DNA from: Pseudobdellovibrionaceae bacterium | GTDB lineage: Bacteria > Bdellovibrionota > Bdellovibrionia > Bdellovibrionales > Bdellovibrionaceae | Reading direction: 5' to 3' | DNA: 64,000 nucleotides | Assembly: GCA_019637955.1 (NCBI GenBank) | Contig: JAHBUS010000003.1 | Span: 310,001 to 374,000, forward strand | Shown here: positions 1 to 64,000 of the stretch, piece by piece | Layout of the letters: every line of letters begins with the position of its first letter | Numbering within the stretch: position 1 is the first letter of the stretch | Notes under the pieces: model-generated | Seen by the model: only the letters and a program-made list of their open reading frames with translations | The model's database searches: none | Told to the model about the DNA's origin: nothing | Position numbers and translations under genes: made by a program

Positions 1-1
1 C

Positions 2-1186
2 GTGGTGGGCCCTTCAGGCTACGGCAAGACGGTGCTTCTCACTCACGTCATTAAACACCAAATCCAAACCGGCAAAGGTCTTCTCTTCATGGATTTGAAG
101 GCCGACATGGAAACGATTCTTCACTTCTCGAAAATCGCGGCGGACGCAGGCCGTGCCGAGGACTTGCAGATCTTCTCGATCTCAAATCCCGAACTCTCAT
201 GGAGCTACAACCCTTTTCAGGGCGACACCGCGAACCAGCTTCGGGACAAGATCATGGCCGCTTTAGATTGGTCAGAGCCCTATTACAAACATCAAAGCGC
301 GAGTTTTCTGCTCAAACTCCTGATCGGGCTCAAACGCTTAAGTGCTCGACAGGAAATCACCTGCACGCCGGCGCTAGTCCGCGAGTGTTCCACTCGCGGC
401 GATGAGATAGCCAAATGCATTCGGAAGTTGGCGAAGGAGGAAATACATGAGGCCCGGTGCTTGGAAGAGGCTTATCAATTCATCTCGACCCCGGAGGGAC
501 AAAAATCTCTTTCGGGCCTTCGCACCCAGCTCGACAGTCTGGTCCTCAGTGATTTTGGAAACCTGATTTCAGGTGAAGGGGAGAATCAGATCGATCTTTT
601 CAAATCAGCGCGGGACTCGAAGATCACATTGATCTTTCTCGATTCCCGCAGGTACCCGAGCACCGCGAAAACCATGGCGAGGTTCCTTTTGCAGGATCTT
701 AAAGCCGCGAGCGCCAAGATCGACGCCGAAATCCCGAAAGAGCAGCGAAAACCTTTCGCGGTCATCATTGATGAGTTCGCGGATATCGCGAATGAAGACT
801 TTGTGGGATTCTTGGACCGAGCGAGAAGTAGTAAAATGATGCTCACGATTGCGCATCAGGAGTTTTCGGATTTGAAGCGAGTAAGTCCTGAGTTTGCCGC
901 GAGGGTGATGGCAAATACGAGTACGCTGTATGCGTTTATGCAGAAGTTGCCGGAGAGCGCGGAGCTGGTCTCGCGCATGGCAGGAACCAAAGTTGGGTGG
1001 GAAAAGACCGAAAGGGCACAGGGGCTCGGGTTTTGGGATGTCAGGACAGGGGAGAAGAGTCTGAAGCGCGTGGATGAGTTTTTGATTCATCCGAATCAAG
1101 TGAAAACTCTGAGGGTGGGGGAGTGTCTTTCGATAAAGAAGTATCCAAGGACGAAAGTGAGGCTCGTGAAGGTGGATCGGGGGTGA
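2..1186 (+). CDS. TraD/VirD4-like conjugative coupling ATPase, 5'-truncated by the window edge
   Basis: The reading frame is open to the left edge, so the N-terminus lies outside the window. Visible residues 3-10 form a Walker A loop (GPSGYGKT), followed by LLFMDLKAD, a Walker B at about 253-258 (AVIIDE) and a conserved AHQEFSDL segment. This arrangement is that of the hexameric DNA-pumping ATPases of type IV secretion and conjugation (TraD/TraG/VirD4, TraM-recognition type), which act at the inner membrane. No other conjugation gene lies to the right, so the rest of such a system, if present, lies to the left. The last seven codons (LVKVDRG) recur downstream of the first repeat block. Family assignment is confident; the exact role is inferred. 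Confidence 0.8.
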   Translation: MVGPSGYGKTVLLTHVIKHQIQTGKGLLFMDLKADMETILHFSKIAADAGRAEDLQIFSISNPELSWSYNPFQGDTANQLRDKIMAALDWSEPYYKHQSASFLLKLLIGLKRLSARQEITCTPALVRECSTRGDEIAKCIRKLAKEEIHEARCLEEAYQFISTPEGQKSLSGLRTQLDSLVLSDFGNLISGEGENQIDLFKSARDSKITLIFLDSRRYPSTAKTMARFLLQDLKAASAKIDAEIPKEQRKPFAVIIDEFADIANEDFVGFLDRARSSKMMLTIAHQEFSDLKRVSPEFAARVMANTSTLYAFMQKLPESAELVSRMAGTKVGWEKTERAQGLGFWDVRTGEKSLKRVDEFLIHPNQVKTLRVGECLSIKKYPRTKVRLVKVDRG

Positions 1187-1555
1187 TGGTGCTTGCTCCT
1201 GATTGGAGTCCTGCGGCCTCCTGGTCGCTCACACCATCTCAACAGTTCCGCGGCTCCTGCCGCTGCACCTATGTGTCTCGGATAGACCTCGACTCTCGTC
1301 AAAGTGGATCGGGGGTTGGGATTGGAACGCGCTCCTGCGCGGGGGAGTGGGGAGCGGGGAGCGGGGAGCGGAGCTTGCCTCCTGGCTGCTCGCGTGCCGC
1401 TCGCGGTCGTCAACCTCCGCGTTGACAGCTCCAGGCCTCCGGCCTTGCGCCTACATGTCCACGGGTACGTGGACGCCTCCGGCACTGCACCTACTTGCCT
1501 CCCTTTTGCTCGGCGCTTACATGCCCGCGAGTACGCGGGCGGGAACCCGGCCTGC
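1187..1555 (+). repeat. Hairpin-rich dispersed repeat, cluster R1
   Basis: This block starts at the stop codon of the coupling ATPase. It holds two full hairpin pairs, at about 1240-1296 and 1424-1472, and a degenerate third. Each pair has the linker CAACAGTTCC or TTGACAGCTCC, a short hairpin (e.g. AGGCC-TCC-GGCCT), the linker CCTAYRT, then a second hairpin (GTCCACG-GGTA-CGTGGAC). A larger stem (GCGGAGCTTG with CAACCTCCGC, one mismatch) encloses the conserved CCTCCTGG and CGGTCGT boxes. A GGGGAGCG microrepeat lies at about 1344-1371. Open reading frames through the block are not conserved. Confidence 0.8.
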
Positions 1556-1567
1556 GGCCGGATAAGG

Positions 1568-1592
1568 AGAGGCTAACGCCTCTTTTTATTTT
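1568..1592 (+). terminator. Rho-independent terminator
   Basis: A 6-bp stem, AGAGGC with GCCTCT around a TAAC loop, is followed directly by TTTTATTTT. It would end transcripts that leave the coupling-ATPase gene and cross R1. The stretch 1593-1740 has no gene that I can support; it contains a decayed hairpin that resembles the repeat family near 1660-1705. Confidence 0.75.
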
Positions 1593-1740
1593 GATCGAGA
1601 CTGTCATGGTTTGCATTTGGGCTTTGCTGATCAGGGCCTCGCGCCAATCACCTTCACTCCAGGCCTTCGGCCCTCCGTTACGGCGCTTGTCACGAGTCCC
1701 TGAAGGTCATCAAAACCCAGCAAACCACGCCAGTCTCTCA

Positions 1741-1790
1741 AATTTTCCCCCCGCCCACTTCGTGGGGGCGACCGGGCGGGGGGAAAATAT
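1741..1790. terminator. Strong bidirectional hairpin terminator
   Basis: An about 15-bp inverted repeat (AATTTTCCCCCCGCCC with its complement at 1774-1788) encloses a smaller CAC-TTCG-GTG hairpin. T-tracts stand on one side and A-tracts on the other, so it can work in both directions. It insulates the brnTA pair from upstream transcription. Confidence 0.7.
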
Positions 1791-1806
1791 TTAGAACACA
1801 AAGAAA

Positions 1807-1835
1807 TTTACAATGTACGTACATTGTCATATAAT
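1807..1835 (+). promoter_or_regulatory. brnTA promoter with palindromic operator
   Basis: TTTACA (1807-1812) and TATAAT (1830-1835) are spaced by exactly 17 bp. A perfect 18-bp palindrome, ACAATGTACGTACATTGT (1810-1827), fills the spacer. BrnA antitoxins are known to repress their own operons through such sites, so this is the likely operator. A start about 7 bp after the -10 would leave only a very short leader before the TTG at 1849 and would cut into the GAGGAGG ribosome site, so either the message is nearly leaderless or a second promoter exists upstream. Confidence 0.65.
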
Positions 1836-1848
1836 TGAGGAGGCTATT

Positions 1849-2127
1849 TTGGAATTTGAATGGGACGAAAGAAAGTCAGTGCGCAATTTTGCGAAGCACA
1901 GGGTGAGATTCGAGGAGGCGATGACGGTTTTCGCAGATCCCAATTACCTCGAGTTTTACGATGACCCGAGTAGCGAGTCCGAAGATCGGTTCATCAGGAT
2001 TGGATTGTCTGCTGTTCCGCGGACGCTCGTAGTCGTCTACTGTGCGAAGACCGATGATAAGATTCGGATTATCTCTGCGCGTAAAGCCACGATCGCAGAA
2101 AGGAAAGTTTATGAAGAAAGAATATGA
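1849..2127 (+). CDS. brnT: BrnT-family toxin (type II toxin-antitoxin)
   Basis: A protein of about 92 residues with the BrnT/DUF497 pattern: an N-terminal FEWDERK, the NFAKHRVRFEEA helix, FADPN, and a C-terminal ISARKATIAERKVYEE. BrnT toxins have an RNase-like fold and inhibit translation. The TTG at 1849 is chosen because GAGGAGG stands 5 nt upstream and it gives the usual short N-terminus before FEWD; the ATG at 1813 lies inside the operator palindrome. The end overlaps brnA by 17 nt, the normal toxin-first order. Its position between a conjugation gene and a second antitoxin-like pair fits mobile DNA. Confidence 0.88.
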   Translation: MEFEWDERKSVRNFAKHRVRFEEAMTVFADPNYLEFYDDPSSESEDRFIRIGLSAVPRTLVVVYCAKTDDKIRIISARKATIAERKVYEERI

Positions 2128-2338
2128 TCTGAAGAAAATGCGTGCGCGTAAAGGTCCAGCAAGGGTGTACCCGGAAGCTAAGAAGGCCACGATCACGATG
2201 AGGATTGACGCTATCACCCTTGGTGACCTGAAAACTGAGGCTGAACGCTTAGGAATCCCTTACCAAACACTTGCTCAGAGCATTTTGCATCGATTCGTCA
2301 CGGGTGAGCTGGTCGACAAGAAAAGCCGCGCAGGCTGA
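2111..2338 (+). CDS. brnA: BrnA-family antitoxin (ribbon-helix-helix)
   Basis: A protein of 75 residues starting at ATG 2111, with AGGAAAG just upstream inside brnT. The N-terminus KKEYDLKKMRARKGP is typical of BrnA. The segment ATITMRIDAITLGDLKTEAERLGIPYQTLAQSILHR matches the ribbon-helix-helix DNA-binding domain, with a beta strand and two helices. BrnA neutralises BrnT and represses the operon, most likely at the 18-bp palindrome at 1810-1827. It is clearly the partner of the overlapping upstream gene. Confidence 0.88.
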   Translation: MKKEYDLKKMRARKGPARVYPEAKKATITMRIDAITLGDLKTEAERLGIPYQTLAQSILHRFVTGELVDKKSRAG

Positions 2339-2352
2339 AATCGAGGTTTTAC

Positions 2353-2685
2353 ATGAAGGCTAAACGAAACACGCCATTAACGAATTCAAAAGAAATTTCA
2401 GAAGCTCTTGGCCTCTCGAGTCCAGGCGACCAGTCGCTTGTTGATCTCAAGGCACAGATTTCAGCTCTAGCAACGAGAGCTGTAAAAAAATCAGGTTTAA
2501 GCTTGGATGATCTCGTTACGGTGTCCGGCGTTCCACGATCGAAGGTCACCGCCATTCGTAATGGAGCTCTTGCTGGCATCAGCTTTGAGCACTTCTGGCG
2601 AGTGCTCTCGGCGACGGGATCTAAGGTGAGCTTTAGGTTGGGGAAGATTCCCAGTCGCACAAAATTAAATCGAGGCCACGAATGA
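2353..2685 (+). CDS. XRE-type helix-turn-helix regulator
   Basis: A 110-residue protein with a central helix-turn-helix (about 50-85: SGLSLDDLVTVSGVPRSK followed by VTAIRNGALAGISFEHFWRVL). The N-terminal NSKEISEALGLS segment is common in small XRE antitoxin-like proteins. Its stop overlaps the start of the HicB-like gene by 4 nt (ATGA), so the two are translated together and probably work as a pair. No obvious toxin accompanies them: the partner is itself HicB-like. It probably represses this operon, which begins 14 nt after brnA and may share its promoter. Confidence 0.7.
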   Translation: MKAKRNTPLTNSKEISEALGLSSPGDQSLVDLKAQISALATRAVKKSGLSLDDLVTVSGVPRSKVTAIRNGALAGISFEHFWRVLSATGSKVSFRLGKIPSRTKLNRGHE

Positions 2686-3119
2686 AGTACCACTTTCAAG
2701 TTCACAACACCAAAGATGGGTACTGGGCTGAGTGCTTGGAGCTACCGGGCTGCCGGAGTCAAGGAGACGATCTCGAGGAGCTAAAAGTCAACCTTCGCGA
2801 AGCGCTTAATTTGTATCTCTCTGAAGAATCGCACTCTCAACTTCAATTTGCTGAGCCGCTCAAGTCCAAACAAGGGCGAGACATCATTGAGATCGAGGTT
2901 AGTCCTGAGGTGGAGCTTGCGATGAGGGCTCGCCGAGATCGGCTCAAGACGCCCGAGCAGAAAACTTTTGCGGGAATGCCGGTCAATTGGGACTGGAAGA
3001 ATTGGCACAAAGGGATGTGGAATCCCGAAGATGACACTCTTTTTCCGCCGAAGCGGGTGGGGATTGGGTGGACGGTGAATCTTCATGCGGTGCTGAAGAA
3101 GGCGAGAATAGTGAAGTAA
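2682..3119 (+). CDS. HicB-like protein with C-terminal DUF5808-like segment
   Basis: Residues 1-55 (YHFQVH, GYWAECLELPGCRSQGD, LEELKVNLREALNLYLSEE) match the HicB antitoxin/partial RNase H fold. A linker (DIIEIEVSPEVELAM) follows. The C-terminal 40 residues (WKNWHKGMWNPEDDTLFPPKR then VGIGWTVNLHAVL) resemble the DUF5808 segment, which is usually found in membrane or envelope proteins. No HicA toxin is adjacent. Translation is coupled to the XRE gene by ATGA. The HicB part is confident; the C-terminal assignment is from memory of the pattern and is less sure. Confidence 0.7.
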   Translation: MKYHFQVHNTKDGYWAECLELPGCRSQGDDLEELKVNLREALNLYLSEESHSQLQFAEPLKSKQGRDIIEIEVSPEVELAMRARRDRLKTPEQKTFAGMPVNWDWKNWHKGMWNPEDDTLFPPKRVGIGWTVNLHAVLKKARIVK

Positions 3120-3121
3120 GG

Positions 3122-3345
3122 GTGTGCGGAGCTTGCCTCCTGGTGGAGTCCTGGCGGCATCCTGGTCGCTCGGGGACTGCGGGATCTGCTCCTGATTGCT
3201 CGTCGACTGACTCGCTGGTCGCAGCTCCCGCGTAGACAGCTTCTTGTTCTCCGGACAATCGCTTACTTGTCCACGATTACGTGGACGCCTCAACAGTTCC
3301 GCGGCTCCTGCCGCTGCACCTATGTGCCTCGGGTGTACCTCGGCT
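3122..3345 (+). repeat. Hairpin-rich dispersed repeat, cluster R2
   Basis: This cluster begins 3 bp after the HicB-like stop. It carries CCTCCTGG/TGGTCGC boxes with enclosing stems, then two hairpin pairs: TAGACAGCTTC...GTCCACG-ATTA-CGTGGAC (second stem at 3269-3286), and CAACAGTTCCGCGGC...TGCACCTATGTGCC ending at 3345. It has the same plus-strand orientation as all other clusters. No gene is supported between 3346 and 3436. Confidence 0.8.
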
Positions 3346-3436
3346 AACAGTCCTTCGGTTCGTTCGAATAAAAAGATGGAGTATCTGGGTGGGGAGCGAT
3401 TCGCGCAGATGAACGAATTGCTCCGGCAAAAAAAAT

Positions 3437-4975
3437 CTATTCGCCTGGCTCCTCAGGATTGGGCTCTTCAAGCTCGAGTGTGGCGATCGACGGCAAGCTT
3501 TTCCCTAGGATTCCCTGTAGGTCTCCATAAAGAGAGCCTTTAAGTGCAAGGAGCTGATTGAGCTGTTGCTCTCGACTGGCCCACATTCTGGAGAATGCGC
3601 GTTTTTCCTTTTGTAGATCAAGAATCAGGTTAGAAACTGTAGAAATCTCTGCTTCTAGGCTTTGTTTAAACTTTGTGCCTGTCAAATACTTGAAAACATT
3701 TTCTTTCTGATCGGCTGGGATCTGGTTTGTGATGCGGGCCTGAAACACATGCAGTATTTGTTCTCGAAGCATCTGAGCAAGTGCTTTTGCTAAGGCTGGC
3801 TGAGCGATCCAGACGCCATCAGTCGTACCTAATTGGCCGTGATTTTTCGGGATCACAGAGGAAACGATAGCAGCTAATTCGGCGGAGAGCTCGCGTTGAT
3901 CTTCTTTCAGCTTCACAACCCAATCGTCGCTCCAATTTTTTGTTTGCTTGAATTCCCAAACGATGGTGCCAGCATGCTTTCCGGAGTGCGATTTCACTCG
4001 GTGAATTAAATCAGCCCCGCGTACCCCTTTCCCAACGGGTTCGAATTCGTCATTAGGAAACATCCTCGCTAGTTCCTCTTCCAAGCGAAGTTCCAATGCT
4101 TCGCCTTGCGTTTGTTGAGAGCCTTGGGTAGCTTTGAGTCTTGCGTCGTCTAGTGCGCGTTGAAGAGTTGCCATCTTCAGATTCTGTTCATCGATTATCT
4201 TAGCTGATTCGGTTTGAGTTCGCTGCCTCACCTCTTCAGCAATTCGATCCCTCTCTTCATCCAACTTTCGTTGAAATTCCAGTTCCTGGGTCTGTTTTTG
4301 TTCCTCGAGAGATACCTTCAATCTCCTGAACTCCAGTTCGTTTTTTTGTGCCTCTTGCGACTTGAGCTTTTCTGCGGCAAGACGCTCCTCAAGATGTTTC
4401 TGGTCAACGATGAATTTTTCGCGAATACTCTCAGTGAGGTCTTTCTCTAAATTAGTTTTCAAGATTGCCTTTTCATTTTCGAAAGCTAGAAAATTCGCCT
4501 GGTTCGCCTCGTGAAGTTGTTTTACTTTTAATGCGTGATCCTGCTCCTGCGTAAGTAGTCTCTTTGAAACTTCAAGCTCAAGTTTTTGATCATTTTTGTC
4601 CTGCATTTCTTGGAGTGCCAATTTTGTATTCGTGAGCTCAATTTCTAGCCTCAACGCATTTGCTGCCTGACTTTTCTGTTGCAATATCTGCTTCTGCAAA
4701 TCAGCTTTTTCAATCGCAAAAAGTGATTGGTATTCCTGAGATAGCTCTAATCTCAGCTTTTCCCTAAGTTCCTGACTCTCTCGAGCAGAGGATTCACGAA
4801 GGCTAGTGATTTGTTCATCTTTACTAGAAAGACTATCTTTTAAAAGTTTTTCCTTCTGTTCGAAATCCTCACGCAACTTCTCGCGCAAATCACTTTCGAT
4901 GCTCCCTTTCAGGGCGCTTGATAGGTCAAATACGTGATTGCATTTAGGGCAAGTCACATCTTTAGAATCTTTCAT
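3437..4975 (-). CDS. DUF2130 family protein with long coiled coil
   Basis: A 512-residue protein. Residues 9-12 form CPKC, half of a zinc-ribbon-like start. Residues of about 25-290 are a long charged coiled coil. The C-terminal third contains GKGVRGADLIHRVKSHSGKHAGTIVWEFKQTKNWSDDWV, the core of DUF2130. The pattern ADLI...IVWEFKQ resembles a PD-(D/E)xK nuclease site (D...ExK), so a nucleic-acid role is possible but unproven. The start at 4975 is chosen because an AGGAG stands 7 nt upstream, rather than the longer open frame to 5005. It is monocistronic and convergent with the toxin-antitoxin region. Confidence 0.75.
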   Translation of the reverse strand: MKDSKDVTCPKCNHVFDLSSALKGSIESDLREKLREDFEQKEKLLKDSLSSKDEQITSLRESSARESQELREKLRLELSQEYQSLFAIEKADLQKQILQQKSQAANALRLEIELTNTKLALQEMQDKNDQKLELEVSKRLLTQEQDHALKVKQLHEANQANFLAFENEKAILKTNLEKDLTESIREKFIVDQKHLEERLAAEKLKSQEAQKNELEFRRLKVSLEEQKQTQELEFQRKLDEERDRIAEEVRQRTQTESAKIIDEQNLKMATLQRALDDARLKATQGSQQTQGEALELRLEEELARMFPNDEFEPVGKGVRGADLIHRVKSHSGKHAGTIVWEFKQTKNWSDDWVVKLKEDQRELSAELAAIVSSVIPKNHGQLGTTDGVWIAQPALAKALAQMLREQILHVFQARITNQIPADQKENVFKYLTGTKFKQSLEAEISTVSNLILDLQKEKRAFSRMWASREQQLNQLLALKGSLYGDLQGILGKSLPSIATLELEEPNPEEPGE

Positions 4976-5081
4976 GGGTTTTCTCCTAAAATGGTCAATG
5001 GGCAATCCCCACGGGCATTTTGATAAGACAAAGAGCGCTAATTGTGCGCAATGGCTTTGCTAAGTATAAGTAAGTTAATTT

Positions 5082-5570
5082 TTAGAAAGGAATTTCGTCT
5101 GATAGGCCAAACAAGATTTCATTAGGAGCGGGCTCTTGCTTCTTCCTACTAAACACTCTGATCTGCTCTGCTAATGATCTAAAGAAATCTGGAAGGTAGG
5201 GATAGGTCGCCATTCTAGTAGAAAGCGGGCACTCAATGAGTGGTCTCCCGTGATCTCCCACAACCCATCCATCTAAATCGAAAGAATATACTTGGCGCTC
5301 ACATTTCAGTCTAAAATCTTTAGACTCTTCATCGGCAGGCCCCCAAGAGATTTCGTAACGATCAGACTTAGCCCCGTAGCATTCCGAGAACGAAACCTGC
5401 ACATTGCAATGCTTTAAGTATGCCTCGAGATTGCGTATGTCTTGAGAGACAGAATTAATGTCATCTTGATGGCGATCAAAGATTTCACAAACTTCGTTGA
5501 AGGCGTCGCTGAGTGTTGCAGAGCTGAAATTTGGCTTTTTAGAAAGTATACCAGAATTGGGTTTCTTCAT
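5082..5570 (-). CDS. Hypothetical soluble protein
   Basis: A 162-residue protein of unknown family. The start at 5570 has TAGGAG eight nt upstream and is preferred over the open frame to 5585. The N-terminal third is helical (LSDAFNEVCEIFDRHQDDINSV); the rest is mixed with several aromatic residues (YEISWGPADEES, YSFDLDGWVVGDHGRPLIE). There is no signal peptide or membrane segment. It lies 106 bp upstream of the DUF2130 gene on the same strand and could be co-transcribed with it. No function can be proposed. Confidence 0.55.
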   Translation of the reverse strand: MKKPNSGILSKKPNFSSATLSDAFNEVCEIFDRHQDDINSVSQDIRNLEAYLKHCNVQVSFSECYGAKSDRYEISWGPADEESKDFRLKCERQVYSFDLDGWVVGDHGRPLIECPLSTRMATYPYLPDFFRSLAEQIRVFSRKKQEPAPNEILFGLSDEIPF

Positions 5571-5867
5571 TTTATCTCCTACCAATACGTTTAGAATCGT
5601 CTGCGTCAGCAGTTAATGTCCCAATCAAGGGTAAAAGTGCCCGTCAGGGCGAGCCGAATCCAATCAAGGACTGCGGCACTGCACGACATGGTTATACATC
5701 GCCGTCGTCATTTGCAAACAAAAAAGTGAAGAATGATGTCGTCTTAACCTCGGACACAGTCCGGCTCTCGGCCGTTTAAAGTGGATTTGAGGCGTGGTCG
5801 GCGTTGGAGCGAGCCGTGCAAAGTCCCCATTCATCATTAAGCAGGAGCAAAGCTCCGGGGAGTTCAT
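5571..5867 (+). other. Intergenic leader region with possible RNA structure
   Basis: There is no gene that I can support here. AAGGGTAAAAGTG followed by a 4-bp hairpin (GCCC-GTCA-GGGC, 5639-5650) and GAGCC lies at 5627-5655, and a similar arrangement occurs at 20472-20501. Close to the next start, GGAGC-AAA-GCTCC (about 5843-5855) is a hairpin just before the GGGGAG ribosome site. These suggest a structured 5' leader for the gene at 5868; the class is unknown. Confidence 0.35.
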
Positions 5868-6287
5868 GTGAGAAAATCATTTCGTTTGGTTCTGGTATTG
5901 GTGGTTTTGGGAATGGGATTCAAGGCGGGCGCGATGCCGGTCATTGAAGCGAACAACCCGAAGGCAAAGGCTCTTTACAAAAAGCTCGATGCCGAGGGGT
6001 ACAAGCGGAGCCACAAAGGCGCCATTGCTGCCTATTTAGCGGTTCTTCTGTCAACGATCACCGCTGGTGTCGATAAGGACTGGTTGGATCTTGTCAAGAT
6101 CAGCCAAGAGTGCATCAAAGATAAGTTTGGAGCCAAGGCGAGCTCAATGCTCCGACAAGCCGAGGCGGCCGTGACGGAGGCGAACGTGAGCCAGGCGAAG
6201 AGTATCGGGGCGCAGGCGGAGAGTGTCGTGGTCGACTATTCCCAGACGGGGCTCGCGTTTTATCGAGGGGAGTGCAAGAATTTGTGA
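5868..6287 (+). CDS. Small secreted protein, function unknown
   Basis: A 139-residue protein starting at GTG 5868, with GGGGAG 6 nt upstream. Residues 1-22 are a typical signal peptide (RKSFRLVLVLVVLGMGFKAGA), giving a periplasmic or secreted mature protein of about 117 residues. The mature part is Ala/Lys/Glu-rich and mostly helical, with two cysteines (QECIKDK and the C-terminal GECKNL) that could form a disulfide. It has an unusually long leader (see 5571-5867). No family is recognised. Confidence 0.6.
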   Translation: MRKSFRLVLVLVVLGMGFKAGAMPVIEANNPKAKALYKKLDAEGYKRSHKGAIAAYLAVLLSTITAGVDKDWLDLVKISQECIKDKFGAKASSMLRQAEAAVTEANVSQAKSIGAQAESVVVDYSQTGLAFYRGECKNL

Positions 6288-6317
6288 CATTTTGATAGAA
6301 GTCGGCAAGGCAGCTAA

Positions 6318-6593
6318 TCAACCGTTCGAGTCTTGCCCAAGGTACCCGTGGGCGAGCTCTCGGTGCTCTCTTTCATAAGCTTTGTCTCCAAGTCGCTCAA
6401 AGCACCTTGCGATGAGCAGGTGGGCTTCGCCAAGTTCTTTCAATGAGCTTTGGCCCGCGGCCTTTAAATACAAAAAGGCGTAAGCACACGACAGCATCTG
6501 AAGCTTCTCGTCTTTTCCGAGGTTTTCCTGGGACAAATACGTGTTCGCGTAATTGAGTGCACCGCTTGTTAATTCCGCGTGGGAGAAGTTCAT
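6318..6593 (-). CDS. Small helical (TPR-like) protein
   Basis: A 91-residue all-helical protein. The spacing of Ala/Leu/Tyr residues (ALNYANTYLS, LQMLSCAYAFLYLKAAG, ELGEAHLLIARCFERLGDKAYEREHRELA) resembles one or two tetratricopeptide-type helical hairpins. A GGAGG stands 4 nt before the ATG. It lies 18 bp downstream of the AgmX-like gene on the same strand, so the two probably form a short operon. The function is unknown; TPR-like proteins usually serve as assembly partners. Confidence 0.55.
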   Translation of the reverse strand: MNFSHAELTSGALNYANTYLSQENLGKDEKLQMLSCAYAFLYLKAAGQSSLKELGEAHLLIARCFERLGDKAYEREHRELAHGYLGQDSNG

Positions 6594-6611
6594 GTGCCTC
6601 CAGTGACAACA

Positions 6612-6998
6612 TTAAGGTTCTTGATTTTGAAGTGGTGAATTTTTCTCAAAAGCAAATGGATAGTGAACTTCAACTATTTCACCACCCACAGGCTTTGGGA
6701 AAATCCATTTTTTACTTTCAGCGACGACGCAGTCTTCAGCTTGCTTATTTTTTAATGAACTCTCCGAGATCTGAGTTTTTCGAACACGACCATCAGCAGC
6801 AACTTCGAAGGTGATTTTAATTCTTCCTGCGATGCCGGGTGTTTTTCGCTCGGCCTCTTCATAACAATTCATGACGCCTGAAATGTTCGTCTGAATGACG
6901 GACTGAATTTGGCTCCGATGAAGTCCTCCGTTTTTAGCGAGAGCAAACGGAGACAGAAGAACGAACGACAAGACGAAAGAGCTTCTCATTGAAAGCAT
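6612..6998 (-). CDS. Periplasmic AgmX/PglI C-terminal-domain protein (TonB-like)
   Basis: A 128-residue protein with an N-terminal signal peptide (to about residue 21, ...FALAKNGG). The rest matches the AgmX/PglI C-terminal domain: HRSQIQSVIQTNISGVMNCYEEA, GRIKITFEVAADGRVRKTQI, a conserved Cys in EDCVVAESKKWIFPKPVGGEIVEVHYPFAFE. This TonB-like fold is common in Myxococcota and Bdellovibrionota and is usually attached to gliding or envelope complexes. Here it is a stand-alone secreted form. The start may be the fourth codon (Met4). It is first gene of a likely two-gene unit with 6318-6593. Confidence 0.72.
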   Translation of the reverse strand: MLSMRSSFVLSFVLLSPFALAKNGGLHRSQIQSVIQTNISGVMNCYEEAERKTPGIAGRIKITFEVAADGRVRKTQISESSLKNKQAEDCVVAESKKWIFPKPVGGEIVEVHYPFAFEKNSPLQNQEP

Positions 6999-7090
6999 GC
7001 ACTAGGCTTGCACAAATTGCTTATTTTGGAAACAAATTTGCGGTTGCCTTGATCCAGAAGCTTGCCGAAACATCGATCGACAGATCGAAA

Positions 7091-7242
7091 GCGCTCCTGC
7101 GCGGGGAGTAGCGGCTCCTGCCGCGGGGTCGGAGACGGTGCTCGCTCCTGATGGGAGCTCTACGATCTCCCGGTCGCTCGCACCGCCTCAACAGTTCCGC
7201 GCCTCTGGCGCTGCACCTATGTGCCTCGGGCATACCTCGGCT
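7091..7242 (+). repeat. Hairpin-rich dispersed repeat, cluster R3
   Basis: One large hairpin unit (GGTGC...GCACC enclosing GGGAG...CTCCC between CTCCTGAT and CGGTCGCT boxes), then one hairpin pair, CAACAGTTCC-GCGCC-TCT-GGCGC-TGCACCTATGT plus GCCTCGG...CCTCGGC. It is nearly identical to the first half of R4, which suggests a recent copying event. It sits 26 bp from the 3' end of the minus-strand hydrolase gene. Confidence 0.8.
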
Positions 7243-7267
7243 AGCGTGTGGGAGTATTTGACGATCG

Positions 7268-7918
7268 CTAGCTAAGGGCGAAGCGGCAGACGTCTGATGC
7301 AAGATCAGCAAGGAACTCTTCGCGATTTGGCATTGGATCAATCACATTTGGAGGAAGAGTATTCATGAATGAAAAGTGCCCTGCGCCTTTCACAATGCGA
7401 AAATCAATATTAGCCCACGTCATTGTTCTCTTGATAAATTCAACTTGTGAAGGCGCGGTGATGTTATCAAGCTCCCCAGCCCACAATTGTATCGGAATAC
7501 GAACCGAGTCTAAAGCATTCGGTCCCTGAAAGAATCCTGTCGGGGGCGTGAGCAGTACCAGATTCTTAAGTCGATCTTCGCGTGTAACCGGTATTACCGT
7601 TCCAGATTTCATGTATAATTTCGCACCTGCTAGGCCGAGTAACAGGGTCGCTCCAATAGAATGGCCAATTCCTACGACAGGAAGGTCTGATTCGGAGGCG
7701 GAGATAAGGGCACTTTGCAATGCATTTGCCCTTGAGAGCAATTCGTCTGAAGTCGGGATAGCGGAGACGATCCGCTCGAAAGGGGGTGCAATAACGGTGC
7801 ACCCACTTTCCGCTAACGAATTCAATAATGGCAAATGACGTTCAGGATTCCCCCCGCTTCCTGCAGCAAAAAGAGCGATACGCCTTGGGAGGTCGGGTTT
7901 AAGCAACAATGTTTTCAT
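7268..7918 (-). CDS. Alpha/beta hydrolase
   Basis: A 216-residue protein. The core of an alpha/beta hydrolase is visible: an early oxyanion region (LFAAGSGGNPERHLPLL), the nucleophile elbow GHSIG at about residue 95, the acidic residue in WAGELDNITAPSQ and the catalytic His in KGAGHFSFM. The start at 7918 is inferred from where the fold begins; the longer open frame to 8218 only reads through repeat R4, and no clear ribosome site is visible. There is no signal peptide. The substrate cannot be predicted. Confidence 0.7.
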   Translation of the reverse strand: MKTLLLKPDLPRRIALFAAGSGGNPERHLPLLNSLAESGCTVIAPPFERIVSAIPTSDELLSRANALQSALISASESDLPVVGIGHSIGATLLLGLAGAKLYMKSGTVIPVTREDRLKNLVLLTPPTGFFQGPNALDSVRIPIQLWAGELDNITAPSQVEFIKRTMTWANIDFRIVKGAGHFSFMNTLPPNVIDPMPNREEFLADLASDVCRFALS

Positions 7919-8087
7919 ATTGTTTATATATGTCGAATGCTCGCGACTGTCATCAAGATCGAAACTATCAAGGCAGTATTCTTCCGGTCGGTCGTGTATA
8001 GTTGAAGACTGATAAACTGATCGGGGGGATTCGGCAAAGCGAGGAGTAGGTGTGGTGCTAGTTCCTAGGGGGCTTGGTTGATCGATG

Positions 8088-8490
8088 GCGCTCATGCGCG
8101 GGGAGAGAGGCGGCTCCTGTCGCTGGATTCGGAAGGCGCTGCTCGCTCCTGATGGGGAGCTCTGCGATCTCCCGGTCGCTCGCACCGCCTCAACAGTTCC
8201 GCGCCTCTGGCGCTGCACCTATGTGCCTCGGGCGTACCTCGGCGGATTGCGGGATCTGCTTCAGATGGCTCGTCGACTGACTCGCTGGTCGGGGCTTTGC
8301 GTGGATGGCCTCTGGAGACTCGGACGATGTCCTCATCGGTCGTCCATCCACGCTTTGACAGTTCCGCGCCTCCGGCGCTGCACCTACATGTGCGCGAGTA
8401 CGGGCACGCGTAGACAGCTCTTTGCCCTCCGGGCAACCGCTTACTTGCCGAGGGTTACCTCGGCGCTTACATGTACACGGGGTGTGGACG
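8088..8490 (+). repeat. Hairpin-rich dispersed repeat, cluster R4
   Basis: The most regular large cluster. It contains an R3-like unit, then GGGATCTGC-type and GCGTGGATGG-type large hairpins; the latter has a perfect 10-bp outer stem (8299-8308 with 8344-8353). Two hairpin pairs follow, the last with GCCGAGG-GTTA-CCTCGGC (8447-8464). It ends with a partial unit at about 8490. Open frames that cross it are repeat translations, not genes. Confidence 0.82.
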
Positions 8491-8574
8491 CTGGACCGTG
8501 CGCTTGACTCCTGGCGAGCGCACAGAGACCATTTTCTTAGGCAATGATGCCGAAGATTTATGAGGAGCAATTCC

Positions 8575-8652
8575 ATGGCTAAGAAAGCTGCAAAAAAAGC
8601 GACGAAGAAAGCTGCTAAGAAGACCACTAAAAAAGCGACTAAGAAGAAGTAG
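8575..8652 (+). CDS. 25-residue Lys/Ala/Thr-rich basic peptide
   Basis: A GAGGAG ribosome site stands 8 nt before the ATG, and the coding region ends 8 bp before a strong terminator, so this is a real small gene. The product is a repeat of (A/T)(A/T)KK units from end to end, with 13 Lys in 25 residues. This composition matches the basic tails of histone H1-like and AlgP-like DNA-binding proteins, so binding to nucleic acid is the likely role. A partial second copy of its 3' end lies at 8810-8848, beyond the repeat R5. Confidence 0.7.
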   Translation: MAKKAAKKATKKAAKKTTKKATKKK

Positions 8653-8660
8653 TTTGAATT

Positions 8661-8694
8661 GAGGGAGCGAGTTTACACCGCTCCCTCTGTTTTT
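8661..8694 (+). terminator. Rho-independent terminator of the Lys-rich peptide gene
   Basis: A perfect 9-bp stem (GAGGGAGCG, 8661-8669, with CGCTCCCTC, 8679-8687) is followed by TGTTTTT. A decayed version (GAGGGATCG...CACCGCTC) follows the duplicated tail near 8855-8880, so gene end and terminator were copied together. Confidence 0.85.
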
Positions 8695-8700
8695 GGTATC

Positions 8701-8811
8701 TGGCGGAGTTTGCCTCATGGCTCACGCTTTGCGCTCGCTGATCGTCAACCTCCGCGTTGACAGTTCCAGGCCTCTGGCCTTCCGCTTACATCCCTCAGCT
8801 GCGTTCGGGAA
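8701..8811 (+). repeat. Hairpin-rich dispersed repeat, cluster R5
   Basis: A single unit: outer stem GGCGGAGTTTG with CAACCTCCGC (one mismatch), CCTCATGG box, inner hairpin around GCGCTCG, then TTGACAGTTCC-AGGCC-TCT-GGCCT-TCCGCTTACAT and a weak last hairpin. It lies exactly between the Lys-rich gene plus terminator and a second copy of that gene's 3' end. Confidence 0.78.
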
Positions 8812-8848
8812 GAAGACCACTAAAAAAGCGGCGACTAAGAAGAAGTAG
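8810..8848 (+). pseudogene. Duplicated 3' end of the Lys-rich peptide gene
   Basis: Twelve codons encoding KKTTKKAATKKK plus stop repeat the end of the gene at 8575-8652. There is one in-frame extra codon (GCG), and similarity continues through the stop into the terminator region. There is no start codon or ribosome site, so it is a remnant. It begins directly where R5 ends. Confidence 0.7.
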
Positions 8849-8938
8849 TTCGAAGCGAGGGATCGAGGCGGCACCGCTCAACCCGGTTCTTCCAGCTTTC
8901 TATGGCATCACACGCTTCCGATGCCTCAATGTCTTAAG

Positions 8939-10444
8939 CTAATCTGTACTACTTTCCGCTTGAGTCGTGCGACTTTCGATTAACTGAAGTCGATACTTGA
9001 GGGCTGGGTGAGTTCGATATTCTTTTTCGATATTCATTTTCAGATTGGGGGTGCTGCAAATGTACTCCCAGCGACCTTGCCTTTTTTGGCCGACGATCGA
9101 GTTGTCAAAAAGAAATTGAAGATGAGAGCGCATGTCCCCTTCGGAAGCGTTGCTAAACTCGCTCGAGTATTTCTCCTTGAATAAATTCAGATCAAAAGAT
9201 TCTACCTGAATCGTTTGCAATACGTTCAAGAGCTTTTCTATTTCAGGAAACTGATTCGTCCACTCGTCGATTATCTCATTGTAAATACTAGCAGATGCTT
9301 CTCTGTCTGCCTGATATATCTCATTCGTACTAAAGAGACCAGTCTTGTTAGGTTCGTGGCAAGAGCGAATCTTATTTATATATACAATTATGTCTCTGGG
9401 CCGGTAAAAAGATCTTCGAGTAATGTAAGTGAAGGCTGGTGTTCCTTGCCTTACAAAAGCTGCTTCAAAGATACAACCTGTTTTTTTGTCTGTATCTAAG
9501 CTCACGCCGGCAGGTTTATGCTTCTTAATGCGTTCAAAGAACATCTTGTCTAAACTGCTAGTTTCCCATTTGATTTCGATCGCACTGTCTTGCAGAAGTT
9601 TATTCTTGTCGTTGAACCTTAGCTGATTATAGATGTCTGATCTAAGGAAGGGTACTACCTTAATTGATTTGCTAATTTTCGAATCAATTGAGATGTTCCG
9701 ACATACATTCACCAGGTTTATGAGTACCTTGCTGTACTCATCGATTTCTCCAGCTAGCCAATTCTCATCAAGTTGATCGAGAGCAATTAGAAATTTATAC
9801 TGGTCTGCGTTGCGAATAAAAATGTCCTCGAAATAGGAAAGCAGATTAAATGCGTTAGTTCTTAACCTCGACTGAAGTTCTTTATCGGCTGCGACTTCGT
9901 CGAGGCTTATAGAGCCTAGCCCAGCAGATATTTCACCAAGCTCCATTCCTGGAGTCTCAACTTTCTGGACTCGGGCCAGCTTCGAAATTAAAACTTCCAT
10001 CAAGGTGGGATTAGGGTTTCCATAGATTCGGTTGATATAGCTTTCAGCCCACCTTAACTCTTTCGAGAGCTCCTCTCCTTTAGTTTTTTTTATTTCGATT
10101 AGGCGAGAGATTACTTTTACGAAAAACAGGTAGCGCCAACTTTTTTGATATGCGGAAAGCTCTCCGGCCAAAGATTCCTTGTATATTCTATGTGCTGGCC
10201 ATGGATAATCTTTAAAGTTCAGAGAGATTACGTTGTAATTATTTAAGTTACCAGAATCTGCTGATCGCAAGTGTTCATAGATCGCTGTTTTACCAGTGCC
10301 CTTTCTTCCTAGCACCAGCCACGCTCTACTCTGAGTTATCTTTTGTACCTCTGGAACCTTGAAAAAGTATTCCTGCAGATCGGTGTCCGTTTCCGCCGAT
10401 ACCTGAAATTCGGGTAGCCAATCACAAATGTCTACGGTGTTCAT
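8939..10444 (-). CDS. Sll1717-type P-loop ATPase
   Basis: A 501-residue protein. Residues 46-53 form a Walker A (GRKGTGKT). A Walker B-like strand occurs near residue 220 (KFLIALDQLDENW), and a later arginine-containing segment (VVPFLRSDIYNQL) fits a STAND/ORC-like ATPase core. The C-terminal 150 residues look like a winged-helix or sensor part. The overall pattern is that of the Sll1717 family of P-loop ATPases, many of which occur in defence or accessory islands. It is transcribed divergently from the PhoD-like gene across a 180-bp AT-rich intergenic region. The function is unproven. Confidence 0.68.
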   Translation of the reverse strand: MNTVDICDWLPEFQVSAETDTDLQEYFFKVPEVQKITQSRAWLVLGRKGTGKTAIYEHLRSADSGNLNNYNVISLNFKDYPWPAHRIYKESLAGELSAYQKSWRYLFFVKVISRLIEIKKTKGEELSKELRWAESYINRIYGNPNPTLMEVLISKLARVQKVETPGMELGEISAGLGSISLDEVAADKELQSRLRTNAFNLLSYFEDIFIRNADQYKFLIALDQLDENWLAGEIDEYSKVLINLVNVCRNISIDSKISKSIKVVPFLRSDIYNQLRFNDKNKLLQDSAIEIKWETSSLDKMFFERIKKHKPAGVSLDTDKKTGCIFEAAFVRQGTPAFTYITRRSFYRPRDIIVYINKIRSCHEPNKTGLFSTNEIYQADREASASIYNEIIDEWTNQFPEIEKLLNVLQTIQVESFDLNLFKEKYSSEFSNASEGDMRSHLQFLFDNSIVGQKRQGRWEYICSTPNLKMNIEKEYRTHPALKYRLQLIESRTTQAESSTD

Positions 10445-10625
10445 GTAAATTGTCTCCGCCTGGAATTGAATAGTTTAAGCACAATATAAATATAATATGT
10501 TTAATAAAGAATTGCAGGAATGTTCATCTAAGTCCACCTATTTAGCGAGCATAGCGTTTTTAACATGGACAAATGCCCGTTTATTTTGGTCCGATTAAGG
10601 CGGGGAAATTGGATGTGGAGGGGAA
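10445..10625. promoter_or_regulatory. Divergent AT-rich intergenic region
   Basis: This 181-bp region separates the minus-strand ATPase from the plus-strand phosphatase and must hold both promoters. It contains an AT-rich stretch (about 10480-10510) with overlapping TATAAT-like hexamers (ATATAAATATAATATG). I cannot assign -35 boxes with confidence. Confidence 0.4.
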
Positions 10626-12836
10626 ATGGGTGAGATGGATGTATCTAAATGGATCGGTCCTTTTCCGTGTCTGCCGGGGCAGAGCACGATGTCTCTTTGG
10701 ATGAGTTTCGGGCCAGGGTTAGTGGCAAATCCAGTGGTAGTCGTGAAGGCAAGAGCTTCGGAAAGAGACGCTTGGATTTTTGCGAAACCCGTCGGGGTAC
10801 CGCTGCAGCCAACAACTTACGGTGTTCAGATTCATACTTTTGAGAATCTTTTGGCTGACACCAAGTACTCATATCACATCGAGGTAAATAATGCTCCGTG
10901 GGTCGGTGAAGGGCTTTCGAGTGAGGACCTATATTTTCACACATTCGCTTCCAATGAAGACGATTTAGAAACCGTTTTCATGAGCTGTCATGGAATTGAA
11001 GCCTATGAGAAAGACTCAGGGACCGACACCGCAAATACATGGAATATGTGGAAGCGGTTGTCGCAACTAGTGGTCGAGAATCCCAAGATTCGGCTCGCCA
11101 TATTGGGCGGCGATCAAGTCTACATGGATGATACATTCACCGAAGACATTTCAAAGTTTGATCACGAAAAACCAGCAGAGATGCGCGAAAAGATCTTTGG
11201 AGCTTATCTCAAGTACTGGGGCGATCCCGAGTACAGAAAGGTGATGGTTAAGCTGCCAGCGTTCTTGATGTGGGATGACCATGACATTATTGACGGGTGG
11301 GGATCTCGTAAAGAACAACTGAAGATTCCATTTAGCGATCAAATTCTGGAGTACATTCAAGAAAAGACTCGAAATAAACGTTACGTAAACAGGCGGGAAA
11401 AGTGGAAACGGTACGGCGGTTTGCTATTCCAGGCCTTCGATGAAATGCAGCGTTGCCGCAATCCTAATTCAATCGATACGTCAGTATCTACTTTCACCAA
11501 AAAAATCGGAAAAGTTGGAATTTTGTCTCTCGACATGCGACGAGAGCGAGGAGTTGCTGATAGCAACGGAAAACTTCAGATACTTAGTAAGAATCATCAA
11601 GCTCTGATTGACTCAAAAGCACCCGATTTCAACGGGTGCGATTCGATCTACATTGTCTCTCCCGTCACGTTGGCCAGGATGAGCGGGAGGATCGAGTTTT
11701 TCCTGGGAAGTCTTTCTAATTTGATGTGGGAGCTCGGGGCTTGGATTAGCTATCGCAAGTCTCCAGGGCGGGTGCTCTACTGGACTGTTTTGTTTCTAAT
11801 TGGCTACTGGGTTTTATATTCATACAGCAAGACTTTCCCTGGGGTGCTACAGGCGCTAACGCTTTCAGTCTTTTTGGGGATCGTAGCGCTCACAAGTAAA
11901 TCGAGTATCAGAGAATACTTTCCGAATGCGGGAAAGGGAATTCTTTGGTCTCTCGGAGTGGCTGCGGGTGTCTTGGGCACCTACGGTATTACTTGGATCG
12001 CTCACTTTTATCTGGCAAGTGGTAACACTCAAGCTGGCATATTGAGCGCAGCTTCGCTGAATTTTGATCTGGTAGATTCTGCAGCAGGCAGCATTCTAAG
12101 CATTATAACTATCGGTTACTTTAGCTGGGCACATTGGAGTCGTACGAAGGAAAAGCTTAAAGAAGAAACGAAAGATAAAAAGGAAATTGCCGATGCTCAA
12201 AGCCGTAGGAATCTATTGGGAGTCGTGCCGCTCGTGCTGCTATGTCTATTTAACTGGTGGCGTGGGCTTCCTGGCGAGAACAGTCTTTTGAATGTGGCGC
12301 TAATTTTGCCCTATGCGTGTCTAGGCTTCGTGGTTTTCATATGTTTCCTAATGGCTTTGTTGGAAGGGATCGGGGCCGTTGATACCGTTGCCGGTTTAAA
12401 TGATGACGTCATGGATGCATGGAGTGCTCAAGAGCATGTCGAAAGTTTAAAGTGGTTCAAGGGACTCATCTGGAATCTATCTGATGAAGGAAGAAAGCAG
12501 GTTTATCTTCTTTGTGGAGACATTCACACAGGGGGAATGTCTCAAATCGCATTTCCGGAAATGGGTAAGCGGAAAGCGGACTTCGTGTTCTACCAGATTA
12601 CTTCGTCACCCATGAGCTATGTAACGATGCCAGCGCTAGTTGAGAAGATTACCTCAGGGGTTGGAACTGTCGCTCTTAAAGAAAGTCAGCAAAAAAATGC
12701 TGAATCAATTTGTGAGTTTACGAATATCTATTTTAGAAGCCAGCGCAATTTCGTTGTTCTAAAAACAAATGGATCAAAGCTGAACGTTAATTTCTATTTT
12801 GAAGATCTTAGAGATCCAGTTCAGCAAACAATTTGA
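10626..12836 (+). CDS. PhoD-like metallophosphatase with inserted membrane domain
   Basis: A 736-residue protein. The N-terminal about 110 residues form a beta-rich domain as in PhoD. Metal-binding motifs are seen at about 160 (LGGDQVYMDD), 215 (MWDDHDIIDGWGS) and 630 (LLCGDIHTGGMS), as in PhoD-like phosphatases. Between the second and third lies a long insertion with about six hydrophobic segments (about 380-585) that splits the catalytic domain. There is no signal peptide, so the active site probably faces the cytoplasm. GGAGGGG stands just before the ATG. The lipid or nucleotide substrate is unknown. Its last codon overlaps the next reading frame. Confidence 0.72.
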   Translation: MGEMDVSKWIGPFPCLPGQSTMSLWMSFGPGLVANPVVVVKARASERDAWIFAKPVGVPLQPTTYGVQIHTFENLLADTKYSYHIEVNNAPWVGEGLSSEDLYFHTFASNEDDLETVFMSCHGIEAYEKDSGTDTANTWNMWKRLSQLVVENPKIRLAILGGDQVYMDDTFTEDISKFDHEKPAEMREKIFGAYLKYWGDPEYRKVMVKLPAFLMWDDHDIIDGWGSRKEQLKIPFSDQILEYIQEKTRNKRYVNRREKWKRYGGLLFQAFDEMQRCRNPNSIDTSVSTFTKKIGKVGILSLDMRRERGVADSNGKLQILSKNHQALIDSKAPDFNGCDSIYIVSPVTLARMSGRIEFFLGSLSNLMWELGAWISYRKSPGRVLYWTVLFLIGYWVLYSYSKTFPGVLQALTLSVFLGIVALTSKSSIREYFPNAGKGILWSLGVAAGVLGTYGITWIAHFYLASGNTQAGILSAASLNFDLVDSAAGSILSIITIGYFSWAHWSRTKEKLKEETKDKKEIADAQSRRNLLGVVPLVLLCLFNWWRGLPGENSLLNVALILPYACLGFVVFICFLMALLEGIGAVDTVAGLNDDVMDAWSAQEHVESLKWFKGLIWNLSDEGRKQVYLLCGDIHTGGMSQIAFPEMGKRKADFVFYQITSSPMSYVTMPALVEKITSGVGTVALKESQQKNAESICEFTNIYFRSQRNFVVLKTNGSKLNVNFYFEDLRDPVQQTI

Positions 12837-12844
12837 AGGGGCTC

Positions 12845-13711
12845 ATGAAGAATACACTCATTGTATTGGCATTTATCTTTGCTGGCTGCGCCACGAAACC
12901 CCCAGCCCCCGAGCCCACCGGTTCCAGCATGCAGGTCGAGACCGAAAGGCCGACGGAACCTGGTCAGTTCGAGCCCTACGCCAAACGCACGAAGCTTCCG
13001 GGCGTGATGGATGTCCCCGGCGTCGAGGTCTTAAAGCACACCTGCTACACGGTTTACTACGATACGAACTATAAGCTCGCTCGGCACGTGACCTACCGGC
13101 TCAAGCGCGAGGACCTCGCGACGCGGACGGGAAAGCGCAAAGAGAACTTCAAGATCGATCCGATGCTGAGGGAGCGAAACCTGCCGTATTACTCGCTAGC
13201 GGCTTACCGCAAGAGCAAGGTCGACTCGCCCTACGCGCCCGGGCACCTCGCTCCCGCCGCGGACTTCGCACGAAGCCAAAAGGCCATGGACGAGTCTTTT
13301 TATCTATCGAACATGGTACCCCAAGAAGATGCGATGAACTCGCCCACATGGGTCGAGCTGGAGGATCAGGTGAGGTTCTGGGCCTGCGGGGAGAAGGACG
13401 TCACGGTCATCACGGGCGGATATCTAAAGCCCGGTCTTAAGACTCTATCGACAGGCGTTCCGATCCCGCCGCAAATGTTTAAGGTCGTGATCGACGAAAC
13501 TGCGCCGAGAAAGATGATCGGCTTTGTGTACAATCAATCCGACCGAGGCGAAGTCATGCGCGAGCGGGTCGTGTCGGTTGCGAAGATCGAGGCGGCGGCG
13601 GGCTACTCGCTCAAGAATGATGTCGAGGGCTTTGAGAAGCTGAAGGACTCGGGGATTTCGGAGTGGAAGAGTGAGGACTGCCTGCCGAAGGCGAAAAGGA
13701 AGAGCAAATGA
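12845..13711 (+). CDS. DNA/RNA non-specific endonuclease, lipoprotein
   Basis: A 288-residue protein with a lipoprotein signal (KNTLIVLAFIFAGC, lipobox FAGC), so it should be anchored in the envelope. Near residue 131 the segment YAPGHLAPAADF, followed by SFYLSNMVPQ, matches the NUC1/EndoG nuclease motif. The usual RGH is PGH here, but the catalytic His and the Asn are kept. The G+C content is higher than in the flanking genes. ATG 12845 is chosen, with GAAGGGG upstream; a TTG at 12833 is an alternative. It overlaps the next gene by 4 nt. A role in degrading extracellular or prey nucleic acid is possible. Confidence 0.8.
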   Translation: MKNTLIVLAFIFAGCATKPPAPEPTGSSMQVETERPTEPGQFEPYAKRTKLPGVMDVPGVEVLKHTCYTVYYDTNYKLARHVTYRLKREDLATRTGKRKENFKIDPMLRERNLPYYSLAAYRKSKVDSPYAPGHLAPAADFARSQKAMDESFYLSNMVPQEDAMNSPTWVELEDQVRFWACGEKDVTVITGGYLKPGLKTLSTGVPIPPQMFKVVIDETAPRKMIGFVYNQSDRGEVMRERVVSVAKIEAAAGYSLKNDVEGFEKLKDSGISEWKSEDCLPKAKRKSK

Positions 13712-14400
13712 GTGAACCGAAGGAACAGGTTGGATTTTTCGAAGGTATCTTCCAAGCAATTAGAGACCGATTTTCCTCGCCATTCTTTGGCTCGTTTTTC
13801 ATTTCCTGGTGCATAATTAACTGGCCCATTCCTGTTTTCTTAGTCTTTGGTGGGGAAGCCAGCCGAAATGCCTACATCTCCGAGTATGTATTTGGAACGT
13901 CGGATGCAAAGCTTGTGTATTTTCCCTTTGCTATAGCACTCGGGTATTCATTCGCAGTGCCAATCATAACATTCTTCTACCGAAAGTATCTCTCTGGAAT
14001 TGCCCAACGTGAGGCTCGAGTGCAAATTTGGAAAGAGCAGGATTTGGAATATTCTCGTCAGTACTATGCGGTGCCGAAAGAGTTATTTTCTACGATCCGC
14101 ACGCATGCCGCAACATCGAAGCTTGTTTTTGATGACGCGATTGCTGCATTGAGAGAAAGACTATCAGATGGAAATCCAATAGATCATGTGGAATTTATTC
14201 GAATACTGGAGTCTGCTCGAGATAGGGATGAAAAAATCTTGAAGTATCTGGCCCCATTTCCAGAGGGAGATCCAGCCGACCCGCTTGATGATTTGTTCCG
14301 TTTCTATCGGTCGAAAGAATTCATCACGGAAAAGCTACGTGAGCATCGGTTAAAGCTGTTTTTTTATAGGTCTATTAATTGGATGTTAAAAAAGATTTAG
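13708..14400 (+). CDS. Membrane protein with two N-terminal transmembrane segments
   Basis: A 230-residue protein overlapping the nuclease gene by ATGA. An amphipathic start (FFEGIFQAIRDRFSSPFFG) leads into two hydrophobic segments at about residues 27-48 and 68-92; the remaining 135 residues are soluble and helical. The SPFFGSFFISWCIINW signature is one I have seen in uncharacterised proteins of accessory regions, but I cannot name a family. G+C drops sharply relative to the nuclease gene. The coupled translation suggests a related role. Confidence 0.6.
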   Translation: MSEPKEQVGFFEGIFQAIRDRFSSPFFGSFFISWCIINWPIPVFLVFGGEASRNAYISEYVFGTSDAKLVYFPFAIALGYSFAVPIITFFYRKYLSGIAQREARVQIWKEQDLEYSRQYYAVPKELFSTIRTHAATSKLVFDDAIAALRERLSDGNPIDHVEFIRILESARDRDEKILKYLAPFPEGDPADPLDDLFRFYRSKEFITEKLREHRLKLFFYRSINWMLKKI

Positions 14401-14428
14401 GCTTGTTTCGTTCGAAAAGGGTATGCCG

Positions 14429-14710
14429 ATGTTTTCAAAAATGATTCTTGCTCTGACATTCATTCTGATTGGTTGTGCGGCTGGCCGTATGCGCGGCGAC
14501 GAAGAGGCTGAGCGCCTAACTGGCGTGCGGTCGATGGTTGGAGATCCTTGGTGCGGCACATGCACGAGCTGCCTTGCTCCTACGATAGATGCTGCAAAAA
14601 AAGACTGTGCTGCTGAAGGCAAGACTTACCAGTACAAGAATCATGAGTGTTCCACGGCGTTCATTGTTAAGTATGCTTGCGAGTCAAAATCATCCGACAT
14701 GGCGAAATAG
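14429..14710 (+). CDS. Small cysteine-rich lipoprotein
   Basis: A 93-residue protein with lipoprotein signal (FSKMILALTFILIGCAAG). The mature part carries six cysteines besides the lipid Cys (CGTCTSC, then DCAAEG, ECSTAF, YACES), which suggests disulfides. The ATG at 14429 is favoured because AAAAGGG stands 7 nt upstream; an in-frame ATG at 14423 is too close to it. It is separated from the next gene by 3 bp. The function is unknown. Confidence 0.6.
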   Translation: MFSKMILALTFILIGCAAGRMRGDEEAERLTGVRSMVGDPWCGTCTSCLAPTIDAAKKDCAAEGKTYQYKNHECSTAFIVKYACESKSSDMAK

Positions 14711-14713
14711 CAG

Positions 14714-16288
14714 TTGAGATCGTTTAGGCCTAACCTTGAAAAGTTCATCCAATTGATTCGGAGTTTCAATCAGTTCGATCTTATGGCTTTAGCTATGACT
14801 GAAAGCTGGCGCACGGATATTAATCCGAAAAAGAGAACCAGAGACGACACTATGATCGCGGCTTTTGGGCCCCGAGTCTTCGCCTTTTCAAGTGCCGCCG
14901 GCACTGTTCATAATAGAAAGTCGGCTACGACACGTGATGTTTTGGTTTGCGCACACCGCTACCTGGAGCTTCCGGAGCAAACTCTCCAAGAAGAGCCTAG
15001 TCCCGAAGTTAGAGAAGAAATCGCAATGTACGCATCCGAGTCGAGGTATTTTCAAAAATATCACGTCCCAAAAGTGGAGACTGATAATTCTCTCAGCTCC
15101 ATAAGTGCATTTTTATTGAGGTCGATAGAGTCTCAACACTCGCACCAAGGCGGAACGCCTCATTCAATTGTTCGTTCATTTGCAATTTTAAAGAATTTCA
15201 TTGCACGTCTTTCTGCAGCAGATCGTAATCTTGTCGATTCGATATTAGGTTTGGATCAGAAATTGTTTTTTCGATCCGCTTTAATTACTTGGTTGTACAT
15301 GGTGCAGAAAGAGACTCGAGGATTCTTGTATCTTGAAAACCTCGAGTCCTTTGCAGCACCAATAATGGGATCGGACGTTTCCGCTTTTGGAGTGTTTATA
15401 TCGAGAATGTCATGCTCAAGAGATGATGCCACCGAATGGTTGGTTCAGTGTCGATCTGCAAAAGAGGAGCTAAAGAAGTATTTCCCGCTGTATTTTTATA
15501 ATACTCCTCTTCTAAATCTGGGGAATTATGGTTTTGATGACCGAATTGAAAATCGAGATTTAAGTAGAACGATGATGTGTCCTTCGCCTGGCATTTATTT
15601 AAAGTCTGCCACCGAGAAGTGCTACGAGCTTGTTTCAAGAAATTCTGACCGGTTTCAAGTGAGAAATCCGCTTGTTGTATTTGGTGAAGCTTTTGAAGAC
15701 TACGTTCACGAGGCGTTGAACTTCAAATACGGCCATGCCTTCGTGGAAAAGGTTGAGCCAGTGCAGGGACAGAAGAGAGCGGACTTTATCGTCGAGTCCT
15801 CCGAATTTATACTTGTTGTGGAGCTTAAAAAGTCACTTATAGGATTGGGAGATCGGCTTGAGGCTTCTGGGGTTCCCCTGCTTAAGTTTTATGAACGCAC
15901 TGGAGGTGCGTTTGATCAAATCGGTGAAACGATTTCCGTGCGCAAGCTTGATGAGCGAGGAAAACCAGTAATCGCCATTGTCGTTTCTGAAGCGAACAAT
16001 TACACTGCAGCAGCAAGGTTTATCACTTTTTTTGTAAATTCAGGGATTCGTCGTAAGATGAACCTACATCTTCTGGATGTAATGACCATTGAGTTGTTTG
16101 AGCGGGTATTTTTACACCGTGAACCTGACGAAATATTGAGAGATTTTATATCCAGATGGGCCGATTTTGACTCAAATCCAAACGGAATATTCGCATATTC
16201 AACAGCCAAGAGCGAAATGCGTCCTGGGGAAGAGTTTGCGGGACATCTCGAGGCCCACTTGGAGGAGCTCCTGCCTACTGGAGACTAG
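14714..16288 (+). CDS. Protein with C-terminal PD-(D/E)xK nuclease-like domain
   Basis: Up to 524 residues, starting at TTG 14714; no clear ribosome site is seen and a Met a little further in could be the true start. The N-terminal about 330 residues are unassigned and helical. At about 345-372 the pattern KVEPVQGQKRADFIV followed by FILVVELKKSLI gives the D...ExK signature of restriction-type nucleases, with a preceding ...GEAFEDYVHEAL helix carrying a Glu. The low G+C and its neighbours (ATPase, nuclease, membrane protein) fit an accessory or defence-type locus. The nuclease prediction rests on motif only. Confidence 0.55.
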   Translation: MRSFRPNLEKFIQLIRSFNQFDLMALAMTESWRTDINPKKRTRDDTMIAAFGPRVFAFSSAAGTVHNRKSATTRDVLVCAHRYLELPEQTLQEEPSPEVREEIAMYASESRYFQKYHVPKVETDNSLSSISAFLLRSIESQHSHQGGTPHSIVRSFAILKNFIARLSAADRNLVDSILGLDQKLFFRSALITWLYMVQKETRGFLYLENLESFAAPIMGSDVSAFGVFISRMSCSRDDATEWLVQCRSAKEELKKYFPLYFYNTPLLNLGNYGFDDRIENRDLSRTMMCPSPGIYLKSATEKCYELVSRNSDRFQVRNPLVVFGEAFEDYVHEALNFKYGHAFVEKVEPVQGQKRADFIVESSEFILVVELKKSLIGLGDRLEASGVPLLKFYERTGGAFDQIGETISVRKLDERGKPVIAIVVSEANNYTAAARFITFFVNSGIRRKMNLHLLDVMTIELFERVFLHREPDEILRDFISRWADFDSNPNGIFAYSTAKSEMRPGEEFAGHLEAHLEELLPTGD

Positions 16289-16792
16289 ATTGAAGCATAT
16301 GCTCCAGTTAGCTTAGAAATCACCATCATCTCCACATCACTCGCACTCGTATTTGCGACCTAAGCGATCGGTATGCTCCTAAAACTTCACATCCGCTGAA
16401 TCCAATTTCCTCGAAATCAAAAGCATCTCGGCATCTGTATCGCCTTTATTCTCAACAAAGTGCAGGTCTGCCGTTCCGGCGTGAAAGCAGGAATCCTTCA
16501 TTGATTTAACCGGGGAGATGGGAGCTGCGGCTTCCTCCTGATTGTTCGTCTTGCAGACTCACTGGTCGTCAGCCGCTGCCTTCACAGCTCCAGCTCCTCC
16601 GGGCTTGCGCTTAGAGCTCGCGATTACGCGAGCCTTAGAAACTCCTCTATTTTCTTTTTCAGGTCAACGATGAAGGCAGTGGTGGAAAGGCGCGGGCGCC
16701 TAGAAATCAGACTTCTCAACGTCCCTCGAGGCTGGATATTTACTGGACCTTTGGTCCCGTGCTTGGGGCTGTCTACCGTGCTAAGGTGAGTT
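16289..16792. other. Long intergenic region containing repeat R6
   Basis: This 504-bp stretch has no gene that I can support. Its centre (16520-16633) is a member of the dispersed repeat family, listed separately. The remainder shows no clear promoter, RNA or coding signal, apart from a TTTTCTTTTT run after R6. Confidence 0.5.
16520..16633 (+). repeat. Hairpin-rich dispersed repeat, cluster R6
   Basis: A single unit: outer stem GCGGCT...AGCCGC with TCCTCCTGATT and ACTGGTCGT boxes, then TTCACAGCTCC, a degenerate first hairpin (AGCTCCTCCGGGCT), GCGCTTAGA and a perfect last hairpin GCTCGCG-ATTA-CGCGAGC (16616-16633). It is in the same orientation as the others. Confidence 0.75.
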
Positions 16793-18373
16793 ATGACTTC
16801 TTCGCTATATTTACCTCTCGGGTGCTTGGCTCTACTCGCGCTGCTTTCTTCGTGCGCTTCCGGTGACAAGTTTAAAACGGCGCGTGCGCCCGCGAGCCTT
16901 GCGGCGCAGAGACAGATGTGCGAAATGAGCTCAACAAGGCTAACGCTGCTCATGCGCGGAGACGTCGGACGCATCGATCCGGCGGTTCCCGTTCCAAGCC
17001 CTGAGATCACGGAGCTGGCACCCTTAGTTACTTACATTAAGGAAAACCCGCAGCTCTTGCGCTACCGGCGGTTTCCCTGGCTCGACAATTTCCAAGCCTC
17101 CGAACGTCAACGTCTCTTCGCTCTGTCGGTTTCGCTAAGGTTTAATGAATCTTTCATGGCCAAGTATGCAGACCGGCTGCATCCCAAGATCAACGGAGAC
17201 TGGGATCAGGACCTTCCGGCGAAGGCCGCCGGTATCGACCAAATCTATCAAGATTGGAGTGTTCGCTACCAAAAGGGTGAGGCTCCGAAGCGAATTGCGA
17301 TCGATCAGATCAAAGAGGTCATGAAAAACCGCTCGCCAAGACCGCCGCGTTCAATCTTTGAGGCATCCTCATCAGAAGCGATTCGTAAAATGGGGGCCAC
17401 TAAAGCCTGCGGGGATATTGGTGTCAAGGATCCTGATGAGTGCGTACGCGCGGCGATCTACAGTCACGATAAGATCATGGATGTGATGAACATCAATACT
17501 TATCCCGGTGAAAGCAATGCATTTGCCGATATTTCCAATTTAAAGGTCAGCATCGAAGTCTTAGACTCATCCCTGAAGGACCCGTATCTTCAGGGCCTGT
17601 GGAACTATGAGAAAATCTTACGAGAGCATCTTGCTCGGCCTCAAGATATACGTTCAGATATTTTTTCAGATTTGGTCACGAGCTTCGAGAAGGCCGGAGA
17701 TCAGAAGCAACTTGCGCAGGAAAAGGCGCTGAACGTCCTTTCCGTCATTTCCACCAATGGCTCTGACTTTATTCTCAACGAGCAACTTTTCAACAAAGTC
17801 TACTGGACGCCTACGCCGCATTTCGAGCCGCCCAATCCTAAGTTCGTGAGCCTCGTGCGTCTGTCCATGGCGCTTCCCTATTTCGATCTCGTCAAGCCCG
17901 GCAATCTCTACAGTCTTCCTGCTAATGTGATATCGGAGTGTGATACGTCTAAGTACTACCATTTCTGGATGAGCGCGTTCATTTTTCAACAGCTTCGAAA
18001 AGCGGGCTTTTCTAAAGAATCGGCCGCCGCCGCCGTTTTGGTTAATCATATCGGTTATCGGTCTCTTTATGATCCGTTCGCCGCAAACTTTGCGCAAGAT
18101 CACCCTGGGTTCGTAATCCTGAAAGCAGACATCGCGGGGGTGTACTCAGGGATCGTATTTGCTTCACGGCTGGGTGGGAGTAAACCTGATGAGCCTTTGG
18201 ACTTCCAAAGCGTGCTCGATTCGATTCGCGAGGACCGAAGTTACCGCGATTTGATGGGGAGCGTGGCTTCAGCGGCGATGCCTTCGGCGAAAGCATACAT
18301 GATGTTCATGAAAAGACTCGGCGTAATCCCACTATGGAACCAAATGAAATCTGAAATTGGTCGTGATGACTAA
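16793..18373 (+). CDS. Large lipoprotein, function unknown
   Basis: A 526-residue protein with a lipoprotein signal peptide (lipobox LSSC near residue 21). The mature protein is mainly helical and without a motif I recognise; there are charged clusters (WDQDLPAKAAGIDQIYQDW, KNRSPRPPRS) and a Cys pair (KACGDIGVKDPDECV). It ends in a 4-nt convergent overlap with the small minus-strand gene. Envelope location is confident; function is not assignable. Confidence 0.65.
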   Translation: MTSSLYLPLGCLALLALLSSCASGDKFKTARAPASLAAQRQMCEMSSTRLTLLMRGDVGRIDPAVPVPSPEITELAPLVTYIKENPQLLRYRRFPWLDNFQASERQRLFALSVSLRFNESFMAKYADRLHPKINGDWDQDLPAKAAGIDQIYQDWSVRYQKGEAPKRIAIDQIKEVMKNRSPRPPRSIFEASSSEAIRKMGATKACGDIGVKDPDECVRAAIYSHDKIMDVMNINTYPGESNAFADISNLKVSIEVLDSSLKDPYLQGLWNYEKILREHLARPQDIRSDIFSDLVTSFEKAGDQKQLAQEKALNVLSVISTNGSDFILNEQLFNKVYWTPTPHFEPPNPKFVSLVRLSMALPYFDLVKPGNLYSLPANVISECDTSKYYHFWMSAFIFQQLRKAGFSKESAAAAVLVNHIGYRSLYDPFAANFAQDHPGFVILKADIAGVYSGIVFASRLGGSKPDEPLDFQSVLDSIREDRSYRDLMGSVASAAMPSAKAYMMFMKRLGVIPLWNQMKSEIGRDD

Positions 18374-18624
18374 GGTTTTACGAAAATTTTTTGCGAATTG
18401 TTGATCAGCTGCGAAATGATTCCTTGAAGCTCGAGCGACACGTCTGCCAAGGCTGCGGCAAGGATCAGATGATGAGCTGGGCAGCGGGTGGGGCTTTGCA
18501 AAAGCATGGAGGCCTGATCTGTGGTCAGTCCTGCAGTTTCGAGCTTCAGTTGGAGCAAGTCCGCCGAGATCTTCGACGTCAAGGCGTCCTTAATTTTCCT
18601 GTTCATTTCAGATAGTTCGGACAT
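18370..18624 (-). CDS. Small helical protein
   Basis: An 84-residue, mostly helical protein (SELSEMNRKIKDALTSKISADLL, TTDQASMLLQSP, LILAAALADVSLELQGIISQLI). The ATG at 18624 is preferred over an upstream TTG. It overlaps the end of the lipoprotein gene tail to tail by 4 nt. It has no signal peptide or recognised domain. The divergent XRE gene begins close by, so the two could form a regulatory pair, but nothing in the sequence proves this. Confidence 0.45.
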   Translation of the reverse strand: MSELSEMNRKIKDALTSKISADLLQLKLETAGLTTDQASMLLQSPTRCPAHHLILAAALADVSLELQGIISQLINNSQKIFVKP

Positions 18625-18708
18625 AAAACCCAATCCGCGTTTCAGAAACGGTTAAAATACATACTATCGTGCTTGCTCATTATCGTGCTTATTTGCAACG
18701 CTTTCTGC

Positions 18709-18945
18709 ATGGCAGGAAAAAGCGTTAGCGGCGAAGAATCAAAGTATCTGAAGAAAGTCGGAGCCAAAATCCGATCCTTAAGAACAAGCAAAGGCTGGAC
18801 TCTCGAGCAGGTCGAGGAGCATGGCTGGAACAACTGGCAGCATCTCCAAAAGATCGAGTCGGGAAAGAATATCACTCTCGTAACGCTGAAGCGAGTTGCT
18901 GCGCTTTATAAGACGACCCCGGGTAAGATTCTCGAAGATCTTTAG
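18709..18945 (+). CDS. XRE-family helix-turn-helix regulator
   Basis: A 78-residue DNA-binding protein. The helix-turn-helix spans about residues 12-65 (KKVGAKIRSLRTSKGWTLEQ, NWQHLQKIESGKNITLVTLKRVAALY). The start is placed at ATG 18709, where the family normally begins; an open frame continues to 18673. A direct repeat TATCGTGCTT occurs twice upstream (18665-18674 and 18681-18690) and may be its own operator. Repeat R7 follows 3 bp after the stop codon. Confidence 0.7.
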   Translation: MAGKSVSGEESKYLKKVGAKIRSLRTSKGWTLEQVEEHGWNNWQHLQKIESGKNITLVTLKRVAALYKTTPGKILEDL

Positions 18946-18947
18946 GG

Positions 18948-19154
18948 ACTGCGGGGCTTGCTCCTGTGGGAGTCCTGGCGGCCTCCTGGACAGCTTCGGG
19001 CCTTTGCCCTGCGCCTACCTCTGGCGAGTACGCCAATGCTCGCTCAGCGCGGGATCTGCTCTTGATGGCTCGTCACTGACTCGCTGGTCGCAGCTCCCGC
19101 GTAGACAGCTTACGTCCTCCGGACGATCGCTTACTTGTCCATGATTACATGGAC
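18948..19154 (+). repeat. Hairpin-rich dispersed repeat, cluster R7
   Basis: Two units: one ending in ACAGCTTC-GGGCC-TTT-GCCCT-GCGCCTACCT-CTGGCG-AGTA-CGCCA, and one with the GGGATCTGC...GCAGCTCCC stem followed by TAGACAGCTTACGTCCTCCGGACG and GTCCATG-ATTA-CATGGAC, ending at 19154. It begins 3 bp after the XRE gene stop. Confidence 0.8.
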
Positions 19155-19184
19155 TTTGGATTCGTAAGTGGCGAGAATTGAAGA

Positions 19185-19664
19185 ATGACATTTTGGAAGA
19201 ATTTGAAAAGACCAAAGCGTGTTAATGCAGGGGTTTTGATCCTCGTTTTAGTCCTTGCGCTCGTTTTGTTGGCTGCCGTTGCCTCACATTTTACAGGCGC
19301 TCCGATCTCCAGGTCTGAAATCCACGATGACGTAAATAGAGGTGTTTCGGATCCATGCCAAGAAACGGAACTTGCGTTGAGTCGAGTCCGAGACGCGCTC
19401 AATAGATTCCGGCAGGACTGTGGTTTCTTTCCTGACGAATTAGAGGGGCTGAATAGTCTCGTTCGCAAGGTCGATCGCTGCCAGGCATGGCGAGGGCCTT
19501 ACCTGAGGAGCCTGCCAAATGATGGGTGGGGGCGCAATCTCCTCTATTCCAATATCGACGATAATATTGATGTCTTCTCTTATGGCGCTGATGGATTGGT
19601 GGGCGGCGAAGAGCAGAACGAAGATGTTTTTGCAGATTTTGATGTCTCAGGTGAGGCTGGTTAA
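19185..19664 (+). CDS. GspG-like pseudopilin domain protein, orphan
   Basis: A 159-residue protein with one N-terminal membrane segment (about residues 15-37). The C-terminal part matches the GspG major pseudopilin: LSRVRDALNRFRQDCGFFPDE, LEGLNSLV, WRGPYLRSLPNDGWGRNLLYSN, then FSYGADGLVGGEEQNEDV, which includes the calcium-binding loop. The classical prepilin cleavage site (GFTLIE) is missing, and no other type II secretion gene lies nearby. It is therefore a pseudopilin-derived membrane protein or a minor component acting with a system encoded elsewhere. Confidence 0.7.
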   Translation: MTFWKNLKRPKRVNAGVLILVLVLALVLLAAVASHFTGAPISRSEIHDDVNRGVSDPCQETELALSRVRDALNRFRQDCGFFPDELEGLNSLVRKVDRCQAWRGPYLRSLPNDGWGRNLLYSNIDDNIDVFSYGADGLVGGEEQNEDVFADFDVSGEAG

Positions 19665-19721
19665 TCGTTTCTGTGTGCTACTTCCGAATGCAAAATAAAC
19701 TGAAGAAGATAAGATCTCTTA

Positions 19722-20315
19722 TCACTGGCAGCTTAAGAACTTTTCCACCTTCTGTTTCAGATTTGTCTCATTTGTAAAATCATTCAGATGCCCAAGCGCT
19801 TTCACTTGCGCATGGGCGTGGCGCCAAACCTTTCGTTCAAAGACGGGGTTGCGGTGCAAGGCCGGAAGGCGCGCACTGATTTCCAGTAAGCGAAGCGCCA
19901 GCATCAAGTAATACCGATCTCGATCCGGAAGGCGCGTGTCGGAGGCAACTTGGGTGTGCAGGTGTTTAAAGAAATGCTCTGGCCCCCAATGCGGAAACCT
20001 GGCGGGGTTGTAGAGTGACTTCTTGGTCGGAGAGGGCGGCGCATCGCCGTACCTCGTCGCGAGGTCTTGATAATTAAACTTGTGATAGAGAAACGGCTTC
20101 AGCGGGTGAAGCACCATCAGGGGCTTGAGCCTTCGCCATGCGGCCTGATGATCGGCTTCGGGGTCTACGCGGTCGTAATCCGACTCCTCTTGCCTGAGAA
20201 GGTATCTGATGAGGGACTTGGCCTCTTCGCCGCGCCTGGAGTCTTCTGGGGAGCGGAAGGGCTCACGCGTGACGGACTCAAGCATGCTTTCGAGCAACTT
20301 TACGATATTTGCCAT
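19722..20315 (-). CDS. Hypothetical cytoplasmic protein
   Basis: A 197-residue protein with no signal peptide and no membrane segment. It is rich in His, Arg and aromatic residues (HPLKPFLYHKFNYQDLATRYGD, FPHWGPEHFFKHLHTQ, DRDRYYLMLALRLLEI, VWRHAHAQVKALGH). A GAGGGGG ribosome site precedes the ATG. The convergent neighbour is the GspG-like gene. No family is recognised. Confidence 0.55.
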   Translation of the reverse strand: MANIVKLLESMLESVTREPFRSPEDSRRGEEAKSLIRYLLRQEESDYDRVDPEADHQAAWRRLKPLMVLHPLKPFLYHKFNYQDLATRYGDAPPSPTKKSLYNPARFPHWGPEHFFKHLHTQVASDTRLPDRDRYYLMLALRLLEISARLPALHRNPVFERKVWRHAHAQVKALGHLNDFTNETNLKQKVEKFLSCQ

Positions 20316-20404
20316 GTGCCCCCTCGCCCCGAATGGCCCAAGGTCTAACCCGCAAGGTCATCCCCAACACTCCCTTGCTCCCTCTGAAGATATGTGTAAA
20401 TAAT

Positions 20405-20519
20405 ATGTAAGTCTACGGGTAATCCCGTGGGTCTAAGCGAAAGCCGGGACGGCTGAAGCTGTGAAGGCGGGAAGGGTAAAAGCGAGGCCGTAGGCCGAGC
20501 CATCAGCTCCCTTCGCGCC
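20405..20519 (+). ncRNA. Candidate structured leader RNA (riboswitch-like)
   Basis: A dense set of helices: ACGGG-TAAT-CCCGT (about 20415-20428), then GCGAAAGCCGGGACGGCTGAAG, a long stem GGCGgGAAGGG paired with CCCTTCgCGCC (about 20466-20519) enclosing GGCC-GTA-GGCC and GAGCCATCAG. Runs such as AAAGCCGGGACGG, CTGTGAA, GGGAAGG and GAGCCA recall the cobalamin riboswitch core, but the closing stem does not match that class well and no B12 gene is near. It precedes a 20-codon ORF and the gene at 20614. The class is unresolved. Confidence 0.35.
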
Positions 20520-20541
20520 ATTCGAACTTAAGGAGCGAGTT

Positions 20542-20604
20542 GTGAAAAAGAAACCGCGACTTTGTGTCGCAACCTCATCTGAATTTGTTTTTCTTTATTG
20601 GTAG
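20542..20604 (+). CDS. Candidate 20-residue leader peptide
   Basis: AAGGAG (20530-20535) stands 6 nt before a GTG that opens a 20-codon frame, product MKKKPRLCVATSSEFVFLYW. Its stop is 9 bp before the GTG of the next gene, whose AGGAGG site directly overlaps the stop region. This layout is typical of a translated leader. A GCGAC-TTTGT-GTCGC hairpin lies within it. It is too short to judge by composition. Confidence 0.4.
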   Translation: MKKKPRLCVATSSEFVFLYW

Positions 20605-20613
20605 GAGGCATTC

Positions 20614-20862
20614 GTGGGAGCGTTTAAGCAAGGCGAGATCGACGAAGTTGATTCGGATTATATTGATCCTAACCAACTGAAGTTGATACCGGATGAAGGG
20701 GCGGAGTCTCGTTCGATGGCTCCGACTGCGTCCTCGCAGTCACTCGACTCCGCCTTGACAGCTTTGGACGTCTCGTCCTTCGCCTACATGCCTCGGAGTA
20801 CCTCGGCGAAGCATATTCGGTATATTGAGGAGTTTCTCTCGAAGAGATTGAAAGTCGGGTAG
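20614..20862 (+). CDS. Small protein with a repeat unit inserted in frame
   Basis: An 82-residue frame with a strong AGGAGG site 5 nt before its GTG. Residues 1-29 are acidic and unlike the repeat (GAFKQGEIDEVDSDYIDPNQ); residues of about 30-65 are the translation of repeat R8; the last 17 (KHIRYIEEFLSKRLKVG) are again ordinary sequence. A similar C-terminus (EEFLAKWLTVD plus stop) is found after cluster R9. The original protein was probably about 45 residues. Whether the enlarged product is made is unknown. Confidence 0.5.
   Translation: MGAFKQGEIDEVDSDYIDPNQLKLIPDEGAESRSMAPTASSQSLDSALTALDVSSFAYMPRSTSAKHIRYIEEFLSKRLKVG
20699..20808 (+). repeat. Hairpin-rich dispersed repeat, unit R8, inside an ORF
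   Basis: A full unit with outer stem GGCGGAGTC...GACTCCGCC (about 20700-20754), a perfect inner hairpin GACTGCG-TCCT-CGCAGTC, then TTGACAGCTTT, GGACG-TCTC-GTCC, TTCGCCTACAT and GCCTCGG-AGTA-CCTCGGC. It contains no stop codon in the frame of the gene at 20614-20862. Confidence 0.8.
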
Positions 20863-21182
20863 CGGAGGTTGCCTCCTGGGGGCTCCGCTGCGCGTTCGCG
20901 GTCGTTCCGGATTGCGGGATCTGCTCCTGGCTGCTCGTCGCTGACTCGCTGGTCGCAGCTTTGCGTGGATGGCCTCTGGAGACTCGGACGATGTCCTCAT
21001 CGGTCGTCCATCCACGCCTTGACAGTTCCGCGCCTCTGGCGCTGCACCTACATGTGCGCGAGTACGCGCACGCGTTGACAGCTCTGTGCCCTCCGGGCGC
21101 TCGCTTACTTGTCCATGAGTACATGGACGGTTGGCAGTTCTGGGCCTCTGGCCCTCCGCTTACATGTCTCGCGTCGCTCGAC
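20862..21182 (+). repeat. Hairpin-rich dispersed repeat, cluster R9
   Basis: Starts at the stop codon of the 20614 gene. It has the large units GCGGAGGTTG..., GGGATCTGC... and GCGTGGATGG...CCATCCACGC, then three hairpin pairs in tandem. The clearest are GTGCGCG-AGTA-CGCGCAC (21054-21071) and GTCCATG-AGTA-CATGGAC (21111-21128). It shares a long, nearly identical central stretch with R4 and R13. Confidence 0.82.
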
Positions 21183-21218
21183 GAGGAGTTTTTGGCGAAG
21201 TGGCTGACGGTTGATTAA
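21183..21218 (+). pseudogene. Duplicated C-terminal tail of the 20614 gene
   Basis: The segment encodes EEFLAKWLTVD plus a stop, aligned with EEFLSKRLKVG plus stop at 20829-20862; about 25 of 36 bases match. It has no start of its own and directly follows repeat cluster R9. It looks like a diverged copy of the gene's 3' end. Confidence 0.5.
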
Positions 21219-21226
21219 AAATGAGG

Positions 21227-22312
21227 TTAGGCTTGGTTTGCTCTGGGGATTTGCTTGTGGTCCGGAAGTTTATACCAAGGAATTTTCTTCGGTTCGATTT
21301 TTAGTTCTGCGAGAGTTTTTGATATTTCATTTTTTATATTTTCAAGCTTTTTGCCGTGCGCATAACCTCGAACATTGTCGATTGTAAGTACCCAGTGATC
21401 ATCGCCTACCGAGTTCACAGGATTAGTGTAAAACACATGCTTGAGTTTGGACTTCCAAATCTTCAGGTGAACTAGGCCATTTTTATCAGTATACAGCATA
21501 TGTGGGGTGCTTCCGCCGACTCCACTTAATTGGGTTCCATCTCCTCGTATTTGAAGAGTCGCAACTAAATTCATCTCTTCGAGTTCGTTCGAATACGTTT
21601 CCATATATTCATTTGCGGTTACGCCATATTCAACTTGGCCGATTTTGCTACTAAGATAAAATTCATGCCAAGTATGACCGCCAGTTCCAGTGGTCATATG
21701 CCATGAGTCATTAAAGTACCTACAAAAGTAGTACTCCTCTTCTCTTATTGGCGATTCCTCGTATCTGGTTCGGTCTTGCGTCTCCAAAACTTCAATTGCT
21801 ACCGGATGTCCCATTTTTATTACAAAAAGTGACTCCATTTCAGATTCTCTCTTTCGCGGGAGTCCTGATTCGTCTCGCACGGGATATATGATGTATTCAA
21901 GCCCAAGTCCTGTGTTGCCCGGATCTATCGCGGGGAAACGCACATTATGAAAAGATTCATATTTCAGAAATGACTCGAAAGCTGAGATTGCACGTTCTGT
22001 TTCAAGCAGCTTCTCGCGTCTGTTAAGCGTGACTTCGCTTTTCGTAGTCACCTCTTTGATATGGTCGATATTTTCTTCGGTCTGGGCATTCAAATAGAAG
22101 GCTAGAACTAGAAAAAGTAAGCTGCCAATTATGCCGCTTACAATGTTTCCTCCAAATCCGTCGACAAGTGGTAGGAGGAATGCTGGTAGGTGGTTATGAA
22201 AGGCCCCTACGCAATAACTAAGGATAGAAATAAAGATAAGTGCGACAAAGAATATCCAAAGGTAAGTTTCTTTCTTGGGCTTTTTAGGGGTAGTCATGGT
22301 CTTTTGGCTCAT
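21227..22312 (-). CDS. Membrane protein with large soluble C-terminal domain
   Basis: A 361-residue protein starting at ATG 22312, chosen because AAGGA stands 6-7 nt upstream and because the longer frame overlaps the upstream lipoprotein gene. Two hydrophobic segments lie at about residues 16-40 and 55-78, followed by a helix (coiled-coil-like, QTEENIDHIKEVTTKSEVTLNRREKLLE) and a 230-residue soluble domain rich in Tyr, Trp and Glu. I recognise no family. It is the last gene of a minus-strand run of envelope proteins. Confidence 0.6.
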   Translation of the reverse strand: MSQKTMTTPKKPKKETYLWIFFVALIFISILSYCVGAFHNHLPAFLLPLVDGFGGNIVSGIIGSLLFLVLAFYLNAQTEENIDHIKEVTTKSEVTLNRREKLLETERAISAFESFLKYESFHNVRFPAIDPGNTGLGLEYIIYPVRDESGLPRKRESEMESLFVIKMGHPVAIEVLETQDRTRYEESPIREEEYYFCRYFNDSWHMTTGTGGHTWHEFYLSSKIGQVEYGVTANEYMETYSNELEEMNLVATLQIRGDGTQLSGVGGSTPHMLYTDKNGLVHLKIWKSKLKHVFYTNPVNSVGDDHWVLTIDNVRGYAHGKKLENIKNEISKTLAELKIEPKKIPWYKLPDHKQIPRANQA

Positions 22313-22340
22313 CTCGATCCTTTGCCGTAAGAAATCGATT

Positions 22341-22640
22341 TTATTTCTTAAAAACGCCTTTTTCGCACCAGAATCTCGCATCATGTCCTTTTTCTTTTTG
22401 CGACTCATTGAAGAAATTCGCGACTTTCTCACAGTTCTCTTTATTCCAGTCGGGTTTCTCGCCGTCTGTTGGAAAAGTTGCGACGTGAAGTCGCATGTCT
22501 TTAGAAATAACACCATTTCGGTAGAGCGTATAAATTTGGCCGCCACTGTCTGCGTCTTCGTCCTTAGTGCAAGAGATGAATTGCAAGCTGATTATTAGAG
22601 TGATCAAGCCCTTCAAGCCAACGCTCAAGATTGAATTCAC
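22341..22640 (-). CDS. Small lipoprotein
   Basis: A 99-residue protein starting at GTG 22640, which overlaps the upstream stop as GTGA. The lipobox FISC follows a hydrophobic signal. The mature part (about 80 residues) has two cysteines (ENCEKVANFFNES and FWCEKG). It lies between another lipoprotein and the membrane protein; all four are likely in one operon. The function is unknown. Confidence 0.6.
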   Translation of the reverse strand: MNSILSVGLKGLITLIISLQFISCTKDEDADSGGQIYTLYRNGVISKDMRLHVATFPTDGEKPDWNKENCEKVANFFNESQKEKGHDARFWCEKGVFKK

Positions 22641-23206
22641 TTTTTGGTTCCTTTTGTGGGCTGGGCCTGCTCAGCTCCCGCCAACTCCCTATAAAACCCC
22701 GCGAAATTCTCCGCGAGCGCATCGGTCAGCGCATTGCCGGTATTTCGGCAGGCGACATCGGCCATATAGGCGGATTCGAAGCGGGTGGTCTTTTTGATAT
22801 CGTACTTTTTGCCATTCACGTCATAAATCAGATGCGTGTTCCAGTAGCCGTCGTTCATGCCAGAGGTATCTGAATCGATCTCGATGACAGAAATCGAGAT
22901 TGGAGCGCCAGAAGGGCTGAGCTTTCGAGCGGCGTCGAGTTCGTCCGTTAGCGCGTCTTTGACGAAGGTAAAGAGAGGTGTGGGGAGTTCATAGTTCACC
23001 ATGCGGCAACCCATGGAGCGCTTGTTCAAGCGCTGCGAGGCTCTCGGGTTGTCCGATTCGACACCCGACACAGAATACTGATTTTTAAGAGATTCAGCCG
23101 TGCGAATGTTTTGGACGCTAGGTTGGTGCCTGCGAATGCCCGCGACAGAGCAGCCCGAGAGAAGCGAGAACAAACATACTAGCGTAAGTGGATAATTTCT
23201 CTTCAT
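22637..23206 (-). CDS. Lipoprotein, possibly YajG-like
   Basis: An 189-residue protein starting at ATG 23206 with CAGGAG 8 nt upstream; the longer frame to 23266 is rejected. The lipobox LSGC is near residue 19. The mature domain has an alternating pattern (ISISVIEIDSDTSGMNDGYWNT then HLIYDVNGKKYDIKKTTRFE) and a helix ending (GNALTDALAENFAGFYREL), which resembles lipoproteins of the YajG type, but the match is weak. It is translationally coupled to the next gene by GTGA. Confidence 0.6.
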   Translation of the reverse strand: MKRNYPLTLVCLFSLLSGCSVAGIRRHQPSVQNIRTAESLKNQYSVSGVESDNPRASQRLNKRSMGCRMVNYELPTPLFTFVKDALTDELDAARKLSPSGAPISISVIEIDSDTSGMNDGYWNTHLIYDVNGKKYDIKKTTRFESAYMADVACRNTGNALTDALAENFAGFYRELAGAEQAQPTKGTKK

Positions 23207-23228
23207 CAAATTTCTCCTGGCATCCTGA

Positions 23229-23765
23229 CTATCTATATCTTTCATAGTGATGCTCAACCGTGTCATCTTCGCACAATTTTGTACTTTTCCCTTGGCTGGG
23301 GCGAGGCTGAATGATCAGCGACAATCTGTTCCCTTGTCGCTTATACTTATGGGAGCGAGCACCTGCCTCTTTGAATTCGAGCGGGCAGCTCGGATCGTTA
23401 TCTGAAATCCCTCGCTGAACTGTGTCGCTAACGGTAATCTCAGTTTCGGACACAATCCAGGTGCTATTCGCTATAGTCTTGCATACGCTCGGAAGCCCAT
23501 TGTTGGAGCCGTACCGAGTATCTTCGAATCGTGCTTTATTCTTATAAACCAAAAACGCACTGGCCATCGGATTTTTCTTGAGTTGAGAATTTGCGGCTTC
23601 GAGGTCCTCTAGACCTTTGCTGGTTGGGCAGGAAATGCTTTTGAGGACCCAGACTCCGCCTAAGGGGTTCTCGAATTTTTCTGAAGGTGGAAGAGTAGCG
23701 CATGCGCCAAGTACAATGAAGGACCAAGAATAAATTGTTAATCGGCTTAAGTACTTAGTTAACAT
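23229..23765 (-). CDS. Lipoprotein, function unknown
   Basis: A 178-residue protein with lipobox VLGAC near residue 21. The mature part begins LPPSEKFENPLGGVWVLKSISCPTS, a lipocalin-like opening (GxW), and has several cysteines. The ATG (23765-23763) shares one base with the upstream stop TGA, so the genes are coupled. It belongs to the same minus-strand group as its neighbours. The function is unknown. Confidence 0.58.
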   Translation of the reverse strand: MLTKYLSRLTIYSWSFIVLGACATLPPSEKFENPLGGVWVLKSISCPTSKGLEDLEAANSQLKKNPMASAFLVYKNKARFEDTRYGSNNGLPSVCKTIANSTWIVSETEITVSDTVQRGISDNDPSCPLEFKEAGARSHKYKRQGNRLSLIIQPRPSQGKSTKLCEDDTVEHHYERYR

Positions 23766-24295
23766 CAATACACCCTCACCGGAATCTTCGCATCCAAGAA
23801 CGGCTGAACCTTTTCATCGAGCTCAGTCTTCCAAATCACGTCAAAGATATTGATTCGAGGGACGCGGTCGGTGGGTCCGTGCGTGACGTAGAGAATTTTC
23901 ACCTGATCGTTCCCGATCTTGAGCCAAGAGAGGGAAGTGCTTGCAATGCGAATTTCGTGGATTTCGTGAAAGGTGAGTACCAGCGAAATCCTTTTAAGCC
24001 TAAAGAGATCGAAATAGTCGATCTTTAGGATGCCCATGGAGAATGTGCTGCTGACGGTTTTAAGAATGGAATGGTTTCGTAACGTCACGGTAAAGGCAAG
24101 GAGCGCGGCGAAGCCAAAAGATGAGACCACGACGTTCCAGTTACCCAGTGGGCGCTCCAGTATGCTCTCGGCGATATAGGCCGCCGAGCCAAATATCAGC
24201 GCAACGCTTGGGATTAAAATCAATAGAATGAAGATCCAGTTCTCAAGGATAGCTCTATCGCGGGCGCTCGATTTATGGGTTTTTATAAATGACAT
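23765..24295 (-). CDS. Membrane protein with two transmembrane segments
   Basis: A 176-residue protein starting at ATG 24295; the longer frame to 24433 overlaps the divergent gene and is rejected. Two hydrophobic segments lie at about residues 18-40 and 55-75, followed by a beta-rich soluble part (VLTFHEIHEIRIASTSLSWLKIGNDQVKILYV) that resembles a PH-like domain. It heads the minus-strand operon that ends at 21227. Confidence 0.55.
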   Translation of the reverse strand: MSFIKTHKSSARDRAILENWIFILLILIPSVALIFGSAAYIAESILERPLGNWNVVVSSFGFAALLAFTVTLRNHSILKTVSSTFSMGILKIDYFDLFRLKRISLVLTFHEIHEIRIASTSLSWLKIGNDQVKILYVTHGPTDRVPRINIFDVIWKTELDEKVQPFLDAKIPVRVY

Positions 24296-24324
24296 CAATT
24301 TAATCCTGCGGGCAGAATGAGGGG

Positions 24325-24822
24325 ATGGACAAGCTATATTTCGCATACGGATCAAATTTGTCACCGAAGAAACAAGTGAAAGAATTCGGAAAGGAATTCG
24401 TGTTCGTATGTGTTGCTCGCTTAGAGAATGCAAAGATTTGTTTTCCTCAGTACAGTCGCAAAAACGATTGTGATGTTGCCTCTTTTGTGTGTTCGTCTAA
24501 TAGCAGTGTTTGGGGTTGTGTTTTTAAATTAACGCAAGACCAAATGTCCAAGTTAGATCGCCAAGAGGGTTGGAAAGATAATCGCCCGAGCGATAAAAAT
24601 TCGTATGAGAAAAAGCAGGTGAGGGTTCTTAGCTCGTCCGGAGAAGAATTGAAAGCGTATCCCTACCAAGGAAACAAGGCGAAACCTGATGAATACAAAG
24701 GCCCGAGCGAGGAATATTTGACCTACATTTTGGAGGGATTAAAGTATCGAGTCAAAGACGGGATACCTATGCACTACATAGATGAAGTGAAAGTGCAGGC
24801 TCGAAAGCTGGGCAATCATTGA
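24325..24822 (+). CDS. Gamma-glutamylcyclotransferase-like protein
   Basis: A 165-residue protein with the N-terminal signature YFAYGSNLSPKK of the gamma-glutamylcyclotransferase/AIG2 family, where the YGSN loop binds the gamma-glutamyl group. The acidic residue expected at the active site is present in KLDRQEGW. The C-terminal half (YLTYILEGLKYRVKDGIPMHYIDEV) also fits. These enzymes cleave gamma-glutamyl amino acids to 5-oxoproline. It is cytoplasmic and divergent from the gene at 23765. Confidence 0.75.
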   Translation: MDKLYFAYGSNLSPKKQVKEFGKEFVFVCVARLENAKICFPQYSRKNDCDVASFVCSSNSSVWGCVFKLTQDQMSKLDRQEGWKDNRPSDKNSYEKKQVRVLSSSGEELKAYPYQGNKAKPDEYKGPSEEYLTYILEGLKYRVKDGIPMHYIDEVKVQARKLGNH

Positions 24823-24832
24823 CTATCTGCGT

Positions 24833-25042
24833 TTACCGCTGATTCCCACTACACCCACACGCACCCGTAGCGGGATCAACGTACGAAACCGATCCTGGGC
24901 ATTGAAACGTACAATTGTTGCGCTCGATTTGATCAGAAAAGCGGTCGGGGCGTCCGTTTGCCGGACGGATGGGGCCGGAGCTGGTGGCGCAGGAGGCGAG
25001 AGCTAGGGCGAGTAAGATGGTGTAAATAATCCGAATGAGCAT
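24833..25042 (-). CDS. Very small lipoprotein
   Basis: A 69-residue protein with a clear lipoprotein signal (LIRIIYTILLALALASCATS). The mature part of about 52 residues holds four further cysteines (NCTFQCPGS, GACGCSG). It lies 10 bp from the convergent end of the cyclotransferase gene. The function is unknown. Confidence 0.55.
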   Translation of the reverse strand: MLIRIIYTILLALALASCATSSGPIRPANGRPDRFSDQIERNNCTFQCPGSVSYVDPATGACGCSGNQR

Positions 25043-25067
25043 AAGTGAAGCGTAGAAAATCCGGGCG

Positions 25068-25378
25068 GCGGAGGCGAGGGAGAATTGGGTGCCGGAACGA
25101 GGAGGGCGGGATTTGCTAGGTAGCTCTCGCGATGCGTTCGCGGGCGCAAATCCCGCCTTAACAGTTCCGGGTCCACGGACCCTTCACCTATATGCCGAGA
25201 GTACTCGGCGCGGAGGCGAGGGGGAATTGGGTGCAGGGAAGGGGGGCGCGGGACTTGCAATTCGGGATCGGCGGGTGCGCTCGGATTTGCGTGCCTGCGG
25301 CACGCGGGTCGCTTACCCGCCGTTTCACAGCTCCAGCGGCACGCCGCCTGCGCCTTGATGTCCCGAGTACGGGACTCT
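25068..25378 (+). repeat. Hairpin-rich dispersed repeat, cluster R10, with flanking direct repeats
   Basis: Two units. The first has an 11-bp perfect outer stem, GGCGGGATTTG (25105-25115) with CAAATCCCGCC (25147-25157), then TAACAGTTCC-GGGTCC-ACG-GACCC and GCCGAG-AGTA-CTCGGC. It is flanked by two 25-bp direct repeats differing at one base (25068-25092 and 25210-25234). The second unit (GGCGGGT...ACCCGCC) ends with GTCCCG-AGTA-CGGGAC at 25378, overlapping the stop of the next gene. Confidence 0.8.
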
Positions 25379-26321
25379 ACCAGTCAATGTGATTAATATT
25401 AAACTGAGGAAGAACGGGTGTTGGATCTCCGGACCGGAGATTCTTAAGGGCGGTTTGATAGCGTTCGTTGCCGGGTTCATCGGAAACGAGTTGTTCCAAA
25501 AGATTTTCAGCGTCCTTCAGGTTTCCTGAACCAACCAGGCGGCCGGCTTGATAAAAGCGCGCAGATGGTGTTTGGCTTTGCTGATAAAGAATATCGAAAG
25601 AGTCATCAGGTTTAACTGAGTGAAAGTAATAAAAAAGATCTTCGAGTTGTTCGTCATACGTCGCATTCTTCAGTCCCGTTTCAATCCACGCCAGGCCGCT
25701 GGAAAAGCTCGGATCATTCTCATAAAAAGAAAGGCTCGCGAGAATTTTGTATGTATCCGGGTTCTCGGGAGCAGCCTCTAGAATAGCGCGGGCGATTTCC
25801 TGCTTCTGAGCCAAGATCTCATCATTGACGGCGGCGCCAAGCCCGATGAATTTGTTGACCAAGGTCGGTAGTGGCATTTGCGCCAGATTCTGATTCACTT
25901 CACTGCTGCTAGCAATGAGCCTTGCGCGGTGTTGTCTGAGAGCGGACCGGCAGTTTGCCGAGTTGTAATTCGGACCATGCTCACACTGTGATTTGGCGTA
26001 CTCGTCCAGTTGACCGATAATGCAGGGACTCATTTCTCCGGATTCATGAGCTTTCAAATACTCGTCGATGCCATTTTGAATGAAAGACAGTTGAGCATCT
26101 TCGCAGCTCTGGATTTCACTAGGTTTTACTAAATGCAACTCCAGTTTAGGCGCGGGTTTCTCAAGCACTTTGCCCGGCTTACTCATCATTTTAGGACTTT
26201 CGTTCGCTTCATTCGGACGTAGCTGAGCATGGCTGCCAGCGAAGACCCAAATAGCTAGCGCTATCGCAGGTAGAGCGAAAAAAAGCGCTCGACGTGAGCT
26301 TTCTGAGGGGAAGACGTTCAT
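25377..26321 (-). CDS. Membrane-anchored protein with helical repeats
   Basis: A 314-residue protein with one N-terminal hydrophobic segment (about residues 12-32, FFALPAIALAIWVFAGSHA), so the rest is probably periplasmic. The C-terminal half shows TPR-like repeats (NPDTYKILASLSFYENDPSFSSGL, ARFYQAGRLVGSGNLKDAENLLEQLVSDEPGNERYQTALKNL). Cysteines occur in the middle part (QCEHGPNYNSANCR). The function is unknown. Repeat cluster R10 abuts its stop codon. Confidence 0.58.
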   Translation of the reverse strand: MNVFPSESSRRALFFALPAIALAIWVFAGSHAQLRPNEANESPKMMSKPGKVLEKPAPKLELHLVKPSEIQSCEDAQLSFIQNGIDEYLKAHESGEMSPCIIGQLDEYAKSQCEHGPNYNSANCRSALRQHRARLIASSSEVNQNLAQMPLPTLVNKFIGLGAAVNDEILAQKQEIARAILEAAPENPDTYKILASLSFYENDPSFSSGLAWIETGLKNATYDEQLEDLFYYFHSVKPDDSFDILYQQSQTPSARFYQAGRLVGSGNLKDAENLLEQLVSDEPGNERYQTALKNLRSGDPTPVLPQFNINHIDW

Positions 26322-26503
26322 GGGTCGCTATTCTTGCACTTTCGTTCGCAGACGCAATGGCGGGGACCTTTGCTGGTAGAATATTCAACTTTTAGATGTC
26401 CCAAGCACCGGATATGGGCGGCGTTCGGGTCTTATAGGGAATTTACGCGGTCTGAGGGCCATGCATCCCTTGCACGAGATCTTAAAGCAAGCAAGGAGAT
26501 CAA

Positions 26504-26734
26504 ATGGGACAGAGGAAAGTGATCAGTAAAGAATCGGTCGAGGCATTGACGATGCTCGCGTACAAGCTCGCTAAGGATGAGCTGTGCAATGAGCTTTTAG
26601 GGCTCATGCGATCTCATTTTGCAAAAGGGCAGAAGTACGAAGTGGAGCACCGGGAGTCGAAAGACAAGGCACGCCCCTTAAGATTGCTGGGAGCAGGTGA
26701 GGTTCCGGGTCCGGGTACTGGGGAGCTCTCATAA
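26504..26734 (+). CDS. Small hypothetical protein
   Basis: A 76-residue protein with a good AAGGAG site 5 nt before the ATG. The first half is helical (SKESVEALTMLAYKLAKDELCNELLGLMRSHFAKG); the second half is Gly/Pro-rich. There is no signal peptide. It lies alone on the plus strand, followed by another small gene. The function is unknown. Confidence 0.45.
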   Translation: MGQRKVISKESVEALTMLAYKLAKDELCNELLGLMRSHFAKGQKYEVEHRESKDKARPLRLLGAGEVPGPGTGELS

Positions 26735-26776
26735 ACAAATACTTTGTTGACAGAAAAATCAGTGGTACTCATAGGC

Positions 26777-27076
26777 ATGAGAAAAAAGTGCTTCGTATCC
26801 TTCGGTCCCAACGAGAGTTCGCTCGAGGAACACCCGGGTGAAATTATCATCACAGACAGTTTGATGGAGATTTCATACAAGATCGATGGGGATATTTACC
26901 TTTATAAGGGAAGGCCTGCAGGAGCATCCTGGATCCTCAATCATGCGGGGAATGGATGGAGTGAGACAATTGTGCTCAACGCTGAGGGAGAAGGTTCATT
27001 CGGTGGCACTTTTGATGCGAATGATGGGAAAGACTCAGATAAAGGAGTCTTTTTCGTCGACCTGGTAACAGACTAA
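26777..27076 (+). CDS. Small hypothetical protein
   Basis: A 99-residue protein from ATG 26777 (the frame is open back to 26744). It is beta-rich with many Gly and acidic residues (EIIITDSLMEISYKIDGDIYLYKG, WSETIVLNAEGEGSFGGTFDANDGKDS). No family is recognised. A TTGACA hexamer at 26747-26752 may be part of its promoter, though no good -10 follows. G+C content falls sharply after this gene. Confidence 0.45.
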   Translation: MRKKCFVSFGPNESSLEEHPGEIIITDSLMEISYKIDGDIYLYKGRPAGASWILNHAGNGWSETIVLNAEGEGSFGGTFDANDGKDSDKGVFFVDLVTD

Positions 27077-27340
27077 AAATTTATACTTGCTTCTCGAATA
27101 TGCTCCGCGAATATGGTGGGCGGAGAGAGGGGAATTCTTCTTTTGGTGGGGTTGCACAGCCGGATTTGGGACAGACAAATCGGCAGCAATTAATCATCTT
27201 AAATCTGGCCTGATCATATAGAAGTTTGGGATATATTTGTTGTACCTGGCCTAGCTTTGAGTCTCGCATTGAGGCGGTGTACAGCTTACACAGCTAACTA
27301 TCTAATATTATAAAGCAAAATAACTAAGTAACTCCCACTA
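27077..27340. other. AT-rich intergenic region without a supported gene
   Basis: No coding signal is convincing; a short minus-strand frame (27081-27269) lacks a ribosome site and a recognisable product. The region becomes very AT-rich towards the operators at 27341-27424, as is common in front of toxin-antitoxin modules gained by transfer. Confidence 0.4.
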
Positions 27341-27424
27341 GTCTATATATATGTAGACATAATAACTTTAGAAGTCTATTTGCAAGTAGATATTAATAGC
27401 TATAAAGTCTATATTTAGATAGAC
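27341..27424 (+). promoter_or_regulatory. Three evenly spaced operators in front of the mobile-mystery pair
   Basis: The inverted repeat GTCTA-N8-TAGAC occurs three times: 27341-27358, 27374-27391 (last base changed) and 27407-27424. Their starts are exactly 33 bp apart, about three helical turns, so regulators could bind on one face. They lie 25-110 bp before the start of the XRE-type protein, which is the likely ligand. A -10-like AT-rich sequence overlaps the sites. Confidence 0.75.
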
Positions 27425-27448
27425 GATAAGTAGTTGTAGGAGAGTACA

Positions 27449-27907
27449 GTGGACTCAAGCTTTAAGACGCTAAGACGTAGGCAACTAGATGAGCAATTTG
27501 GGAAAACTGATCCCATCGAAATGCCCAGAGATGGTTGGGTTTACGAGATTCGTAGTGCACTTGGTATGTCGATGGAAGATTTGGGAAGACGCCTTGGTGT
27601 AATCAAGCAGAGAATCGGAAAATTAGAAAAATCTGAGGTTCAGGGTAATGTGACTCTGCATAGCCTGCAGGCGGCAGCTGAGGCTATGGATTGTGATTTT
27701 GTTTATTATTTTCGTCCAAAAAAATCACTTCAGTCATCGGTACTGAAAAATGCGATCAGAGCTGCTGAAATTGAAGTTGATAAATTAAATCGAAATATGG
27801 CCCTAGAGAATCAGGGGTTGTCTAAGAAAAAGATAAAAGAACTCAAAGAAGAGTTGGCGTCTGATTTTGTTGCTTACAATGACCGGCGAATTTGGAAAAC
27901 GGAATGA
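27449..27907 (+). CDS. Mobile mystery protein A (XRE antitoxin-like)
   Basis: A 152-residue protein preceded by AGGAG. The helix-turn-helix is at about residues 28-75 (RDGWVYEIRSALGMSMEDLG then RRLGVIKQRIGKLEKSEVQGNVTLHSLQAAAEAMDCDFVY), the pattern of TIGR02612. In this family it is paired with a Fic protein and is thought to repress the operon and counteract the partner. The C-terminal helix (KKIKELKEELASDFVAYNDRRIW) may contact the partner. Its stop overlaps the next start by ATGA. The three upstream operators support autoregulation. Confidence 0.85.
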   Translation: MDSSFKTLRRRQLDEQFGKTDPIEMPRDGWVYEIRSALGMSMEDLGRRLGVIKQRIGKLEKSEVQGNVTLHSLQAAAEAMDCDFVYYFRPKKSLQSSVLKNAIRAAEIEVDKLNRNMALENQGLSKKKIKELKEELASDFVAYNDRRIWKTE

Positions 27908-28488
27908 CGTTTCAGTCCGCTAGGGGAGCAACGCCTTTAACTGAAGAGGATCTAAGGGACCTTATCCCCAATTTAACAACTCAAAAGCAACTTGACGAAT
28001 TTGAAGCGGAGAATATCTTAAGAGGCCAGCTATGGGCCCGAAAAAGTCGAGTACTGCAAACCGAACTTTTATCTGTATCTGGGATATGTGTTCTTCATAA
28101 AAGAATGTTTGATCAAACCTGGCGATGGGCTGGCGACCTGCGCTTGCGGGCGCTCACAACAATTGGCGTCGCTCCACATCTGATACAGCCTGATCTCGGC
28201 AACTTATTTAACGACGTCAGGTTTTGGATCGATAACAAAATATATTCCGAGGATGAAATCGCAATTCGATTCAGTCACAGGCTCGTACAGATTCACCCAT
28301 TTCGAAATGGAAATGGGCGTCACTCGCGAATCGCAGCTGACTTATTGGCAGTTCAACTGGGAAAATCCGAGTTTGCTTGGGGGCGTGAGATTCCGGAAAA
28401 CGAAAGACGCGATCGATACATTGAGGCATTAAAAGCCGCAGATGGATCAATGGATGTCTCCGAGCTTACCGACTTCGCTAGAAACTAA
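27904..28488 (+). CDS. Mobile mystery protein B, Fic-domain protein
   Basis: A 194-residue protein with the Fic active-site motif HPFRNGNGRHSR at about residues 131-142: His for catalysis, the anion-hole N-G-N-G-R, and the upstream flap (LTTIGVAPHLIQPDL). The family is TIGR02613, an adenylyl- or similar transferase that modifies protein side chains. The ATG at 27904 overlaps the antitoxin-like gene by 4 nt and replaces the longer frame from 27892. An inhibitory helix is not evident in the protein itself, so the upstream partner probably restrains it. Confidence 0.87.
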   Translation: MTFQSARGATPLTEEDLRDLIPNLTTQKQLDEFEAENILRGQLWARKSRVLQTELLSVSGICVLHKRMFDQTWRWAGDLRLRALTTIGVAPHLIQPDLGNLFNDVRFWIDNKIYSEDEIAIRFSHRLVQIHPFRNGNGRHSRIAADLLAVQLGKSEFAWGREIPENERRDRYIEALKAADGSMDVSELTDFARN

Positions 28489-28505
28489 CCGTTACAATCA
28501 AAAAT

Positions 28506-28610
28506 CTACAGAATCAGCACGTTACAGCCTGCCATGCGGAGCAAGATCGTAAGTCCAATGGCGATAAGGATGCTAGCGAAGAATGCGCGCCAGCCGAGGC
28601 CGATAATCAT
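28506..28610 (-). CDS. 34-residue single-span membrane micro-protein, copy 1
   Basis: A 34-codon ORF encoding a hydrophobic helix: start MIIGLGWRAFFASILIAIG, then a short LTILLRMAGC and NVLIL end. A second copy lies at 42329-42433. Of 34 codons ten differ, nine of them synonymously and one L/F, and similarity stops at the ORF boundaries, so protein-level selection is very likely. No good ribosome site is visible, and an in-frame TAG lies 4 codons upstream of the ATG. It is antisense to and 17 bp beyond the end of the Fic gene. Confidence 0.65.
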   Translation of the reverse strand: MIIGLGWRAFFASILIAIGLTILLRMAGCNVLIL

Positions 28611-28633
28611 GAGGGCAAGCTAGTTTCAAGGAT

Positions 28634-28663
28634 TTGGGAAATCAATCTGATTTCCCAATTTTC
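28634..28663. terminator. Bidirectional terminator
   Basis: An 11-bp perfect stem (TTGGGAAATCA...TGATTTCCCAA) with an ATC loop, followed by TTTTCTT on the plus strand and AATCC on the other. It can end the Fic transcript from the left and the 28668-28997 transcript from the right. Confidence 0.75.
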
Positions 28664-28667
28664 TTAG

Positions 28668-28997
28668 TTATTTGGTTTCGGACGCCGGCGCCTCGTGAAT
28701 GAGGCCGAATTGCTTAGCTATGAAAAGATAAAGCCGGGAAGCGAACGAAACGGAGAATAGGGCAACAATTAGGGGGAACCATTCGAGTCGGGATACAGCA
28801 GGAATAAGCACAAAATTCAGAATCAGAAATAGAGACATGAACGTAAGTACATAGATCGCAAAGCCTAGCAAAAGGCGTTTATGTTCAGACACAGGTGGTT
28901 TTTTGGCGCGATCCAGAGCTCGAATGCTTTTGTACCCGCTAAACAGTGCGAGCAAAATTAATACTATCTCGAGAACGACGTACCAATTCACGAACAT
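28668..28997 (-). CDS. Small membrane protein
   Basis: A 109-residue protein with three hydrophobic segments (about residues 4-24, 44-64 and 72-93) and a short soluble end. The ATG at 28997 shares one base with the stop of the upstream GIY-YIG gene (TGATG), so translation is coupled; the longer frame to 29024 is not needed. The function is unknown. Confidence 0.55.
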   Translation of the reverse strand: MFVNWYVVLEIVLILLALFSGYKSIRALDRAKKPPVSEHKRLLLGFAIYVLTFMSLFLILNFVLIPAVSRLEWFPLIVALFSVSFASRLYLFIAKQFGLIHEAPASETK

Positions 28998-29683
28998 CAC
29001 CTCAGGGTATCGCACCTTTGCCATTTACCGTTTTTGTCTTTGAACTTCCAGAAAAGCCAGCCGTTTGTTGGGGTCTTTCGAGCGGCGGCTCCAGCTGCGG
29101 AAAGTGAGGGGTGTTTTTTTCCCTTGTAGCGAACCCAGCCATCTCGGTCGACGGTTGCTCGGTAGGTTCGACCTTTGTAAGTTCCGATCAGGCGAGTTGA
29201 GACAATTCCGATGGCGACCAAATTGGTTTGATGATCTTTGAGTTTGCCCACTGGAATTGGGGTGCGAAGGAACATGCTTTTGCCGCTGATGAAATCGCGC
29301 TCAGCCTTTTGTTTTTGCTTGAGCTCTTCCATGAGGTCCTTTTTAAAATCCGTTGAACCACGCAGGCGTCCGCGGAACTTGTTCCCAACAGGAAGAGAGA
29401 TTCTGAGAATCAAGGTTTCAAGCTCACGCAAGAATTTGGAGTCTGAAGTAATGTAGAGCGAGAACGTGTCCCAAGAGCCGCTATGACGGTCTCTCAGGTG
29501 GCTGTTCAGGCGCCCCGAAAGAGATTTCGCAAGGCCAACGTAGTAAATTTTTGTTCCTTTGTAGAGCGCGTAAATCCCGTGCTTACCTTTTGAGTAGTTC
29601 CTAACTTCTCGAACATGATTTTCGAGTGCTTTGCGATGAAGTTTCTCGATATGGCCAATAACTAAGGGCTGATGATTGCGCAT
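28997..29683 (-). CDS. GIY-YIG nuclease-like protein with C-terminal RAMA/DUF4357-like domain
   Basis: A 228-residue protein. Residues of about 36-100 match a GIY-YIG core: GIYALY, then YYVGLAKSLSGRLNSHLRDRH (Arg and His expected), and a late Glu (LRELETLILR). Residues of about 165-228 (LIGTYKGRTYRATVDRDGWV, AAGAAARKTPTNGWLFWKFKD) resemble the RAMA/DUF2924/DUF4357 type, often joined to DNA modification enzymes. The combination suggests a nuclease that recognises or avoids modified DNA. It is coupled to a small membrane protein. The domain names are from pattern memory. Confidence 0.68.
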   Translation of the reverse strand: MRNHQPLVIGHIEKLHRKALENHVREVRNYSKGKHGIYALYKGTKIYYVGLAKSLSGRLNSHLRDRHSGSWDTFSLYITSDSKFLRELETLILRISLPVGNKFRGRLRGSTDFKKDLMEELKQKQKAERDFISGKSMFLRTPIPVGKLKDHQTNLVAIGIVSTRLIGTYKGRTYRATVDRDGWVRYKGKKHPSLSAAGAAARKTPTNGWLFWKFKDKNGKWQRCDTLR

Positions 29684-29823
29684 AGTTGAATCATGCTTTT
29701 CGTGTTTAATTTTGTCATTCGCCTCGGTGCTATAAAGATTTTTAGTGGCGTTACTCTCAACTTAGATCCAGGCCTTCAGTCATGGACCAGGGAAGAGGGT
29801 GTCTTTCTAAATGGACTTGGAAA

Positions 29824-30354
29824 GCGGAGCTAGCCTCATGGTGGCTCCGCTAGGCGTTCGCGGTCGTCTAGCTCCGCCTAGACAGCTCCGGTTCGTCCCG
29901 ACCTGCGCTTACTTGTCCCTCAGCACATGGAACGTTGACAGTTCCGCGATTCTGGCGCTGCACCTACATGCCTCACTGGCGTTCGGCGGTGGAAGTGCCT
30001 GGGGCGGATGCCGGCCAACTCTCCTAACAGATCGAATGCGGAGTTTGCTGCGAGGATTGCCTCATGGAGACTCGAAGGACGTCCTCGTCGGTCTTGCGCG
30101 TAGTTCGCTCCTTCTTGGAGTCCTGACGGCCTCTTGGTCGGCTTCGGGGCTTTGCCCTGCGCCTTCATCTGGCGTTTACGTCAGTGGTTGTTCACTCCGC
30201 TTTCACAGCTATGAGCTTCCGGCTCGCCGCTTAGATGTCCACGATTACATGGACTCTTTGACAGCTTCGTGCCTCCGGCACGGCGCCTACATCTGGCGAG
30301 TACGCCAGCACTGGTGGCTCCGGGCTGCCGGTTACGGTCCAGGATTACCTGGAC
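29824..30354 (+). repeat. Hairpin-rich dispersed repeat, cluster R11 (largest)
   Basis: About 530 bp with five or six units. The first has a perfect 10-bp outer stem, GCGGAGCTAG (29824-29833) with CTAGCTCCGC (29868-29877). Later hairpin pairs include ATGTCCACG-ATTA-CATGGAC, CTGGCG-AGTA-CGCCAG and the final GTCCAGG-ATTA-CCTGGAC (30337-30354). Several units are degenerate, so this cluster may be older than R4, R9 and R13. Confidence 0.8.
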
Positions 30355-30360
30355 AAAGAA

Positions 30361-30392
30361 AGAGGGGCGAGTTCTTTTGAACGCGCCCCTCT
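30361..30392 (-). terminator. Hairpin with U-tract on the minus strand
   Basis: A 9-bp stem (AGAGGGGCG with CGCCCCTCT) is followed on the minus strand by TTTCTTTGT. It would end minus-strand transcription, possibly of the MFS gene, whose transcript would first run antisense to the regulator gene. Confidence 0.45.
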
Positions 30393-30481
30393 AGTCGCCC
30401 GATCTCTGAAAAGTTGGGCAAGATTCTTTTAGCTAAAATCGGCTCGAAATCACGGGTTTTGCTCCTGTCGAAAACCGATAA

Positions 30482-30524
30482 GTGGTCCGAGAAAAACATG
30501 GACCACATTACATCACTGTAATGT
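30482..30524 (+). promoter_or_regulatory. Two overlapping inverted repeats before a TIGR02147 gene
   Basis: GTGGTCC-N11-GGACCAC spans 30482-30506. ACATTACA-TCAC-TGTAATGT spans 30505-30524, with 8-bp perfect arms. The second has the same core (ATTACA-N4-TGTAAT) as a site at 32468-32483 before the efflux operon, so it is a good candidate operator for the regulator that starts at 30578. Confidence 0.65.
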
Positions 30525-30577
30525 TTCGAAGCTCGCTTGAGAGCCCCGCTCTCTTCAGACACCATGATCCCGAAGCC

Positions 30578-31219
30578 ATGAATATCGGAATTTTTCTCAC
30601 AAGCATTCTGCAAAAACGTCAGAGCGAGAATCCTTCGTATTCGCTGCGCGCGTTTGCACGAGATCTTGGCCTTTCAAATGGCCGGCTCTCCGATCTACTT
30701 TCGGGTAAGTCGAATGTTGGACTCAAAGTCGCCCTCAGGATTTCGGACGCGCTTGAATTGAAAGACAATGAGAGGGAGCGATTTCTATTACTCGCAGATC
30801 AGCGCTTTGAGCCTGCCCCGACGTTGCGAGCAATGACTTTTTTGGAGTCGAGCATTTTGGCGCTCATCGGAACGCAAGGATTTCGCAACGACCTCGAGTG
30901 GATGGCCGCACGTCTGGGAGAGCCTGCAAAAAAACTAGAAGAAGTGATCAAAAGGCTGATCGAAGAAAAGCTCATTACATCCACCGGGAAAACTCTCACT
31001 CTTGAAAGGGAAAATGCGGCGCACCTCATCGAAGGCTTTGGTGAGTTGAGCGCGACAACGTCACTCACGTTTGCGGTGAATGTGAAAAAAATCAAAGACG
31101 CCCAGCGATTGATCAAAGAGTTTCGGCGGCGTTTGCAGCGCGAGCTGCAATCAGGGCCTCGACATGAAGTCTACGAAGTTACGATTCAGCTGATTCCGGT
31201 TTCGCGGCCTGAGAAGTAG
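30578..31219 (+). CDS. TIGR02147-family regulator
   Basis: A 213-residue protein. The N-terminal helix-turn-helix (FARDLGLSNGRLSDLLSGKSN) is followed by a winged-helix region (MTFLESSILALIGTQGFRNDLEWMAARL) and a C-terminal beta domain (SLTFAVNVKKIKDAQRLIKEFRRRL, EVYEVTIQLIPVS). This is the layout of TIGR02147/DUF4423 proteins, which are abundant in Bdellovibrionota. The start at ATG 30578 removes an unsupported N-terminal extension. It overlaps the convergent MFS gene by 41 bp. The palindrome at 30505-30524 suggests autoregulation. Confidence 0.82.
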   Translation: MNIGIFLTSILQKRQSENPSYSLRAFARDLGLSNGRLSDLLSGKSNVGLKVALRISDALELKDNERERFLLLADQRFEPAPTLRAMTFLESSILALIGTQGFRNDLEWMAARLGEPAKKLEEVIKRLIEEKLITSTGKTLTLERENAAHLIEGFGELSATTSLTFAVNVKKIKDAQRLIKEFRRRLQRELQSGPRHEVYEVTIQLIPVSRPEK

Positions 31220-32432
31220 ATTCCCCGCTTAAAATCAAAAGCGCGAAGACAGCGCCTAAAACGCCGTACACAAAGGGCCACGCGCCACCAAGTGAATCCC
31301 AAATCATTCCCGCAAAGACGCTCGCAAAAATGGTGCAAAAGCCCGTCACGGTTCCAAGCAGGCCAAGTGTTGTGGCCTTGGGCTTACCGGGCGAAAGCTC
31401 GAGCGCAAGGGCCTTGCCAACGCCGTCCGTTGCTCCCATGTAGAGACCATAGGTCAAAAAGAGCACCCAAATCTGCCAAGTCTCTTGCGCAAAGCCAAAG
31501 CCCAGATAGACGAGAGCGAAAACGCCGAGCCCAAAGATCATCAACTTTCGCCGCCCCAGCTTGTCTGAAAGAACGCCGAGGTAGGGACTTGAGATCGCAT
31601 AGATGAGATTGTAAGCACAGTACATGAGAATCACGGTCTGGGTGGAGTGTCCGAGGGACTTGGCTTTCATCAGCAAAAAGACGTCGCTTGAATTAGCGAG
31701 CGAAAATAGACCCCAGGCAATGAGATAGCGCCGAAAAGGCTTATCGATTTGACGAACGGAGCTCAGAGGATTTTGCCATTTTGTCTGGGACGCTCTCGCT
31801 GGTTTTTCTTTCACCCAGAACAAGAGGGCAACCGAAAGCAGGCCCGGCACGATGGCCCAGTAATAAAGCGGTCTAAGATTGTCCTGGTAGGCCGTGAGCA
31901 GGTAAATCGCGGCAAGCGGCCCAATAGCAGCTCCCAACGTGTCCATGCCTCGGTGAAGACCAAAGGCCGCCCCTTGATTTTTGTCATCAACAGACTCCGC
32001 TAGCAACGCATCTCGCGGAGCAGTTCGAATCCCTTTTCCTGTTCTGTCCACGCCGCGCGCGATGAGAACATCACCCCAGCTCCCGGCAAGACCGATCATC
32101 GGTTTTGAAACGGCAGCGAGAAGATACCCGGTGATGATAAAGGGTCTACGCTTTGAAATCTTATCGGACCAAGCGCCGGAATAAGTTTTCAGCAAGCTTG
32201 CGATGGCCTCGGCTACGCCTTCAATTGCGCCAACGGATGCCATGGAGGCTCCTAGCACCGTCGTGAGAAAGATGGGGGTGATGGGGTAGAGCATTTCGCT
32301 CGAGATATCGGCAAAAAATGAGACAAAACCGAGCTTCACGACCGTGGATTTTCCCTCTTGCGAGGCTGCATGGGAGGACTCTGAGACCTGTGTTTCTTTT
32401 TTAGGCATGACCTTAGAGTTTCTCAAACCCAT
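31179..32432 (-). CDS. MFS transporter
   Basis: Up to 417 residues (ATG 32432; ATG 32408 is an alternative) with about 12 hydrophobic segments. Major facilitator features are seen: the early loop with GAWSDKISKRRPF (GxxxDxxxR/K pattern), the RGVDRTGKGIRTAPRDALLAES segment and a second repeat of the loop (LGVLSDKLGRRKLM). FFADISSEMLYPITPIFL places it with the metal or drug exporter branch, but the substrate cannot be predicted. It is divergent from the efflux operon and shares the intergenic region holding the ATTACA-N4-TGTAAT site. Confidence 0.82.
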   Translation of the reverse strand: MGLRNSKVMPKKETQVSESSHAASQEGKSTVVKLGFVSFFADISSEMLYPITPIFLTTVLGASMASVGAIEGVAEAIASLLKTYSGAWSDKISKRRPFIITGYLLAAVSKPMIGLAGSWGDVLIARGVDRTGKGIRTAPRDALLAESVDDKNQGAAFGLHRGMDTLGAAIGPLAAIYLLTAYQDNLRPLYYWAIVPGLLSVALLFWVKEKPARASQTKWQNPLSSVRQIDKPFRRYLIAWGLFSLANSSDVFLLMKAKSLGHSTQTVILMYCAYNLIYAISSPYLGVLSDKLGRRKLMIFGLGVFALVYLGFGFAQETWQIWVLFLTYGLYMGATDGVGKALALELSPGKPKATTLGLLGTVTGFCTIFASVFAGMIWDSLGGAWPFVYGVLGAVFALLILSGESTSQAAKPESAES

Positions 32433-32467
32433 CTCATCTGCAACTCAAATGAGGCGCGAAAGCCTAG

Positions 32468-32483
32468 ATTACAGAGCTGTAAT
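32468..32483. promoter_or_regulatory. ATTACA-N4-TGTAAT operator between MFS and efflux operon
   Basis: The 16-bp inverted repeat (ATTACA-GAGC-TGTAAT) has the same core as the site at 30505-30524. It lies between divergent genes, 57 bp before the TolC start and 36-60 bp before the possible MFS starts. It could control both directions, through the neighbouring TIGR02147 regulator or the OmpR-type response regulator of the operon. Confidence 0.6.
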
Positions 32484-32539
32484 GTCGTCGCCATCTCACC
32501 GCAATACTCCCGGAATATCCTCTTAGAGACGGAGGAGAC

Positions 32540-33805
32540 ATGAAGGTTTTGTTGTTCATTGCGTTTGCACTAATCACCTGCACGCAGGCTCAGGCGCAGC
32601 TTAAAGACTTGATTCAGGCGGCGCTCGAAAGATCTCCTGATCTTGCGGCCGCAAGGTCTGAGAGCGAAGTGCAGGCCCTTAGCGTGAAGTCAGCCAAGCA
32701 AAGCAAATACATTCCTCAGGTCAGTTTTGGAGCTTCAAGCGGGCACCTGCACTTTGACCGCTCTCAGACGGACGCAAACGGCAACGAAGTCTCAAATGAC
32801 GGGCGCACGTCGTCTGTCAGCGCAGCTGCGAGCTTTGATTTACAGAAACTCTTTGGACCCGAAGCTGAGATTGCAGCGCAAAGCCAAAAGGCGTCCGAAC
32901 TTCAGACTGAAATCACGCGTCGGGGAATCGTTCGTGACGTTAAGAAAGCTTATTTCTCTATCGTTGAGATTCAGAATGAAATCACGGCATTTCGAGCGGC
33001 GCTCGATAAGTTTGGACGGGTGAGCGGCGTTCTTGATCGAGAGAAAAGCGTCGGCGTGGATACCCGGCTCTCGCGTGGGCAGTTTCAGGTGCAAAGAGAT
33101 TTGGTCGAGGCTGACCTTTTAGTGCGAACGGCGGACCTTGATTTGGCTTATGCTCAGCTTGCGGCAATTTTAGCTGAGCCAGTGGATGAAACAATCAAGC
33201 GTTTCTCAAATGCAGCCGAGCCAGGAGAGCTTCAGTTTGCAAGCGTAGTAGCGAGAAAAGAAGAAGTTCTTGGCGATCCGCTCTTGATCAAAGTCCTGCA
33301 GGCTGATGCCGAACTCGCAAGTTCTGAGGCTGAAGGTTACTTGTCCGTGCCGCTACCCATTGTTTACGCAAAAATCCAACGAGATCATTCCACCGTCTTT
33401 ACAAGTGATGGGCCGCAGACGCTGATGGAAGCAGGGATCTCGCTACCGCTAGATGGTTTTGTTACGCGCCGAACGCAGAAGTCTTTGCTCAACGCCAAAG
33501 CGCAGAGAGCAAGCTTTACGGTTAATCGCAGAGTTTTGGATTACAACAACCAAGTTCGGCTGCAAAGCGCTCAGCTGCAAAGATCTATAGATGCGAGCAA
33601 AGGCTTTGAAGCGGCTGAACAGGCGAGCCGGACTTTGCTTGATCAGGCGTTCCGGTTTTACGCACAAAAAAGACTCGATGCCATCGGAACGACCGATCTC
33701 TTCCAAAAACACTTGCAAGCTGTTCGCAATCGATTGGCCAATCGCCTCGTCATGCAATCAGCCGATGCCGAGCTAGAATATCTCACTGGCGGAGCTAGAA
33801 AATGA
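32540..33805 (+). CDS. TolC-family outer-membrane efflux protein
   Basis: A 421-residue protein with a signal peptide (KVLLFIAFALITCTQAQAQ). The mature protein begins LKDLIQAALERSPDLAAARSESEVQAL and has long helical segments (e.g. EADLLVRTADLDLAYAQLAA), the repeat pattern of TolC-type channels. It has GGAGG before the ATG. The 4-nt overlap with the RND pump shows that both form one exit route through the outer membrane. No periplasmic adaptor gene is present in the operon. Confidence 0.88.
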   Translation: MKVLLFIAFALITCTQAQAQLKDLIQAALERSPDLAAARSESEVQALSVKSAKQSKYIPQVSFGASSGHLHFDRSQTDANGNEVSNDGRTSSVSAAASFDLQKLFGPEAEIAAQSQKASELQTEITRRGIVRDVKKAYFSIVEIQNEITAFRAALDKFGRVSGVLDREKSVGVDTRLSRGQFQVQRDLVEADLLVRTADLDLAYAQLAAILAEPVDETIKRFSNAAEPGELQFASVVARKEEVLGDPLLIKVLQADAELASSEAEGYLSVPLPIVYAKIQRDHSTVFTSDGPQTLMEAGISLPLDGFVTRRTQKSLLNAKAQRASFTVNRRVLDYNNQVRLQSAQLQRSIDASKGFEAAEQASRTLLDQAFRFYAQKRLDAIGTTDLFQKHLQAVRNRLANRLVMQSADAELEYLTGGARK

Positions 33806-36800
33806 AAATCATTCAGGAAATTTTGAAAAGAAAAAATGTCATCCTCGTATTGGGCATCATGCTGGCGCTCATGGGCGCTGGCGCCTTCCGGGCAATGCCG
33901 CGAAGTTTGTTTCCAAACGTGAATTACCCGAGGGTTGTTGTTGAAGTGAAGTATGGGCTGGCGCCGCTGCAAACGATGGAATGGGGAGTCTCGGCCATTC
34001 TGGAGAAAGAATTACGGGCGGTTCCGGGAGTGAGACTTGTTAAATCGCTCAGCTCGCGCGGAAGTTCCGTGATCGATGTCTTTTTGAACGAGAACGAAGA
34101 CATCTCGCTCGCCATTCAGCGCGTAAATGCCAAAATCGGGGAGGCGCGCGCGCTCCTGCCGGTGGCGGCAGAAATTTCCGTTCGACCTATCACAGCAGAC
34201 GCGTTTCCGGCGGCTGAGTACTGCTTCACACACAAAGATCAAGATCTGAGAAAGCTTCGCACCTTTGTTGAATACACAGTGCGCCCGCTTGTGATGGTGA
34301 CGCCTGGAATCTTTGATTCGCGCGTACTTGGCGGCGAGCGGCCCGAGTTTAGCGTTGAACTGGATGCGCGAAAGCTTGCGGAGCACAATCTTTCCGCCGC
34401 TGATGTGAATGACCGGATTAAGAATTCAAACGGCGTCGATTTTCTGGGCCCGGTACAAAATGCTGGCGGCCAGCTACTGGCGTATGGCGGCAAGTATCTA
34501 AGATCGGAGCAAGAAATCGGTGATGTGGTCATCGACTCAAGTCTTGGGCGGGGCATTCGGGTTCAAGATCTGGGCAAAGTCGTCCTTAAGAATGAATGGA
34601 AGGAAAAGCATATCGCGATTAATGGGAACGAGTGCGTCCTTCTTTCGATTCTCTATCAAGGCGGAATCGATCAGAAAATCACGTCGGACGGCATTTCGCA
34701 GTTGGTAAAAAGCTTAAGCGAGAAAGACCCAGGCCTAAGCTACAAGAGCTGGGACCTGAATGATTTTACGACGGCTTCAACGACCGCTGTCTTGATCGAT
34801 TTGCTTGCGGGAATGCTCATTATTGCGCTCGTGACGTACTTGTTTTTGCGAAATGTAAAATCATGTTTCATCGCACTTTTGAGCATGCCGCTTGCGGCCG
34901 CGCTCACGTTCTTGGCGATGAAGGCCATGGGTCTTTCCATCAACTTGATGACCTTAGGGGGGCTCACGGCTGCCATCGGCCTTGTGGTCGATAACACGGT
35001 GATCATTCTTGAAATGTACCACCACCGCCGCCGCCTGCGCGAAGATAAGGGCTTAACGCAAAAAGAAGCGCTCGCAAACACAATCAAAGCGGTTCTTAAG
35101 CCCATGATCTTTGGAACAGCAGCCATTGCGCTTGTTTTTACCCCGATCGGTTCTCTCTCGGGTCTTTCAGGGATGTTCTTTGCGCCCATGGCGCACGTTC
35201 ATACGGCGGCTCTTTTAATTTCGGTCATCGTGGCGCTTCTTTTTGTGCCCGCTCTCGTTCTGCTGTTTGACTCCAAGTCAGCTCCCACCGAGCACAAGGA
35301 CGCTCAGTCGTCAAAGCTTGAGAAAGCCTATGACCGAGTGCTTGCCTGGAGTTTAAATCTGAAACTCAGGAGCGTGATGTTGCTGCTTGTGATCCCGCTT
35401 TTGGGACTCTTGGCACTGCCGCTCGCTCAGACTGGGTTTTTACCTGAGTGGGATGAAGGTGACATCGTGATCGACTACCGAGCTGAAACGCCGACAGGGC
35501 TTTCGCAAACGGTAGCGGCGATCAAGCCTTTAGAGGATTACCTGCGAAGCCTTGAGGAAGTGGACTTTTTCCTACGCAAAGTCGGCACGGGTCTTGGCGA
35601 GGTGAATAACCAGCCATTTGCCGGAGAATTTATCGTCAAGCTCAAGTCCAAGCGCTCAAAGTCGGTTTTTGAACTCAAGGATCAAATCAACCAAGAAGCC
35701 ATGAAGCTGGTGCCGGGGTATGAGTTTGACTTGTTTCAAATTCTTCCGGACCGGCTCAATGATTTGAGCGGCTCGGCAAAACCCATCGTTCTTCATGTGC
35801 GAAGCGACGATGAAGCCTTGATGGAAAAGGCGGCTCATGATCTTAAAGACAAGCTCGCGCAAATATCGGGCCTTGATTCGGTTCGCATCGAAGAGCCGGA
35901 CCCGGCAGATGAGATCTTTTTTGATATCGATGAACGCAAAGCTCGCGGCATTGAACAAAATCCAAGCGCGGTGAATGAGGCGATTCGCCTGGGTCTTTTC
36001 TCAATCGATAACGGCTCTGTGCAGGTGGGGCCGCAGGCCATTCCCATTCGCCTCAGAGCTCAAGGTCAGCCCGAAAGGCCTGACTTGGGTCAAGTCTCCA
36101 TTTACACCACCAAAGGTGGGCTTGAGAAAGCCCTGGATCTTGGCGCTGTTCGCATCATTCAGAGCCGAACGGAATCAAGCCATATTGATGGCACGCCGGT
36201 TAAAACCGTGACCGCTGAGCTTTCAAATCGCGATTTGGGAAGCGTGGTGAAGGACATTCAAGGTTTACTTGCGCAAAACAAGGAGAGCCGTGTCCAGGTC
36301 AGCCTCGCGGGTGACTATGAACTTCAGCAGCAATCCTTCAAAGAGCTGATTCTGGCCTTTCTAACGGGTCTTGCGATGATTTTTATGATGGCGCTGCTTT
36401 TTACCAATCAGTTGCCGATTTCGGGCGCCTTAACAACCGCCTCGATGATTCCGCCGGTGATAGGCCTTTTAGGCTGCGTGGTGCTCGGCATCCCACTTGA
36501 TGTTAGTTCGTTCTCGGGTCTTGTTTCGGTCACGGGAATTGCGGTTGCAAACTCATTCATGGCGCTTGCGGCCGTGCAAGACCTCGCATCCGAGAAGGAC
36601 TGGCATGAAGCCGTTCGCTTGGGCATGCTGAGCCGCCTGCGTCCAATTTTGATGACCAACTTGGCCGCCATGGCAGGGTTTGCGCCGATTGCCTTGGGGC
36701 TAGCGCAAGGTGACGAGATCCTAAGGCCGTTCTCTATAGCGATTATTTGCGGTTTGATCGGGACGCTCTATTCCACGCTGACTGTTGCTCCCTTGATGTA

Positions 36801-36834
36801 TTTGCATTTTGGACGAAAAGCAGTAGATGTTTAG
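33802..36834 (+). CDS. RND-family efflux pump, inner-membrane subunit
   Basis: A 1010-residue protein with the AcrB/CzcA layout: N-terminal transmembrane helix, long periplasmic loop, a block of hydrophobic helices (GLTAAIGLVVDNTVIILEMYHHRR near 390), a second periplasmic loop and a second helix block. The conserved Asp of helix IV is in VVDN. The sequence lacks the heavy-metal type signature seen in the second pump (46504-49638), so the substrate may be different. It is driven by the proton gradient. It is followed by a two-component pair, which probably regulates it. Confidence 0.88.
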   Translation: MKIIQEILKRKNVILVLGIMLALMGAGAFRAMPRSLFPNVNYPRVVVEVKYGLAPLQTMEWGVSAILEKELRAVPGVRLVKSLSSRGSSVIDVFLNENEDISLAIQRVNAKIGEARALLPVAAEISVRPITADAFPAAEYCFTHKDQDLRKLRTFVEYTVRPLVMVTPGIFDSRVLGGERPEFSVELDARKLAEHNLSAADVNDRIKNSNGVDFLGPVQNAGGQLLAYGGKYLRSEQEIGDVVIDSSLGRGIRVQDLGKVVLKNEWKEKHIAINGNECVLLSILYQGGIDQKITSDGISQLVKSLSEKDPGLSYKSWDLNDFTTASTTAVLIDLLAGMLIIALVTYLFLRNVKSCFIALLSMPLAAALTFLAMKAMGLSINLMTLGGLTAAIGLVVDNTVIILEMYHHRRRLREDKGLTQKEALANTIKAVLKPMIFGTAAIALVFTPIGSLSGLSGMFFAPMAHVHTAALLISVIVALLFVPALVLLFDSKSAPTEHKDAQSSKLEKAYDRVLAWSLNLKLRSVMLLLVIPLLGLLALPLAQTGFLPEWDEGDIVIDYRAETPTGLSQTVAAIKPLEDYLRSLEEVDFFLRKVGTGLGEVNNQPFAGEFIVKLKSKRSKSVFELKDQINQEAMKLVPGYEFDLFQILPDRLNDLSGSAKPIVLHVRSDDEALMEKAAHDLKDKLAQISGLDSVRIEEPDPADEIFFDIDERKARGIEQNPSAVNEAIRLGLFSIDNGSVQVGPQAIPIRLRAQGQPERPDLGQVSIYTTKGGLEKALDLGAVRIIQSRTESSHIDGTPVKTVTAELSNRDLGSVVKDIQGLLAQNKESRVQVSLAGDYELQQQSFKELILAFLTGLAMIFMMALLFTNQLPISGALTTASMIPPVIGLLGCVVLGIPLDVSSFSGLVSVTGIAVANSFMALAAVQDLASEKDWHEAVRLGMLSRLRPILMTNLAAMAGFAPIALGLAQGDEILRPFSIAIICGLIGTLYSTLTVAPLMYLHFGRKAVDV

Positions 36835-36848
36835 AGGGCGGGGTGAAT

Positions 36849-37523
36849 ATGCGTGTGCTTATCATCGAAGATGATCAAAAAATCGTGCAGATGCTCGTCA
36901 AAGGTTTTGCCGAGGCTGGATTTAATCCTCAAGCATCGAACACGGGAACCGAAGGACTGGCGCTTGCGCAAAGTGAGCAGTTTGACCTCTTGATCGTCGA
37001 TGTGATGCTACCCGGAGTTGACGGATTTTCTCTCGTTTCTGAGCTTCGTAAAACTCAAAGTTCAACGCCTGTTATTTTCTTAAGCGCGAAGCGTTCAACG
37101 GAAGACCGTATCGAAGGTCTTCAGCGCGGCGGCGATGACTACATGGTAAAACCGTTTTCTTTCTCCGAACTCTTGGCCCGGGCCCAGGCGGTGCTGAGGC
37201 GAACGGCCAAAACCCCGGAATCCAACAAGCTTACGTTCGAGGATCTTGAGCTCGACTTGCTCTCGCGCACGGTGCGCAGATCTGGGCAGAAAATCGAACT
37301 GCACCAGAAAGAGTTCGCCCTTCTTGAGTGCCTGCTTCGAGACCGGGAGCGGGTTTTGACCAAAACGCAGATTTTGGAAAAGGTCTGGAGTTATGATTTT
37401 GACCCGCAAACAAATGTCGTGGACGTTCTCGTGTGCCGTCTTCGTGCGAAGATCGACAAGGGTTTTGGGAAAAAGCTGATTCAAACCATTCGTGGGGTCG
37501 GTTATGCGCTGCGTGTCCATTAA
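36849..37523 (+). CDS. OmpR-family response regulator
   Basis: A 224-residue protein. The receiver domain has the acidic pair (IIEDDQ), the phosphorylated Asp in LLIVDVMLPG (about residue 52), Thr/Ser (FLSAKRS) and Lys (VKPFSFSEL). The C-terminal winged helix ends VVDVLVCRLRAKIDKGFGKKLIQTIRGVGYALRVH. ATG 36849 is used; a GTG two codons upstream is possible. It overlaps the kinase by 20 nt. The regulator most likely controls the efflux genes in front of it. Confidence 0.88.
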   Translation: MRVLIIEDDQKIVQMLVKGFAEAGFNPQASNTGTEGLALAQSEQFDLLIVDVMLPGVDGFSLVSELRKTQSSTPVIFLSAKRSTEDRIEGLQRGGDDYMVKPFSFSELLARAQAVLRRTAKTPESNKLTFEDLELDLLSRTVRRSGQKIELHQKEFALLECLLRDRERVLTKTQILEKVWSYDFDPQTNVVDVLVCRLRAKIDKGFGKKLIQTIRGVGYALRVH

Positions 37524-38901
37524 AGAACTCTCAGGTTCGGTCGCGTTTCGTATCGCGAGCCTTTTCACGGTGACATTCGCCTTAGGCCTCTCGATTTCAT
37601 TTTTTGCAACCTACTTTGAAGTGGCCTACTCGCTGGAAAAATCTAGCCATGAAGTGATCTCAACTAAGCTGCAAGAGGTGGCGGCAATTCTCGTGCACGA
37701 CAACGTCAAAGGTCTGAAGACCACGCTGTCAGCGGAGAAGAATTTTGCGCTGAATGCGCCGTTTCTCATCCGTGTGCTGGATCTGCAAGGAAACCTCATT
37801 TATCTTAAGCCCGACATTCGAGAAAAAAACTTCGACTTGGATTCAATTCTAAAAACCACGGGCGTACCCGAGTTGGGATGGCATAAGTTTGAAGCGATTA
37901 ATGATGAGGACGTTTTTGACCTCTTGACTGAAAAAGTTGGCGGCGAGTACTTCGTTCAAATCGGACGCAGCAGCGAAGATCGGCAGTCATTGCTTGAAAG
38001 CATTTCGGCAGGATTTACGATTTCTGCCATCGTGATGATTATTCTTGGGGGGCTTGTTGGCGTTTGGTACGCAAGCCGTGCGCTGAAGCCCGTTCGTGAA
38101 CTGATTCAAACCACGCGCGAAATTGAGGCAGGTGACCTCAGCCGGCGGGTGAGCGTTGCTCCCGGGCGGGGAGAGCTTCAGGATCTGGCAAGTACCTTCA
38201 ATAAAATGATCAATCGCTTGGAAAAAGTCATGTTCATCATGCGAGAGTCGATTGATCATTTGGCGCATGATATTCGAACGCCCTTGGCACGCGTGCGTGC
38301 GGTGGCCGAAGACGCTATTCTAAAAGACAACCGCGATCAAAAAGAAGCGTTGGCGGACTGTGCTGAGGCGGTTCAAGAGCTCTCAGCGCTTGTCGATCAA
38401 GTCTTAAGCGTGTCAGAGGCTGAAGCCGGGACGATGGCGCTTCAGCTCGAGCCCGTTGATGTTCATAAGCTACTAGGCGAAGTCGCTGATCTTTATGAGG
38501 TCATTGCAGAGAACAAGCAGCAGTCTCTGCAGGTCCGAGCTGATATTCAAAGTGCATGGGTCATGGACCGAAAGCGGATCAAGCGCGTGATCGCAAATCT
38601 CGTGGATAATGCCCTTAAGTTCTCACCCGAAGGCTCGATGGTTTCCGTGAGTGCGATCGAGTCCCAAAATGCACTGATGATTGAAGTGAGTGATCAGGGG
38701 CCAGGCATTGCGGAGGCGGATTTGAGCCGAATCTGGGACCGTTTATTTCGAAGTGACCGCAGCCGCTCGACCAAGGGCTCAGGCCTAGGCCTTGCCATTG
38801 CAAAAGCATTGGTCGAGGCTCACTCAGGATCGATCACAGTTGATCCACATGAAGGCCCCGGCGTGACGTTCACCGTTAAAATTCCCCGTCTCAAAACGTA
38901 A
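37504..38901 (+). CDS. Sensor histidine kinase
   Basis: A 465-residue protein with two membrane segments (about 17-37 and 165-187) enclosing a periplasmic sensor, a HAMP domain, the H-box HLAHDIRTPLARVRA (His near 253), N-box NLVDNALKFSPEG and the G-boxes DQGPGIAEAD and GSGLGLAIAKALVEAHSG. This matches the CusS/OmpR-paired type. The order RND pump-regulator-kinase suggests that it senses the exported compound in the periplasm. Confidence 0.88.
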   Translation: MRCVSIKELSGSVAFRIASLFTVTFALGLSISFFATYFEVAYSLEKSSHEVISTKLQEVAAILVHDNVKGLKTTLSAEKNFALNAPFLIRVLDLQGNLIYLKPDIREKNFDLDSILKTTGVPELGWHKFEAINDEDVFDLLTEKVGGEYFVQIGRSSEDRQSLLESISAGFTISAIVMIILGGLVGVWYASRALKPVRELIQTTREIEAGDLSRRVSVAPGRGELQDLASTFNKMINRLEKVMFIMRESIDHLAHDIRTPLARVRAVAEDAILKDNRDQKEALADCAEAVQELSALVDQVLSVSEAEAGTMALQLEPVDVHKLLGEVADLYEVIAENKQQSLQVRADIQSAWVMDRKRIKRVIANLVDNALKFSPEGSMVSVSAIESQNALMIEVSDQGPGIAEADLSRIWDRLFRSDRSRSTKGSGLGLAIAKALVEAHSGSITVDPHEGPGVTFTVKIPRLKT

Positions 38902-38918
38902 TCTCCAGGTAATCCTGC

Positions 38919-38938
38919 TGTCATGTTCCTCCGCTAGA
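38919..38938 (+). promoter_or_regulatory. Promoter-proximal element before the PepSY gene
   Basis: TGTCATGTTCCTCCGCTAGA matches the element at 39410-39429 at 17 of 20 positions. It contains a TGT(A/C)ATGT core related to the TGTAATG half-site of the operators at 30505 and 32468, and a TAGATT that could be a -10. Confidence 0.5.
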
Positions 38939-38985
38939 TTGGCTTCAAGCGAGCAATGATGCTCGCCAAAGCTGAGGAGGAAGTC

Positions 38986-39381
38986 ATGAAGCGTTCCGTA
39001 AAACCAGTTTTAGCCGTCCTGTTGTCACTTTTGGCTTTGAGTGCAATCGCAACCAAGGTGCTAGCGCGTGAAGCCGATAAAGTCGCGGGCTCCGTTGGAC
39101 TGAGCGGCGTTCGAAAGTCTGATTATCCAAAACATGCCAAAATCACCATGTCTGAGGCGTCAAAGATTGCCTTGGATAAATCAAATGGCCACGTCGCCTC
39201 AATTGCTCTTGAGAATGAAGACGGCTCGCTCGTTTATTCCGTTGAGGTGATTGATACCGAAGGCCTTCGTAACGAAATTCTCGTTGATGCCGGCACCGGT
39301 TCGGTTCTTAAGCACGAGCGTAAGATCGCCTCCGCAATTGGCGGCATTGATGCTGAAGACGACGAAGACGATGAGGATTGA
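38986..39381 (+). CDS. PepSY-domain secreted protein
   Basis: A 131-residue protein with GAGGAGG before ATG 38986 and a signal peptide (to about residue 28). The mature part contains a PepSY domain (KITMSEASKIALDKSNGHVASIALENEDGSLVYSVEVID then LRNEILVDAGTGSVLKHERK). The last ten residues are almost all acidic, a possible cation-binding tail. PepSY proteins inhibit or assist secreted peptidases and are common beside two-component systems that sense metals or envelope stress. Confidence 0.8.
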   Translation: MKRSVKPVLAVLLSLLALSAIATKVLAREADKVAGSVGLSGVRKSDYPKHAKITMSEASKIALDKSNGHVASIALENEDGSLVYSVEVIDTEGLRNEILVDAGTGSVLKHERKIASAIGGIDAEDDEDDED

Positions 39382-39409
39382 TTGTTAGGATTTGCCAAGA
39401 TTGCAGGGA

Positions 39410-39429
39410 TGTAATGTTCACCCGCTAGA
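39410..39429 (+). promoter_or_regulatory. Promoter-proximal element before the phosphoesterase gene
   Basis: TGTAATGTTCACCCGCTAGA differs from the element at 38919-38938 at three positions and is followed by CATAAAA. It carries the TGTAATGT half-site found in the operators at 30505 and 32468. It is 43 bp before the GTG of the phosphoesterase. Confidence 0.5.
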
Positions 39430-39472
39430 CATAAAAATCAAATAGCTGCACTGATTAAGAAGGAGGGCTGCT

Positions 39473-40309
39473 GTGTTAAAAGTATTCATGATTCTACTGG
39501 TTACCTTGGGTCCCACGCTGAGTTTTGCTCAAAGCTCAGGTCGTTATTTTAATCGAGCGATCATTGTGATCTTTGAGAACACCGAGTATGGGCGCACCAT
39601 TCAGCAGCCTTTCTTCAAATCGCTCGCCGATCAGGGTGCCAACTTTGATCAAATGTATGCGATCTCACGCCCCTCGCAGCCGAATTATTTTGCGTTGACC
39701 TCGGGGACGACCAACAACGTACAAACCAATAACAATGTCGATCTTGATCTGACGAATATCGTCGACTTGCTTGAGGCACGTGGTCTGACTTGGAAAGCCT
39801 ACGTGGAGGATTACCCTGAAAAATGTTTCACGGGAAAATCCTCGGGCGGTTACGCTCGAAAGCACAACCCGTTTATCAGCTACCTGAACATTCAAGGAAA
39901 CCCAGCCCGGTGCGCGAATATCGTGAACGCTTCGCGATTTCAAGCTGATAGCAAGGTGGGGCGACTGCCAAACTACGTGTTTTATGTCCCGAACAACAAG
40001 AACAGCGCGCACGATACCAGCATTCAGTATGCGGATAAATGGTACTCAAAGATGTTTGGTCCTTTGGTCACGAATGCGGCCTTCATGAAGGACACGGTCC
40101 TCATCTCAACCTTTGATGAAGGATCATTCACCGCCACCAAGAATCAGATCTACACCTCCATTGTCGGACCGATGGTGAAGCCGGGCACCTATTCTGACAA
40201 GGTGTCGATCTACAGCATTCTGAAAATGCTTGAAGACAACTGGAACCTAGGATCTCTGGGCCGCGAGGACTGGAAGGCTAAAGACTTGCCGCAGATCTGG
40301 CTCAAATGA
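39473..40309 (+). CDS. Secreted AcpA-type phosphoesterase (phospholipase C/acid phosphatase family)
   Basis: A 278-residue protein starting at GTG with AAGGAGGG upstream and a signal peptide of about 20 residues. Conserved segments of the AcpA/phospholipase C superfamily are seen: IVIFENTEYG, SRPSQPNYFALTSGTT, WKAYVEDYP, RKHNPFISY, FYVPNNKNSAHDTS and ISTFDEGS, which supply metal-binding Asp, Glu and His residues. It should act in the periplasm or outside on phosphate esters, perhaps phospholipid head groups. It overlaps the PAP2 gene by ATGA. Confidence 0.82.
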   Translation: MLKVFMILLVTLGPTLSFAQSSGRYFNRAIIVIFENTEYGRTIQQPFFKSLADQGANFDQMYAISRPSQPNYFALTSGTTNNVQTNNNVDLDLTNIVDLLEARGLTWKAYVEDYPEKCFTGKSSGGYARKHNPFISYLNIQGNPARCANIVNASRFQADSKVGRLPNYVFYVPNNKNSAHDTSIQYADKWYSKMFGPLVTNAAFMKDTVLISTFDEGSFTATKNQIYTSIVGPMVKPGTYSDKVSIYSILKMLEDNWNLGSLGREDWKAKDLPQIWLK

Positions 40310-40995
40310 AGGCGCAAGTAAAACCATTCAATCGACTCGTCTCTTTTGGATTTGGGGCCGCAGGACTTCTTGCGGCCGCTTTTCTGATTCTGACCTCGGA
40401 AGTCACCGAGGCCCGCATGGGCGAGCACGAAACCATTGGCGTGCTTGATAAGGCCTCGCAGGTCTTCTTTATCCACCTGCGAACCGAACTCGGATTCATT
40501 CTTGAGAACATCATGGTTTTTATCACCGATATCGGCTCTCCCGAGGCCTTGATCGGCATTGGCGTTTGTGCGGCGATGCTGCTCGTGATGAAGAAGCGCT
40601 ACCGAGATGCTTTGTTTCTGGCGTGCGCGGGAACGATTTCATCGATCGCGATCTACTTTTTGAAGCACCACTACGCCCGGCCTCGGCCCGAAAACGTGAG
40701 CTGGCTGATAGACGTGAGCGGCTTTTCCTATCCGAGCGGGCACGCAACCGGATCGGCGACGATATTCACGGCGCTAGCCCTAATTCTCGCCTCGGGTCGA
40801 AGTGAAAGAGTTTCTTGGGTTCTTGCCGTGGCCGCGTTCGTTTCGTACTCTCTCATTGCAATCTCGCGCATCTATTTAGGCGCACACTATTTGAGTGATG
40901 TGCTGGCTGGAGGGCTCTTAGGAACTTCGATCTCGCTGATGTTTTGGGGATTTTTTGGGGCGTTTCCGGCTCAATCGGACGGGGCTGAGTCTTGA
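40306..40995 (+). CDS. PAP2-family membrane phosphatase
   Basis: A 229-residue protein with about six hydrophobic segments and the three PAP2 motifs: KHHYARPRP (about 123-131), YPSGHA (about 144-149), SRIYLGAHYLSD (about 188-199, with the catalytic His). These enzymes remove phosphate from phosphatidate, lysophosphatidate or undecaprenyl pyrophosphate. Its place between a phospholipase-like esterase and diacylglycerol kinase favours a lipid substrate. It is coupled to both neighbours by 4-nt overlaps. Confidence 0.86.
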   Translation: MKAQVKPFNRLVSFGFGAAGLLAAAFLILTSEVTEARMGEHETIGVLDKASQVFFIHLRTELGFILENIMVFITDIGSPEALIGIGVCAAMLLVMKKRYRDALFLACAGTISSIAIYFLKHHYARPRPENVSWLIDVSGFSYPSGHATGSATIFTALALILASGRSERVSWVLAVAAFVSYSLIAISRIYLGAHYLSDVLAGGLLGTSISLMFWGFFGAFPAQSDGAES

Positions 40996-41372
40996 TCACG
41001 CACAAAAATCGAAGTTTTCTAAACCGACTAGGATTTGCGAGCCAAGGCATCCTTGGTGCGTTTAAGGCAGAACGAAGCCTTCGCGTTCATGCGGCCGGCG
41101 TTGCCTTTGTCTTGGTTTTTTGTCTGATCTTAAGACCAAGCCTTGAATGGTGTGCCGCGTTCGCCATTTGCTGCGCGCTCGTCGTCAGTCTTGAGCTGGT
41201 GAATACAGCCGTGGAAGCTTTACTGGATGTGCTTCATCCCGCGCAATCGAAGCAAATTGGATTTGCGAAAGACTGCCTAGCGGGAGCAGTATTGATCGCA
41301 AGTTTAATCTCGGTTTTAGTTTTCGTACTCTACCTGGTCCGGCATTTTGGCGGACCACTTGCGGTTTCGTGA
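40992..41372 (+). CDS. dgkA: Diacylglycerol kinase
   Basis: A 126-residue protein with three hydrophobic segments and the DgkA signatures: the N-terminal FKAERSLRVH, ELVNTAVEALLDV with catalytic Glu, and FAKDCLAGAVLIASL. The enzyme phosphorylates diacylglycerol or undecaprenol at the inner membrane. The start is TTG 40992 inside the stop of the PAP2 gene (TTGA); no other start fits better. Opposite activities of PAP2 and DgkA in one operon suggest a phosphatidate-diacylglycerol cycle. Confidence 0.86.
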   Translation: MITHKNRSFLNRLGFASQGILGAFKAERSLRVHAAGVAFVLVFCLILRPSLEWCAAFAICCALVVSLELVNTAVEALLDVLHPAQSKQIGFAKDCLAGAVLIASLISVLVFVLYLVRHFGGPLAVS

Positions 41373-41517
41373 ATCCGTTTGCAAAAGCGGTCACTTTTTC
41401 CAAAAATATTCAAAGTGAGTAAACCGAAAAGCGCTAAGTTGAACGCGCGCCTGGTCTCAGCTTTGCTATCGATTTGATCATTGAATTCAAGTTTTGAATT
41501 TTTCATGGAGGAAACAC

Positions 41518-42312
41518 GTGAAATCGAAGATTGCTCTGCTTATCGGGATGCTTGTTCTCTCGGCCGCGACCAGCGCCGCCGCAAAAACCGTTTTGATCTC
41601 GGACGTTGATGACACGGTTAAACTTGCCTACGCTTTTGGCTCGGCCTATGGCGCTCAGTATTTTAAGGACACCAAATCAAGATTTACGGGCATGAGCGAA
41701 GTCTATGACCTCATTACTCATGATAATCTCGATGTGAAGGTCTACTACGTTTCTCTTGCTCCGACGTATCTCATGGAACGTTTGCACGGAAAGTTTTTGA
41801 GAAACGGTGCGTTTCCTATTGGGACCTATATTGGCCGAACGAACCTACCATCAGAAACACATAAGCTTGAAACAATCAGATCCATCCTTCGCAGTGAAAG
41901 ACCGAGCCGAGTCATCCTGGTTGGTGACGACGGGCAGGCGGACGCTGCCGTTTACCGTCAAGTCTCTGCAGAGCCTGAGTTTGCGGGGATCATCTTTGAT
42001 CAGTTCATCCACATTGTGTCTTCACTCAAAGAAGCCAATGGCCAAAACAAAGTCCAAGGCGCGCAAGTCGGGTTTGTCACCTCGTATGAGTTTGCTCTTG
42101 AACTAAACGCCCGAAAGCTCATTCAGGACCGAAGTATGAAGTACGTGTCAGATCACATCTTGCCTGAGATTCTGATTGAAGCTCCGGGATCTGATGAGAA
42201 CGAGGAGACCAATCAGGTGGCGTTTCCGTACTTTATGGACTGCAAAGCCATCAATTGGAGATGGAATGTTCCGGGCCTGAATGAAAAGGTTCGGGGATTC
42301 TGTAAGTTCTAG
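41518..42312 (+). CDS. DUF2183 (App1-type) phosphatidate phosphatase-like secreted protein
   Basis: A 264-residue protein from GTG 41518, which has GGAGGAAACAC upstream; the frame from 41494 is not needed. A signal peptide of about 22 residues is followed by ISDVDDTVK, the catalytic DxDDT of the App1/DUF2183 phosphatases of the HAD type, and later LVGDDGQAD. Eukaryotic App1 acts on phosphatidate. The gene has its own 145-bp spacer after dgkA, so it may be transcribed separately. Together with its neighbours it suggests processing of phospholipid-derived phosphatidate. Confidence 0.8.
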   Translation: MKSKIALLIGMLVLSAATSAAAKTVLISDVDDTVKLAYAFGSAYGAQYFKDTKSRFTGMSEVYDLITHDNLDVKVYYVSLAPTYLMERLHGKFLRNGAFPIGTYIGRTNLPSETHKLETIRSILRSERPSRVILVGDDGQADAAVYRQVSAEPEFAGIIFDQFIHIVSSLKEANGQNKVQGAQVGFVTSYEFALELNARKLIQDRSMKYVSDHILPEILIEAPGSDENEETNQVAFPYFMDCKAINWRWNVPGLNEKVRGFCKF

Positions 42313-42328
42313 GCAAGCAGCCGAGGGC

Positions 42329-42433
42329 TCACAAAATCAAAACATTACATCCTGCCATGCGAAGCAAGATCGTAAGTCCGATGGCGATAAGGATGCTGGC
42401 GAAGAATGCGCGCCAGCCGAAGCCGATGATCAT
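42329..42433 (-). CDS. 34-residue single-span membrane micro-protein, copy 2
   Basis: A second copy of the ORF at 28506-28610, with MIIGFGWRAFFASILIAIG and the same LTILLRMAGC-NVLIL end. The only residue change is F for L at position 5; the stop is TGA instead of TAG. It stands 16 bp beyond the end of a plus-strand gene, in the same antisense arrangement as copy 1. Unlike copy 1 the frame stays open upstream to 42538, but only the 34-codon part is conserved. There is no clear ribosome site. Confidence 0.65.
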   Translation of the reverse strand: MIIGFGWRAFFASILIAIGLTILLRMAGCNVLIL

Positions 42434-42478
42434 GGGAAGAGTTGTAGCGGGATCTTTAGTCTCGTGCAAGTGGGGGAT

Positions 42479-42801
42479 GCGGGAGCTGTCTTCCGGCTTC
42501 GCGCTTTGCGCTCTCAAGTCGCCTGCTCCCGCGTTCACAGCTCTGGGCCGCTGGCCCGACGCTTAGATGTCTCGGGATACCTCGACACTGATCGAAAGCG
42601 CTCCGCGATGGTGCGGGTGGGGAGCGGAGTTTGCGTCGAGGATTGCCTCCTGGAGACTCGGACGATGTCTTCATCGTCGTCAATCCTCGCTTTGACAGTT
42701 CCGCGCCTCTGGCGCTGCACCGACATGTGCGCGAGTACGCGCACGCGTTGACAGCTTTGTGCCTTCCGGGCACCCGCTTAGAAGTCCAAGAATACGTGGA
42801 C
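42479..42801 (+). repeat. Hairpin-rich dispersed repeat, cluster R12
   Basis: Begins with GCGGGAGC...GCTCCCGC, then the unit with outer stem GAGGATTG (42638-42645) and CAATCCTC (42681-42688), a base-paired replacement of the GTGGATGG/CCATCCAC stem in R4 and R9. Three hairpin pairs follow; the last ends GTCCAAG-AATA-CGTGGAC at 42801, abutting the stop of the lipoprotein gene. Confidence 0.82.
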
Positions 42802-43143
42802 TTAGTGGTGCCCGCCGATTTTTTCGACGGTCATGTCGGGAAGCAAGATAAGGCCGTCTAAAGGTGTAGCCAGCGATGACTCCTCGCCGAGGATCTTAAG
42901 TATTTTGGCTTTGCCGAACTCTTCTTTTTTGCACGTTCGATTGGCCCGTCCTTTGACTCGAATTGAAGTGTCACGGCACGTGACTCGAACAATTCGAACG
43001 GTTTCACCTTCTGAGACCTCGAGAGAGCCAATGCCCACCTTTGTTCCTCTGGCATATTGGGAACTGATCGGATCTTCTATTTTGTGCTGATGCGCGCACG
43101 CCGAGAAAAAAAGGAGAGAGAATATTAGAAAAATCTCTTTCAT
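42802..43143 (-). CDS. Lipoprotein with His-rich C-terminus
   Basis: A 113-residue protein with lipobox FSAC near residue 16, followed by AHQHK. The mature domain (VGIGSLEVSEGETVRIVRVTCRD, KAKILKILGEES, DMTVEKIGGHH) is shared with the gene at 52904-53236, which ends KIHPHHP. Histidines at both ends of the mature chain could bind metal. It is the last gene of the metal-resistance operon, 3 bp after the repressor gene. Confidence 0.68.
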   Translation of the reverse strand: MKEIFLIFSLLFFSACAHQHKIEDPISSQYARGTKVGIGSLEVSEGETVRIVRVTCRDTSIRVKGRANRTCKKEEFGKAKILKILGEESSLATPLDGLILLPDMTVEKIGGHH

Positions 43144-43146
43144 ATC

Positions 43147-43449
43147 CTAGTGATGACTTCCTGAGCCAGAGCTCGGCATGAAGTTTTGAATCATTGAGGA
43201 GAGGTCGTTGACGATCTTATCCGCTGAACTTTGGTCGCTGACTTCACGCATGCACGAAGCGACATGGTCCTTGGCAACGACGCCTCGGCCTTCGGAGATG
43301 AGATTCATGATCGCTGTGAGCCTTTTCACGATCTCAACGCAGGATTGCTGATCTTGAATCATGGTATCTACAGTGGAAAGGTTCCCAATAGCAGCGCGGA
43401 TCAAGTTTCGAACCTCGTTCGTGCGGTGGTGTTTGTGATGATTACTCAC
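43147..43449 (-). CDS. CsoR/RcnR-family metal-sensing repressor
   Basis: A 100-residue all-helical protein. The HHKHHRTNEVRNLIRAAIGNL start, the CVEIVKRLTAIMNLISEGR helix with a conserved Cys, and the late His-containing helix match the CsoR/RcnR/FrmR family, in which Cys/His ligands bind Cu, Ni, Co or Zn. GTG 43449 is used: AAGGAG is 5 nt upstream and it overlaps the exporter stop as GTGA. The His tail (GSGSHH) may also bind metal. It probably represses the operon in which it lies. Confidence 0.82.
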   Translation of the reverse strand: MSNHHKHHRTNEVRNLIRAAIGNLSTVDTMIQDQQSCVEIVKRLTAIMNLISEGRGVVAKDHVASCMREVSDQSSADKIVNDLSSMIQNFMPSSGSGSHH

Positions 43450-44759
43450 GAAATCTCCTTGATCTTCTGAATGTGATTTTCTTGCCTGGTCCAAATGCCG
43501 TAGATGATGAAGGCCGCGACAACGCTTGCGACCGAAATCAGAACCAAGTATTTAAAATCACTCGTTTCGGAAAGAGCTGAACCCATACCGAAGAGCACAA
43601 GTGTTGCGATGGCCGTTAAAGAGCCCGCAAAGCCATTCACCTCGCCGCGAACTCTCGGAGGAATTCCCAACTGACGGATTTGCATTTCACCCATGCTAAA
43701 GCCATAAAGCCCAATTCGCGATAGCAGCACGAAGAGCAAAAAGCCAATCTGGCCGACTCGTGAATCCATTAAAAAGAATAAGAGAGCGGCGATCACCATT
43801 GCGGTTTGCGAGAACAAGAACCGACCTGAACCCAAAACAAGTCCGTATTTCTTAATCACGACCGGAAATGCAACCGTGGCCGCCAGTCCAAAGATCGCTC
43901 CAGCGCCACGAAAGATGCCGATTTCCCATTCTGGAAGCTTCCAGGCATCTTTGAGGTAGGCGGTCAAAAGAACGCCGTGAGGACTTAAGACTGAAAGCCA
44001 TAAGAACGAATAGGCCGTGACGACCATAGCCACGGGCTCTTTGGCGAACTGTTTCCAGCCAAGCGCAAACTTTTGAAAGGCGTTGAGTTTAGCCGATTCT
44101 TCAATTTTTGGGGGCTTACTCAGGAGATCGGGTCGGTCGTGATAGATAGATCTTAGAAGCAGGTACTCAGGAATAAATGAAACTGTATTCCACAAAGCGA
44201 TCAAGCTAAATCCAATCAGCGCAGAGTTCGCATCTCCAACGAGGAGCAGGAGTCCTGCGAGGATCGGAGCGCCGACTTCGGTCGCGAGATCAACTTGCCG
44301 AAGGTGGCTGTTAAAAGCGCCGAGTTGATCTGCATTTAGACTTGAAGGAACAAGGTCGTTGGCGATCGCAATATCCATAAAGCTTGATCCTAGTGATGCT
44401 AGGACTCCGCCGAAGACCATGACGACAAACGAGGCATAAGCGGGAATTCCGCCCAGGAGTAGCTCGCGTGCACCAAAGAGCGAAAGCCCCAGAACGGCGC
44501 CGAAGCCTATCAGTACGCCCGCTAGTTGCAAAAAGATTCCAAGTTTTGTTACCCGATAGCGGTCCATTTCGTCAATGAGGCGCGTGAGCCGGGGCAAAAA
44601 GAAAACAAGGGCCAATCGGACAAGGAAATAATAAAGAGCCGCGATTCTGAGCTCGCCCGGCAAAATGGCAAGAAAGGTGAGGGGAACCGCAAAATCCCAA
44701 GCTTGATCACCGGACCTCGTCAGAAATCGACCCCAGAGTAAACGGGAAGTTAAAGTCAT
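43446..44759 (-). CDS. Ferroportin-like metal exporter
   Basis: A 437-residue protein with about 12 hydrophobic segments. The N-terminal segment GRFLTRSGDQAWDFAVPLTFL matches the start of ferroportins (SLC40), including the metal-site Asp in GDQAWDFAV. A homologue from Bdellovibrio bacteriovorus is the best-studied bacterial ferroportin. The protein should export Fe(II) or similar ions from the cytoplasm. It overlaps the TolC-type gene by ATGA and the repressor by GTGA, so it is a fixed part of the metal operon. The alternative is an ordinary MFS transporter. Confidence 0.78.
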   Translation of the reverse strand: MTLTSRLLWGRFLTRSGDQAWDFAVPLTFLAILPGELRIAALYYFLVRLALVFFLPRLTRLIDEMDRYRVTKLGIFLQLAGVLIGFGAVLGLSLFGARELLLGGIPAYASFVVMVFGGVLASLGSSFMDIAIANDLVPSSLNADQLGAFNSHLRQVDLATEVGAPILAGLLLLVGDANSALIGFSLIALWNTVSFIPEYLLLRSIYHDRPDLLSKPPKIEESAKLNAFQKFALGWKQFAKEPVAMVVTAYSFLWLSVLSPHGVLLTAYLKDAWKLPEWEIGIFRGAGAIFGLAATVAFPVVIKKYGLVLGSGRFLFSQTAMVIAALLFFLMDSRVGQIGFLLFVLLSRIGLYGFSMGEMQIRQLGIPPRVRGEVNGFAGSLTAIATLVLFGMGSALSETSDFKYLVLISVASVVAAFIIYGIWTRQENHIQKIKEIS

Positions 44760-46048
44760 CGAGAGCTCTCTTCAGCGGCAAGTAGGCTTTCAAGCGCCGC
44801 ACGTCCCATGGCCAAATCGCGCTGCAATTCCAAGAAGCGTTCTTGAAACTCAAAGAGTTGCTTAGAGGCGGACATCAGATCAGGTCCATTTTTAATCCCC
44901 CGCGCGTACTCGCTCTGCGTGAGCCGCAAAAATTCTCGGGCTTTGGAGAGGCTCTTTTCATTTTCCTTGATCATGACGCTCGTGAGTTCAAGGTCGTGAC
45001 GGATTTCTTGATCAAGAGCTTTGACCTCACGGATTTTCTTCGAAGTTCTAAATTCAGCGGCTTTCGCGGCTAGGCGTTTGGAGCGAGCTTCGGAAAACCC
45101 GTCGAGCCCTTCTCCGAGGTCAAGGCTGACCGCGATACCGGCATAAGTTTCAGTTTGTGAGTTTAGTGCGCGGGCGTATTCATCGCTTAACGAAGGCACG
45201 CCGTGTTTAGCGTAAACATCGAGCTTGGGCTGCCACCAAGTTGAGGCTTGATCAGCTCTCAGAGATTCAATTTTTTGCACGGATTTAAGGTTTTGAACTT
45301 CGAGGTTGTTTTGAATGTCCTTTAAGGCGAGTCCCGGCTGCTCATTTAACGAAAATTCCCCCGCAAAAATCAGTCCCTCATGTGAATCCATACCGAGGAG
45401 TGTCGCGAGCCGATTTCTGGCCAGATCGAGTTTTAATTCCAGTGCTCGAATGGATTGCTCAAGCAGCGTGCGATTAAGCTCAAACTGTAAAGCATCGGCG
45501 TTGGTTGCGACACCGGCGCCTGAGCGCCTGCGGGCGGACTGCAAGTTTTCATCATTCTTCTTAAGTTCGTCTTGTTTGAGAGCGATTAACTTTTGGTAGG
45601 TCAAGCCTTGCCAAAATGCGAGGCGTGCGTCTCGAAGTTCCTTCTGGTAAATTAGTCCGGAGTCGAGCCGAGCGGCGCTGAGAGTCTCTTGGCGAACCGA
45701 TTCTTCTTGGGCATCTTTTGATCCCCGGTAAAGGTTGATCGAAGCACCGACGCTCCAATAGCCTTTATTTTCGGCCGTGGATGATCCCTCGCGAAAGCTT
45801 TCGCTCCCGGAGACAGCCGAAAGTCGCGGCAAGAACGACCGGCCGAGATGGCCGGTTCTTTCTTGCTGAGACTCGATATTCACGCGAGCTGCTTTTAAGC
45901 TCTCATTGTTTTTTTGAATAAGCGCGCCAAGATCCTCGAATTTGACGTGGACCGGAGCGGCATTTTGGTGAAGAGCCGCATTTTGAGCCTGTGACCAACT
46001 GCCAAAGACTATCAACGAAATCAAAAAGCCAAATCGCGTGAATTTCAT
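44756..46048 (-). CDS. TolC-family outer-membrane channel (CusC-type)
   Basis: A 430-residue protein with a signal peptide (KFTRFGFLISLIVFGSWSQAQ) and the long helical hairpins of TolC-type proteins (e.g. LKAARVNIESQQERTGHLG, GVATNADALQFELNRTLLEQSI). It is located in an operon with a heavy-metal RND pump, so it should form the outer-membrane exit for metal ions. It follows a small periplasmic protein after 12 bp. No lipoprotein box is present. An adaptor protein is absent here too. Confidence 0.86.
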   Translation of the reverse strand: MKFTRFGFLISLIVFGSWSQAQNAALHQNAAPVHVKFEDLGALIQKNNESLKAARVNIESQQERTGHLGRSFLPRLSAVSGSESFREGSSTAENKGYWSVGASINLYRGSKDAQEESVRQETLSAARLDSGLIYQKELRDARLAFWQGLTYQKLIALKQDELKKNDENLQSARRRSGAGVATNADALQFELNRTLLEQSIRALELKLDLARNRLATLLGMDSHEGLIFAGEFSLNEQPGLALKDIQNNLEVQNLKSVQKIESLRADQASTWWQPKLDVYAKHGVPSLSDEYARALNSQTETYAGIAVSLDLGEGLDGFSEARSKRLAAKAAEFRTSKKIREVKALDQEIRHDLELTSVMIKENEKSLSKAREFLRLTQSEYARGIKNGPDLMSASKQLFEFQERFLELQRDLAMGRAALESLLAAEESSR

Positions 46049-46060
46049 TTTATACCTCTC

Positions 46061-46507
46061 TTAGTCTAAGTTATCGAAAGCCGTCAGCAGCTCACGATTT
46101 CCCTCTTTAACGGTAACGTCGATATCGTAGGGCTTGCCTTCGATTTTGGGCATTTTACCCGTGAAGGCATTGTCTTTGAGTTCAAGTGCAAAGCCTGAAT
46201 CTTTGTATTTGCCTTTCACCTTTGCCGCCAATGTTGCCGATCCTTTTGTATCAAAAGACTTCATGTCCAAAGGCACCATCTTCTGATCGTAAAAATAGAC
46301 TCGAATCGTGCCGTCAGCGGAGCGGACCAGCTCAGCTTTGTGCACAAGTGCTGCGGCTGAACCTTTCTTAGCGTCTGCTTTCGCGACGACGCCCGAAACC
46401 AGGCCACCGTACTTGCCGGTATCTGAAAGCTTAGGACCGTGGCCTTCATCGTGTGCCATGGCCGTACTTGTGAGCATCAAGGCTGCGGCCAGAATCATTT
46501 TTGTCAT
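46061..46507 (-). CDS. Small periplasmic protein of a metal RND system
   Basis: A 148-residue protein starting at ATG 46507, which overlaps the pump stop by 4 nt. A signal peptide is followed by HDEGHGPKLSDTGKYGG, an N-terminal His/Glu cluster that may bind metal. The rest is beta-rich (VYFYDQKMVPLDMKSFDTKG, YDIDVTVKEG). It takes the place that the adaptor or CusF-like chaperone occupies in other Cus/Czc operons, but it is too small for a normal adaptor. A metal chaperone or a reduced adaptor is the likely role. Confidence 0.65.
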   Translation of the reverse strand: MTKMILAAALMLTSTAMAHDEGHGPKLSDTGKYGGLVSGVVAKADAKKGSAAALVHKAELVRSADGTIRVYFYDQKMVPLDMKSFDTKGSATLAAKVKGKYKDSGFALELKDNAFTGKMPKIEGKPYDIDVTVKEGNRELLTAFDNLD

Positions 46508-49500
46508 TTCCATTCTCCCTTTTCATGTTGTTGTTCTCGGTTCAGGTAATTCTGAACCGCTTGTTTTCCAAATTTTAAAAAGACGGTTGGGGTGACGATC
46601 AAATCGAGCAAGGTCGAAGAGATCAGGCCGCCCACAATCACAACCGCGACAGGGTAAAGAATTTCTTTGCCAGGCTCTCCTTGGGAGAGGAGCAAAGGAA
46701 TCAACGCCAAGGCTGCTGTTGAGGCCGTCATAAGAACAGGAACTAAGCGCTCAAGTGAACCTCGTACGACCATTTGACGGTCAAACCTCTCGCCCTCTTC
46801 TTTCATCAGATGCAGATAATGACTGATCAAAAGAATACCGTTACGTGTGGCTATACCGCAAAGGGTGATGAACGCGACCAGCGTTGCGACCGAAAGCGTC
46901 CTCTCGGTGATGTAGATTGCGATGATACTCCCGATGAGCGCGAGTGGAACGTTGAGCATGACTTGAAAGCTCAATATCCATGACTTGAAGTGCACATACA
47001 GGACGAGCAGAATTCCGAGCATCGAGAGAATCCCGAGCCACAAAATGCGCTGAGTAGCCGTTTGCTGGCTCTCGAATTGACCACCCAACTTGATAAAGTA
47101 ACCTTCGGGCAGCTGGACTTTTTCAGAAATTCGTTTCTGGATTTCGCCCACCACGCTTCCGAGATCGCGTCCGTGGGTGTTGGCCGAGATCACGATGCGT
47201 CTTTGCATGTCTTCACGGTTAATCATGTTGGGACCCGTGCCGGGATAGACACTAGAGACTTCCCCAAGGCGCACGCCCTGTCCCGTTGGCATGAATTTCA
47301 CAAGCGTTTGCTCGATCTTCTCGGGCGTCTCGCGTGAGGAGTCGTCTAGACGCATGAACACCTCGTGCATGCGCTGATTCTCGAGAAACTGCGTGACAGT
47401 CTCACCATTAAGCGCAATTTCAAGATTCTCTGCCAGGGTTCCGCTACGAATCCCGTACTTTGCGCTCATTTCGCGGTCGATGGCGATTTTGAGCTGAGGT
47501 ATGAGAACCAAAGGCTCCGTCTGAAGATCGACGACGCCATCGATGTCTTTCATCACATCTTGGATCTGACCACCAAAACGGCGGAGTTCGCTCAAATCAT
47601 ACCCAAAGACTTTCACTGCGATTTGGGCGCGAACACCCGAAAGCAGGTGATCCAGCCGATGGCTAATGGGCTGACCAAGATTCACGTAGACATCGCCAGT
47701 TTTCTCGATTCGCTCACGAATCTCTTGAAGGACGATTTCTCGTTTTCGTCCCTCAGGCTTAAAGTCGACGTCGATTTCGTGCCAATGAACGCCTTCGGCA
47801 TGCTCGTCCATTTCAGCTCGGCCCGTTCTGCGTACAGTCGATTTGACTTCGGGAACCGAAAGAATCGCTTCTTCAATTTTTTTACCGAGGGCGTCTGAGG
47901 CGGGGAGCGAAATTCCAGGCGCGCCCGCAACGCCAATGGTCGCAGTACCTTCATTAAACTCCGGCAAAAAGTTTCGACCCATGAGAGGCAAAAGCATCAG
48001 GCTCAGGACAAGGATCACAGCGGCCCCAGCAAGAACGCTTTTGGGGTGAGGCAGGGTCCAATCAAGTACTTTATGAGCTATGGCCTTGAGGCCGCTCACG
48101 AGCCTACCTTCTTTCTCCTCATGAACTGCTTTAGATTGCGGAAGCAGGTAGGAGCAAAGGATGGGTGTCACGGTCAAAGAAACGAACAGCGAGGCAATGA
48201 TCGAGATGATATACGCAATCCCGAGTGGCACGAAAAGCCGACCCTCAATGCCTCCTAGAGCAAACAGCGGGAGGAAGACCAAGACCACGATAATCGTTGA
48301 AAGAACGATCGAGTTTCGAACTTCGCTCGAAGCTTCGAAGATGACTCGCATGAAGCCTTTGGAGTTTCCTTTTACTCTGTTTTCGCGCAGGCGCCTAAAC
48401 ACGTTTTCAACATCCACGATGGCATCATCGACAAGCTCGCCAATGGCAATCGCAAGGCCGCCAAGAGTCATCGTGTTGATCCCAAGTCCGAAGACGTGGA
48501 ACACAATCACCGTGACCAGAAGGCTCATGGGGATGGCGACAAGTGTGATGGCTGTTGTGCGCCAGTTCATGAGGAATAAGAAAAGAATGATGGCAACCAT
48601 GATAATGCCATCCCGAAGCGCTTCTTCGACGTTACCGACGGCAGCCTCAATGAAGTGTGACTGCTTAAAGAGGTCCGTCTCGAGATGAACTCCAGCCGGA
48701 AGCCCTTTCTTCATCTGTTCGATTTCATTTTCAACCGCTTTTGTGAGATCAATCGTGCTTGCGCTAGGCTGTTTTTGAATGGTCAGGATGACCGAGTGCT
48801 TGGCGTTAATACTTCCTTCGCCGCGTTTAGCTTTGGCTCCGATACGGACTTCCGCCACATCCTTAACGAGAACGGGGTTCCCGAGGTGAAGACCGACGAG
48901 CGAATTCTCGATGTCCTCAAGGCTTGCCACGCGGCCGAGCGGGCGAATCAGGTACTCTTTGTCCGAGACATTGATAAAGCCGCCGGTCGTGTTCTCGCTG
49001 ATTTCCGAAAGCGCGCGTTTAAGGTCCTCCAAAGAGACTGCTCTCTTTTGCAACTTTTCGCTCGAGACGAGAATCTGGTACTGTTTGACTTCGCCGCCCA
49101 TAACGACGACCTGGCTAATTCCCGGGATTGTCATAAGCCTGGGGCGAAGAGTCCAGTCTGCAAGGGTGCGAAGATCCATAGGCGTGACGCTCGCATCGGG
49201 ACTCGTGACACCGATAAACTGAATCTCGCCCATGATTGATGTGACGGGGCCCATGATTGGCTGAAGGCCCGGAGGGAGCTTGCCCTCAAGAAGCTGTAAG
49301 CGCTCGGCAATAAGCTGGCGGTTTCTAAAGATTTCGGTGCCCCAATCAAACTCGACATAAATAATCGAGATCCCGATACCGCTACTGGATCGCAGCCGCA
49401 AAACTCCAGGTGTTCCATTGAGCGTAGATTCAATGGGAAGAGTGACAAGACTTTCCACCTCTTCAGGCGCAAGTCCGTGTGCTTCGGTGAGAACCGTGAC

Positions 49501-49638
49501 AGTGGGACGGTTAAGGTTAGGAAAGACATCTACGGGTAGGCCCGGTAAGAGCCAGGCTCCGTACACGCAAATAGCAAGGGCCAAAAGACCCACGATCAGA
49601 CGCCTTTTCAATGAAAGGCGAATCATTAAATCGAGCAT
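46504..49638 (-). CDS. Heavy-metal RND efflux pump (CusA/CzcA family)
   Basis: A 1044-residue protein, the full length of the family, with ATG 49638 and GAGGAATT upstream. Heavy-metal type signatures are seen: VDVFPNLNRPTVTVLTEAHGL, RSSSGIGISIIYVEFDWGT, and helix IV with GLAIAIGELVDDAIVDVENVFRR (Asp/Glu of the proton path). It should drive metal ions from the periplasm or cytoplasm out through the TolC-type channel at 44756. A usual adaptor (CusB/CzcB) gene is missing from the operon. Confidence 0.9.
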   Translation of the reverse strand: MLDLMIRLSLKRRLIVGLLALAICVYGAWLLPGLPVDVFPNLNRPTVTVLTEAHGLAPEEVESLVTLPIESTLNGTPGVLRLRSSSGIGISIIYVEFDWGTEIFRNRQLIAERLQLLEGKLPPGLQPIMGPVTSIMGEIQFIGVTSPDASVTPMDLRTLADWTLRPRLMTIPGISQVVVMGGEVKQYQILVSSEKLQKRAVSLEDLKRALSEISENTTGGFINVSDKEYLIRPLGRVASLEDIENSLVGLHLGNPVLVKDVAEVRIGAKAKRGEGSINAKHSVILTIQKQPSASTIDLTKAVENEIEQMKKGLPAGVHLETDLFKQSHFIEAAVGNVEEALRDGIIMVAIILFLFLMNWRTTAITLVAIPMSLLVTVIVFHVFGLGINTMTLGGLAIAIGELVDDAIVDVENVFRRLRENRVKGNSKGFMRVIFEASSEVRNSIVLSTIIVVLVFLPLFALGGIEGRLFVPLGIAYIISIIASLFVSLTVTPILCSYLLPQSKAVHEEKEGRLVSGLKAIAHKVLDWTLPHPKSVLAGAAVILVLSLMLLPLMGRNFLPEFNEGTATIGVAGAPGISLPASDALGKKIEEAILSVPEVKSTVRRTGRAEMDEHAEGVHWHEIDVDFKPEGRKREIVLQEIRERIEKTGDVYVNLGQPISHRLDHLLSGVRAQIAVKVFGYDLSELRRFGGQIQDVMKDIDGVVDLQTEPLVLIPQLKIAIDREMSAKYGIRSGTLAENLEIALNGETVTQFLENQRMHEVFMRLDDSSRETPEKIEQTLVKFMPTGQGVRLGEVSSVYPGTGPNMINREDMQRRIVISANTHGRDLGSVVGEIQKRISEKVQLPEGYFIKLGGQFESQQTATQRILWLGILSMLGILLVLYVHFKSWILSFQVMLNVPLALIGSIIAIYITERTLSVATLVAFITLCGIATRNGILLISHYLHLMKEEGERFDRQMVVRGSLERLVPVLMTASTAALALIPLLLSQGEPGKEILYPVAVVIVGGLISSTLLDLIVTPTVFLKFGKQAVQNYLNREQQHEKGEWK

Positions 49639-49734
49639 AATTCCTCACGCTCATGCGAGCGCCGCAAACTGAAGTCGTAACCATGACAAGCGGAAAGCCG
49701 CTAGCGCTGGTTGCCATCGAAAATGTGATTGGAA

Positions 49735-50112
49735 TTAAGCTGAAATCGGAGGTCGGAAAATAGATCCAAGGGCGCGGTCCAAGACAGGATCGGCGCTCAA
49801 CGTGTAGGTCATCTTAGTTGTTTTGTCGTTCAAATAGAAAAAGCCCGAAGAGTCAGGCAGCGCCAGAATCGTTGTCACGGCAATTTGAATCATATGAGTG
49901 TGCGAGTCATGGTGCTCACCAGCAGGTAGGGTCTGGCTAGTCTCATTGTTAGACGCTTGCTCTTCATCATGGTGGTGATGATCAGCGCTCTCAGATTCAT
50001 CATGGGAGTGGGTATGCGAGTAAGAAATCTCAATGGTGCCCGCGGGCGTTTGGCTCGCAAGAGACGCGGTACCCGAGAGGGTCATCGCGAAAAGGCTGAA
50101 AAGAATTACCAT
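49735..50112 (-). CDS. His-rich secreted protein heading the metal operon
   Basis: A 125-residue protein from ATG 50112 (a GTG two codons upstream is possible). The N-terminus is a signal peptide; the mature part has two His/Asp clusters (HTHSHDESESADHHHHDEE and EHHDSHTHM) and a C-terminal beta part. This composition is that of periplasmic metal-binding proteins found with Czc/Cnr pumps. It lies 97 bp upstream of the pump gene on the same strand. Confidence 0.68.
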   Translation of the reverse strand: MVILFSLFAMTLSGTASLASQTPAGTIEISYSHTHSHDESESADHHHHDEEQASNNETSQTLPAGEHHDSHTHMIQIAVTTILALPDSSGFFYLNDKTTKMTYTLSADPVLDRALGSIFRPPISA

Positions 50113-50300
50113 TGTTCTCACATCTTCATTATTTGCATGTTCAAAACTAGAAAACAAGTGGCTATCTAGGCTTGCCGCTAAAAGCCAACAAAGATCTCAC
50201 AAAGAATCATCATCTAAGGCGGTCTTGTAATGATCGAGAAATTAGAACGAAGAAAAATTTAGATCAATGGAAGTGATTGAGGGGAGTGGGGAGCGGAGTT

Positions 50301-50723
50301 CGCGGCGAGGATTGCCTAACGGAGACTCGGACGATGTCCTCATCGGTTGGCGCTCCTCGCTTTGACAGCTTCGAGCCTCCGTCTCTGCGCCTACATCTGG
50401 CGATTACGCCAGTCCTGGTTGCTCGCGCACCGCTCGCGGTCGTTCCGGATTGCGGGAGCTGCTCCTGATTGCTCGTCGCTGACTTCGCTGGTCGCAGCTT
50501 TGCGTGTATGGCCTCTGGAGACTCGGACGATGTCCTCATCGGTCGTCCATCCTCGCTTTGACAGTTCCGCGCCTCCGGCGCTGCACCTACATGTGCGCGA
50601 GTACGCGCACGCGTTGACAGCTCTGTGCCCTCCGGGCACCCGCTTACTTGTCCATGAGTACATGGACCGTTCACAGCTTTGGCGCCTCCGGGCCGCCGCT
50701 TACATGTCCACGATTACGTGGAC
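50301..50723 (+). repeat. Hairpin-rich dispersed repeat, cluster R13
   Basis: Starts with a GCGAGGATTG-type unit, then a GGGAGCTGC...GCAGC unit and the conserved GACTCGGACGATGTCC unit, nearly identical to R4 and R9. Three hairpin pairs in tandem follow: GTGCGCG-AGTA-CGCGCAC, GTCCATG-AGTA-CATGGAC and GTCCACG-ATTA-CGTGGAC (ends 50723). After it a 9-bp inverted repeat AGGAAAGCC...GGCTTTCCT (50774-50801) precedes the SRAP gene. Confidence 0.82.
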
Positions 50724-50826
50724 ACTGGGATCTTACACCTGCCTTTCTATAGCTCTTTTCGGAAAAAGGTCGGAGGAAAGCCTACTTGGCGTGGCTTTCC
50801 TTGGTCACACCCGATATTCTTTGAGG

Positions 50827-51474
50827 GTGTGTTCAGAATACAACTGGGAACTACACCCAGACCTTTCCGAAGCTCTTTATGCGTATACGCCGATTCCGGA
50901 TGCGGCGGGGCTGAAGAAGCATGTTCGAATTACGAACACAGCTCCCGTGTTCGTGAAAGAGAATTTGAGGCTGATGCGGTTTGGACTGCTGCCGTCGTGG
51001 TCCAAAGAGCCGAAGGTGAAGTTTGCGACGCATAACGCTCGCCTGGACACGATTGAAGAGAAGGCGACTTGGCGCACGCCCTTTAAGAGAAATCACTGCC
51101 TGGTGCCGATGGGCTCGTTTCTTGAGCCGATCTACACGGGCGAGTACGCTGGTAACATCGTTGGCTTTAAGACTAAGAACGATGAGCCGCTCGTCGCCGC
51201 CGGTATCTATGATACCTGGATCAATAAAGACACGGGTGAAGTGATCGATTCGTTTGCGATCATCACGCACGATCCGCCCAAATATGTCGCGGACATCGGC
51301 CACGACCGCTGTCCGCTCTTCCTGAAGAAGTCCGTCTACAAAGAATGGCTCGAGTTGTCACCCGATGAGTCGGGGACGTTTAAGGCGTTCTTGGAAGGCA
51401 ACCAAGCGCTTCCGGAATTCAAAGTTGAGATTTCAAGAGAGCTCAAAAACAAGAAGGCGACGATGGTAAAATAG
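50827..51474 (+). CDS. yedK: SOS response-associated peptidase (SRAP/YedK family)
   Basis: A 215-residue protein. The start is placed at GTG 50827 because SRAP enzymes need Cys at position 2, and the next codon is TGT. Further active-site parts are visible: FGLLPSWSKEP, THNARLDTIEEKATWRTPFK (Asn, Arg, Glu), PMGSFLEP and GHDRCPLFL with the catalytic His. The family crosslinks to abasic sites in single-stranded DNA and protects them. The longer upstream frame reads through repeat R13 and is rejected. No strong ribosome site is seen. Confidence 0.83.
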   Translation: MCSEYNWELHPDLSEALYAYTPIPDAAGLKKHVRITNTAPVFVKENLRLMRFGLLPSWSKEPKVKFATHNARLDTIEEKATWRTPFKRNHCLVPMGSFLEPIYTGEYAGNIVGFKTKNDEPLVAAGIYDTWINKDTGEVIDSFAIITHDPPKYVADIGHDRCPLFLKKSVYKEWLELSPDESGTFKAFLEGNQALPEFKVEISRELKNKKATMVK

Positions 51475-51750
51475 CTAAAGGGCGGCTCTCGCGTTCTTGA
51501 GAGCGGACTTGGCCGTGCGAGCATAATCCTTAACTAAAGTGCTCATGACCGTCTGCTCATCCATACCCAGTAGGACAATTAGCTTTCCAAGCGCATTCAG
51601 TGGAATTTTGGAACCATTCTCGATCATGTAAATGAATTGTCCATTCTGATACCCGAGCAAGCGGCCAACTTCTTTTTGAGTTAAGCCTTTACGCTCTCTT
51701 GCAGTTTTGATCATTCCGGCTACTGTTTTGACTGTATTCATAGACTTCAA
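51475..51750 (-). CDS. XRE-family regulator
   Basis: A 91-residue protein with a helix-turn-helix at about residues 13-62 (IKTARERKGLTQKEVGRLLG, NGQFIYMIENGSKIPLNALGKLIVLLGM) and a basic C-terminus (KSALKNARAAL). The start may be Met1 (51750) or Met4. It ends directly at the SRAP stop codon, with no base between the convergent genes. Its target is unknown. Confidence 0.72.
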   Translation of the reverse strand: MKSMNTVKTVAGMIKTARERKGLTQKEVGRLLGYQNGQFIYMIENGSKIPLNALGKLIVLLGMDEQTVMSTLVKDYARTAKSALKNARAAL

Positions 51751-51786
51751 GTTCTCGTTTTGTATTGTTCGATTTGGGTATCGGAA

Positions 51787-52428
51787 TCAGTTACCAAGTG
51801 CTTTTTCGATCGCGGTAGCAAGCTCTTGCTTGCTGATCCCTTGAACTTTCACACCGTTGACAAAAAAAGTGGGTGTGGCTTTGACCTCAAGTTTTTTTCC
51901 ATCTTCATAGTCTTTTCTGATTTTTTCACCGTGCTCTTGCAGGACTTTGGTTTTATCAAGGGCTGCTTGTTCGATTCCAATCTGCTCAAGGTATCCAGGA
52001 ATCAAGTCAGGACGGGGGGCGTGATGACTTCCCCATTCAGGCTGCATTTGAAACAGGAGCCCAAGGGCGGCCTCGAACTTTCCCGTTTCCCGGGCCTCTT
52101 CAAGCACGGCGGCGGCATAGGCCGAGTTGGCATGAAAGGGCATGTAGCGAATGACGAGTTTTACTTTTCCTTGAAACTGACTCAAAAGCTCTTTCACAGC
52201 CGGAAAGCTGGCGCGGCAGGCTTCGCACTCTGGATCTAAGAACTCAACCATCGTGACGGGCGCGCTGCGATCGCCTAAGACGGGAGAGTGCGGGCGAACG
52301 AGAAGCTCTTGATCCACTCCGCCTGACTCATTCTTTGAATTCATTCGTGAGTTAAGATAATCAGCGGCCATGAACCCGATGAACCCTAAGACAACGACGA
52401 TAATCACATAGTAGCGGCTATTTTTCAT
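51787..52428 (-). CDS. DsbA-family thiol oxidoreductase
   Basis: A 213-residue protein with one N-terminal membrane anchor (about residues 6-26). The thioredoxin-fold core is clear: VTMVEFLDPECEACRASFPAV, with the CEAC redox pair at about 69-72, and cis-Pro in ATPTFFVNGVKVQG. It should act in the periplasm as a disulfide oxidase. It overlaps the DsbB-like gene by 11 nt, and the pair resembles the BdbC/BdbD arrangement. Confidence 0.83.
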   Translation of the reverse strand: MKNSRYYVIIVVVLGFIGFMAADYLNSRMNSKNESGGVDQELLVRPHSPVLGDRSAPVTMVEFLDPECEACRASFPAVKELLSQFQGKVKLVIRYMPFHANSAYAAAVLEEARETGKFEAALGLLFQMQPEWGSHHAPRPDLIPGYLEQIGIEQAALDKTKVLQEHGEKIRKDYEDGKKLEVKATPTFFVNGVKVQGISKQELATAIEKALGN

Positions 52429-52852
52429 TTTTGACTCCAGCTTTGTAAAACAAGATATGCAAAGCGCTTAAAATCAAGAACGCAGTGAGGGACATGAGCG
52501 GAATGCTCATGAACCCAAAAACGGCAATCTGCTTAGTTGTACACGAGACCCCTTGCTGGCACGGAATGATGCTTTCACTTAAAATCTCATAGTACAAAAG
52601 GCAGTGGTAAAGCGAAATTGCCAGACCAATGACCGAAAAAGGAAAGCTGTACCTCGCAAATCTAGTATCGTCGCTCCAGAGCGCTGTTCCTAAGATCAAG
52701 GCGAGCGGATACATGCAAATTCTTTGGTACCAACATAGAACACAAGGTGGAAGCTTAAGGACTTCACTGAAATATAGACTTCCGCCGGTGGCAACGACCG
52801 TGACCAAAAACATCAATTGGAGAAGAATCTGCGGATTAAAAGTTTTATTCAT
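52418..52852 (-). CDS. DsbB-family disulfide oxidoreductase
   Basis: A 144-residue protein with four hydrophobic segments. Cys37 and Cys40 form the CVLC pair in PPCVLCWYQRICMYPLALILG, and a second pair lies in IIPCQQGVSC. These are the four essential cysteines of DsbB/BdbC, which passes electrons from DsbA to quinone. The ATG at 52852 is chosen; the open frame to 52900 adds a charged segment without a purpose. It is coupled to the DsbA gene. Confidence 0.84.
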   Translation of the reverse strand: MNKTFNPQILLQLMFLVTVVATGGSLYFSEVLKLPPCVLCWYQRICMYPLALILGTALWSDDTRFARYSFPFSVIGLAISLYHCLLYYEILSESIIPCQQGVSCTTKQIAVFGFMSIPLMSLTAFLILSALHILFYKAGVKNEK

Positions 52853-52903
52853 GAGATCAATGTCTCTCGGAGCGTAGCTGCAAGCAAGTTGCACCCGCAT
52901 AAA

Positions 52904-53236
52904 CTAAGGATGATGCGGATGGATTTTTTCCACATACATGTCTTCAGTCATGATGAGGTTATCTTGGGGTTCAACGAGTGAATCGTTGGAATCAATCTTT
53001 TCGATGACTCTGGCTTTGCCGACCGAGATCTTTTCACAATCCTTGGAACCTTTCGATGGGACCGGGCAGGACATTTCGTAGACATTCAAAATTTCACCAG
53101 TTTTCGCCTCAAATTTTCCAAGTCCTACACGCACCAACTTGGAGTCTGCCTCTCGATTGACGCTCTTTACCCGGTGCTCGTGAGCGCACGACGTCGATAT
53201 CAAAACTAGCAAGGATAAAGGGACCAAATATTTCAC
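52904..53236 (-). CDS. Lipoprotein with His-rich C-terminus, paralogue of 42802
   Basis: A 110-residue protein with lipobox STSC followed by AHEHRV. It aligns with the lipoprotein at 42802-43143 along its length (VGLGKFEAKTGEILNVYEMSC, GKARVIEKIDSNDS, DMYVEKIHPHHP). The conserved His at both ends suggests metal binding at the outer or inner membrane surface. It is followed by the DsbB gene after 51 bp and probably shares its transcript. Confidence 0.66.
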   Translation of the reverse strand: MKYLVPLSLLVLISTSCAHEHRVKSVNREADSKLVRVGLGKFEAKTGEILNVYEMSCPVPSKGSKDCEKISVGKARVIEKIDSNDSLVEPQDNLIMTEDMYVEKIHPHHP

Positions 53237-53540
53237 GTCATTTCCTTTTCGTCGATCATCTGCACAAACAAGGTCAGGCCTTGTCGTGCCTAAAAACGCT
53301 AACTCAGTGAACGGTTTCTGATCAAGCGAACTCGATGGGAAGAGCAGTCACCGCAGGGCACATGTTTCAATGGCGGTGTTCCAAGATAACTTGGAACTTA
53401 AGGCTACGTTTTTCCTCGTAAAAACAACGTAGATATTTTTCCGGGTTAAAGTAAAAAAACTGAAATCAAGTTTACTTCGGCTTGGGGTGTCGATATTGGC
53501 GATAACGATTCGTGACCCATTAACCCGAGAGTTTTGAGGT
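53237..53540. other. Divergent intergenic region
   Basis: There is no gene that I can support in these 304 bp. The region separates the minus-strand lipoprotein from the plus-strand envelope enzyme and must hold both promoters. Two small inverted repeats occur: TCCAAGATAACTTGGA (about 53379-53394) and GTTTTTCCTCGTAAAAAC (about 53408-53425). They may be operators. Confidence 0.4.
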
Positions 53541-55310
53541 GTGATCGTGATTCGTTTGCTTTTAACTTTGCCGATAATTTTGACCGTGAGCGCAAGTTTC
53601 GCTCAAAGCCCAGTCTCAACGATTGAGCAGTACAATGATCAGCTACCATATTGGGGTGTGAGCTGGAGTCCAGGTTCAAACGCGATCAACGGCTACTATC
53701 CGAGTTTTTATACTGGGTTTGTCATGCGCAGCCAGTCTCCGGAAAGAATTCACGTCCGCACAAGCCGTGGGAACCAAACCCGAGTTTCGGTCATTTTGGA
53801 CGAAGCAACGATCAACGATTATCTTTTTGACCTCGTCAAACGCCAAAGCTTCTACAAGAAAGCAACCTCGGCGGGACCTTTCAAACTAAACCCCTCCGGG
53901 GCAAAAACTTTGCCTCAGCTGGAGATGTTTAATCAAATTCTGGAAAGCCCGAACTACGCAATTAAAGAATTTGTGGCAAACAGCGATAAAAAAAACGCAG
54001 AAGAAATTTACTCGAAGAGCTTAGAGACCCTTCGCGCCTTGAATCCGGGCCGCGTCTTTATGCTAAAAATCGATCTCGCGAGTGAGTATGCTCGATGGAA
54101 ACGAGAAATGACGGTCCTTGGTGCGGGAAACCCAGCTTTGATCACAGCTGACGCGCAGAAAACGATTGTCGCTCTCAACTCGATGGTTTTCGGCCGCATT
54201 AACTACACGGAAAAGCCTTCGGCGGATTTGATCGCAAAGCTGACTCAGGCTTTGGTGCAGGCGCATTCCAGCGATGCTTCCGGCTTTACCGCCTACATCA
54301 ACGCCATAAAATCAGCAACCGGGACCAAGTACGCGTTTCGCGTGCTGGACGGCGGCGCCTGGAAACCGGCGCTCTCCTGCACCGCGGACTCGTGCGTTCT
54401 TCAGTACCCGGAGTTTACAGCCATTTACCCGACCGGTTCGGCGATGGAAAAAACCAAAGATGAGTTCGGAAACACGATCAACTCCTACTCAACACCCGGT
54501 CTTTGGCAGTTTCTTTCCCGCGCAGGAAAGCACGAAGTGGATAACATCAGAAATGAGCCGTACTACGGTTATGCACCGAAGATGGACTATGAAGGCATCG
54601 GTAACGGGTTTCACAACCCCGCCGTTCGCTTCTGGGGTCCGCCGAAGGAGCTAAAGAGCGCGCTTGGTATTCCGACCGCGCATAACACGCTCTGGGCTGT
54701 TAAACGCGGCGGGGTCTCGCGCGGATGTTTGAGGTTCCCGCTGGGTCATCTTTGGGAGTTCCGCCAAATTTTCCCGGTTGAGAACGAGAAAATGACCAAG
54801 GTCATGTTCTTTGGAAACCGTTCGCAAGATTTTGATGTCTATGACATTGACGGAGATGGCCGCCCTGAAGTGATGGGAGTGCAGTACATGATCTCATATG
54901 GCCTTCAAGGCACAAGCGGTCTTGCAACGCGCGAGGGCACCGGGATGGAGATCAATGAAGGTAAAAAGTATGAGTTTTACCAAGACCTTTACGGAGCGCG
55001 CAGCGTGTTTGGTTTTGATGGCGGTAGTCAGTTTTCGTTTGAGAATCCGACGATCTCTTATCCTTCATATCTGGATCTTCGCAAGAAAAGCGTCGCGGTT
55101 CGGGTGAAGATGCAAGGACGGTATAAGCTCTATGAACAAAAATATGAGCGCGAAAAAGTTCAGTTTTACGCTCTCGCTGGCGATATGTCGCCCGAAAACA
55201 AGCAGCTCGTGCGGCTGATGGGCCGAGTTCGCGGCTGCGCCCCAAGTGCAGACAAAGCGGCCTGCGGGGAATCGGCTTTCGAGCAAGAATCCAAGGGCCT
55301 TTTGCGATAA
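53541..55310 (+). CDS. Secreted protein with L,D-transpeptidase-like motif
   Basis: A 589-residue protein with a signal peptide (IRLLLTLPIILTVSASFAQ). Near residue 385-400 the segment NTLWAVKRGGVSRGCLRFPLGHLWEFRQI resembles the YkuD catalytic motif (SxGCxR with the nucleophile Cys). A DIDGDGRPEV loop near 440 looks like a calcium-binding hand. The family normally crosslinks or attaches to peptidoglycan; in predatory bacteria such enzymes also modify the prey wall. The rest of the protein is not recognised, so the enzyme class is tentative. GTG 53541 is used, with GAGG upstream. Confidence 0.55.
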   Translation: MIVIRLLLTLPIILTVSASFAQSPVSTIEQYNDQLPYWGVSWSPGSNAINGYYPSFYTGFVMRSQSPERIHVRTSRGNQTRVSVILDEATINDYLFDLVKRQSFYKKATSAGPFKLNPSGAKTLPQLEMFNQILESPNYAIKEFVANSDKKNAEEIYSKSLETLRALNPGRVFMLKIDLASEYARWKREMTVLGAGNPALITADAQKTIVALNSMVFGRINYTEKPSADLIAKLTQALVQAHSSDASGFTAYINAIKSATGTKYAFRVLDGGAWKPALSCTADSCVLQYPEFTAIYPTGSAMEKTKDEFGNTINSYSTPGLWQFLSRAGKHEVDNIRNEPYYGYAPKMDYEGIGNGFHNPAVRFWGPPKELKSALGIPTAHNTLWAVKRGGVSRGCLRFPLGHLWEFRQIFPVENEKMTKVMFFGNRSQDFDVYDIDGDGRPEVMGVQYMISYGLQGTSGLATREGTGMEINEGKKYEFYQDLYGARSVFGFDGGSQFSFENPTISYPSYLDLRKKSVAVRVKMQGRYKLYEQKYEREKVQFYALAGDMSPENKQLVRLMGRVRGCAPSADKAACGESAFEQESKGLLR

Positions 55311-55317
55311 GTAAACC

Positions 55318-55353
55318 AAGGCCACGGGCAATCTCGCCCGCGGCCTTTTCTTT
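55318..55353. terminator. Bidirectional terminator between convergent genes
   Basis: An interrupted stem (AAGGCC-a-CGGGC with GCCCG-c-GGCCTT, 55318-55347) is followed by TTCTTT. It serves the plus-strand gene and, on the other strand, overlaps the end of the M23 gene. Confidence 0.8.
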
Positions 55354-56044
55354 ATCGTTTTTCGTAATGAAGGTGAGGTCCGGTGCTTCGGCCCGTCGAT
55401 CCGACTTTGCCGATCACAGTGCCTTGAGTAACACGCTGATTTCTTTTCGCAATCGCCTTTGAAAGGTGAGCATATCTCGTGACAACGCCGCCGGCGTGTC
55501 TGATTTCGACCAGAATTCCATATGATCCAGCCCAGCCTGACTTGGTCACGGTACCGTCAGCCGCCGCTTTGACCGGAGTTCCTTTCGTAGCGGCAATGTC
55601 GGTACCCGCATGGTACTTCATGCGCTTAAGGATCGGGTGTCTACGCATGCCCGGTTTTCCAGTGATCCGTCCGCGAGCGGGCTGAATGAATCCGGGGCCA
55701 GCGACGGCGGTTTCTTCTAGAGTTTCGATTTCAGAGAGCTCGTCCTGAGAAACCCAGGCCGACATGCTCTTGTTAATCAAGACTTTCAAATACTCCCGTC
55801 CTTCTTGATCTTGGCCTGTTGCCAAGACATCAATGACGGACCCGGCAGGAACGCTCATGGCGACGCCATCTTTAAACTCAGGGTTTTCCGGGAAATCCAG
55901 GAGGCCCATCTCTTCGCTATTGAGATTGTAGGCGGTCATGTTTTCATCCTTGTTCAAGAAAAGCGCGCTTTCGTCTTGGGCAAAAGCGCTCACGCTTAAG
56001 AGCGTGACCGCAAGTAGGCTGGAAATAAGATTGACTGTTTTCAT
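55352..56044 (-). CDS. M23-family peptidase (LytM-type)
   Basis: A 230-residue protein with a signal peptide (VNLISSLLAVTLLSVSAFAQ), an SH3-like domain (SVIDVLATGQDQEGREYLKVLI) and a C-terminal M23 domain: RRHPILKRMKYHAGTDIAA (HxxxD zinc ligands), RYAHLSKA and GPHLHYE. It should cleave peptidoglycan cross-bridges in the periplasm or in the prey wall. The last gene of a minus-strand run of wall enzymes, 33 bp after the NlpC-like gene. Confidence 0.88.
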   Translation of the reverse strand: MKTVNLISSLLAVTLLSVSAFAQDESALFLNKDENMTAYNLNSEEMGLLDFPENPEFKDGVAMSVPAGSVIDVLATGQDQEGREYLKVLINKSMSAWVSQDELSEIETLEETAVAGPGFIQPARGRITGKPGMRRHPILKRMKYHAGTDIAATKGTPVKAAADGTVTKSGWAGSYGILVEIRHAGGVVTRYAHLSKAIAKRNQRVTQGTVIGKVGSTGRSTGPHLHYEKR

Positions 56045-56077
56045 ATTCTCTCCTTGAGAATTGGCCGATGTTTTTTC

Positions 56078-57910
56078 TTACATTTCGTTTCGAAGTCTTT
56101 GGATCAAATTGTTGTTCTCGGGATTTGCGGGTCCCAAATTAGCGGATTTTCGCTCAAGTTCTTCGAGCGAAAATCCGGTGAAGATATTGGTGTCGCGAGC
56201 CATCTGATTTCTCAGAGTTTGCTGCGCGCGGTACCAGCGCATTTTATTTTCGTCTCGAGTATCGTTGCAGCTCGCTAGCTCCTCACGCGAGCTTGCGCCC
56301 CAGCGAAGTTCAACGCAGTGGTACGGGCTAAATGACATGAGCGGCATTCGCTTGAGAAGCTCTTCGAGGTTCACCTTCACGGCAGCGCCATTGGAATTAC
56401 GGTACGTGATCGCGCAGGCCTTCAGCGTCTCGCCCGCAGCCTTGATGATATCGCCTTTAAGGTCCTGGCCTTGATAGGAGAACTCGGGGTTTCTGCGGTC
56501 AATTTGAGCCTTCAGCTCCTTGGCGTAGTTAAGAGCCAAGTTCACCGAGTTTCTTCGCCGCACATCACCGCCCGGAGTTGAGTATAGATCCCAATCTCCG
56601 CTACCGCCGTAAATTGTATTCGGTAGCACCTCGGCGTGAGGCTTTGCGGCGATGCCTTTAATGGTGCCGTCTTGGACAAGGCTCACGCGGGAACCAAAGT
56701 CATCGCAGATAGCCTTCATGCGGATTTTGAACTCCGAGATCACATCAATCTTGTAAGTACCTTGGAACATGCGGCGACGTAAAAATTCCTGAAACGAACT
56801 TGTGACTTTCCCGCCAGGTAGGGCATAGGCGGATTTGCCATCATTCATAAGTGTGTTGCCAAACATCTCGGTCGAAAATTCCGGAATCTCTTCATTGGTG
56901 AGAAGGCGAGCCGTGCCATTCACGTATGAGCCGGTACGGTAGTCATACTGGGCGTTGTCAACGACCACGGGTCTAAAGTTTTGAAACCAACCGCCGTGTT
57001 CGATTTTTGATCGTTTGTAGAAATCAATGGAGTAAGGGCGTCTGGGTGAAATTGACTTTCGGTCAATCAAGGCGTCAAAGACCATGACTTGTCCATCGGA
57101 TGTGACATCGTAAACGATGCCAACATGTCCGGAAGGATCATAAACCGTGGTCCCGGGCCGGATGCTCCCGCGCCGCACGCCGGGCGTGTACATGTCGCTA
57201 AAGTTTGTACGCGGATCAACTCGTAACGTTGCCGTGTGAACCGCATTTTGGATCGTTGAGTGCGTAGCAAAAAAGTTGCTCGCGCCGCTTTTCATGTTAG
57301 GTAAAAGAGTGCGGCGAGAAGGGCGGTTGCCGTTCCAGGAATAGCGCACATCCGTTTGTTCAGTGGCCGTGCCGTCTTGAATGGTGCGTTTTTGCTCCTC
57401 ACTCAAGGGCAGCGCCACCATGCCGGAAGAAAAAACAAACGGCAGGCCGTTTTTCCAAGCGTAATAGGAACGCAAGAAATAGGGCCAATCGGCGCAGTCC
57501 GACCAGAACTTGTAAAGGTTCTGGGGTGGATCGCTCTCGCGAAAAGGATTGGCGGGGCTTCGCATACATGTATCGACGGTGGTGCATCCAGATCTGCCGA
57601 TGGCAGTCACGAACTGCGAAAAGCCGATTTCATCCTCACTCGTCCAGGCGAGCTTCGTAAGCCTCCAAGTGCCGTAGGCCGCAACGCGCGCAGCTTCGTT
57701 GTCAGAGCCGTAAGTCTCAGCTATCGGAGCATAAGTCGGTTGAGGGGGCGGATAGGAAGGCTGGGGCTGATATCTCGGGGCGGATCTTCGCGGACGGAAG
57801 ATATCAAAGAATCCTTGAGCCTCAGCTGATTCGCCGACAAAGCAAAGGCTGGATAGGATCATGGCGGCCGCAAAGCTCGAGAAGCTTGGTTTTTTGGAAC
57901 ATGCGTTCAT
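56078..57910 (-). CDS. Large secreted NlpC/P60-like protein
   Basis: A 610-residue protein from ATG 57910 (GGGAGAG upstream). After a signal peptide there is a Pro/Tyr-rich stretch (about 40-65). A papain-like catalytic pair may be Cys near 137 (WSDCADWPYFLRSYYAW) and His near 259 (DPSGHVGIVYDV), as in NlpC/P60 or CHAP peptidases. The C-terminal 300 residues are not recognised. It is probably secreted and wall-active. The peptidase assignment rests on these two motifs only. Confidence 0.55.
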   Translation of the reverse strand: MNACSKKPSFSSFAAAMILSSLCFVGESAEAQGFFDIFRPRRSAPRYQPQPSYPPPQPTYAPIAETYGSDNEAARVAAYGTWRLTKLAWTSEDEIGFSQFVTAIGRSGCTTVDTCMRSPANPFRESDPPQNLYKFWSDCADWPYFLRSYYAWKNGLPFVFSSGMVALPLSEEQKRTIQDGTATEQTDVRYSWNGNRPSRRTLLPNMKSGASNFFATHSTIQNAVHTATLRVDPRTNFSDMYTPGVRRGSIRPGTTVYDPSGHVGIVYDVTSDGQVMVFDALIDRKSISPRRPYSIDFYKRSKIEHGGWFQNFRPVVVDNAQYDYRTGSYVNGTARLLTNEEIPEFSTEMFGNTLMNDGKSAYALPGGKVTSSFQEFLRRRMFQGTYKIDVISEFKIRMKAICDDFGSRVSLVQDGTIKGIAAKPHAEVLPNTIYGGSGDWDLYSTPGGDVRRRNSVNLALNYAKELKAQIDRRNPEFSYQGQDLKGDIIKAAGETLKACAITYRNSNGAAVKVNLEELLKRMPLMSFSPYHCVELRWGASSREELASCNDTRDENKMRWYRAQQTLRNQMARDTNIFTGFSLEELERKSANLGPANPENNNLIQRLRNEM

Positions 57911-58056
57911 CTTTCTCTCCCTGGTTGTCGATCTTTCGCGCAAAAACGACGCTCAGGGGCGCCTCTTTTGCGTGAAAGACCGGCGTTTTCGATCTCTCGT
58001 GAGTTCGCGAAGGGATTTACAAGATGTGAGCCAAGGTATTGAAAGGATTGGGGAAA

Positions 58057-58080
58057 GTGTTCCATAGGGGCGTGGAACAC
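58057..58080. repeat. Inverted repeat between two secreted-protein genes
   Basis: GTGTTCCA-TAGGGGCG-TGGAACAC is a perfect 8-bp inverted repeat with an 8-bp spacer, followed by a further GTTCC half-site at about 58083. It lies just after the stop of the minus-strand gene at 58088 and about 150 bp before the start of the NlpC-like gene. It may be a weak terminator or an operator. Confidence 0.5.
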
Positions 58081-58087
58081 GTTCCGA

Positions 58088-59089
58088 TTACTGTTGCGAG
58101 TAGATTTTCAAAAGTGCGCGCGAAGTTTCAAGCACGCATGAGGGCGATTTAATATCAATGTTCTCTTGAATCGCCTCGATGTCGTGCTCTTTGAGCACGG
58201 AGTAAAGCTGCGGTCCAAAATCAGACTCATATTTTGAGATCGAAATCTGATAAGGCCGGGTGTGTGCTCTGATCTCAAACGAGGATTGACCTGCACAGAG
58301 CTGTTTGGCAAGCGCGCCGCGCTCGGAGTTGGTCCCGGGAGCTGTGCGATTCTGCCTTTCTTGCGCAGTTTCAATTTCAATGAAATAGGGATTTTGAGCT
58401 TTGCTAAAACCCTCAAGCTGCCACCAAGGCAAATTCATTTCGCCTTCAAACGCAGTTTTCAGGATCAATGAGGATCGATCAAGAAGATCTGGCATAAATA
58501 AAAGACTCGTCAGTTCACGGGCTTTGAGCGTGGATTGAGTCAATCCAGAGTTGTGCCCAGGTTTTGGTGTGAGCAGCGCCTCGATCACTTCGTGAAGGAT
58601 GAGCGCGATTCGATTCTCGGCATTCATCAAGTTCCAGCTCGGTCCGTGAACTCGAATAACGAGTCCCAATCGATTGGCGAGCTGGCGAAGCTCGGCTCCC
58701 GACACCTCGCCAATGACATTATCTTGGTGTTCAACAAGTGCCAGCGGAACGTCAACAAAGACCCAGGCATATTGATCCATCACCCGGGCGAGAACATCGC
58801 CAAACCCCGGCAGTGCCGAGTTGATCTCCGTGAGTTTGACGGCAAGCTTCGTGCGCTCGGACTCGGAGGCGAGCAGTGGATACTCCCTGGCGGTAAAGCG
58901 GGTGGTCTTAGCTCCTGCTGAATCAATGGCCACTTTGGCAAGCCCGGTCTCTAAAAGGTCTCGAAGAACGACTTTTTTGGTGCTGCGATAATAATAACCA
59001 TCTCCGCCGTTCCCGACGCCATGCCCGCGAGGAGCGCTGAGCGCAACTGAGGGGAGTAGGATTAAAATAGGAAGTATAAAAATCTTCAT
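58088..59089 (-). CDS. Secreted protein with HExxE-type motif, possible metallopeptidase
   Basis: A 333-residue protein with a signal peptide (KIFILPILILLPSVALSAPRGHG) and the GNGGDGYYY start common in secreted proteins of this phylum. Near residue 166 the sequence ALILHEVIEALLTP shows HExxE, reminiscent of zinc peptidases. Other ligands are not identified. The ATG overlaps the TIGR02147 stop by 4 nt. Cysteines (KQLCAGQ, SPSCVLE) may form a disulfide. Confidence 0.55.
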   Translation of the reverse strand: MKIFILPILILLPSVALSAPRGHGVGNGGDGYYYRSTKKVVLRDLLETGLAKVAIDSAGAKTTRFTAREYPLLASESERTKLAVKLTEINSALPGFGDVLARVMDQYAWVFVDVPLALVEHQDNVIGEVSGAELRQLANRLGLVIRVHGPSWNLMNAENRIALILHEVIEALLTPKPGHNSGLTQSTLKARELTSLLFMPDLLDRSSLILKTAFEGEMNLPWWQLEGFSKAQNPYFIEIETAQERQNRTAPGTNSERGALAKQLCAGQSSFEIRAHTRPYQISISKYESDFGPQLYSVLKEHDIEAIQENIDIKSPSCVLETSRALLKIYSQQ

Positions 59090-59823
59090 AAAGATTCCTT
59101 TGTTTTGAGGAGCGGAAAAAGCTGAATGGAAAGTCGGTACACTTGATCTTTTTGGCTGTGGCCCATGATCTGGGAAACTTTATCGAGGCACCGACGAACT
59201 TCTTTTTTTGCTTTTGCGATCTGACGGCTATTTCCCGAGAACGTGAGAGAGGTAAAGTCTCGCTCATCGGTTGCGATTTCATCAATCGCCTTGGCCGCAA
59301 GCTTAAGTCCCTCATGGTGCGCTGAGCGAATAACGGTTGAGGGTATGCCGTCATTGGTGAAATAGCTCAGGCCCGTGATGGCAAGCGATCCGTCTGCGTT
59401 TTGGTACAGAAGTTTCATCTCAATCAGTTTTTGAATCGAAGTATCGGTCAGCTCTCGCGTAAGTCCCAAGCGCTGAGAGATCTCCTCATTCGAAGTTGGC
59501 GGCGTGTGGCATTCAAGCAAAGACAAAATCGCAAAATAATGCCAATCCCGGATCATCTGAAACTGCTCATCAGGCAGAACCACGCGCTCAGAGCTTGCGA
59601 GCTGCTCGAGCAGTTCTTGAGCGGCGGGATCAAGCTGAAGTTTGCGAGCAATCTCCAGCGCTTTTTTGTCCGAAATGCGGCGGCGACCAGAAACAAACTC
59701 ACTATACGATCCAGGACTAATTCCGAGCTGCTGGGCGTGAGCCCTGAGGGAATAGTTTGGGTCTTTTCCCTTCATTTGCTGAAACTGGTTTTTAATTTGA
59801 GCGCGAAGAAAGTCATTGATCAT
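59086..59823 (-). CDS. TIGR02147-family regulator, second copy
   Basis: A 245-residue protein with the same layout as 30578-31219: N-terminal helix-turn-helix (LRAHAQQLGISPGSYSEFVSGRRRIS), central winged helix (HYFAILSLLECHTPPTSNEEISQRLGL) and C-terminal beta domain (FTSLTFSGNSRQIAKAKKEVRR, QVYRLSIQLFPLL). ATG 59823 overlaps the stop of the small upstream gene by ATGA. It is embedded among wall-enzyme genes by 4-nt overlaps, so it is likely to regulate them. Confidence 0.82.
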   Translation of the reverse strand: MINDFLRAQIKNQFQQMKGKDPNYSLRAHAQQLGISPGSYSEFVSGRRRISDKKALEIARKLQLDPAAQELLEQLASSERVVLPDEQFQMIRDWHYFAILSLLECHTPPTSNEEISQRLGLTRELTDTSIQKLIEMKLLYQNADGSLAITGLSYFTNDGIPSTVIRSAHHEGLKLAAKAIDEIATDERDFTSLTFSGNSRQIAKAKKEVRRCLDKVSQIMGHSQKDQVYRLSIQLFPLLKTKESL

Positions 59824-60182
59824 TTCTTTTTCCCTTTCTTCGGCAAGGTCTCGGCGCATTCTAGGGCGACTTGTTCGTCAAAGGAGCTATTGGCTAGATC
59901 CGAGTCCACGTGCTTTTGAAGGGCCTTGGGATCTTTAATTTCATAAAATTCAGCGGTCCACTTGAGTTGGGCGAGCGCCTCGGCGTCAGTCGGCTCTTTT
60001 TTAGCGGCAGCCAAATGCTTGGCAGCAATGCAGCTGCAAATTTCATCTGGGTTTTTTACTTTTTGGTCATTAGCAAGCGCTGATTGGACGCAGGCCTTTT
60101 GTATTCGGGTTTCAAATGCTGCATCGACTTGAGCCGCCCAGAGCGCGTTCAAAGGTAATAGAAGGGTCACAAGTAAAGTCAC
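59820..60182 (-). CDS. Small secreted protein
   Basis: A 120-residue protein. The start is GTG 60182: GGAG stands 6 nt upstream and it overlaps the M23 stop as GTGA. A signal peptide (TLLVTLLLPLNALWAAQ) precedes a helical mature part with four cysteines (KACVQSAL, EICSCIAAKHL, ECAETL) and a basic C-terminus (KKGKKK). The function is unknown; its position suggests a role with the M23 peptidase. Confidence 0.6.
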   Translation of the reverse strand: MTLLVTLLLPLNALWAAQVDAAFETRIQKACVQSALANDQKVKNPDEICSCIAAKHLAAAKKEPTDAEALAQLKWTAEFYEIKDPKALQKHVDSDLANSSFDEQVALECAETLPKKGKKK

Positions 60183-61081
60183 GAGGGTCTCCTTGTTGCG
60201 AGCTGAGTGAGGGGGTTGATCCACTGACCGTTTTTCATCATTTCGAAGTGAAGGTGAGGACCTGTGACCGCGCCGGTTGCACCCACGCAGCCAATCATGT
60301 CACCTTGATTCACGCGCGCGCCGCGAGCAGGCAGGCGGCAAGTGGGGTTTAAGTGCAAGTACCTGGTCTTCGTCCCATCACCGTGATTGATGGTGACCAT
60401 GTTGCCAGCTCCGCCGTTGCAGGATTTTCGTCCGTTCACGCAGCCCCCGGCGGAGACTTCAATGGTTCCGCCTTTAGCGGCGCGCACGCGAGAGCCATTA
60501 TTGCCGGAGATATCTACGCCTTTATGCAGGCGCACAACGCCTCGAATGGGGTGGCGTCTATACCCAAATCCACTGCGCACGGTTCCGCCCACGGGCCAGA
60601 TAAATCCGGATCTTGTCAAAGCCTGTGAGACGTCGCGAAGATCTTGGCTCTGGCGGGTCGGTATGGGCTGCCTGTCCGTCCCGCGAAAACAATCCGTACA
60701 AGCTCCTCGGCTCACGGAATGAGATCTTGGCGGCTGATCGGCCTCAACGGGCTTATCGATGTCCGTAAAAAACTTGGCGTCAACCCAGCCCAGAGTTTCC
60801 CGCGCAGATCCATTGGGGTAGCGGCGAAGCTGAACGCGGTACCAGGTTTCACCATTAGCAAGGCGTTTGGTCTCAAGAACCTGGATCTCTTCAAATCGCT
60901 TGACCGTCGTCATTGGTTCACCGCTCGAGCGCCCGGCGTCGGACCAGAGATTCACGTCAACATGATTGGTCTTCACGGTTTTTGGCTGGGCATGGGCGCT
61001 CAAAAAAATCATAAGAAACGCAAACGTCAAGAGAGCCGCATTAAACACACTTGAAAGAAAAGAAGAGCTCAGCCACTGCAT
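60179..61081 (-). CDS. M23-family peptidase with SH3-like domain
   Basis: A 300-residue protein with an N-terminal signal peptide. An SH3-like region (VNLWSDAGRSSGEPMTTVKR, WYRVQLRRYPNGSARETLGWV) precedes the M23 domain: FGYRRHPIRGVVRLHKGVDISG (His and Asp ligands, about 175-188), RYLHLNP, and GPHLHFE near 278. It cleaves peptidoglycan peptides in the periplasm or prey wall. The start codon directly follows the DUF3703 stop, with no gap. Confidence 0.88.
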   Translation of the reverse strand: MQWLSSSFLSSVFNAALLTFAFLMIFLSAHAQPKTVKTNHVDVNLWSDAGRSSGEPMTTVKRFEEIQVLETKRLANGETWYRVQLRRYPNGSARETLGWVDAKFFTDIDKPVEADQPPRSHSVSRGACTDCFRGTDRQPIPTRQSQDLRDVSQALTRSGFIWPVGGTVRSGFGYRRHPIRGVVRLHKGVDISGNNGSRVRAAKGGTIEVSAGGCVNGRKSCNGGAGNMVTINHGDGTKTRYLHLNPTCRLPARGARVNQGDMIGCVGATGAVTGPHLHFEMMKNGQWINPLTQLATRRPS

Positions 61082-61507
61082 CTAAAATTTTCCGCGTGGG
61101 TGCTGGGGTCGGTATTTTTCAATTTTCCCGCCATTGCTAATTCGTTCAGCTTCCATTTTATTTAACTTCTCGATCTTATCCGCCACGCCTTTGGGAATTT
61201 GCATGGGTTTAAACATACTCACGCCGCTTCTGCCGGTGTTCCCCAGCGGGTAGCTGCCGGTCATCGAGCCGGGAAAAGCAACGAGCAGCCGCAAAAACTG
61301 TCCCCAGGCTTCAGCGTAATTCTTCTCGCGCAGTGAGAGCTGAAGCATGAGCCAGTGCACTTTGGTGTGCTCAAGGCCATAGGGCTGCGAAAAAATGTGA
61401 GCTTCTTCTAGAAGCTTCCATGCGGGACTAATGTGCCCAAGAGCGATTTGCTCTTGAGCCCTTTCGATCACGCGCTGGGAGTGAAGAAGGCGAACATAGT
61501 TTCTCAT
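61082..61507 (-). CDS. DUF3703 family protein
   Basis: A 141-residue protein with the DUF3703 pattern: RVIEQAQEQ-like start (VIERAQEQIALGHISPAWKLLEEAHIFSQPY), HTKVHWLMLQLSLREKNYAEAWGQ, and TGSYPLGNTGRSGVSMFKPMQIP. DUF3703 genes are usually found beside CzcD- or ZntA-type metal exporters. ATG 61507 is used with GAGGG upstream; the longer frame to 61660 overlaps the ATPase. One base separates it from the ATPase stop. Confidence 0.8.
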   Translation of the reverse strand: MRNYVRLLHSQRVIERAQEQIALGHISPAWKLLEEAHIFSQPYGLEHTKVHWLMLQLSLREKNYAEAWGQFLRLLVAFPGSMTGSYPLGNTGRSGVSMFKPMQIPKGVADKIEKLNKMEAERISNGGKIEKYRPQHPRGKF

Positions 61508-61508
61508 A

Positions 61509-63710
61509 TTAACCCTCGTCGGAGGTTTGCACTCGAAGTAGACGAAGAGCATTGAGAGTAACCAATATCGAAGCCCCCATGTCAGCCGCAACCGCCAGCC
61601 AAAGGTTTGAGATCCCGGCGATAGCAAGGACCAAGAAAACGGCTTTGGTTGCAATTGCAAATCCGATATTGAAGCGAATCACGCTCAAAACGCGGCGGCC
61701 TTGACGAATGGCTTTGGCCAGCTGCGAGAGATCGTCCTGCATCAGGCTAACGTCCGAAGTCTCGATGGCCGTATCTGTACCGGCGGCTCCCATCGAGATG
61801 CCAATGGTGGCGCTGGCGAGAGCGGGGGCATCGTTAACGCCGTCACCGACCATGGCCACGTTCGTGTACTCGGCGGTTAGACGCTTGACCTCGCGGACTT
61901 TGTCTTCCGGAAGAAGATCGCCGCGCCCTTGATCAATGCCGGTCTGTGCTGCAATGGCGTCCACGGTTTTTTGATTGTCGCCGCTTAAGACTTCGATTCT
62001 CTCGATTCCGGCTTCATGTAGAGCTGCAATGGCCGCGCCCGCGTTTGCTTTCAGCGTATCGCCCAGTCCAAAAATTCCGAGCACGCTTCCCTTGTGATCG
62101 GCATGCGGTTTATGTCCGATGATAACAACGGACAATGATTTTTGCTCAAGTTCGACAAGGTAGTTCTCGATATCGGGAGAGCAAATGCCCAGATCATGAG
62201 CTAGCCGGTGATTGCCAACAAAGTAAAGACAGGATTCGATTCGTCCTTCGGCGCCTCGGCCCGCGATGGAGGTGTAGTCGGACACCATAGATTCAGTGCC
62301 GTGGTTGTCTTTAGCGAAGCTTTGAACCGCTTTGGCCAGCGGATGTGAGGACATGTTTTCAAGTGATAGCGCCAAACTCATGACTTTGGCGTCAGGCAGG
62401 GATTGATCAAATTTCCTAAAGCTATGCACACGAAACTTTCCTTCCGTGATCGTGCCTGTTTTGTCGAGCGCGATGGCGCGAATTTTTCCCAAGGCTTCCA
62501 GGTACTTTCCACCTTTTACGAGCACACCTTGCTTAGCCAGGGAGGCCAGGCCCGAGACGACGGAAATCGGCGTAGCCAGGACCAGGGCGCACGGACACGC
62601 GATGACAAGCAGGACAAGAGCGCGGTAAAACCAGACATCAAAGCCCGCAGCGGAGCCCAAAAGCGGCGGCAGGGCGGCCACGAGCACGGCCAGAACAAAG
62701 ACGACGGGGGTGTAGACTTTGGCAAATTTGTCGACAAAGCGCTCCGAGGGCGCTTTTTGCTCTTGAGCCTCTTCAATGAGCTTCATGACTCGAGAGATCT
62801 TGGTGTCTTGAAAGGCCTTGGTCACTTTGATCGTGAGCGCGCTGGCTTCGTTGATGGTTCCGGCAAAAACGCTGTCTCCGGGTTTTTTATCCACAGGATT
62901 TGATTCACCGGTGAGCGGCGCTTGGTTGGCGGAAGAGTTTCCTTCCATCACAACTCCATCTAGCGGGAAGCTGTCACCAGGGCGAACGATCAAGGTGTCG
63001 TCCACTTTAACTTCAAGAACGGGGACTGAGACCACGGCGCCGTCTTTTTTGAGCCAGGCTAGCTGCGGGGTGAGCTTCAAAACGGATTTAATCGCCTGCC
63101 GGGCGCGTGCCACGCTAAACGCTTCAAGAAGCTCTGCGAGGGCGAATAAAAAGACGACGGTGGCGCCTTCAGAATATTCTTTAATTGAAAAAGCGCCGAT
63201 GGCCGCCGCCGACATCAGCACGTTCATGTCCATGCTTCGTTGCTTCAGGGCTCGCCAAGCTTTGGGAAAGACCAGAGCACCGGCAATCAAAACGGCCGCG
63301 CCGTAAAGTAAAGCGCCGTAAAGATCAGAAAGCAGGTCTTTCCAGTCCAGAATAAATCCAAGGCCGATCAAGACTCCCGAAGCCGCCACAAGCAAGACTT
63401 TTTGTTTGTTCGCGAGCAGAAAGCTCGTTTCTTCTTTGTCAACGACCCGAACGCCCGTGCTTTCAATCGCGGACCTGATTTTGTCGCTGTTCATTTCTTT
63501 CGGGTGATGAACCGTCGCGGTGGAGGCAATCAGGTTCACCGAGACAGAGCTAACGCCAATCTTGGCGAGTGCTTTTTTGATGGCATTGACCTCATCGGAG
63601 CAGTCGGCGCCCGAGATTCTAAAAACGCTTTCGGATTCTCCAGCGCTCAGCGCATCGAGCTTTTCCGTTGAAGTTGTCTCGCAGGATTTGCAAGCGTGAT
63701 CATGTGCCAT
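61509..63710 (-). CDS. Heavy-metal P-type ATPase (Zn/Cd type)
   Basis: A 733-residue protein with all P1B signatures: an N-terminal metal-binding domain, the TGES loop, CPC in VIACPCALVLATP (about 373), DKTGTITEG with the phosphorylated Asp (about 413), HP in SSHPLAKA and GDGVNDAPAL (about 620). The set fits the ZntA/CadA class that exports Zn, Cd or Pb. The N-terminal domain has GADCSDE in place of GMTCxxC, so one Cys is lost. The first gene of a tightly coupled operon that continues into wall-enzyme genes. Confidence 0.87.
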   Translation of the reverse strand: MAHDHACKSCETTSTEKLDALSAGESESVFRISGADCSDEVNAIKKALAKIGVSSVSVNLIASTATVHHPKEMNSDKIRSAIESTGVRVVDKEETSFLLANKQKVLLVAASGVLIGLGFILDWKDLLSDLYGALLYGAAVLIAGALVFPKAWRALKQRSMDMNVLMSAAAIGAFSIKEYSEGATVVFLFALAELLEAFSVARARQAIKSVLKLTPQLAWLKKDGAVVSVPVLEVKVDDTLIVRPGDSFPLDGVVMEGNSSANQAPLTGESNPVDKKPGDSVFAGTINEASALTIKVTKAFQDTKISRVMKLIEEAQEQKAPSERFVDKFAKVYTPVVFVLAVLVAALPPLLGSAAGFDVWFYRALVLLVIACPCALVLATPISVVSGLASLAKQGVLVKGGKYLEALGKIRAIALDKTGTITEGKFRVHSFRKFDQSLPDAKVMSLALSLENMSSHPLAKAVQSFAKDNHGTESMVSDYTSIAGRGAEGRIESCLYFVGNHRLAHDLGICSPDIENYLVELEQKSLSVVIIGHKPHADHKGSVLGIFGLGDTLKANAGAAIAALHEAGIERIEVLSGDNQKTVDAIAAQTGIDQGRGDLLPEDKVREVKRLTAEYTNVAMVGDGVNDAPALASATIGISMGAAGTDTAIETSDVSLMQDDLSQLAKAIRQGRRVLSVIRFNIGFAIATKAVFLVLAIAGISNLWLAVAADMGASILVTLNALRLLRVQTSDEG

Positions 63711-63791
63711 AAAAAGGTCCTTTCAGATTCTAAAGACAAGCGGGGCGGGCTTTGGTGTTCGCCTTCAGCGCGCCCCCTGTAAGTCACATCA

Positions 63792-64000
63792 TTAGTGGTT
63801 ATGGCCTTCGGCCTTCTCGTGCTTTTCATGCTCTTTAAATGCGGAAAAGCAGTCCGACTTTCGGAATTTGCGGTCTTCTTTTTTCTTTTTAACAACGCCC
63901 TCCATGCACTTGTGAGCCTCATCCTCGGTCTTTGCGGCGGGACATTCTGCCTTGCAGGCTTCTTGTAGGTTGTGTTCGTGCGCGCCTTCGGCGGCAAAAC
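63792..64000 (-). CDS. Periplasmic Cys/His-rich protein, 5'-truncated by the window edge
   Basis: The end of a secreted protein read from the minus strand. The visible part is FAAEGAHEHNLQEACKAECP, AAKTEDEAHKCMEGVVKKKK, a C near the middle (SDCFSAF) and a His/Lys/Glu tail (KEHEKHEKAEGHNH). The N-terminal FAA is the end of a signal peptide. Four cysteines and many histidines suggest metal binding. Its stop lies 82 bp before the P-type ATPase start, so both may be in one metal-response operon. The remainder is outside the window. Confidence 0.65.
   Translation of the reverse strand, partial: FAAEGAHEHNLQEACKAECPAAKTEDEAHKCMEGVVKKKKEDRKFRKSDCFSAFKEHEKHEKAEGHNH

Follow-up and report, generated by a model that had tools for sequence, protein, structure and literature searches.

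The window analysed in this work, a stretch of 64,000 nucleotides (contig C8, positions 310001–374000, of a 3.77 Mb genome), lies entirely within an integrative conjugative element (ICE) of ~83 kb that occupies C8:~307.6–390.3 kb at tRNA-Cys. To the left of the window are comM and the tRNA-Cys gene (attL), and to its right a tyrosine integrase of 381 aa next to a repeat of the tRNA end, GTCACCTCCAAA (attR), which forms the att core at both ends of the ICE. Between these ends are a coupling-protein gene (VirD4) and TrbC-, TraG/VirB4- and TrbI-like genes with homologues in related genomes; the region thus carries the tRNA att site, integrase, coupling protein and T4SS genes of an ICE. Its G+C content is 48–53%, against 55–59% in nearly all sampled stretches of the host. 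Two proteins encoded upstream of virD4, P0001 and P0002 (L040:14083–14931 and 14924–15904), gave no Pfam match, and their relatives adjoin virD4 in other ICEs. Both contain a PD...ELEIS.K stretch that, judged from sequence, is suggestive of a PD-(D/E)XK nuclease or a relaxase. P0002-like proteins with 36–39% identity are encoded in hairpin-bearing regions of three related genomes (G026, G014 and G015), and those of the other regions show 22–26%. The cargo of the ICE includes three RND efflux genes, BrnT and Fic-type TA pairs, a P-type ATPase and a GIY-YIG protein.

All clusters of the hairpin repeat lie in the cargo part of the ICE (311.2–360.7 kb), the first starting immediately (0 bp) behind the virD4 stop codon, and multi-gene blocks of several kb on both strands separate them. 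The basic repeat measures ~110 nt overall and consists of a hairpin A (53–59 nt), a spacer of 2–4 nt and a 53-nt two-hairpin unit, ACAGYT-hp1-GCRCYTACATG-hp2 (Table 1). Hairpin A, of ~54 nt and found upstream of most two-hairpin units, is built from an outer stem of mostly 9–12 bp, a CTCCTG-type box, an inner hairpin and a GGTCG box. The hp1-hp2 part recurs in tandem, up to three times, with a 56-bp period. A covariance model of this two-hairpin unit (R1) returned 33 matches in the window at a threshold of E<1, of which 31 had E<2e-7, and the window holds ~34 two-hairpin units in 13–16 clusters. The initial annotation had counted about 30 hairpin pairs in 13 clusters. A repeat is present at all 13 places that it listed; the count is revised, and units at 30203, 30259 and 42693 and the minus-strand unit at 20412–20464 receive entries of their own. 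The architecture it described was likewise that of a real repeat, with the basic unit now redefined as hairpin A plus a tandemly repeatable hp1-hp2.

Table 1. Hairpin elements of the window and the coupling-protein gene that precedes them (positions counted from the first nucleotide of the window).
Feature	Position	Strand	Details
virD4/traD-like coupling-protein gene, 3' part	1..1186	+	full gene C8:309903-311186; stop 1184-1186 abuts first element; Pfam TraG-D_C 3.4e-09; on full ORF T4SS-DNA_transf 2e-08
Element	1185..1294	+	A hairpin 1185-1238, hp1-hp2 unit 1240-1294
Element	1368..1540	+	A 1368-1420, unit 1423-1475, half unit 1513-1540
Cluster	3120..3345	+	0 bp after TAA stop; truncated A, A 3178-3232, units 3234-3287, 3291-3345
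Element	7132..7242	+	A 7132-7189, unit 7189-7242
Element	8107..8244	+	A ~8137-8188, unit 8191-8244
Cluster	8244..8490	+	second A type 8244-8296, A 8299-8353, units 8356-8408, 8412-8465, half unit to ~8490
Element	8703..8810	+	A 8703-8755, unit 8758-8810
Element	16524..16634	+	A 16524-16579, unit 16582-16634
Cluster	18946..19155	+	0 bp after TAG of XRE-like ORF (18673-18945); units 18988-19038, 19103-19155, A 19048-19101
Sole minus-strand unit	20412..20464	-	40 bits
Element inside ORF 20614-20862	20698..20808	+	A 20698-20756, unit 20756-20808
Cluster	20863..21183	+	0 bp after TAG of ORF 20614-20862; truncated A types, A 20963-21017, units 21020, 21076, 21132 (56-bp tandem)
Two elements	25105..25376	+	A 25105-25157 with unit 25159-25210; A 25269-25322 with unit 25325-25376
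Element	29824..29988	+	A 29824-29877, units 29880-29934, 29936-29988
Cluster	30031..30354	+	degenerate A parts, units 30141-30186 (weak), 30203-30255, 30259-30310, fragment 30337-30354
Two elements	42475..42802	+	A 42475-42536 with unit 42535-42587; A 42637-42689 with units 42693-42745, 42749-42802
Element, degenerate A	50284..50414	+	unit 50363-50414
Cluster	50447..50724	+	second A type 50447-50499, A 50502-50556, units 50559, 50615, 50671 (56-bp tandem)

The element within ORF 20614–20862 can be read in frame, the ORF itself being a putative gene at most. Several other features accompany the repeats. A short hairpin leader resembling GCGCTCCTGCGCGGGG stands ahead of four clusters (window ~1328, 7092, 8088 and 42600). 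A small Lys/Ala-rich histone-like protein (MAKKAAKKATKK...) is encoded at ~8575–8652, with a terminator and, beyond it, an element downstream; its coding sequence is partly repeated at ~8813–8850. A 104-bp direct repeat, 90% identical between 28508–28611 and 42331–42434, is unrelated to the hairpin units.

The stems of the repeat change in a paired manner while loops and linkers stay constant, as the initial annotation had proposed. In the R1 seed alignment, 84.8% of pairing cells were paired compared with 65.4% in shuffles, and 52 cells showed double changes compared with 16.0. Across the 33 matches the corresponding values were 85.7% against 64.8% and 76 against an expected 22.6, with a covariation score of 0.483 against 0.172. 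Neither the double-change count nor the covariation score was reached by any of 500 shuffles, and the signal collapsed when the partner was shifted by 1–3 columns. The outer stem of hairpin A behaved similarly: 15 of 20 units scored at least 7, compared with 4.6% of shuffles, and 16 different sequences were found among 17 A-stem arms. This strong covariation supports selection on structure. Simple tandem duplication does not account for the copies, because the stems differ from cluster to cluster. Fixed linkers and loops combined with freely co-varying stems are what an enzyme or other protein that reads the structure of single-stranded DNA would select.

A search of the whole genome with R1 added three units to those of the window, all on the same contig (C8:103041, 118793 and 118835); at these two nearby loci the copies stand alone, outside the ICE. 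Copies beyond the window therefore exist in the source genome, and relatives carrying the family were essentially lacking among 368 other genomes of the phylum, in which the search gave two single weak matches of 25–26 bits (G035 and G263). Pattern scans of viral contigs and plasmids found no relatives of the repeat. The same was true of a scan of 84,980 species genomes, where nine single matches were obtained against ~11 expected by our estimate, seven of the nine in acetic acid bacteria. Rfam models gave no match in the window at the gathering score, and L082, a locus of the related genome G026, gave only chance-like matches below threshold.

Every unit in the window except that at 20412–20464 is on the plus strand, as are all three units outside the ICE, a polarity read on one contig from a single ICE and two nearby loci. 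Of the genes lying closest upstream of the 13 clusters, seven are co-directional and six opposite, and gene orientation is therefore not the cause of the polarity. Four clusters begin 0 bp after the stop codon of an open frame of at least 85 codons. GC skew is positive in 17 of the 18 host stretches sampled on contig C8, so the plus strand corresponds to the leading strand, which is equal in sequence to the lagging-strand template. The repeats of the window thus obey the same replication rule as a second family, R2, found in relatives.

In the ICEs of two related genomes (G026, and contig C1 of G014), a differently spelled three-hairpin element lies directly behind virD4. It is arranged as R2, hp1, a linker resembling CTACATATG and hp2, where R2 denotes a model of its hairpin A. 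The layout is shared with R1 and the sequences are not alignable. R2 is absent from the source genome and reaches up to 75 copies per genome, occurring in nearly all genomes of genus g4. Its outer stem reads GAAAAAGG...CCTTTTT. At three loci (L082 and L083 of G026, L080 of G015), tandem 41-bp units, TTTAGCTGGTTCAGCT..., and an insert, ACTGAAGTAGCTGGTTCAACT, lie inside R2 elements and are a further, nested hairpin family. R2-like hairpins may also occur in other deltaproteobacteria. Many intergenic repeats have been listed for the Geobacter genome (PMC2700814).

In seven complete genomes 224 of 235 R2 copies (95%) lie on the leading strand, with one pair of strand switches per chromosome, as judged from search positions and sampled stretches. 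Of the ORFs in the sampled stretches 57% are leading, so the bias of R2 is not inherited from genes; the binomial p of 1e-40 against that proportion treats as independent copies that are not, since orthologous sites recur between relatives. The strand switch coincides with a change of sign in GC skew in G009 and G004. For G011, both switch points were obtained by fitting to the R2 copies themselves, and in most stretches the sampled skew is consistent with them. Upstream genes are co-directional in 40 of 51 cases, and six mapped copies with an oppositely oriented upstream gene still follow the replication rule.

R2 copies also hug gene ends: in 29 of 52, at most 4 nt separate the start of the copy from the stop codon of a co-directional gene, a count that includes orthologous loci and hence fewer independent cases. 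The stop codon was considered as a part of the element and is probably outside it, because the spacing varies from 0 to 4 nt. Five sites were compared between G003 and the collinear G009. In G003 one of these is empty (L225), one holds an ordinary terminator (L221), one an unrelated sequence, and two hold shortened versions that keep the outer stem. No target-site duplication was seen at the single clean insertion site compared between the two genomes, and neither a fixed target nor a target-site duplication was found for the elements.

The best explanation, which we judge about evenly poised between right and wrong, is that the repeats, as non-autonomous hairpin elements, came into the lagging-strand template in the form of single-stranded DNA and that their presence at gene ends is tolerated. 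It starts from what was seen directly: structure, covariation, ICE context, strand polarity, the stop-codon adjacency of R2 and the presence or absence of copies between two relatives. Each repeat would be a structure-conserved element (hairpin A, then hp1 and hp2) living in single-stranded DNA, entering and spreading in the lagging-strand template of the replication fork, and every copy would consequently have the same polarity relative to replication. Copies would persist chiefly at gene 3' ends, often right behind the stop codon, because they are tolerated there or used as terminators. A polarity that is fixed independently of gene direction makes insertion of single-stranded DNA into the lagging-strand template its simplest account, and we infer that the polarity arises in this way. 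The initial annotation had allowed for structure acting as DNA or as RNA; the structure stands, and of the two the strand polarity favours DNA. From layout, position behind virD4 and polarity, rather than sequence homology, R1 and R2 appear to work alike, and such elements probably spread in the short time for which DNA is single-stranded as it is replicated. As part of the same explanation, and with the same balance of confidence, the R1 family would have arrived in the source genome on the ICE and remained nearly confined there. A bolder proposal, put forward only tentatively, is a separate class of miniature elements that insert solely as folded single-stranded DNA into the lagging-strand template behind stop codons, served by an enzyme unrelated to RAYT and comprising at least two sequence-unrelated families (R1 on the ICE, R2 genome-wide) with one three-hairpin design.

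The proposal of non-autonomous elements has counterpoints, as no transposase is tied to R1 or R2, and some R2 sites replace a terminator while shortened versions keep the outer stem alone. The latter observations fit selection maintaining a terminator function. Portable transcription terminators or 3'-UTR RNA elements, in which the hairpins would act as RNA at gene ends and the covariation would reflect RNA folding, are also consistent with the conserved structure, the stop-codon adjacency of R2, the T-run that closes its outer stem and the ordinary terminator that takes its place at one G003 site. Such a role is nevertheless unlikely, given that R2 orientation tracks replication (95%) better than it tracks the upstream gene (40/51), six of the 13 window clusters come after an oppositely oriented gene, the R1 hairpins have no T-run and no Rfam family was matched. 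Sites belonging to the ICE itself, either single-strand initiation or promoter hairpins on the transferred strand or attC-like sites delimiting cargo, would explain why R1 is confined to the ICE and to one strand, why an element starts directly behind virD4 in three ICEs and why TA pairs and efflux pumps lie between clusters. Yet most related ICEs have no such element behind virD4, R2 is chromosome-wide in relatives, lone R1 copies also occur outside the ICE, the cargo genes are on both strands and no integron integrase scored above cut-off, which leaves this the least probable of the readings considered.

Movement by a RAYT (Y1 HUH transposase), with the repeats forming a large REP/TIR family, would account for the single-strand polarity expected of Y1 enzymes (PMC6006769) and accords with REP termini that often supply stop codons and with REPs found in ORFs (PMC3733652). 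The initial annotation had been reminded of REP elements by a GTAG on the complementary strand; this tetranucleotide precedes hp1 in only ~9 of 29 units, GTAA, ATAG or CTAAG being present in most others. Neither does the expected gene lie close by, as the three Y1 matches of the source genome all fall outside the ICE, on contigs C1 and C13, and have no R1 copy within 1.5 kb. A search for Y1 genes in the source genome and 13 others gave a weak association with R2, a copy lying just 3' of 6 of ~59 matches, on one side only and always inverted, and the R2-rich genomes G004 and G014 had no Y1 match. Two of three closely inspected Y1 loci of relatives (L214 and L217) hold RAYT-like genes among other repeats, GGGGTATCGGTCAT, of a separate family. 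With units of ~110 nt or more and heterogeneous stems added to this, RAYT-driven spread appears quite improbable.

The spread of bacterial hairpin repeats has so far mostly been inferred from enzyme biochemistry. Across seven genomes, a replication-strand polarity of 95% resembles the imprint, at genome scale, that movement through single-stranded DNA would leave, and makes such movement testable. It also gives an easy marker for tracing replichores and past inversions in these genomes, and in the ICE a structured repeat is seen travelling with a conjugative element.

Among known systems, MITEs and other small dispersed hairpin repeats are similarly non-coding, 70–300 bp long, of inverted-repeat structure and located beside genes, but differ in that the present elements have a replication-strand polarity and no target duplication at the one clean insertion site compared. 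Integron attC sites resemble them as many structure-conserved hairpin sites facing the same way, with variable stems and often directly behind a stop codon. Unlike attC arrays, whose single-gene cassettes mostly follow the array direction, the clusters here have a two- or three-hairpin layout, are separated by multi-kb blocks of several genes on both strands, and include lone intergenic copies; the integron integrase model TIGR02249 had no match over its cut-off, and the nearby recombinases are generic phage-integrase or Xer-like proteins. IS200/IS605 transposases insert into the single-stranded lagging-strand template (PMC6006769), and their elements share subterminal hairpins and a matching polarity with the repeats, which in contrast have no coding capacity and no TnpA or TnpB nearby. 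REP/REPIN sequences with their RAYTs, and the TIR repeats of 'TIRYT' genes, are likewise short palindromic intergenic repeats, clustered and frequent at gene 3' ends, with termini that form stop codons and occasional copies inside ORFs (PMC3733652), and depend on a single-stranded DNA enzyme family that uses the lagging-strand template (PMC6006769). The repeats described here differ in their three hairpins over ~110 nt with constant linkers and variable stems, being indeed larger than a known REP as first annotated, in having no conserved GTAG/CGTC foot and no associated RAYT, and in a strict one-way polarity along replichores that the sections of the REP literature drawn on here do not report. 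REPs are the nearest known kind, although these elements depart from them in the GTAG foot, in the RAYT link and in size.

Follow-up and report, generated by a model that had tools for sequence, protein, structure and literature searches.

AcrZ, MgtS, and KdpF are small regulatory membrane proteins that are conserved together with their partner complex, and these proteins and the type I toxins are the described systems closest to the peptide reported here. A type I toxin, as defined in the accessible parts of PMC8309996 and PMC10537873, is a hydrophobic peptide under 60 aa with one transmembrane helix. The accessible text of PMC8309996 further presents these toxins as small hydrophobic helices of great sequence diversity, records cysteines in HokB, ShoB, AapA1, and SprA1, and places the membrane-associated type I toxins so far only in Proteobacteria and Firmicutes.

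The window, that is, the whole stretch of 64,000 nucleotides that was analysed, comes from a Pseudobdellovibrionaceae bacterium and holds two open reading frames of 34 codons (copies A and B) that encode nearly the same peptide. Bdellovibrio was long counted among the Proteobacteria. No publication on such a peptide was found in the part of the Bdellovibrio literature within our reach, with most subscription journals lying outside it. Annotation routinely overlooks genes of this size; in the present case, comparison of sequences is enough by itself to make it nearly certain that the peptide is useful in a lineage of predatory bacteria. The features discussed below are the following:

28506..28610, minus strand: micro-ORF copy A, 34 aa MIIGLGWRAFFASILIAIGLTILLRMAGCNVLIL, stop TAG
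42329..42433, minus strand: micro-ORF copy B, 34 aa MIIGFGWRAFFASILIAIGLTILLRMAGCNVLIL, stop TGA
28506..28538, minus strand: C-terminal segment R[ML]AGC[NH]VLIL of copy A, codons 25-34 plus stop, from the four-sequence alignment and DNA pattern
42329..42361, minus strand: C-terminal segment R[ML]AGC[NH]VLIL of copy B, codons 25-34 plus stop, from the four-sequence alignment and DNA pattern
28634..28658, plus strand: terminator-like hairpin beyond the start of copy A; one found, 0.5 expected in shuffles

Both copies encode MIIG[L/F]GWRAFFASILIAIGLTILLRMAGCNVLIL, the fifth codon specifying L in A but F in B. The equal length given in the preliminary description is correct, each copy being 34 aa plus a stop codon on the minus strand. 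Read on the plus strand, 28506-28610 gives another frame, which is not conserved. The count of ten differing sense codons, nine synonymous and one L/F, also stands; the stop codons differ as well (TAG/TGA), which brings the total to eleven codons and 12 nucleotide differences. The peptide had been said to end in RMAGC, a string which is present, but the true C-terminus is RMAGCNVLIL. Likewise, the similarity is bounded by start and stop as described: in a self-BLAST of the window, 28508-28611 pairs with 42331-42434 at 90% and extends no further, the likeness starting at the ATG (with one matching base 5' of it) and stopping within the stop codon, and the flanks (300 nt on the 5' side and 200 nt on the 3' side) yield alignment scores no better than those of shuffles.

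Relatives of the peptide

A search of the phylum for homologues had been set beforehand as the test that could refute the proposal, and it produced two more homologues of 34 aa with the frame intact. The first came from a search of 99 genomes (our own included), which gave one clear further homologue, in Bdellovibrio sp. LF-bin-127 (JACMNA010000010.1; genome G044, locus C), 68% identical. A profile search of all 368 phylum genomes added one more, 62% identical, in genome G352 from another family of the phylum outside the class (locus D). The genome studied here (G000, 3.77 Mb) carries copies A and B only. With a profile built from all four sequences, the members score at E <= 3.1e-20 and the next best match in the 368 genomes at 6.8e-4, and a DNA pattern of AGC[NH]V followed by three codons with T in the middle and a stop codon has exactly four matches in those genomes, all of them members; a reversed control of the last-eight-codons-plus-stop pattern has none. 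The peptide had been called conserved, which holds in that homologues exist, yet the family comprises four places in only 3 of the 368 phylum genomes, and its distribution is patchy even within a genus, as genome G351, of the same genus as G352, is without it. Judged from these sequence comparisons, this is a real, patchy family of stand-alone micro-genes.

Below the four members, the profile matches run into noise from 6.8e-4 onward, with weak matches in 79 of the 368 genomes at E <= 0.3. Most of the 13 weak places that we inspected fall within long open frames or run antisense to them. A possible outlying relative, in genome G253 (L040), is a 50-aa ORF MKFWEFWREWGRNFFANKHVKELIKISIYGLIFIVLLLLEMAGCNVLSDP at L086:4064-4216 on the minus strand, which ends EMAGCNVLSDP, carries the AGCNVL motif near its C-terminal end, and scores at E 0.007-0.012 per genome; it has no convincing relative in 129 family genomes, the best being in G215 at E 0.0066, roughly translated, and it was not counted as a member. 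A 34-aa ORF MYGNGWRTFLAFFLGAVVLLVILYQQGVFEHTGF in genome G252 (L069; L087:5700-5804, plus strand) lies between two larger genes, starts MYGNGWRTF, and resembles the N-terminal half of the family at E 0.029; it too was without a convincing relative among the 129 family genomes and was not counted.

Wider searches were made with the C-terminal motif and with copy B. A degenerate MAGCNVL[IM] pattern, run on one genome per species across 84,980 species, found ten stretches, one of which is a member (L018, the locus C contig), the other nine being other proteins or unrelated short frames. A tblastn search of plasmids with copy B retrieved no homologue, and the same query against phages retrieved nine Staphylococcus phage records at E = 8 only, which we judged to be chance. 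On viral contigs, the stricter motif pattern had no matches, and the looser pattern had eight, all of them antisense frames of one 164-codon open frame. No family match was obtained from Pfam (A and B; E <= 10), NCBIfam (B), PHROGs and PADLOC (all four), or PDB sequences (profile).

Coding selection and the history of the two copies

All four ORFs are exactly 34 codons long, and 18 of the 34 residues are invariant. Nine of these invariant residues are among the final eleven, the two exceptions there being M26/L and N30/H, and in the last ten residues, R[ML]AGC[NH]VLIL, variation is found almost only at synonymous sites. Of the six frames compared, only frame +0 is free of internal stops while holding amino-acid identity at 63-97% for every pair; in the remaining five, the pairs apart from A-B drop to 9-47%. 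Minus frame 1 is also stop-free in all four sequences, with an identity outside A-B of 38-47%, well below that of the coding frame. For A-B, random placement of ten sense-codon changes gave one or fewer amino-acid changes in 30 of 20,000 simulations, the expected number of such changes being 5.3, and for A-C, A-D, B-C, B-D, and C-D the corresponding counts among 20,000 were 0, 0, 0, 2, and 0. By the NG86 method, A versus B has a dN of 0.013 and a dS of 0.50, a ratio of about 0.026, behind which stands a single amino-acid change. Third-position G+C is 0.68-0.71 in A and B, whose surroundings have 50% GC, and 0.47 in C, where the surroundings have 42%, thus tracking the host as expected for a resident gene; at locus D, the value of 0.53 against 55% around it is little informative. 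The selection on the peptide put forward in the preliminary description is thereby borne out by homologues of exactly 34 codons in which frame +0 alone is conserved, and these comparisons indicate that the ORFs are almost certainly coding and under selection.

The sharp bounds of the A/B similarity, together with the position of both copies 16-17 nt from a convergent stop codon, could also be those of a conserved DNA or RNA element (a repeat, an attachment site, or a structured RNA) that contains an open frame only by chance. However, the changes fall mainly on the third codon positions of a single frame (for A-C, 28 of 47), the remaining frames carry stops or lose identity, and of the 13 base pairs predicted from the ORF alignment, none shows paired substitutions that preserve it. 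We consider such an element scarcely credible, the reading being largely refuted by the frame conservation and the lack of compensatory pairs. A stretch of 521 nt made up of copy B and its 5' side has a somewhat better predicted fold than shuffled versions do (z -2.2), a score which may come from the adjacent repeat array; the z for copy A is -1.7.

The lack of similarity in the flanks was also set against simulated decay. Had the duplication included the flanks and neutral drift followed at p = 0.365 (dS about 0.5), the flanks would be expected to remain alignable: similarity as low as that observed arose in 5-8 of 1000 simulations for 60 nt and in none of 1000 for 200 nt. At p = 0.5, the count rose to 41-166 of 1000, which leaves room for such a history. 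Either the ORF alone was shared, then, or the synonymous distance is underestimated through codon bias.

Gene neighbourhoods and expression signals

On its downstream side, copy A faces the 3' end of the gene at 27892-28488 on the plus strand, part of a convergent pair that ends 17 nt away. The pair, at 27449-28488, encodes mobile mystery proteins A and B (TIGR02612, HTH; TIGR02613, Fic domain) and is possibly toxin-antitoxin-like. Upstream of copy A by 57 nt and on the same strand lies a gene for a 118-aa protein without a family match. It is a conjecture that the transcript of the Fic gene reaches the terminator-like hairpin beyond copy A, in which case its 3'-terminal part would run antisense over that copy. 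Copy B also has a convergent gene on the plus strand, with an APP1-phosphatase domain (41494-42312), ending 16 nt away, and 368 nt upstream is a gene for a 113-aa lipoprotein-like protein, with a repeat array in between. Further upstream of copy B, a metal-sensitive repressor, a ferroportin-like transporter, and an AcrB-type RND pump are encoded in a row at 43147-49638 on the minus strand, likely a metal efflux cluster. At locus C, a 139-aa lipoprotein-like gene lies 22 nt upstream, and the contig ends 427 nt beyond. At locus D, the next gene downstream in the same orientation has a LON-substrate domain; the gap is about 76 nt if that gene starts at the ATG of MKELEISLF. The four loci have no flank sequence in common and no recurring neighbour, which speaks against two readings: a leader peptide at A and B, and a subunit whose gene sits next to that of its partner.

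A leader or arrest peptide would stall the ribosome through its conserved C-terminus and thereby control a downstream gene; this would suit the most conserved segment abutting the stop codon and the same-strand gene downstream at locus D. What lies downstream of A and B, however, is the 3' ends of convergent plus-strand genes, with nothing there to control; gene order contradicts a leader function for these two copies, and we regard it as very improbable for the family.

Shortly 5' of the ATG at locus C is a Shine-Dalgarno-like AGGAGA, and no clear Shine-Dalgarno sequence was seen at A, B, or D, so that translation of A and B is uncertain and their expression may be weak or controlled. With a crude consensus, no sigma-70-like promoter was found near A or B on either strand, and Rfam gave no match in the window.

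The window also contains palindrome-rich, structured intergenic repeat arrays, with units such as GTTGACAGTTCCGCGCC...GGCGCTGCACCTACATGTGCGCGAGTACGCGCACGCG and nearly all in one orientation, at about 1182-1476, 3126-3345, 7083-7242, 8080-8879, 18944-19154, 20856-21168, 29823-30354, 42499-42801, and 50286-50727. With one such array as query, the genome studied here yielded 19 matches, 17 of them on the contig that holds the window (C8) and 15 of these within the window. A mosaic REP-like or attC-like element is a possible identity for these arrays.

Membrane prediction, possible function, and known systems

The short hydrophobic helix of the preliminary description agrees with the models. AlphaFold, given three of the sequences, predicted one helix at residues 2-33 (mean pLDDT 80, weaker at both ends), although a lone helix is to be expected for such a peptide anyway. 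In A, C, and D, GRAVY is 1.65-2.01 and the maximum 16-residue hydropathy 2.1-3.0, the peak lying at residues 9-24. Going by these predictions, the peptide is very probably a single membrane-spanning helix, the topology of which is left ambiguous by its charges, a single Arg/Lys (position 8) and a single Arg (position 25).

The [ML]AGC near the C-terminus (LAGC in D and MAGC in A, B, and C), with nearly invariant residues after the Cys, calls to mind a lipobox, as of a tiny lipoprotein or lipopeptide signal which signal peptidase II would cut before Cys29, releasing a lipidated C-[NH]-V-L-I-L. Against this, an Arg directly precedes [ML]AGC in all four sequences, none has K/R within the first seven residues, and the PROSITE PS00013 rule matches none of the four while matching the lipoprotein-like N-terminus from locus C that served as a control. 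We hold this reading to be improbable.

The explanation that we tentatively prefer, giving it somewhat less than an even chance even if coding and a membrane helix are granted, is that of a membrane-active, type-I-toxin-like peptide. Each copy would be a stand-alone gene, presumably translated into a 34-residue peptide that inserts with a single pass, and whose middle (about residues 9-24) varies while staying hydrophobic. Conservation points to the C-terminal R[ML]AGC[NH]VLIL tail with a free carboxyl end as the working part, and the peptide would act in trans, as the four loci have no common neighbour. Our guess is that the peptide, when abundant, would insert in the cytoplasmic membrane and slow the cell, possibly dimerising through Cys29, and that its expression would be kept low by an antisense RNA or poor initiation. 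In favour of such a peptide are its size, its hydrophobicity, its cysteine, the presence of two copies at separate places in one genome, the patchy distribution, and the orphan sites. Where a genome has several copies of one type I system, these often have regulatory flanks in common. Speaking against it, A and B are without conserved flanks, and the promoter, Rfam, and flank comparisons at the loci revealed no antitoxin RNA.

A short, strictly conserved motif at one helix end is also what would be expected of a protein-protein contact, and the polar or aromatic helix residues W7, S13, and R25 are invariant in all four sequences. The peptide may thus instead be a small regulatory membrane protein that binds or tunes a larger membrane protein (a transporter, sensor kinase, or protease) encoded elsewhere, and a partner acted on in trans requires no common neighbour. 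With the family absent from 365 of the 368 phylum genomes, however, a core complex is excluded as its partner, and no gene beside the four loci recurs as a candidate for that role. Such a regulator is a serious but doubtful possibility; placing the toxin-like peptide ahead of it is a guess, the regulator being nearly as likely.

A bolder proposal, and an unlikely one, is that of a new family of mobile stand-alone peptides in bacteria of the predatory lineage, with the ten-residue, hydrophobic, Cys-bearing C-terminal tail as its business end, acting either as a type I toxin with an unusual antitoxin RNA or as an exported signal peptide, and with the 50-aa ORF of G253 as an outlying member. The family is new but of an ordinary kind, and the exact ten-residue tail is pinpointed as a target for mutation. 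If the peptide is toxic, type I toxins would extend to Bdellovibrionota; if not, it would be one more orphan small membrane protein.

Compared with AcrZ, MgtS, and KdpF, the peptide is alike in its size, its single helix, and the possibility of trans action, and unlike in being restricted to 3 of 368 genomes without a constant neighbour. With AapA1 of Helicobacter pylori, as its sequence appears in the accessible part of PMC10537873, there is a likeness by eye, a W-[KR] near the helix start and a G-C-x-V near the C-terminus, but the spacing from W to GC is 11 residues in AapA1 and 21 in this family, and BLASTP gave no alignment between AapA1 and copy B at E <= 100. The same text reports that the C-terminal Lys-Arg of AapA1 is needed for toxicity, whereas all four members here end in VLIL. 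As for the PXXXGC motif of Fst/Ldr, given in the accessible text of PMC8309996, none of the four has a proline at that place before GC, and A and B have no Pfam match. Set against the type I toxins more broadly (AapA1, TisB, IbsC, ShoB, and Fst/Ldr), the peptide differs in that no antitoxin RNA was found, the flanks of the duplicates are not conserved, and there is no sequence similarity to the families tested. It resembles them in falling under 60 aa (34 aa), in being very hydrophobic (GRAVY as above), in its one predicted transmembrane helix (2-33), and in its occurrence in more than one copy at orphan positions.
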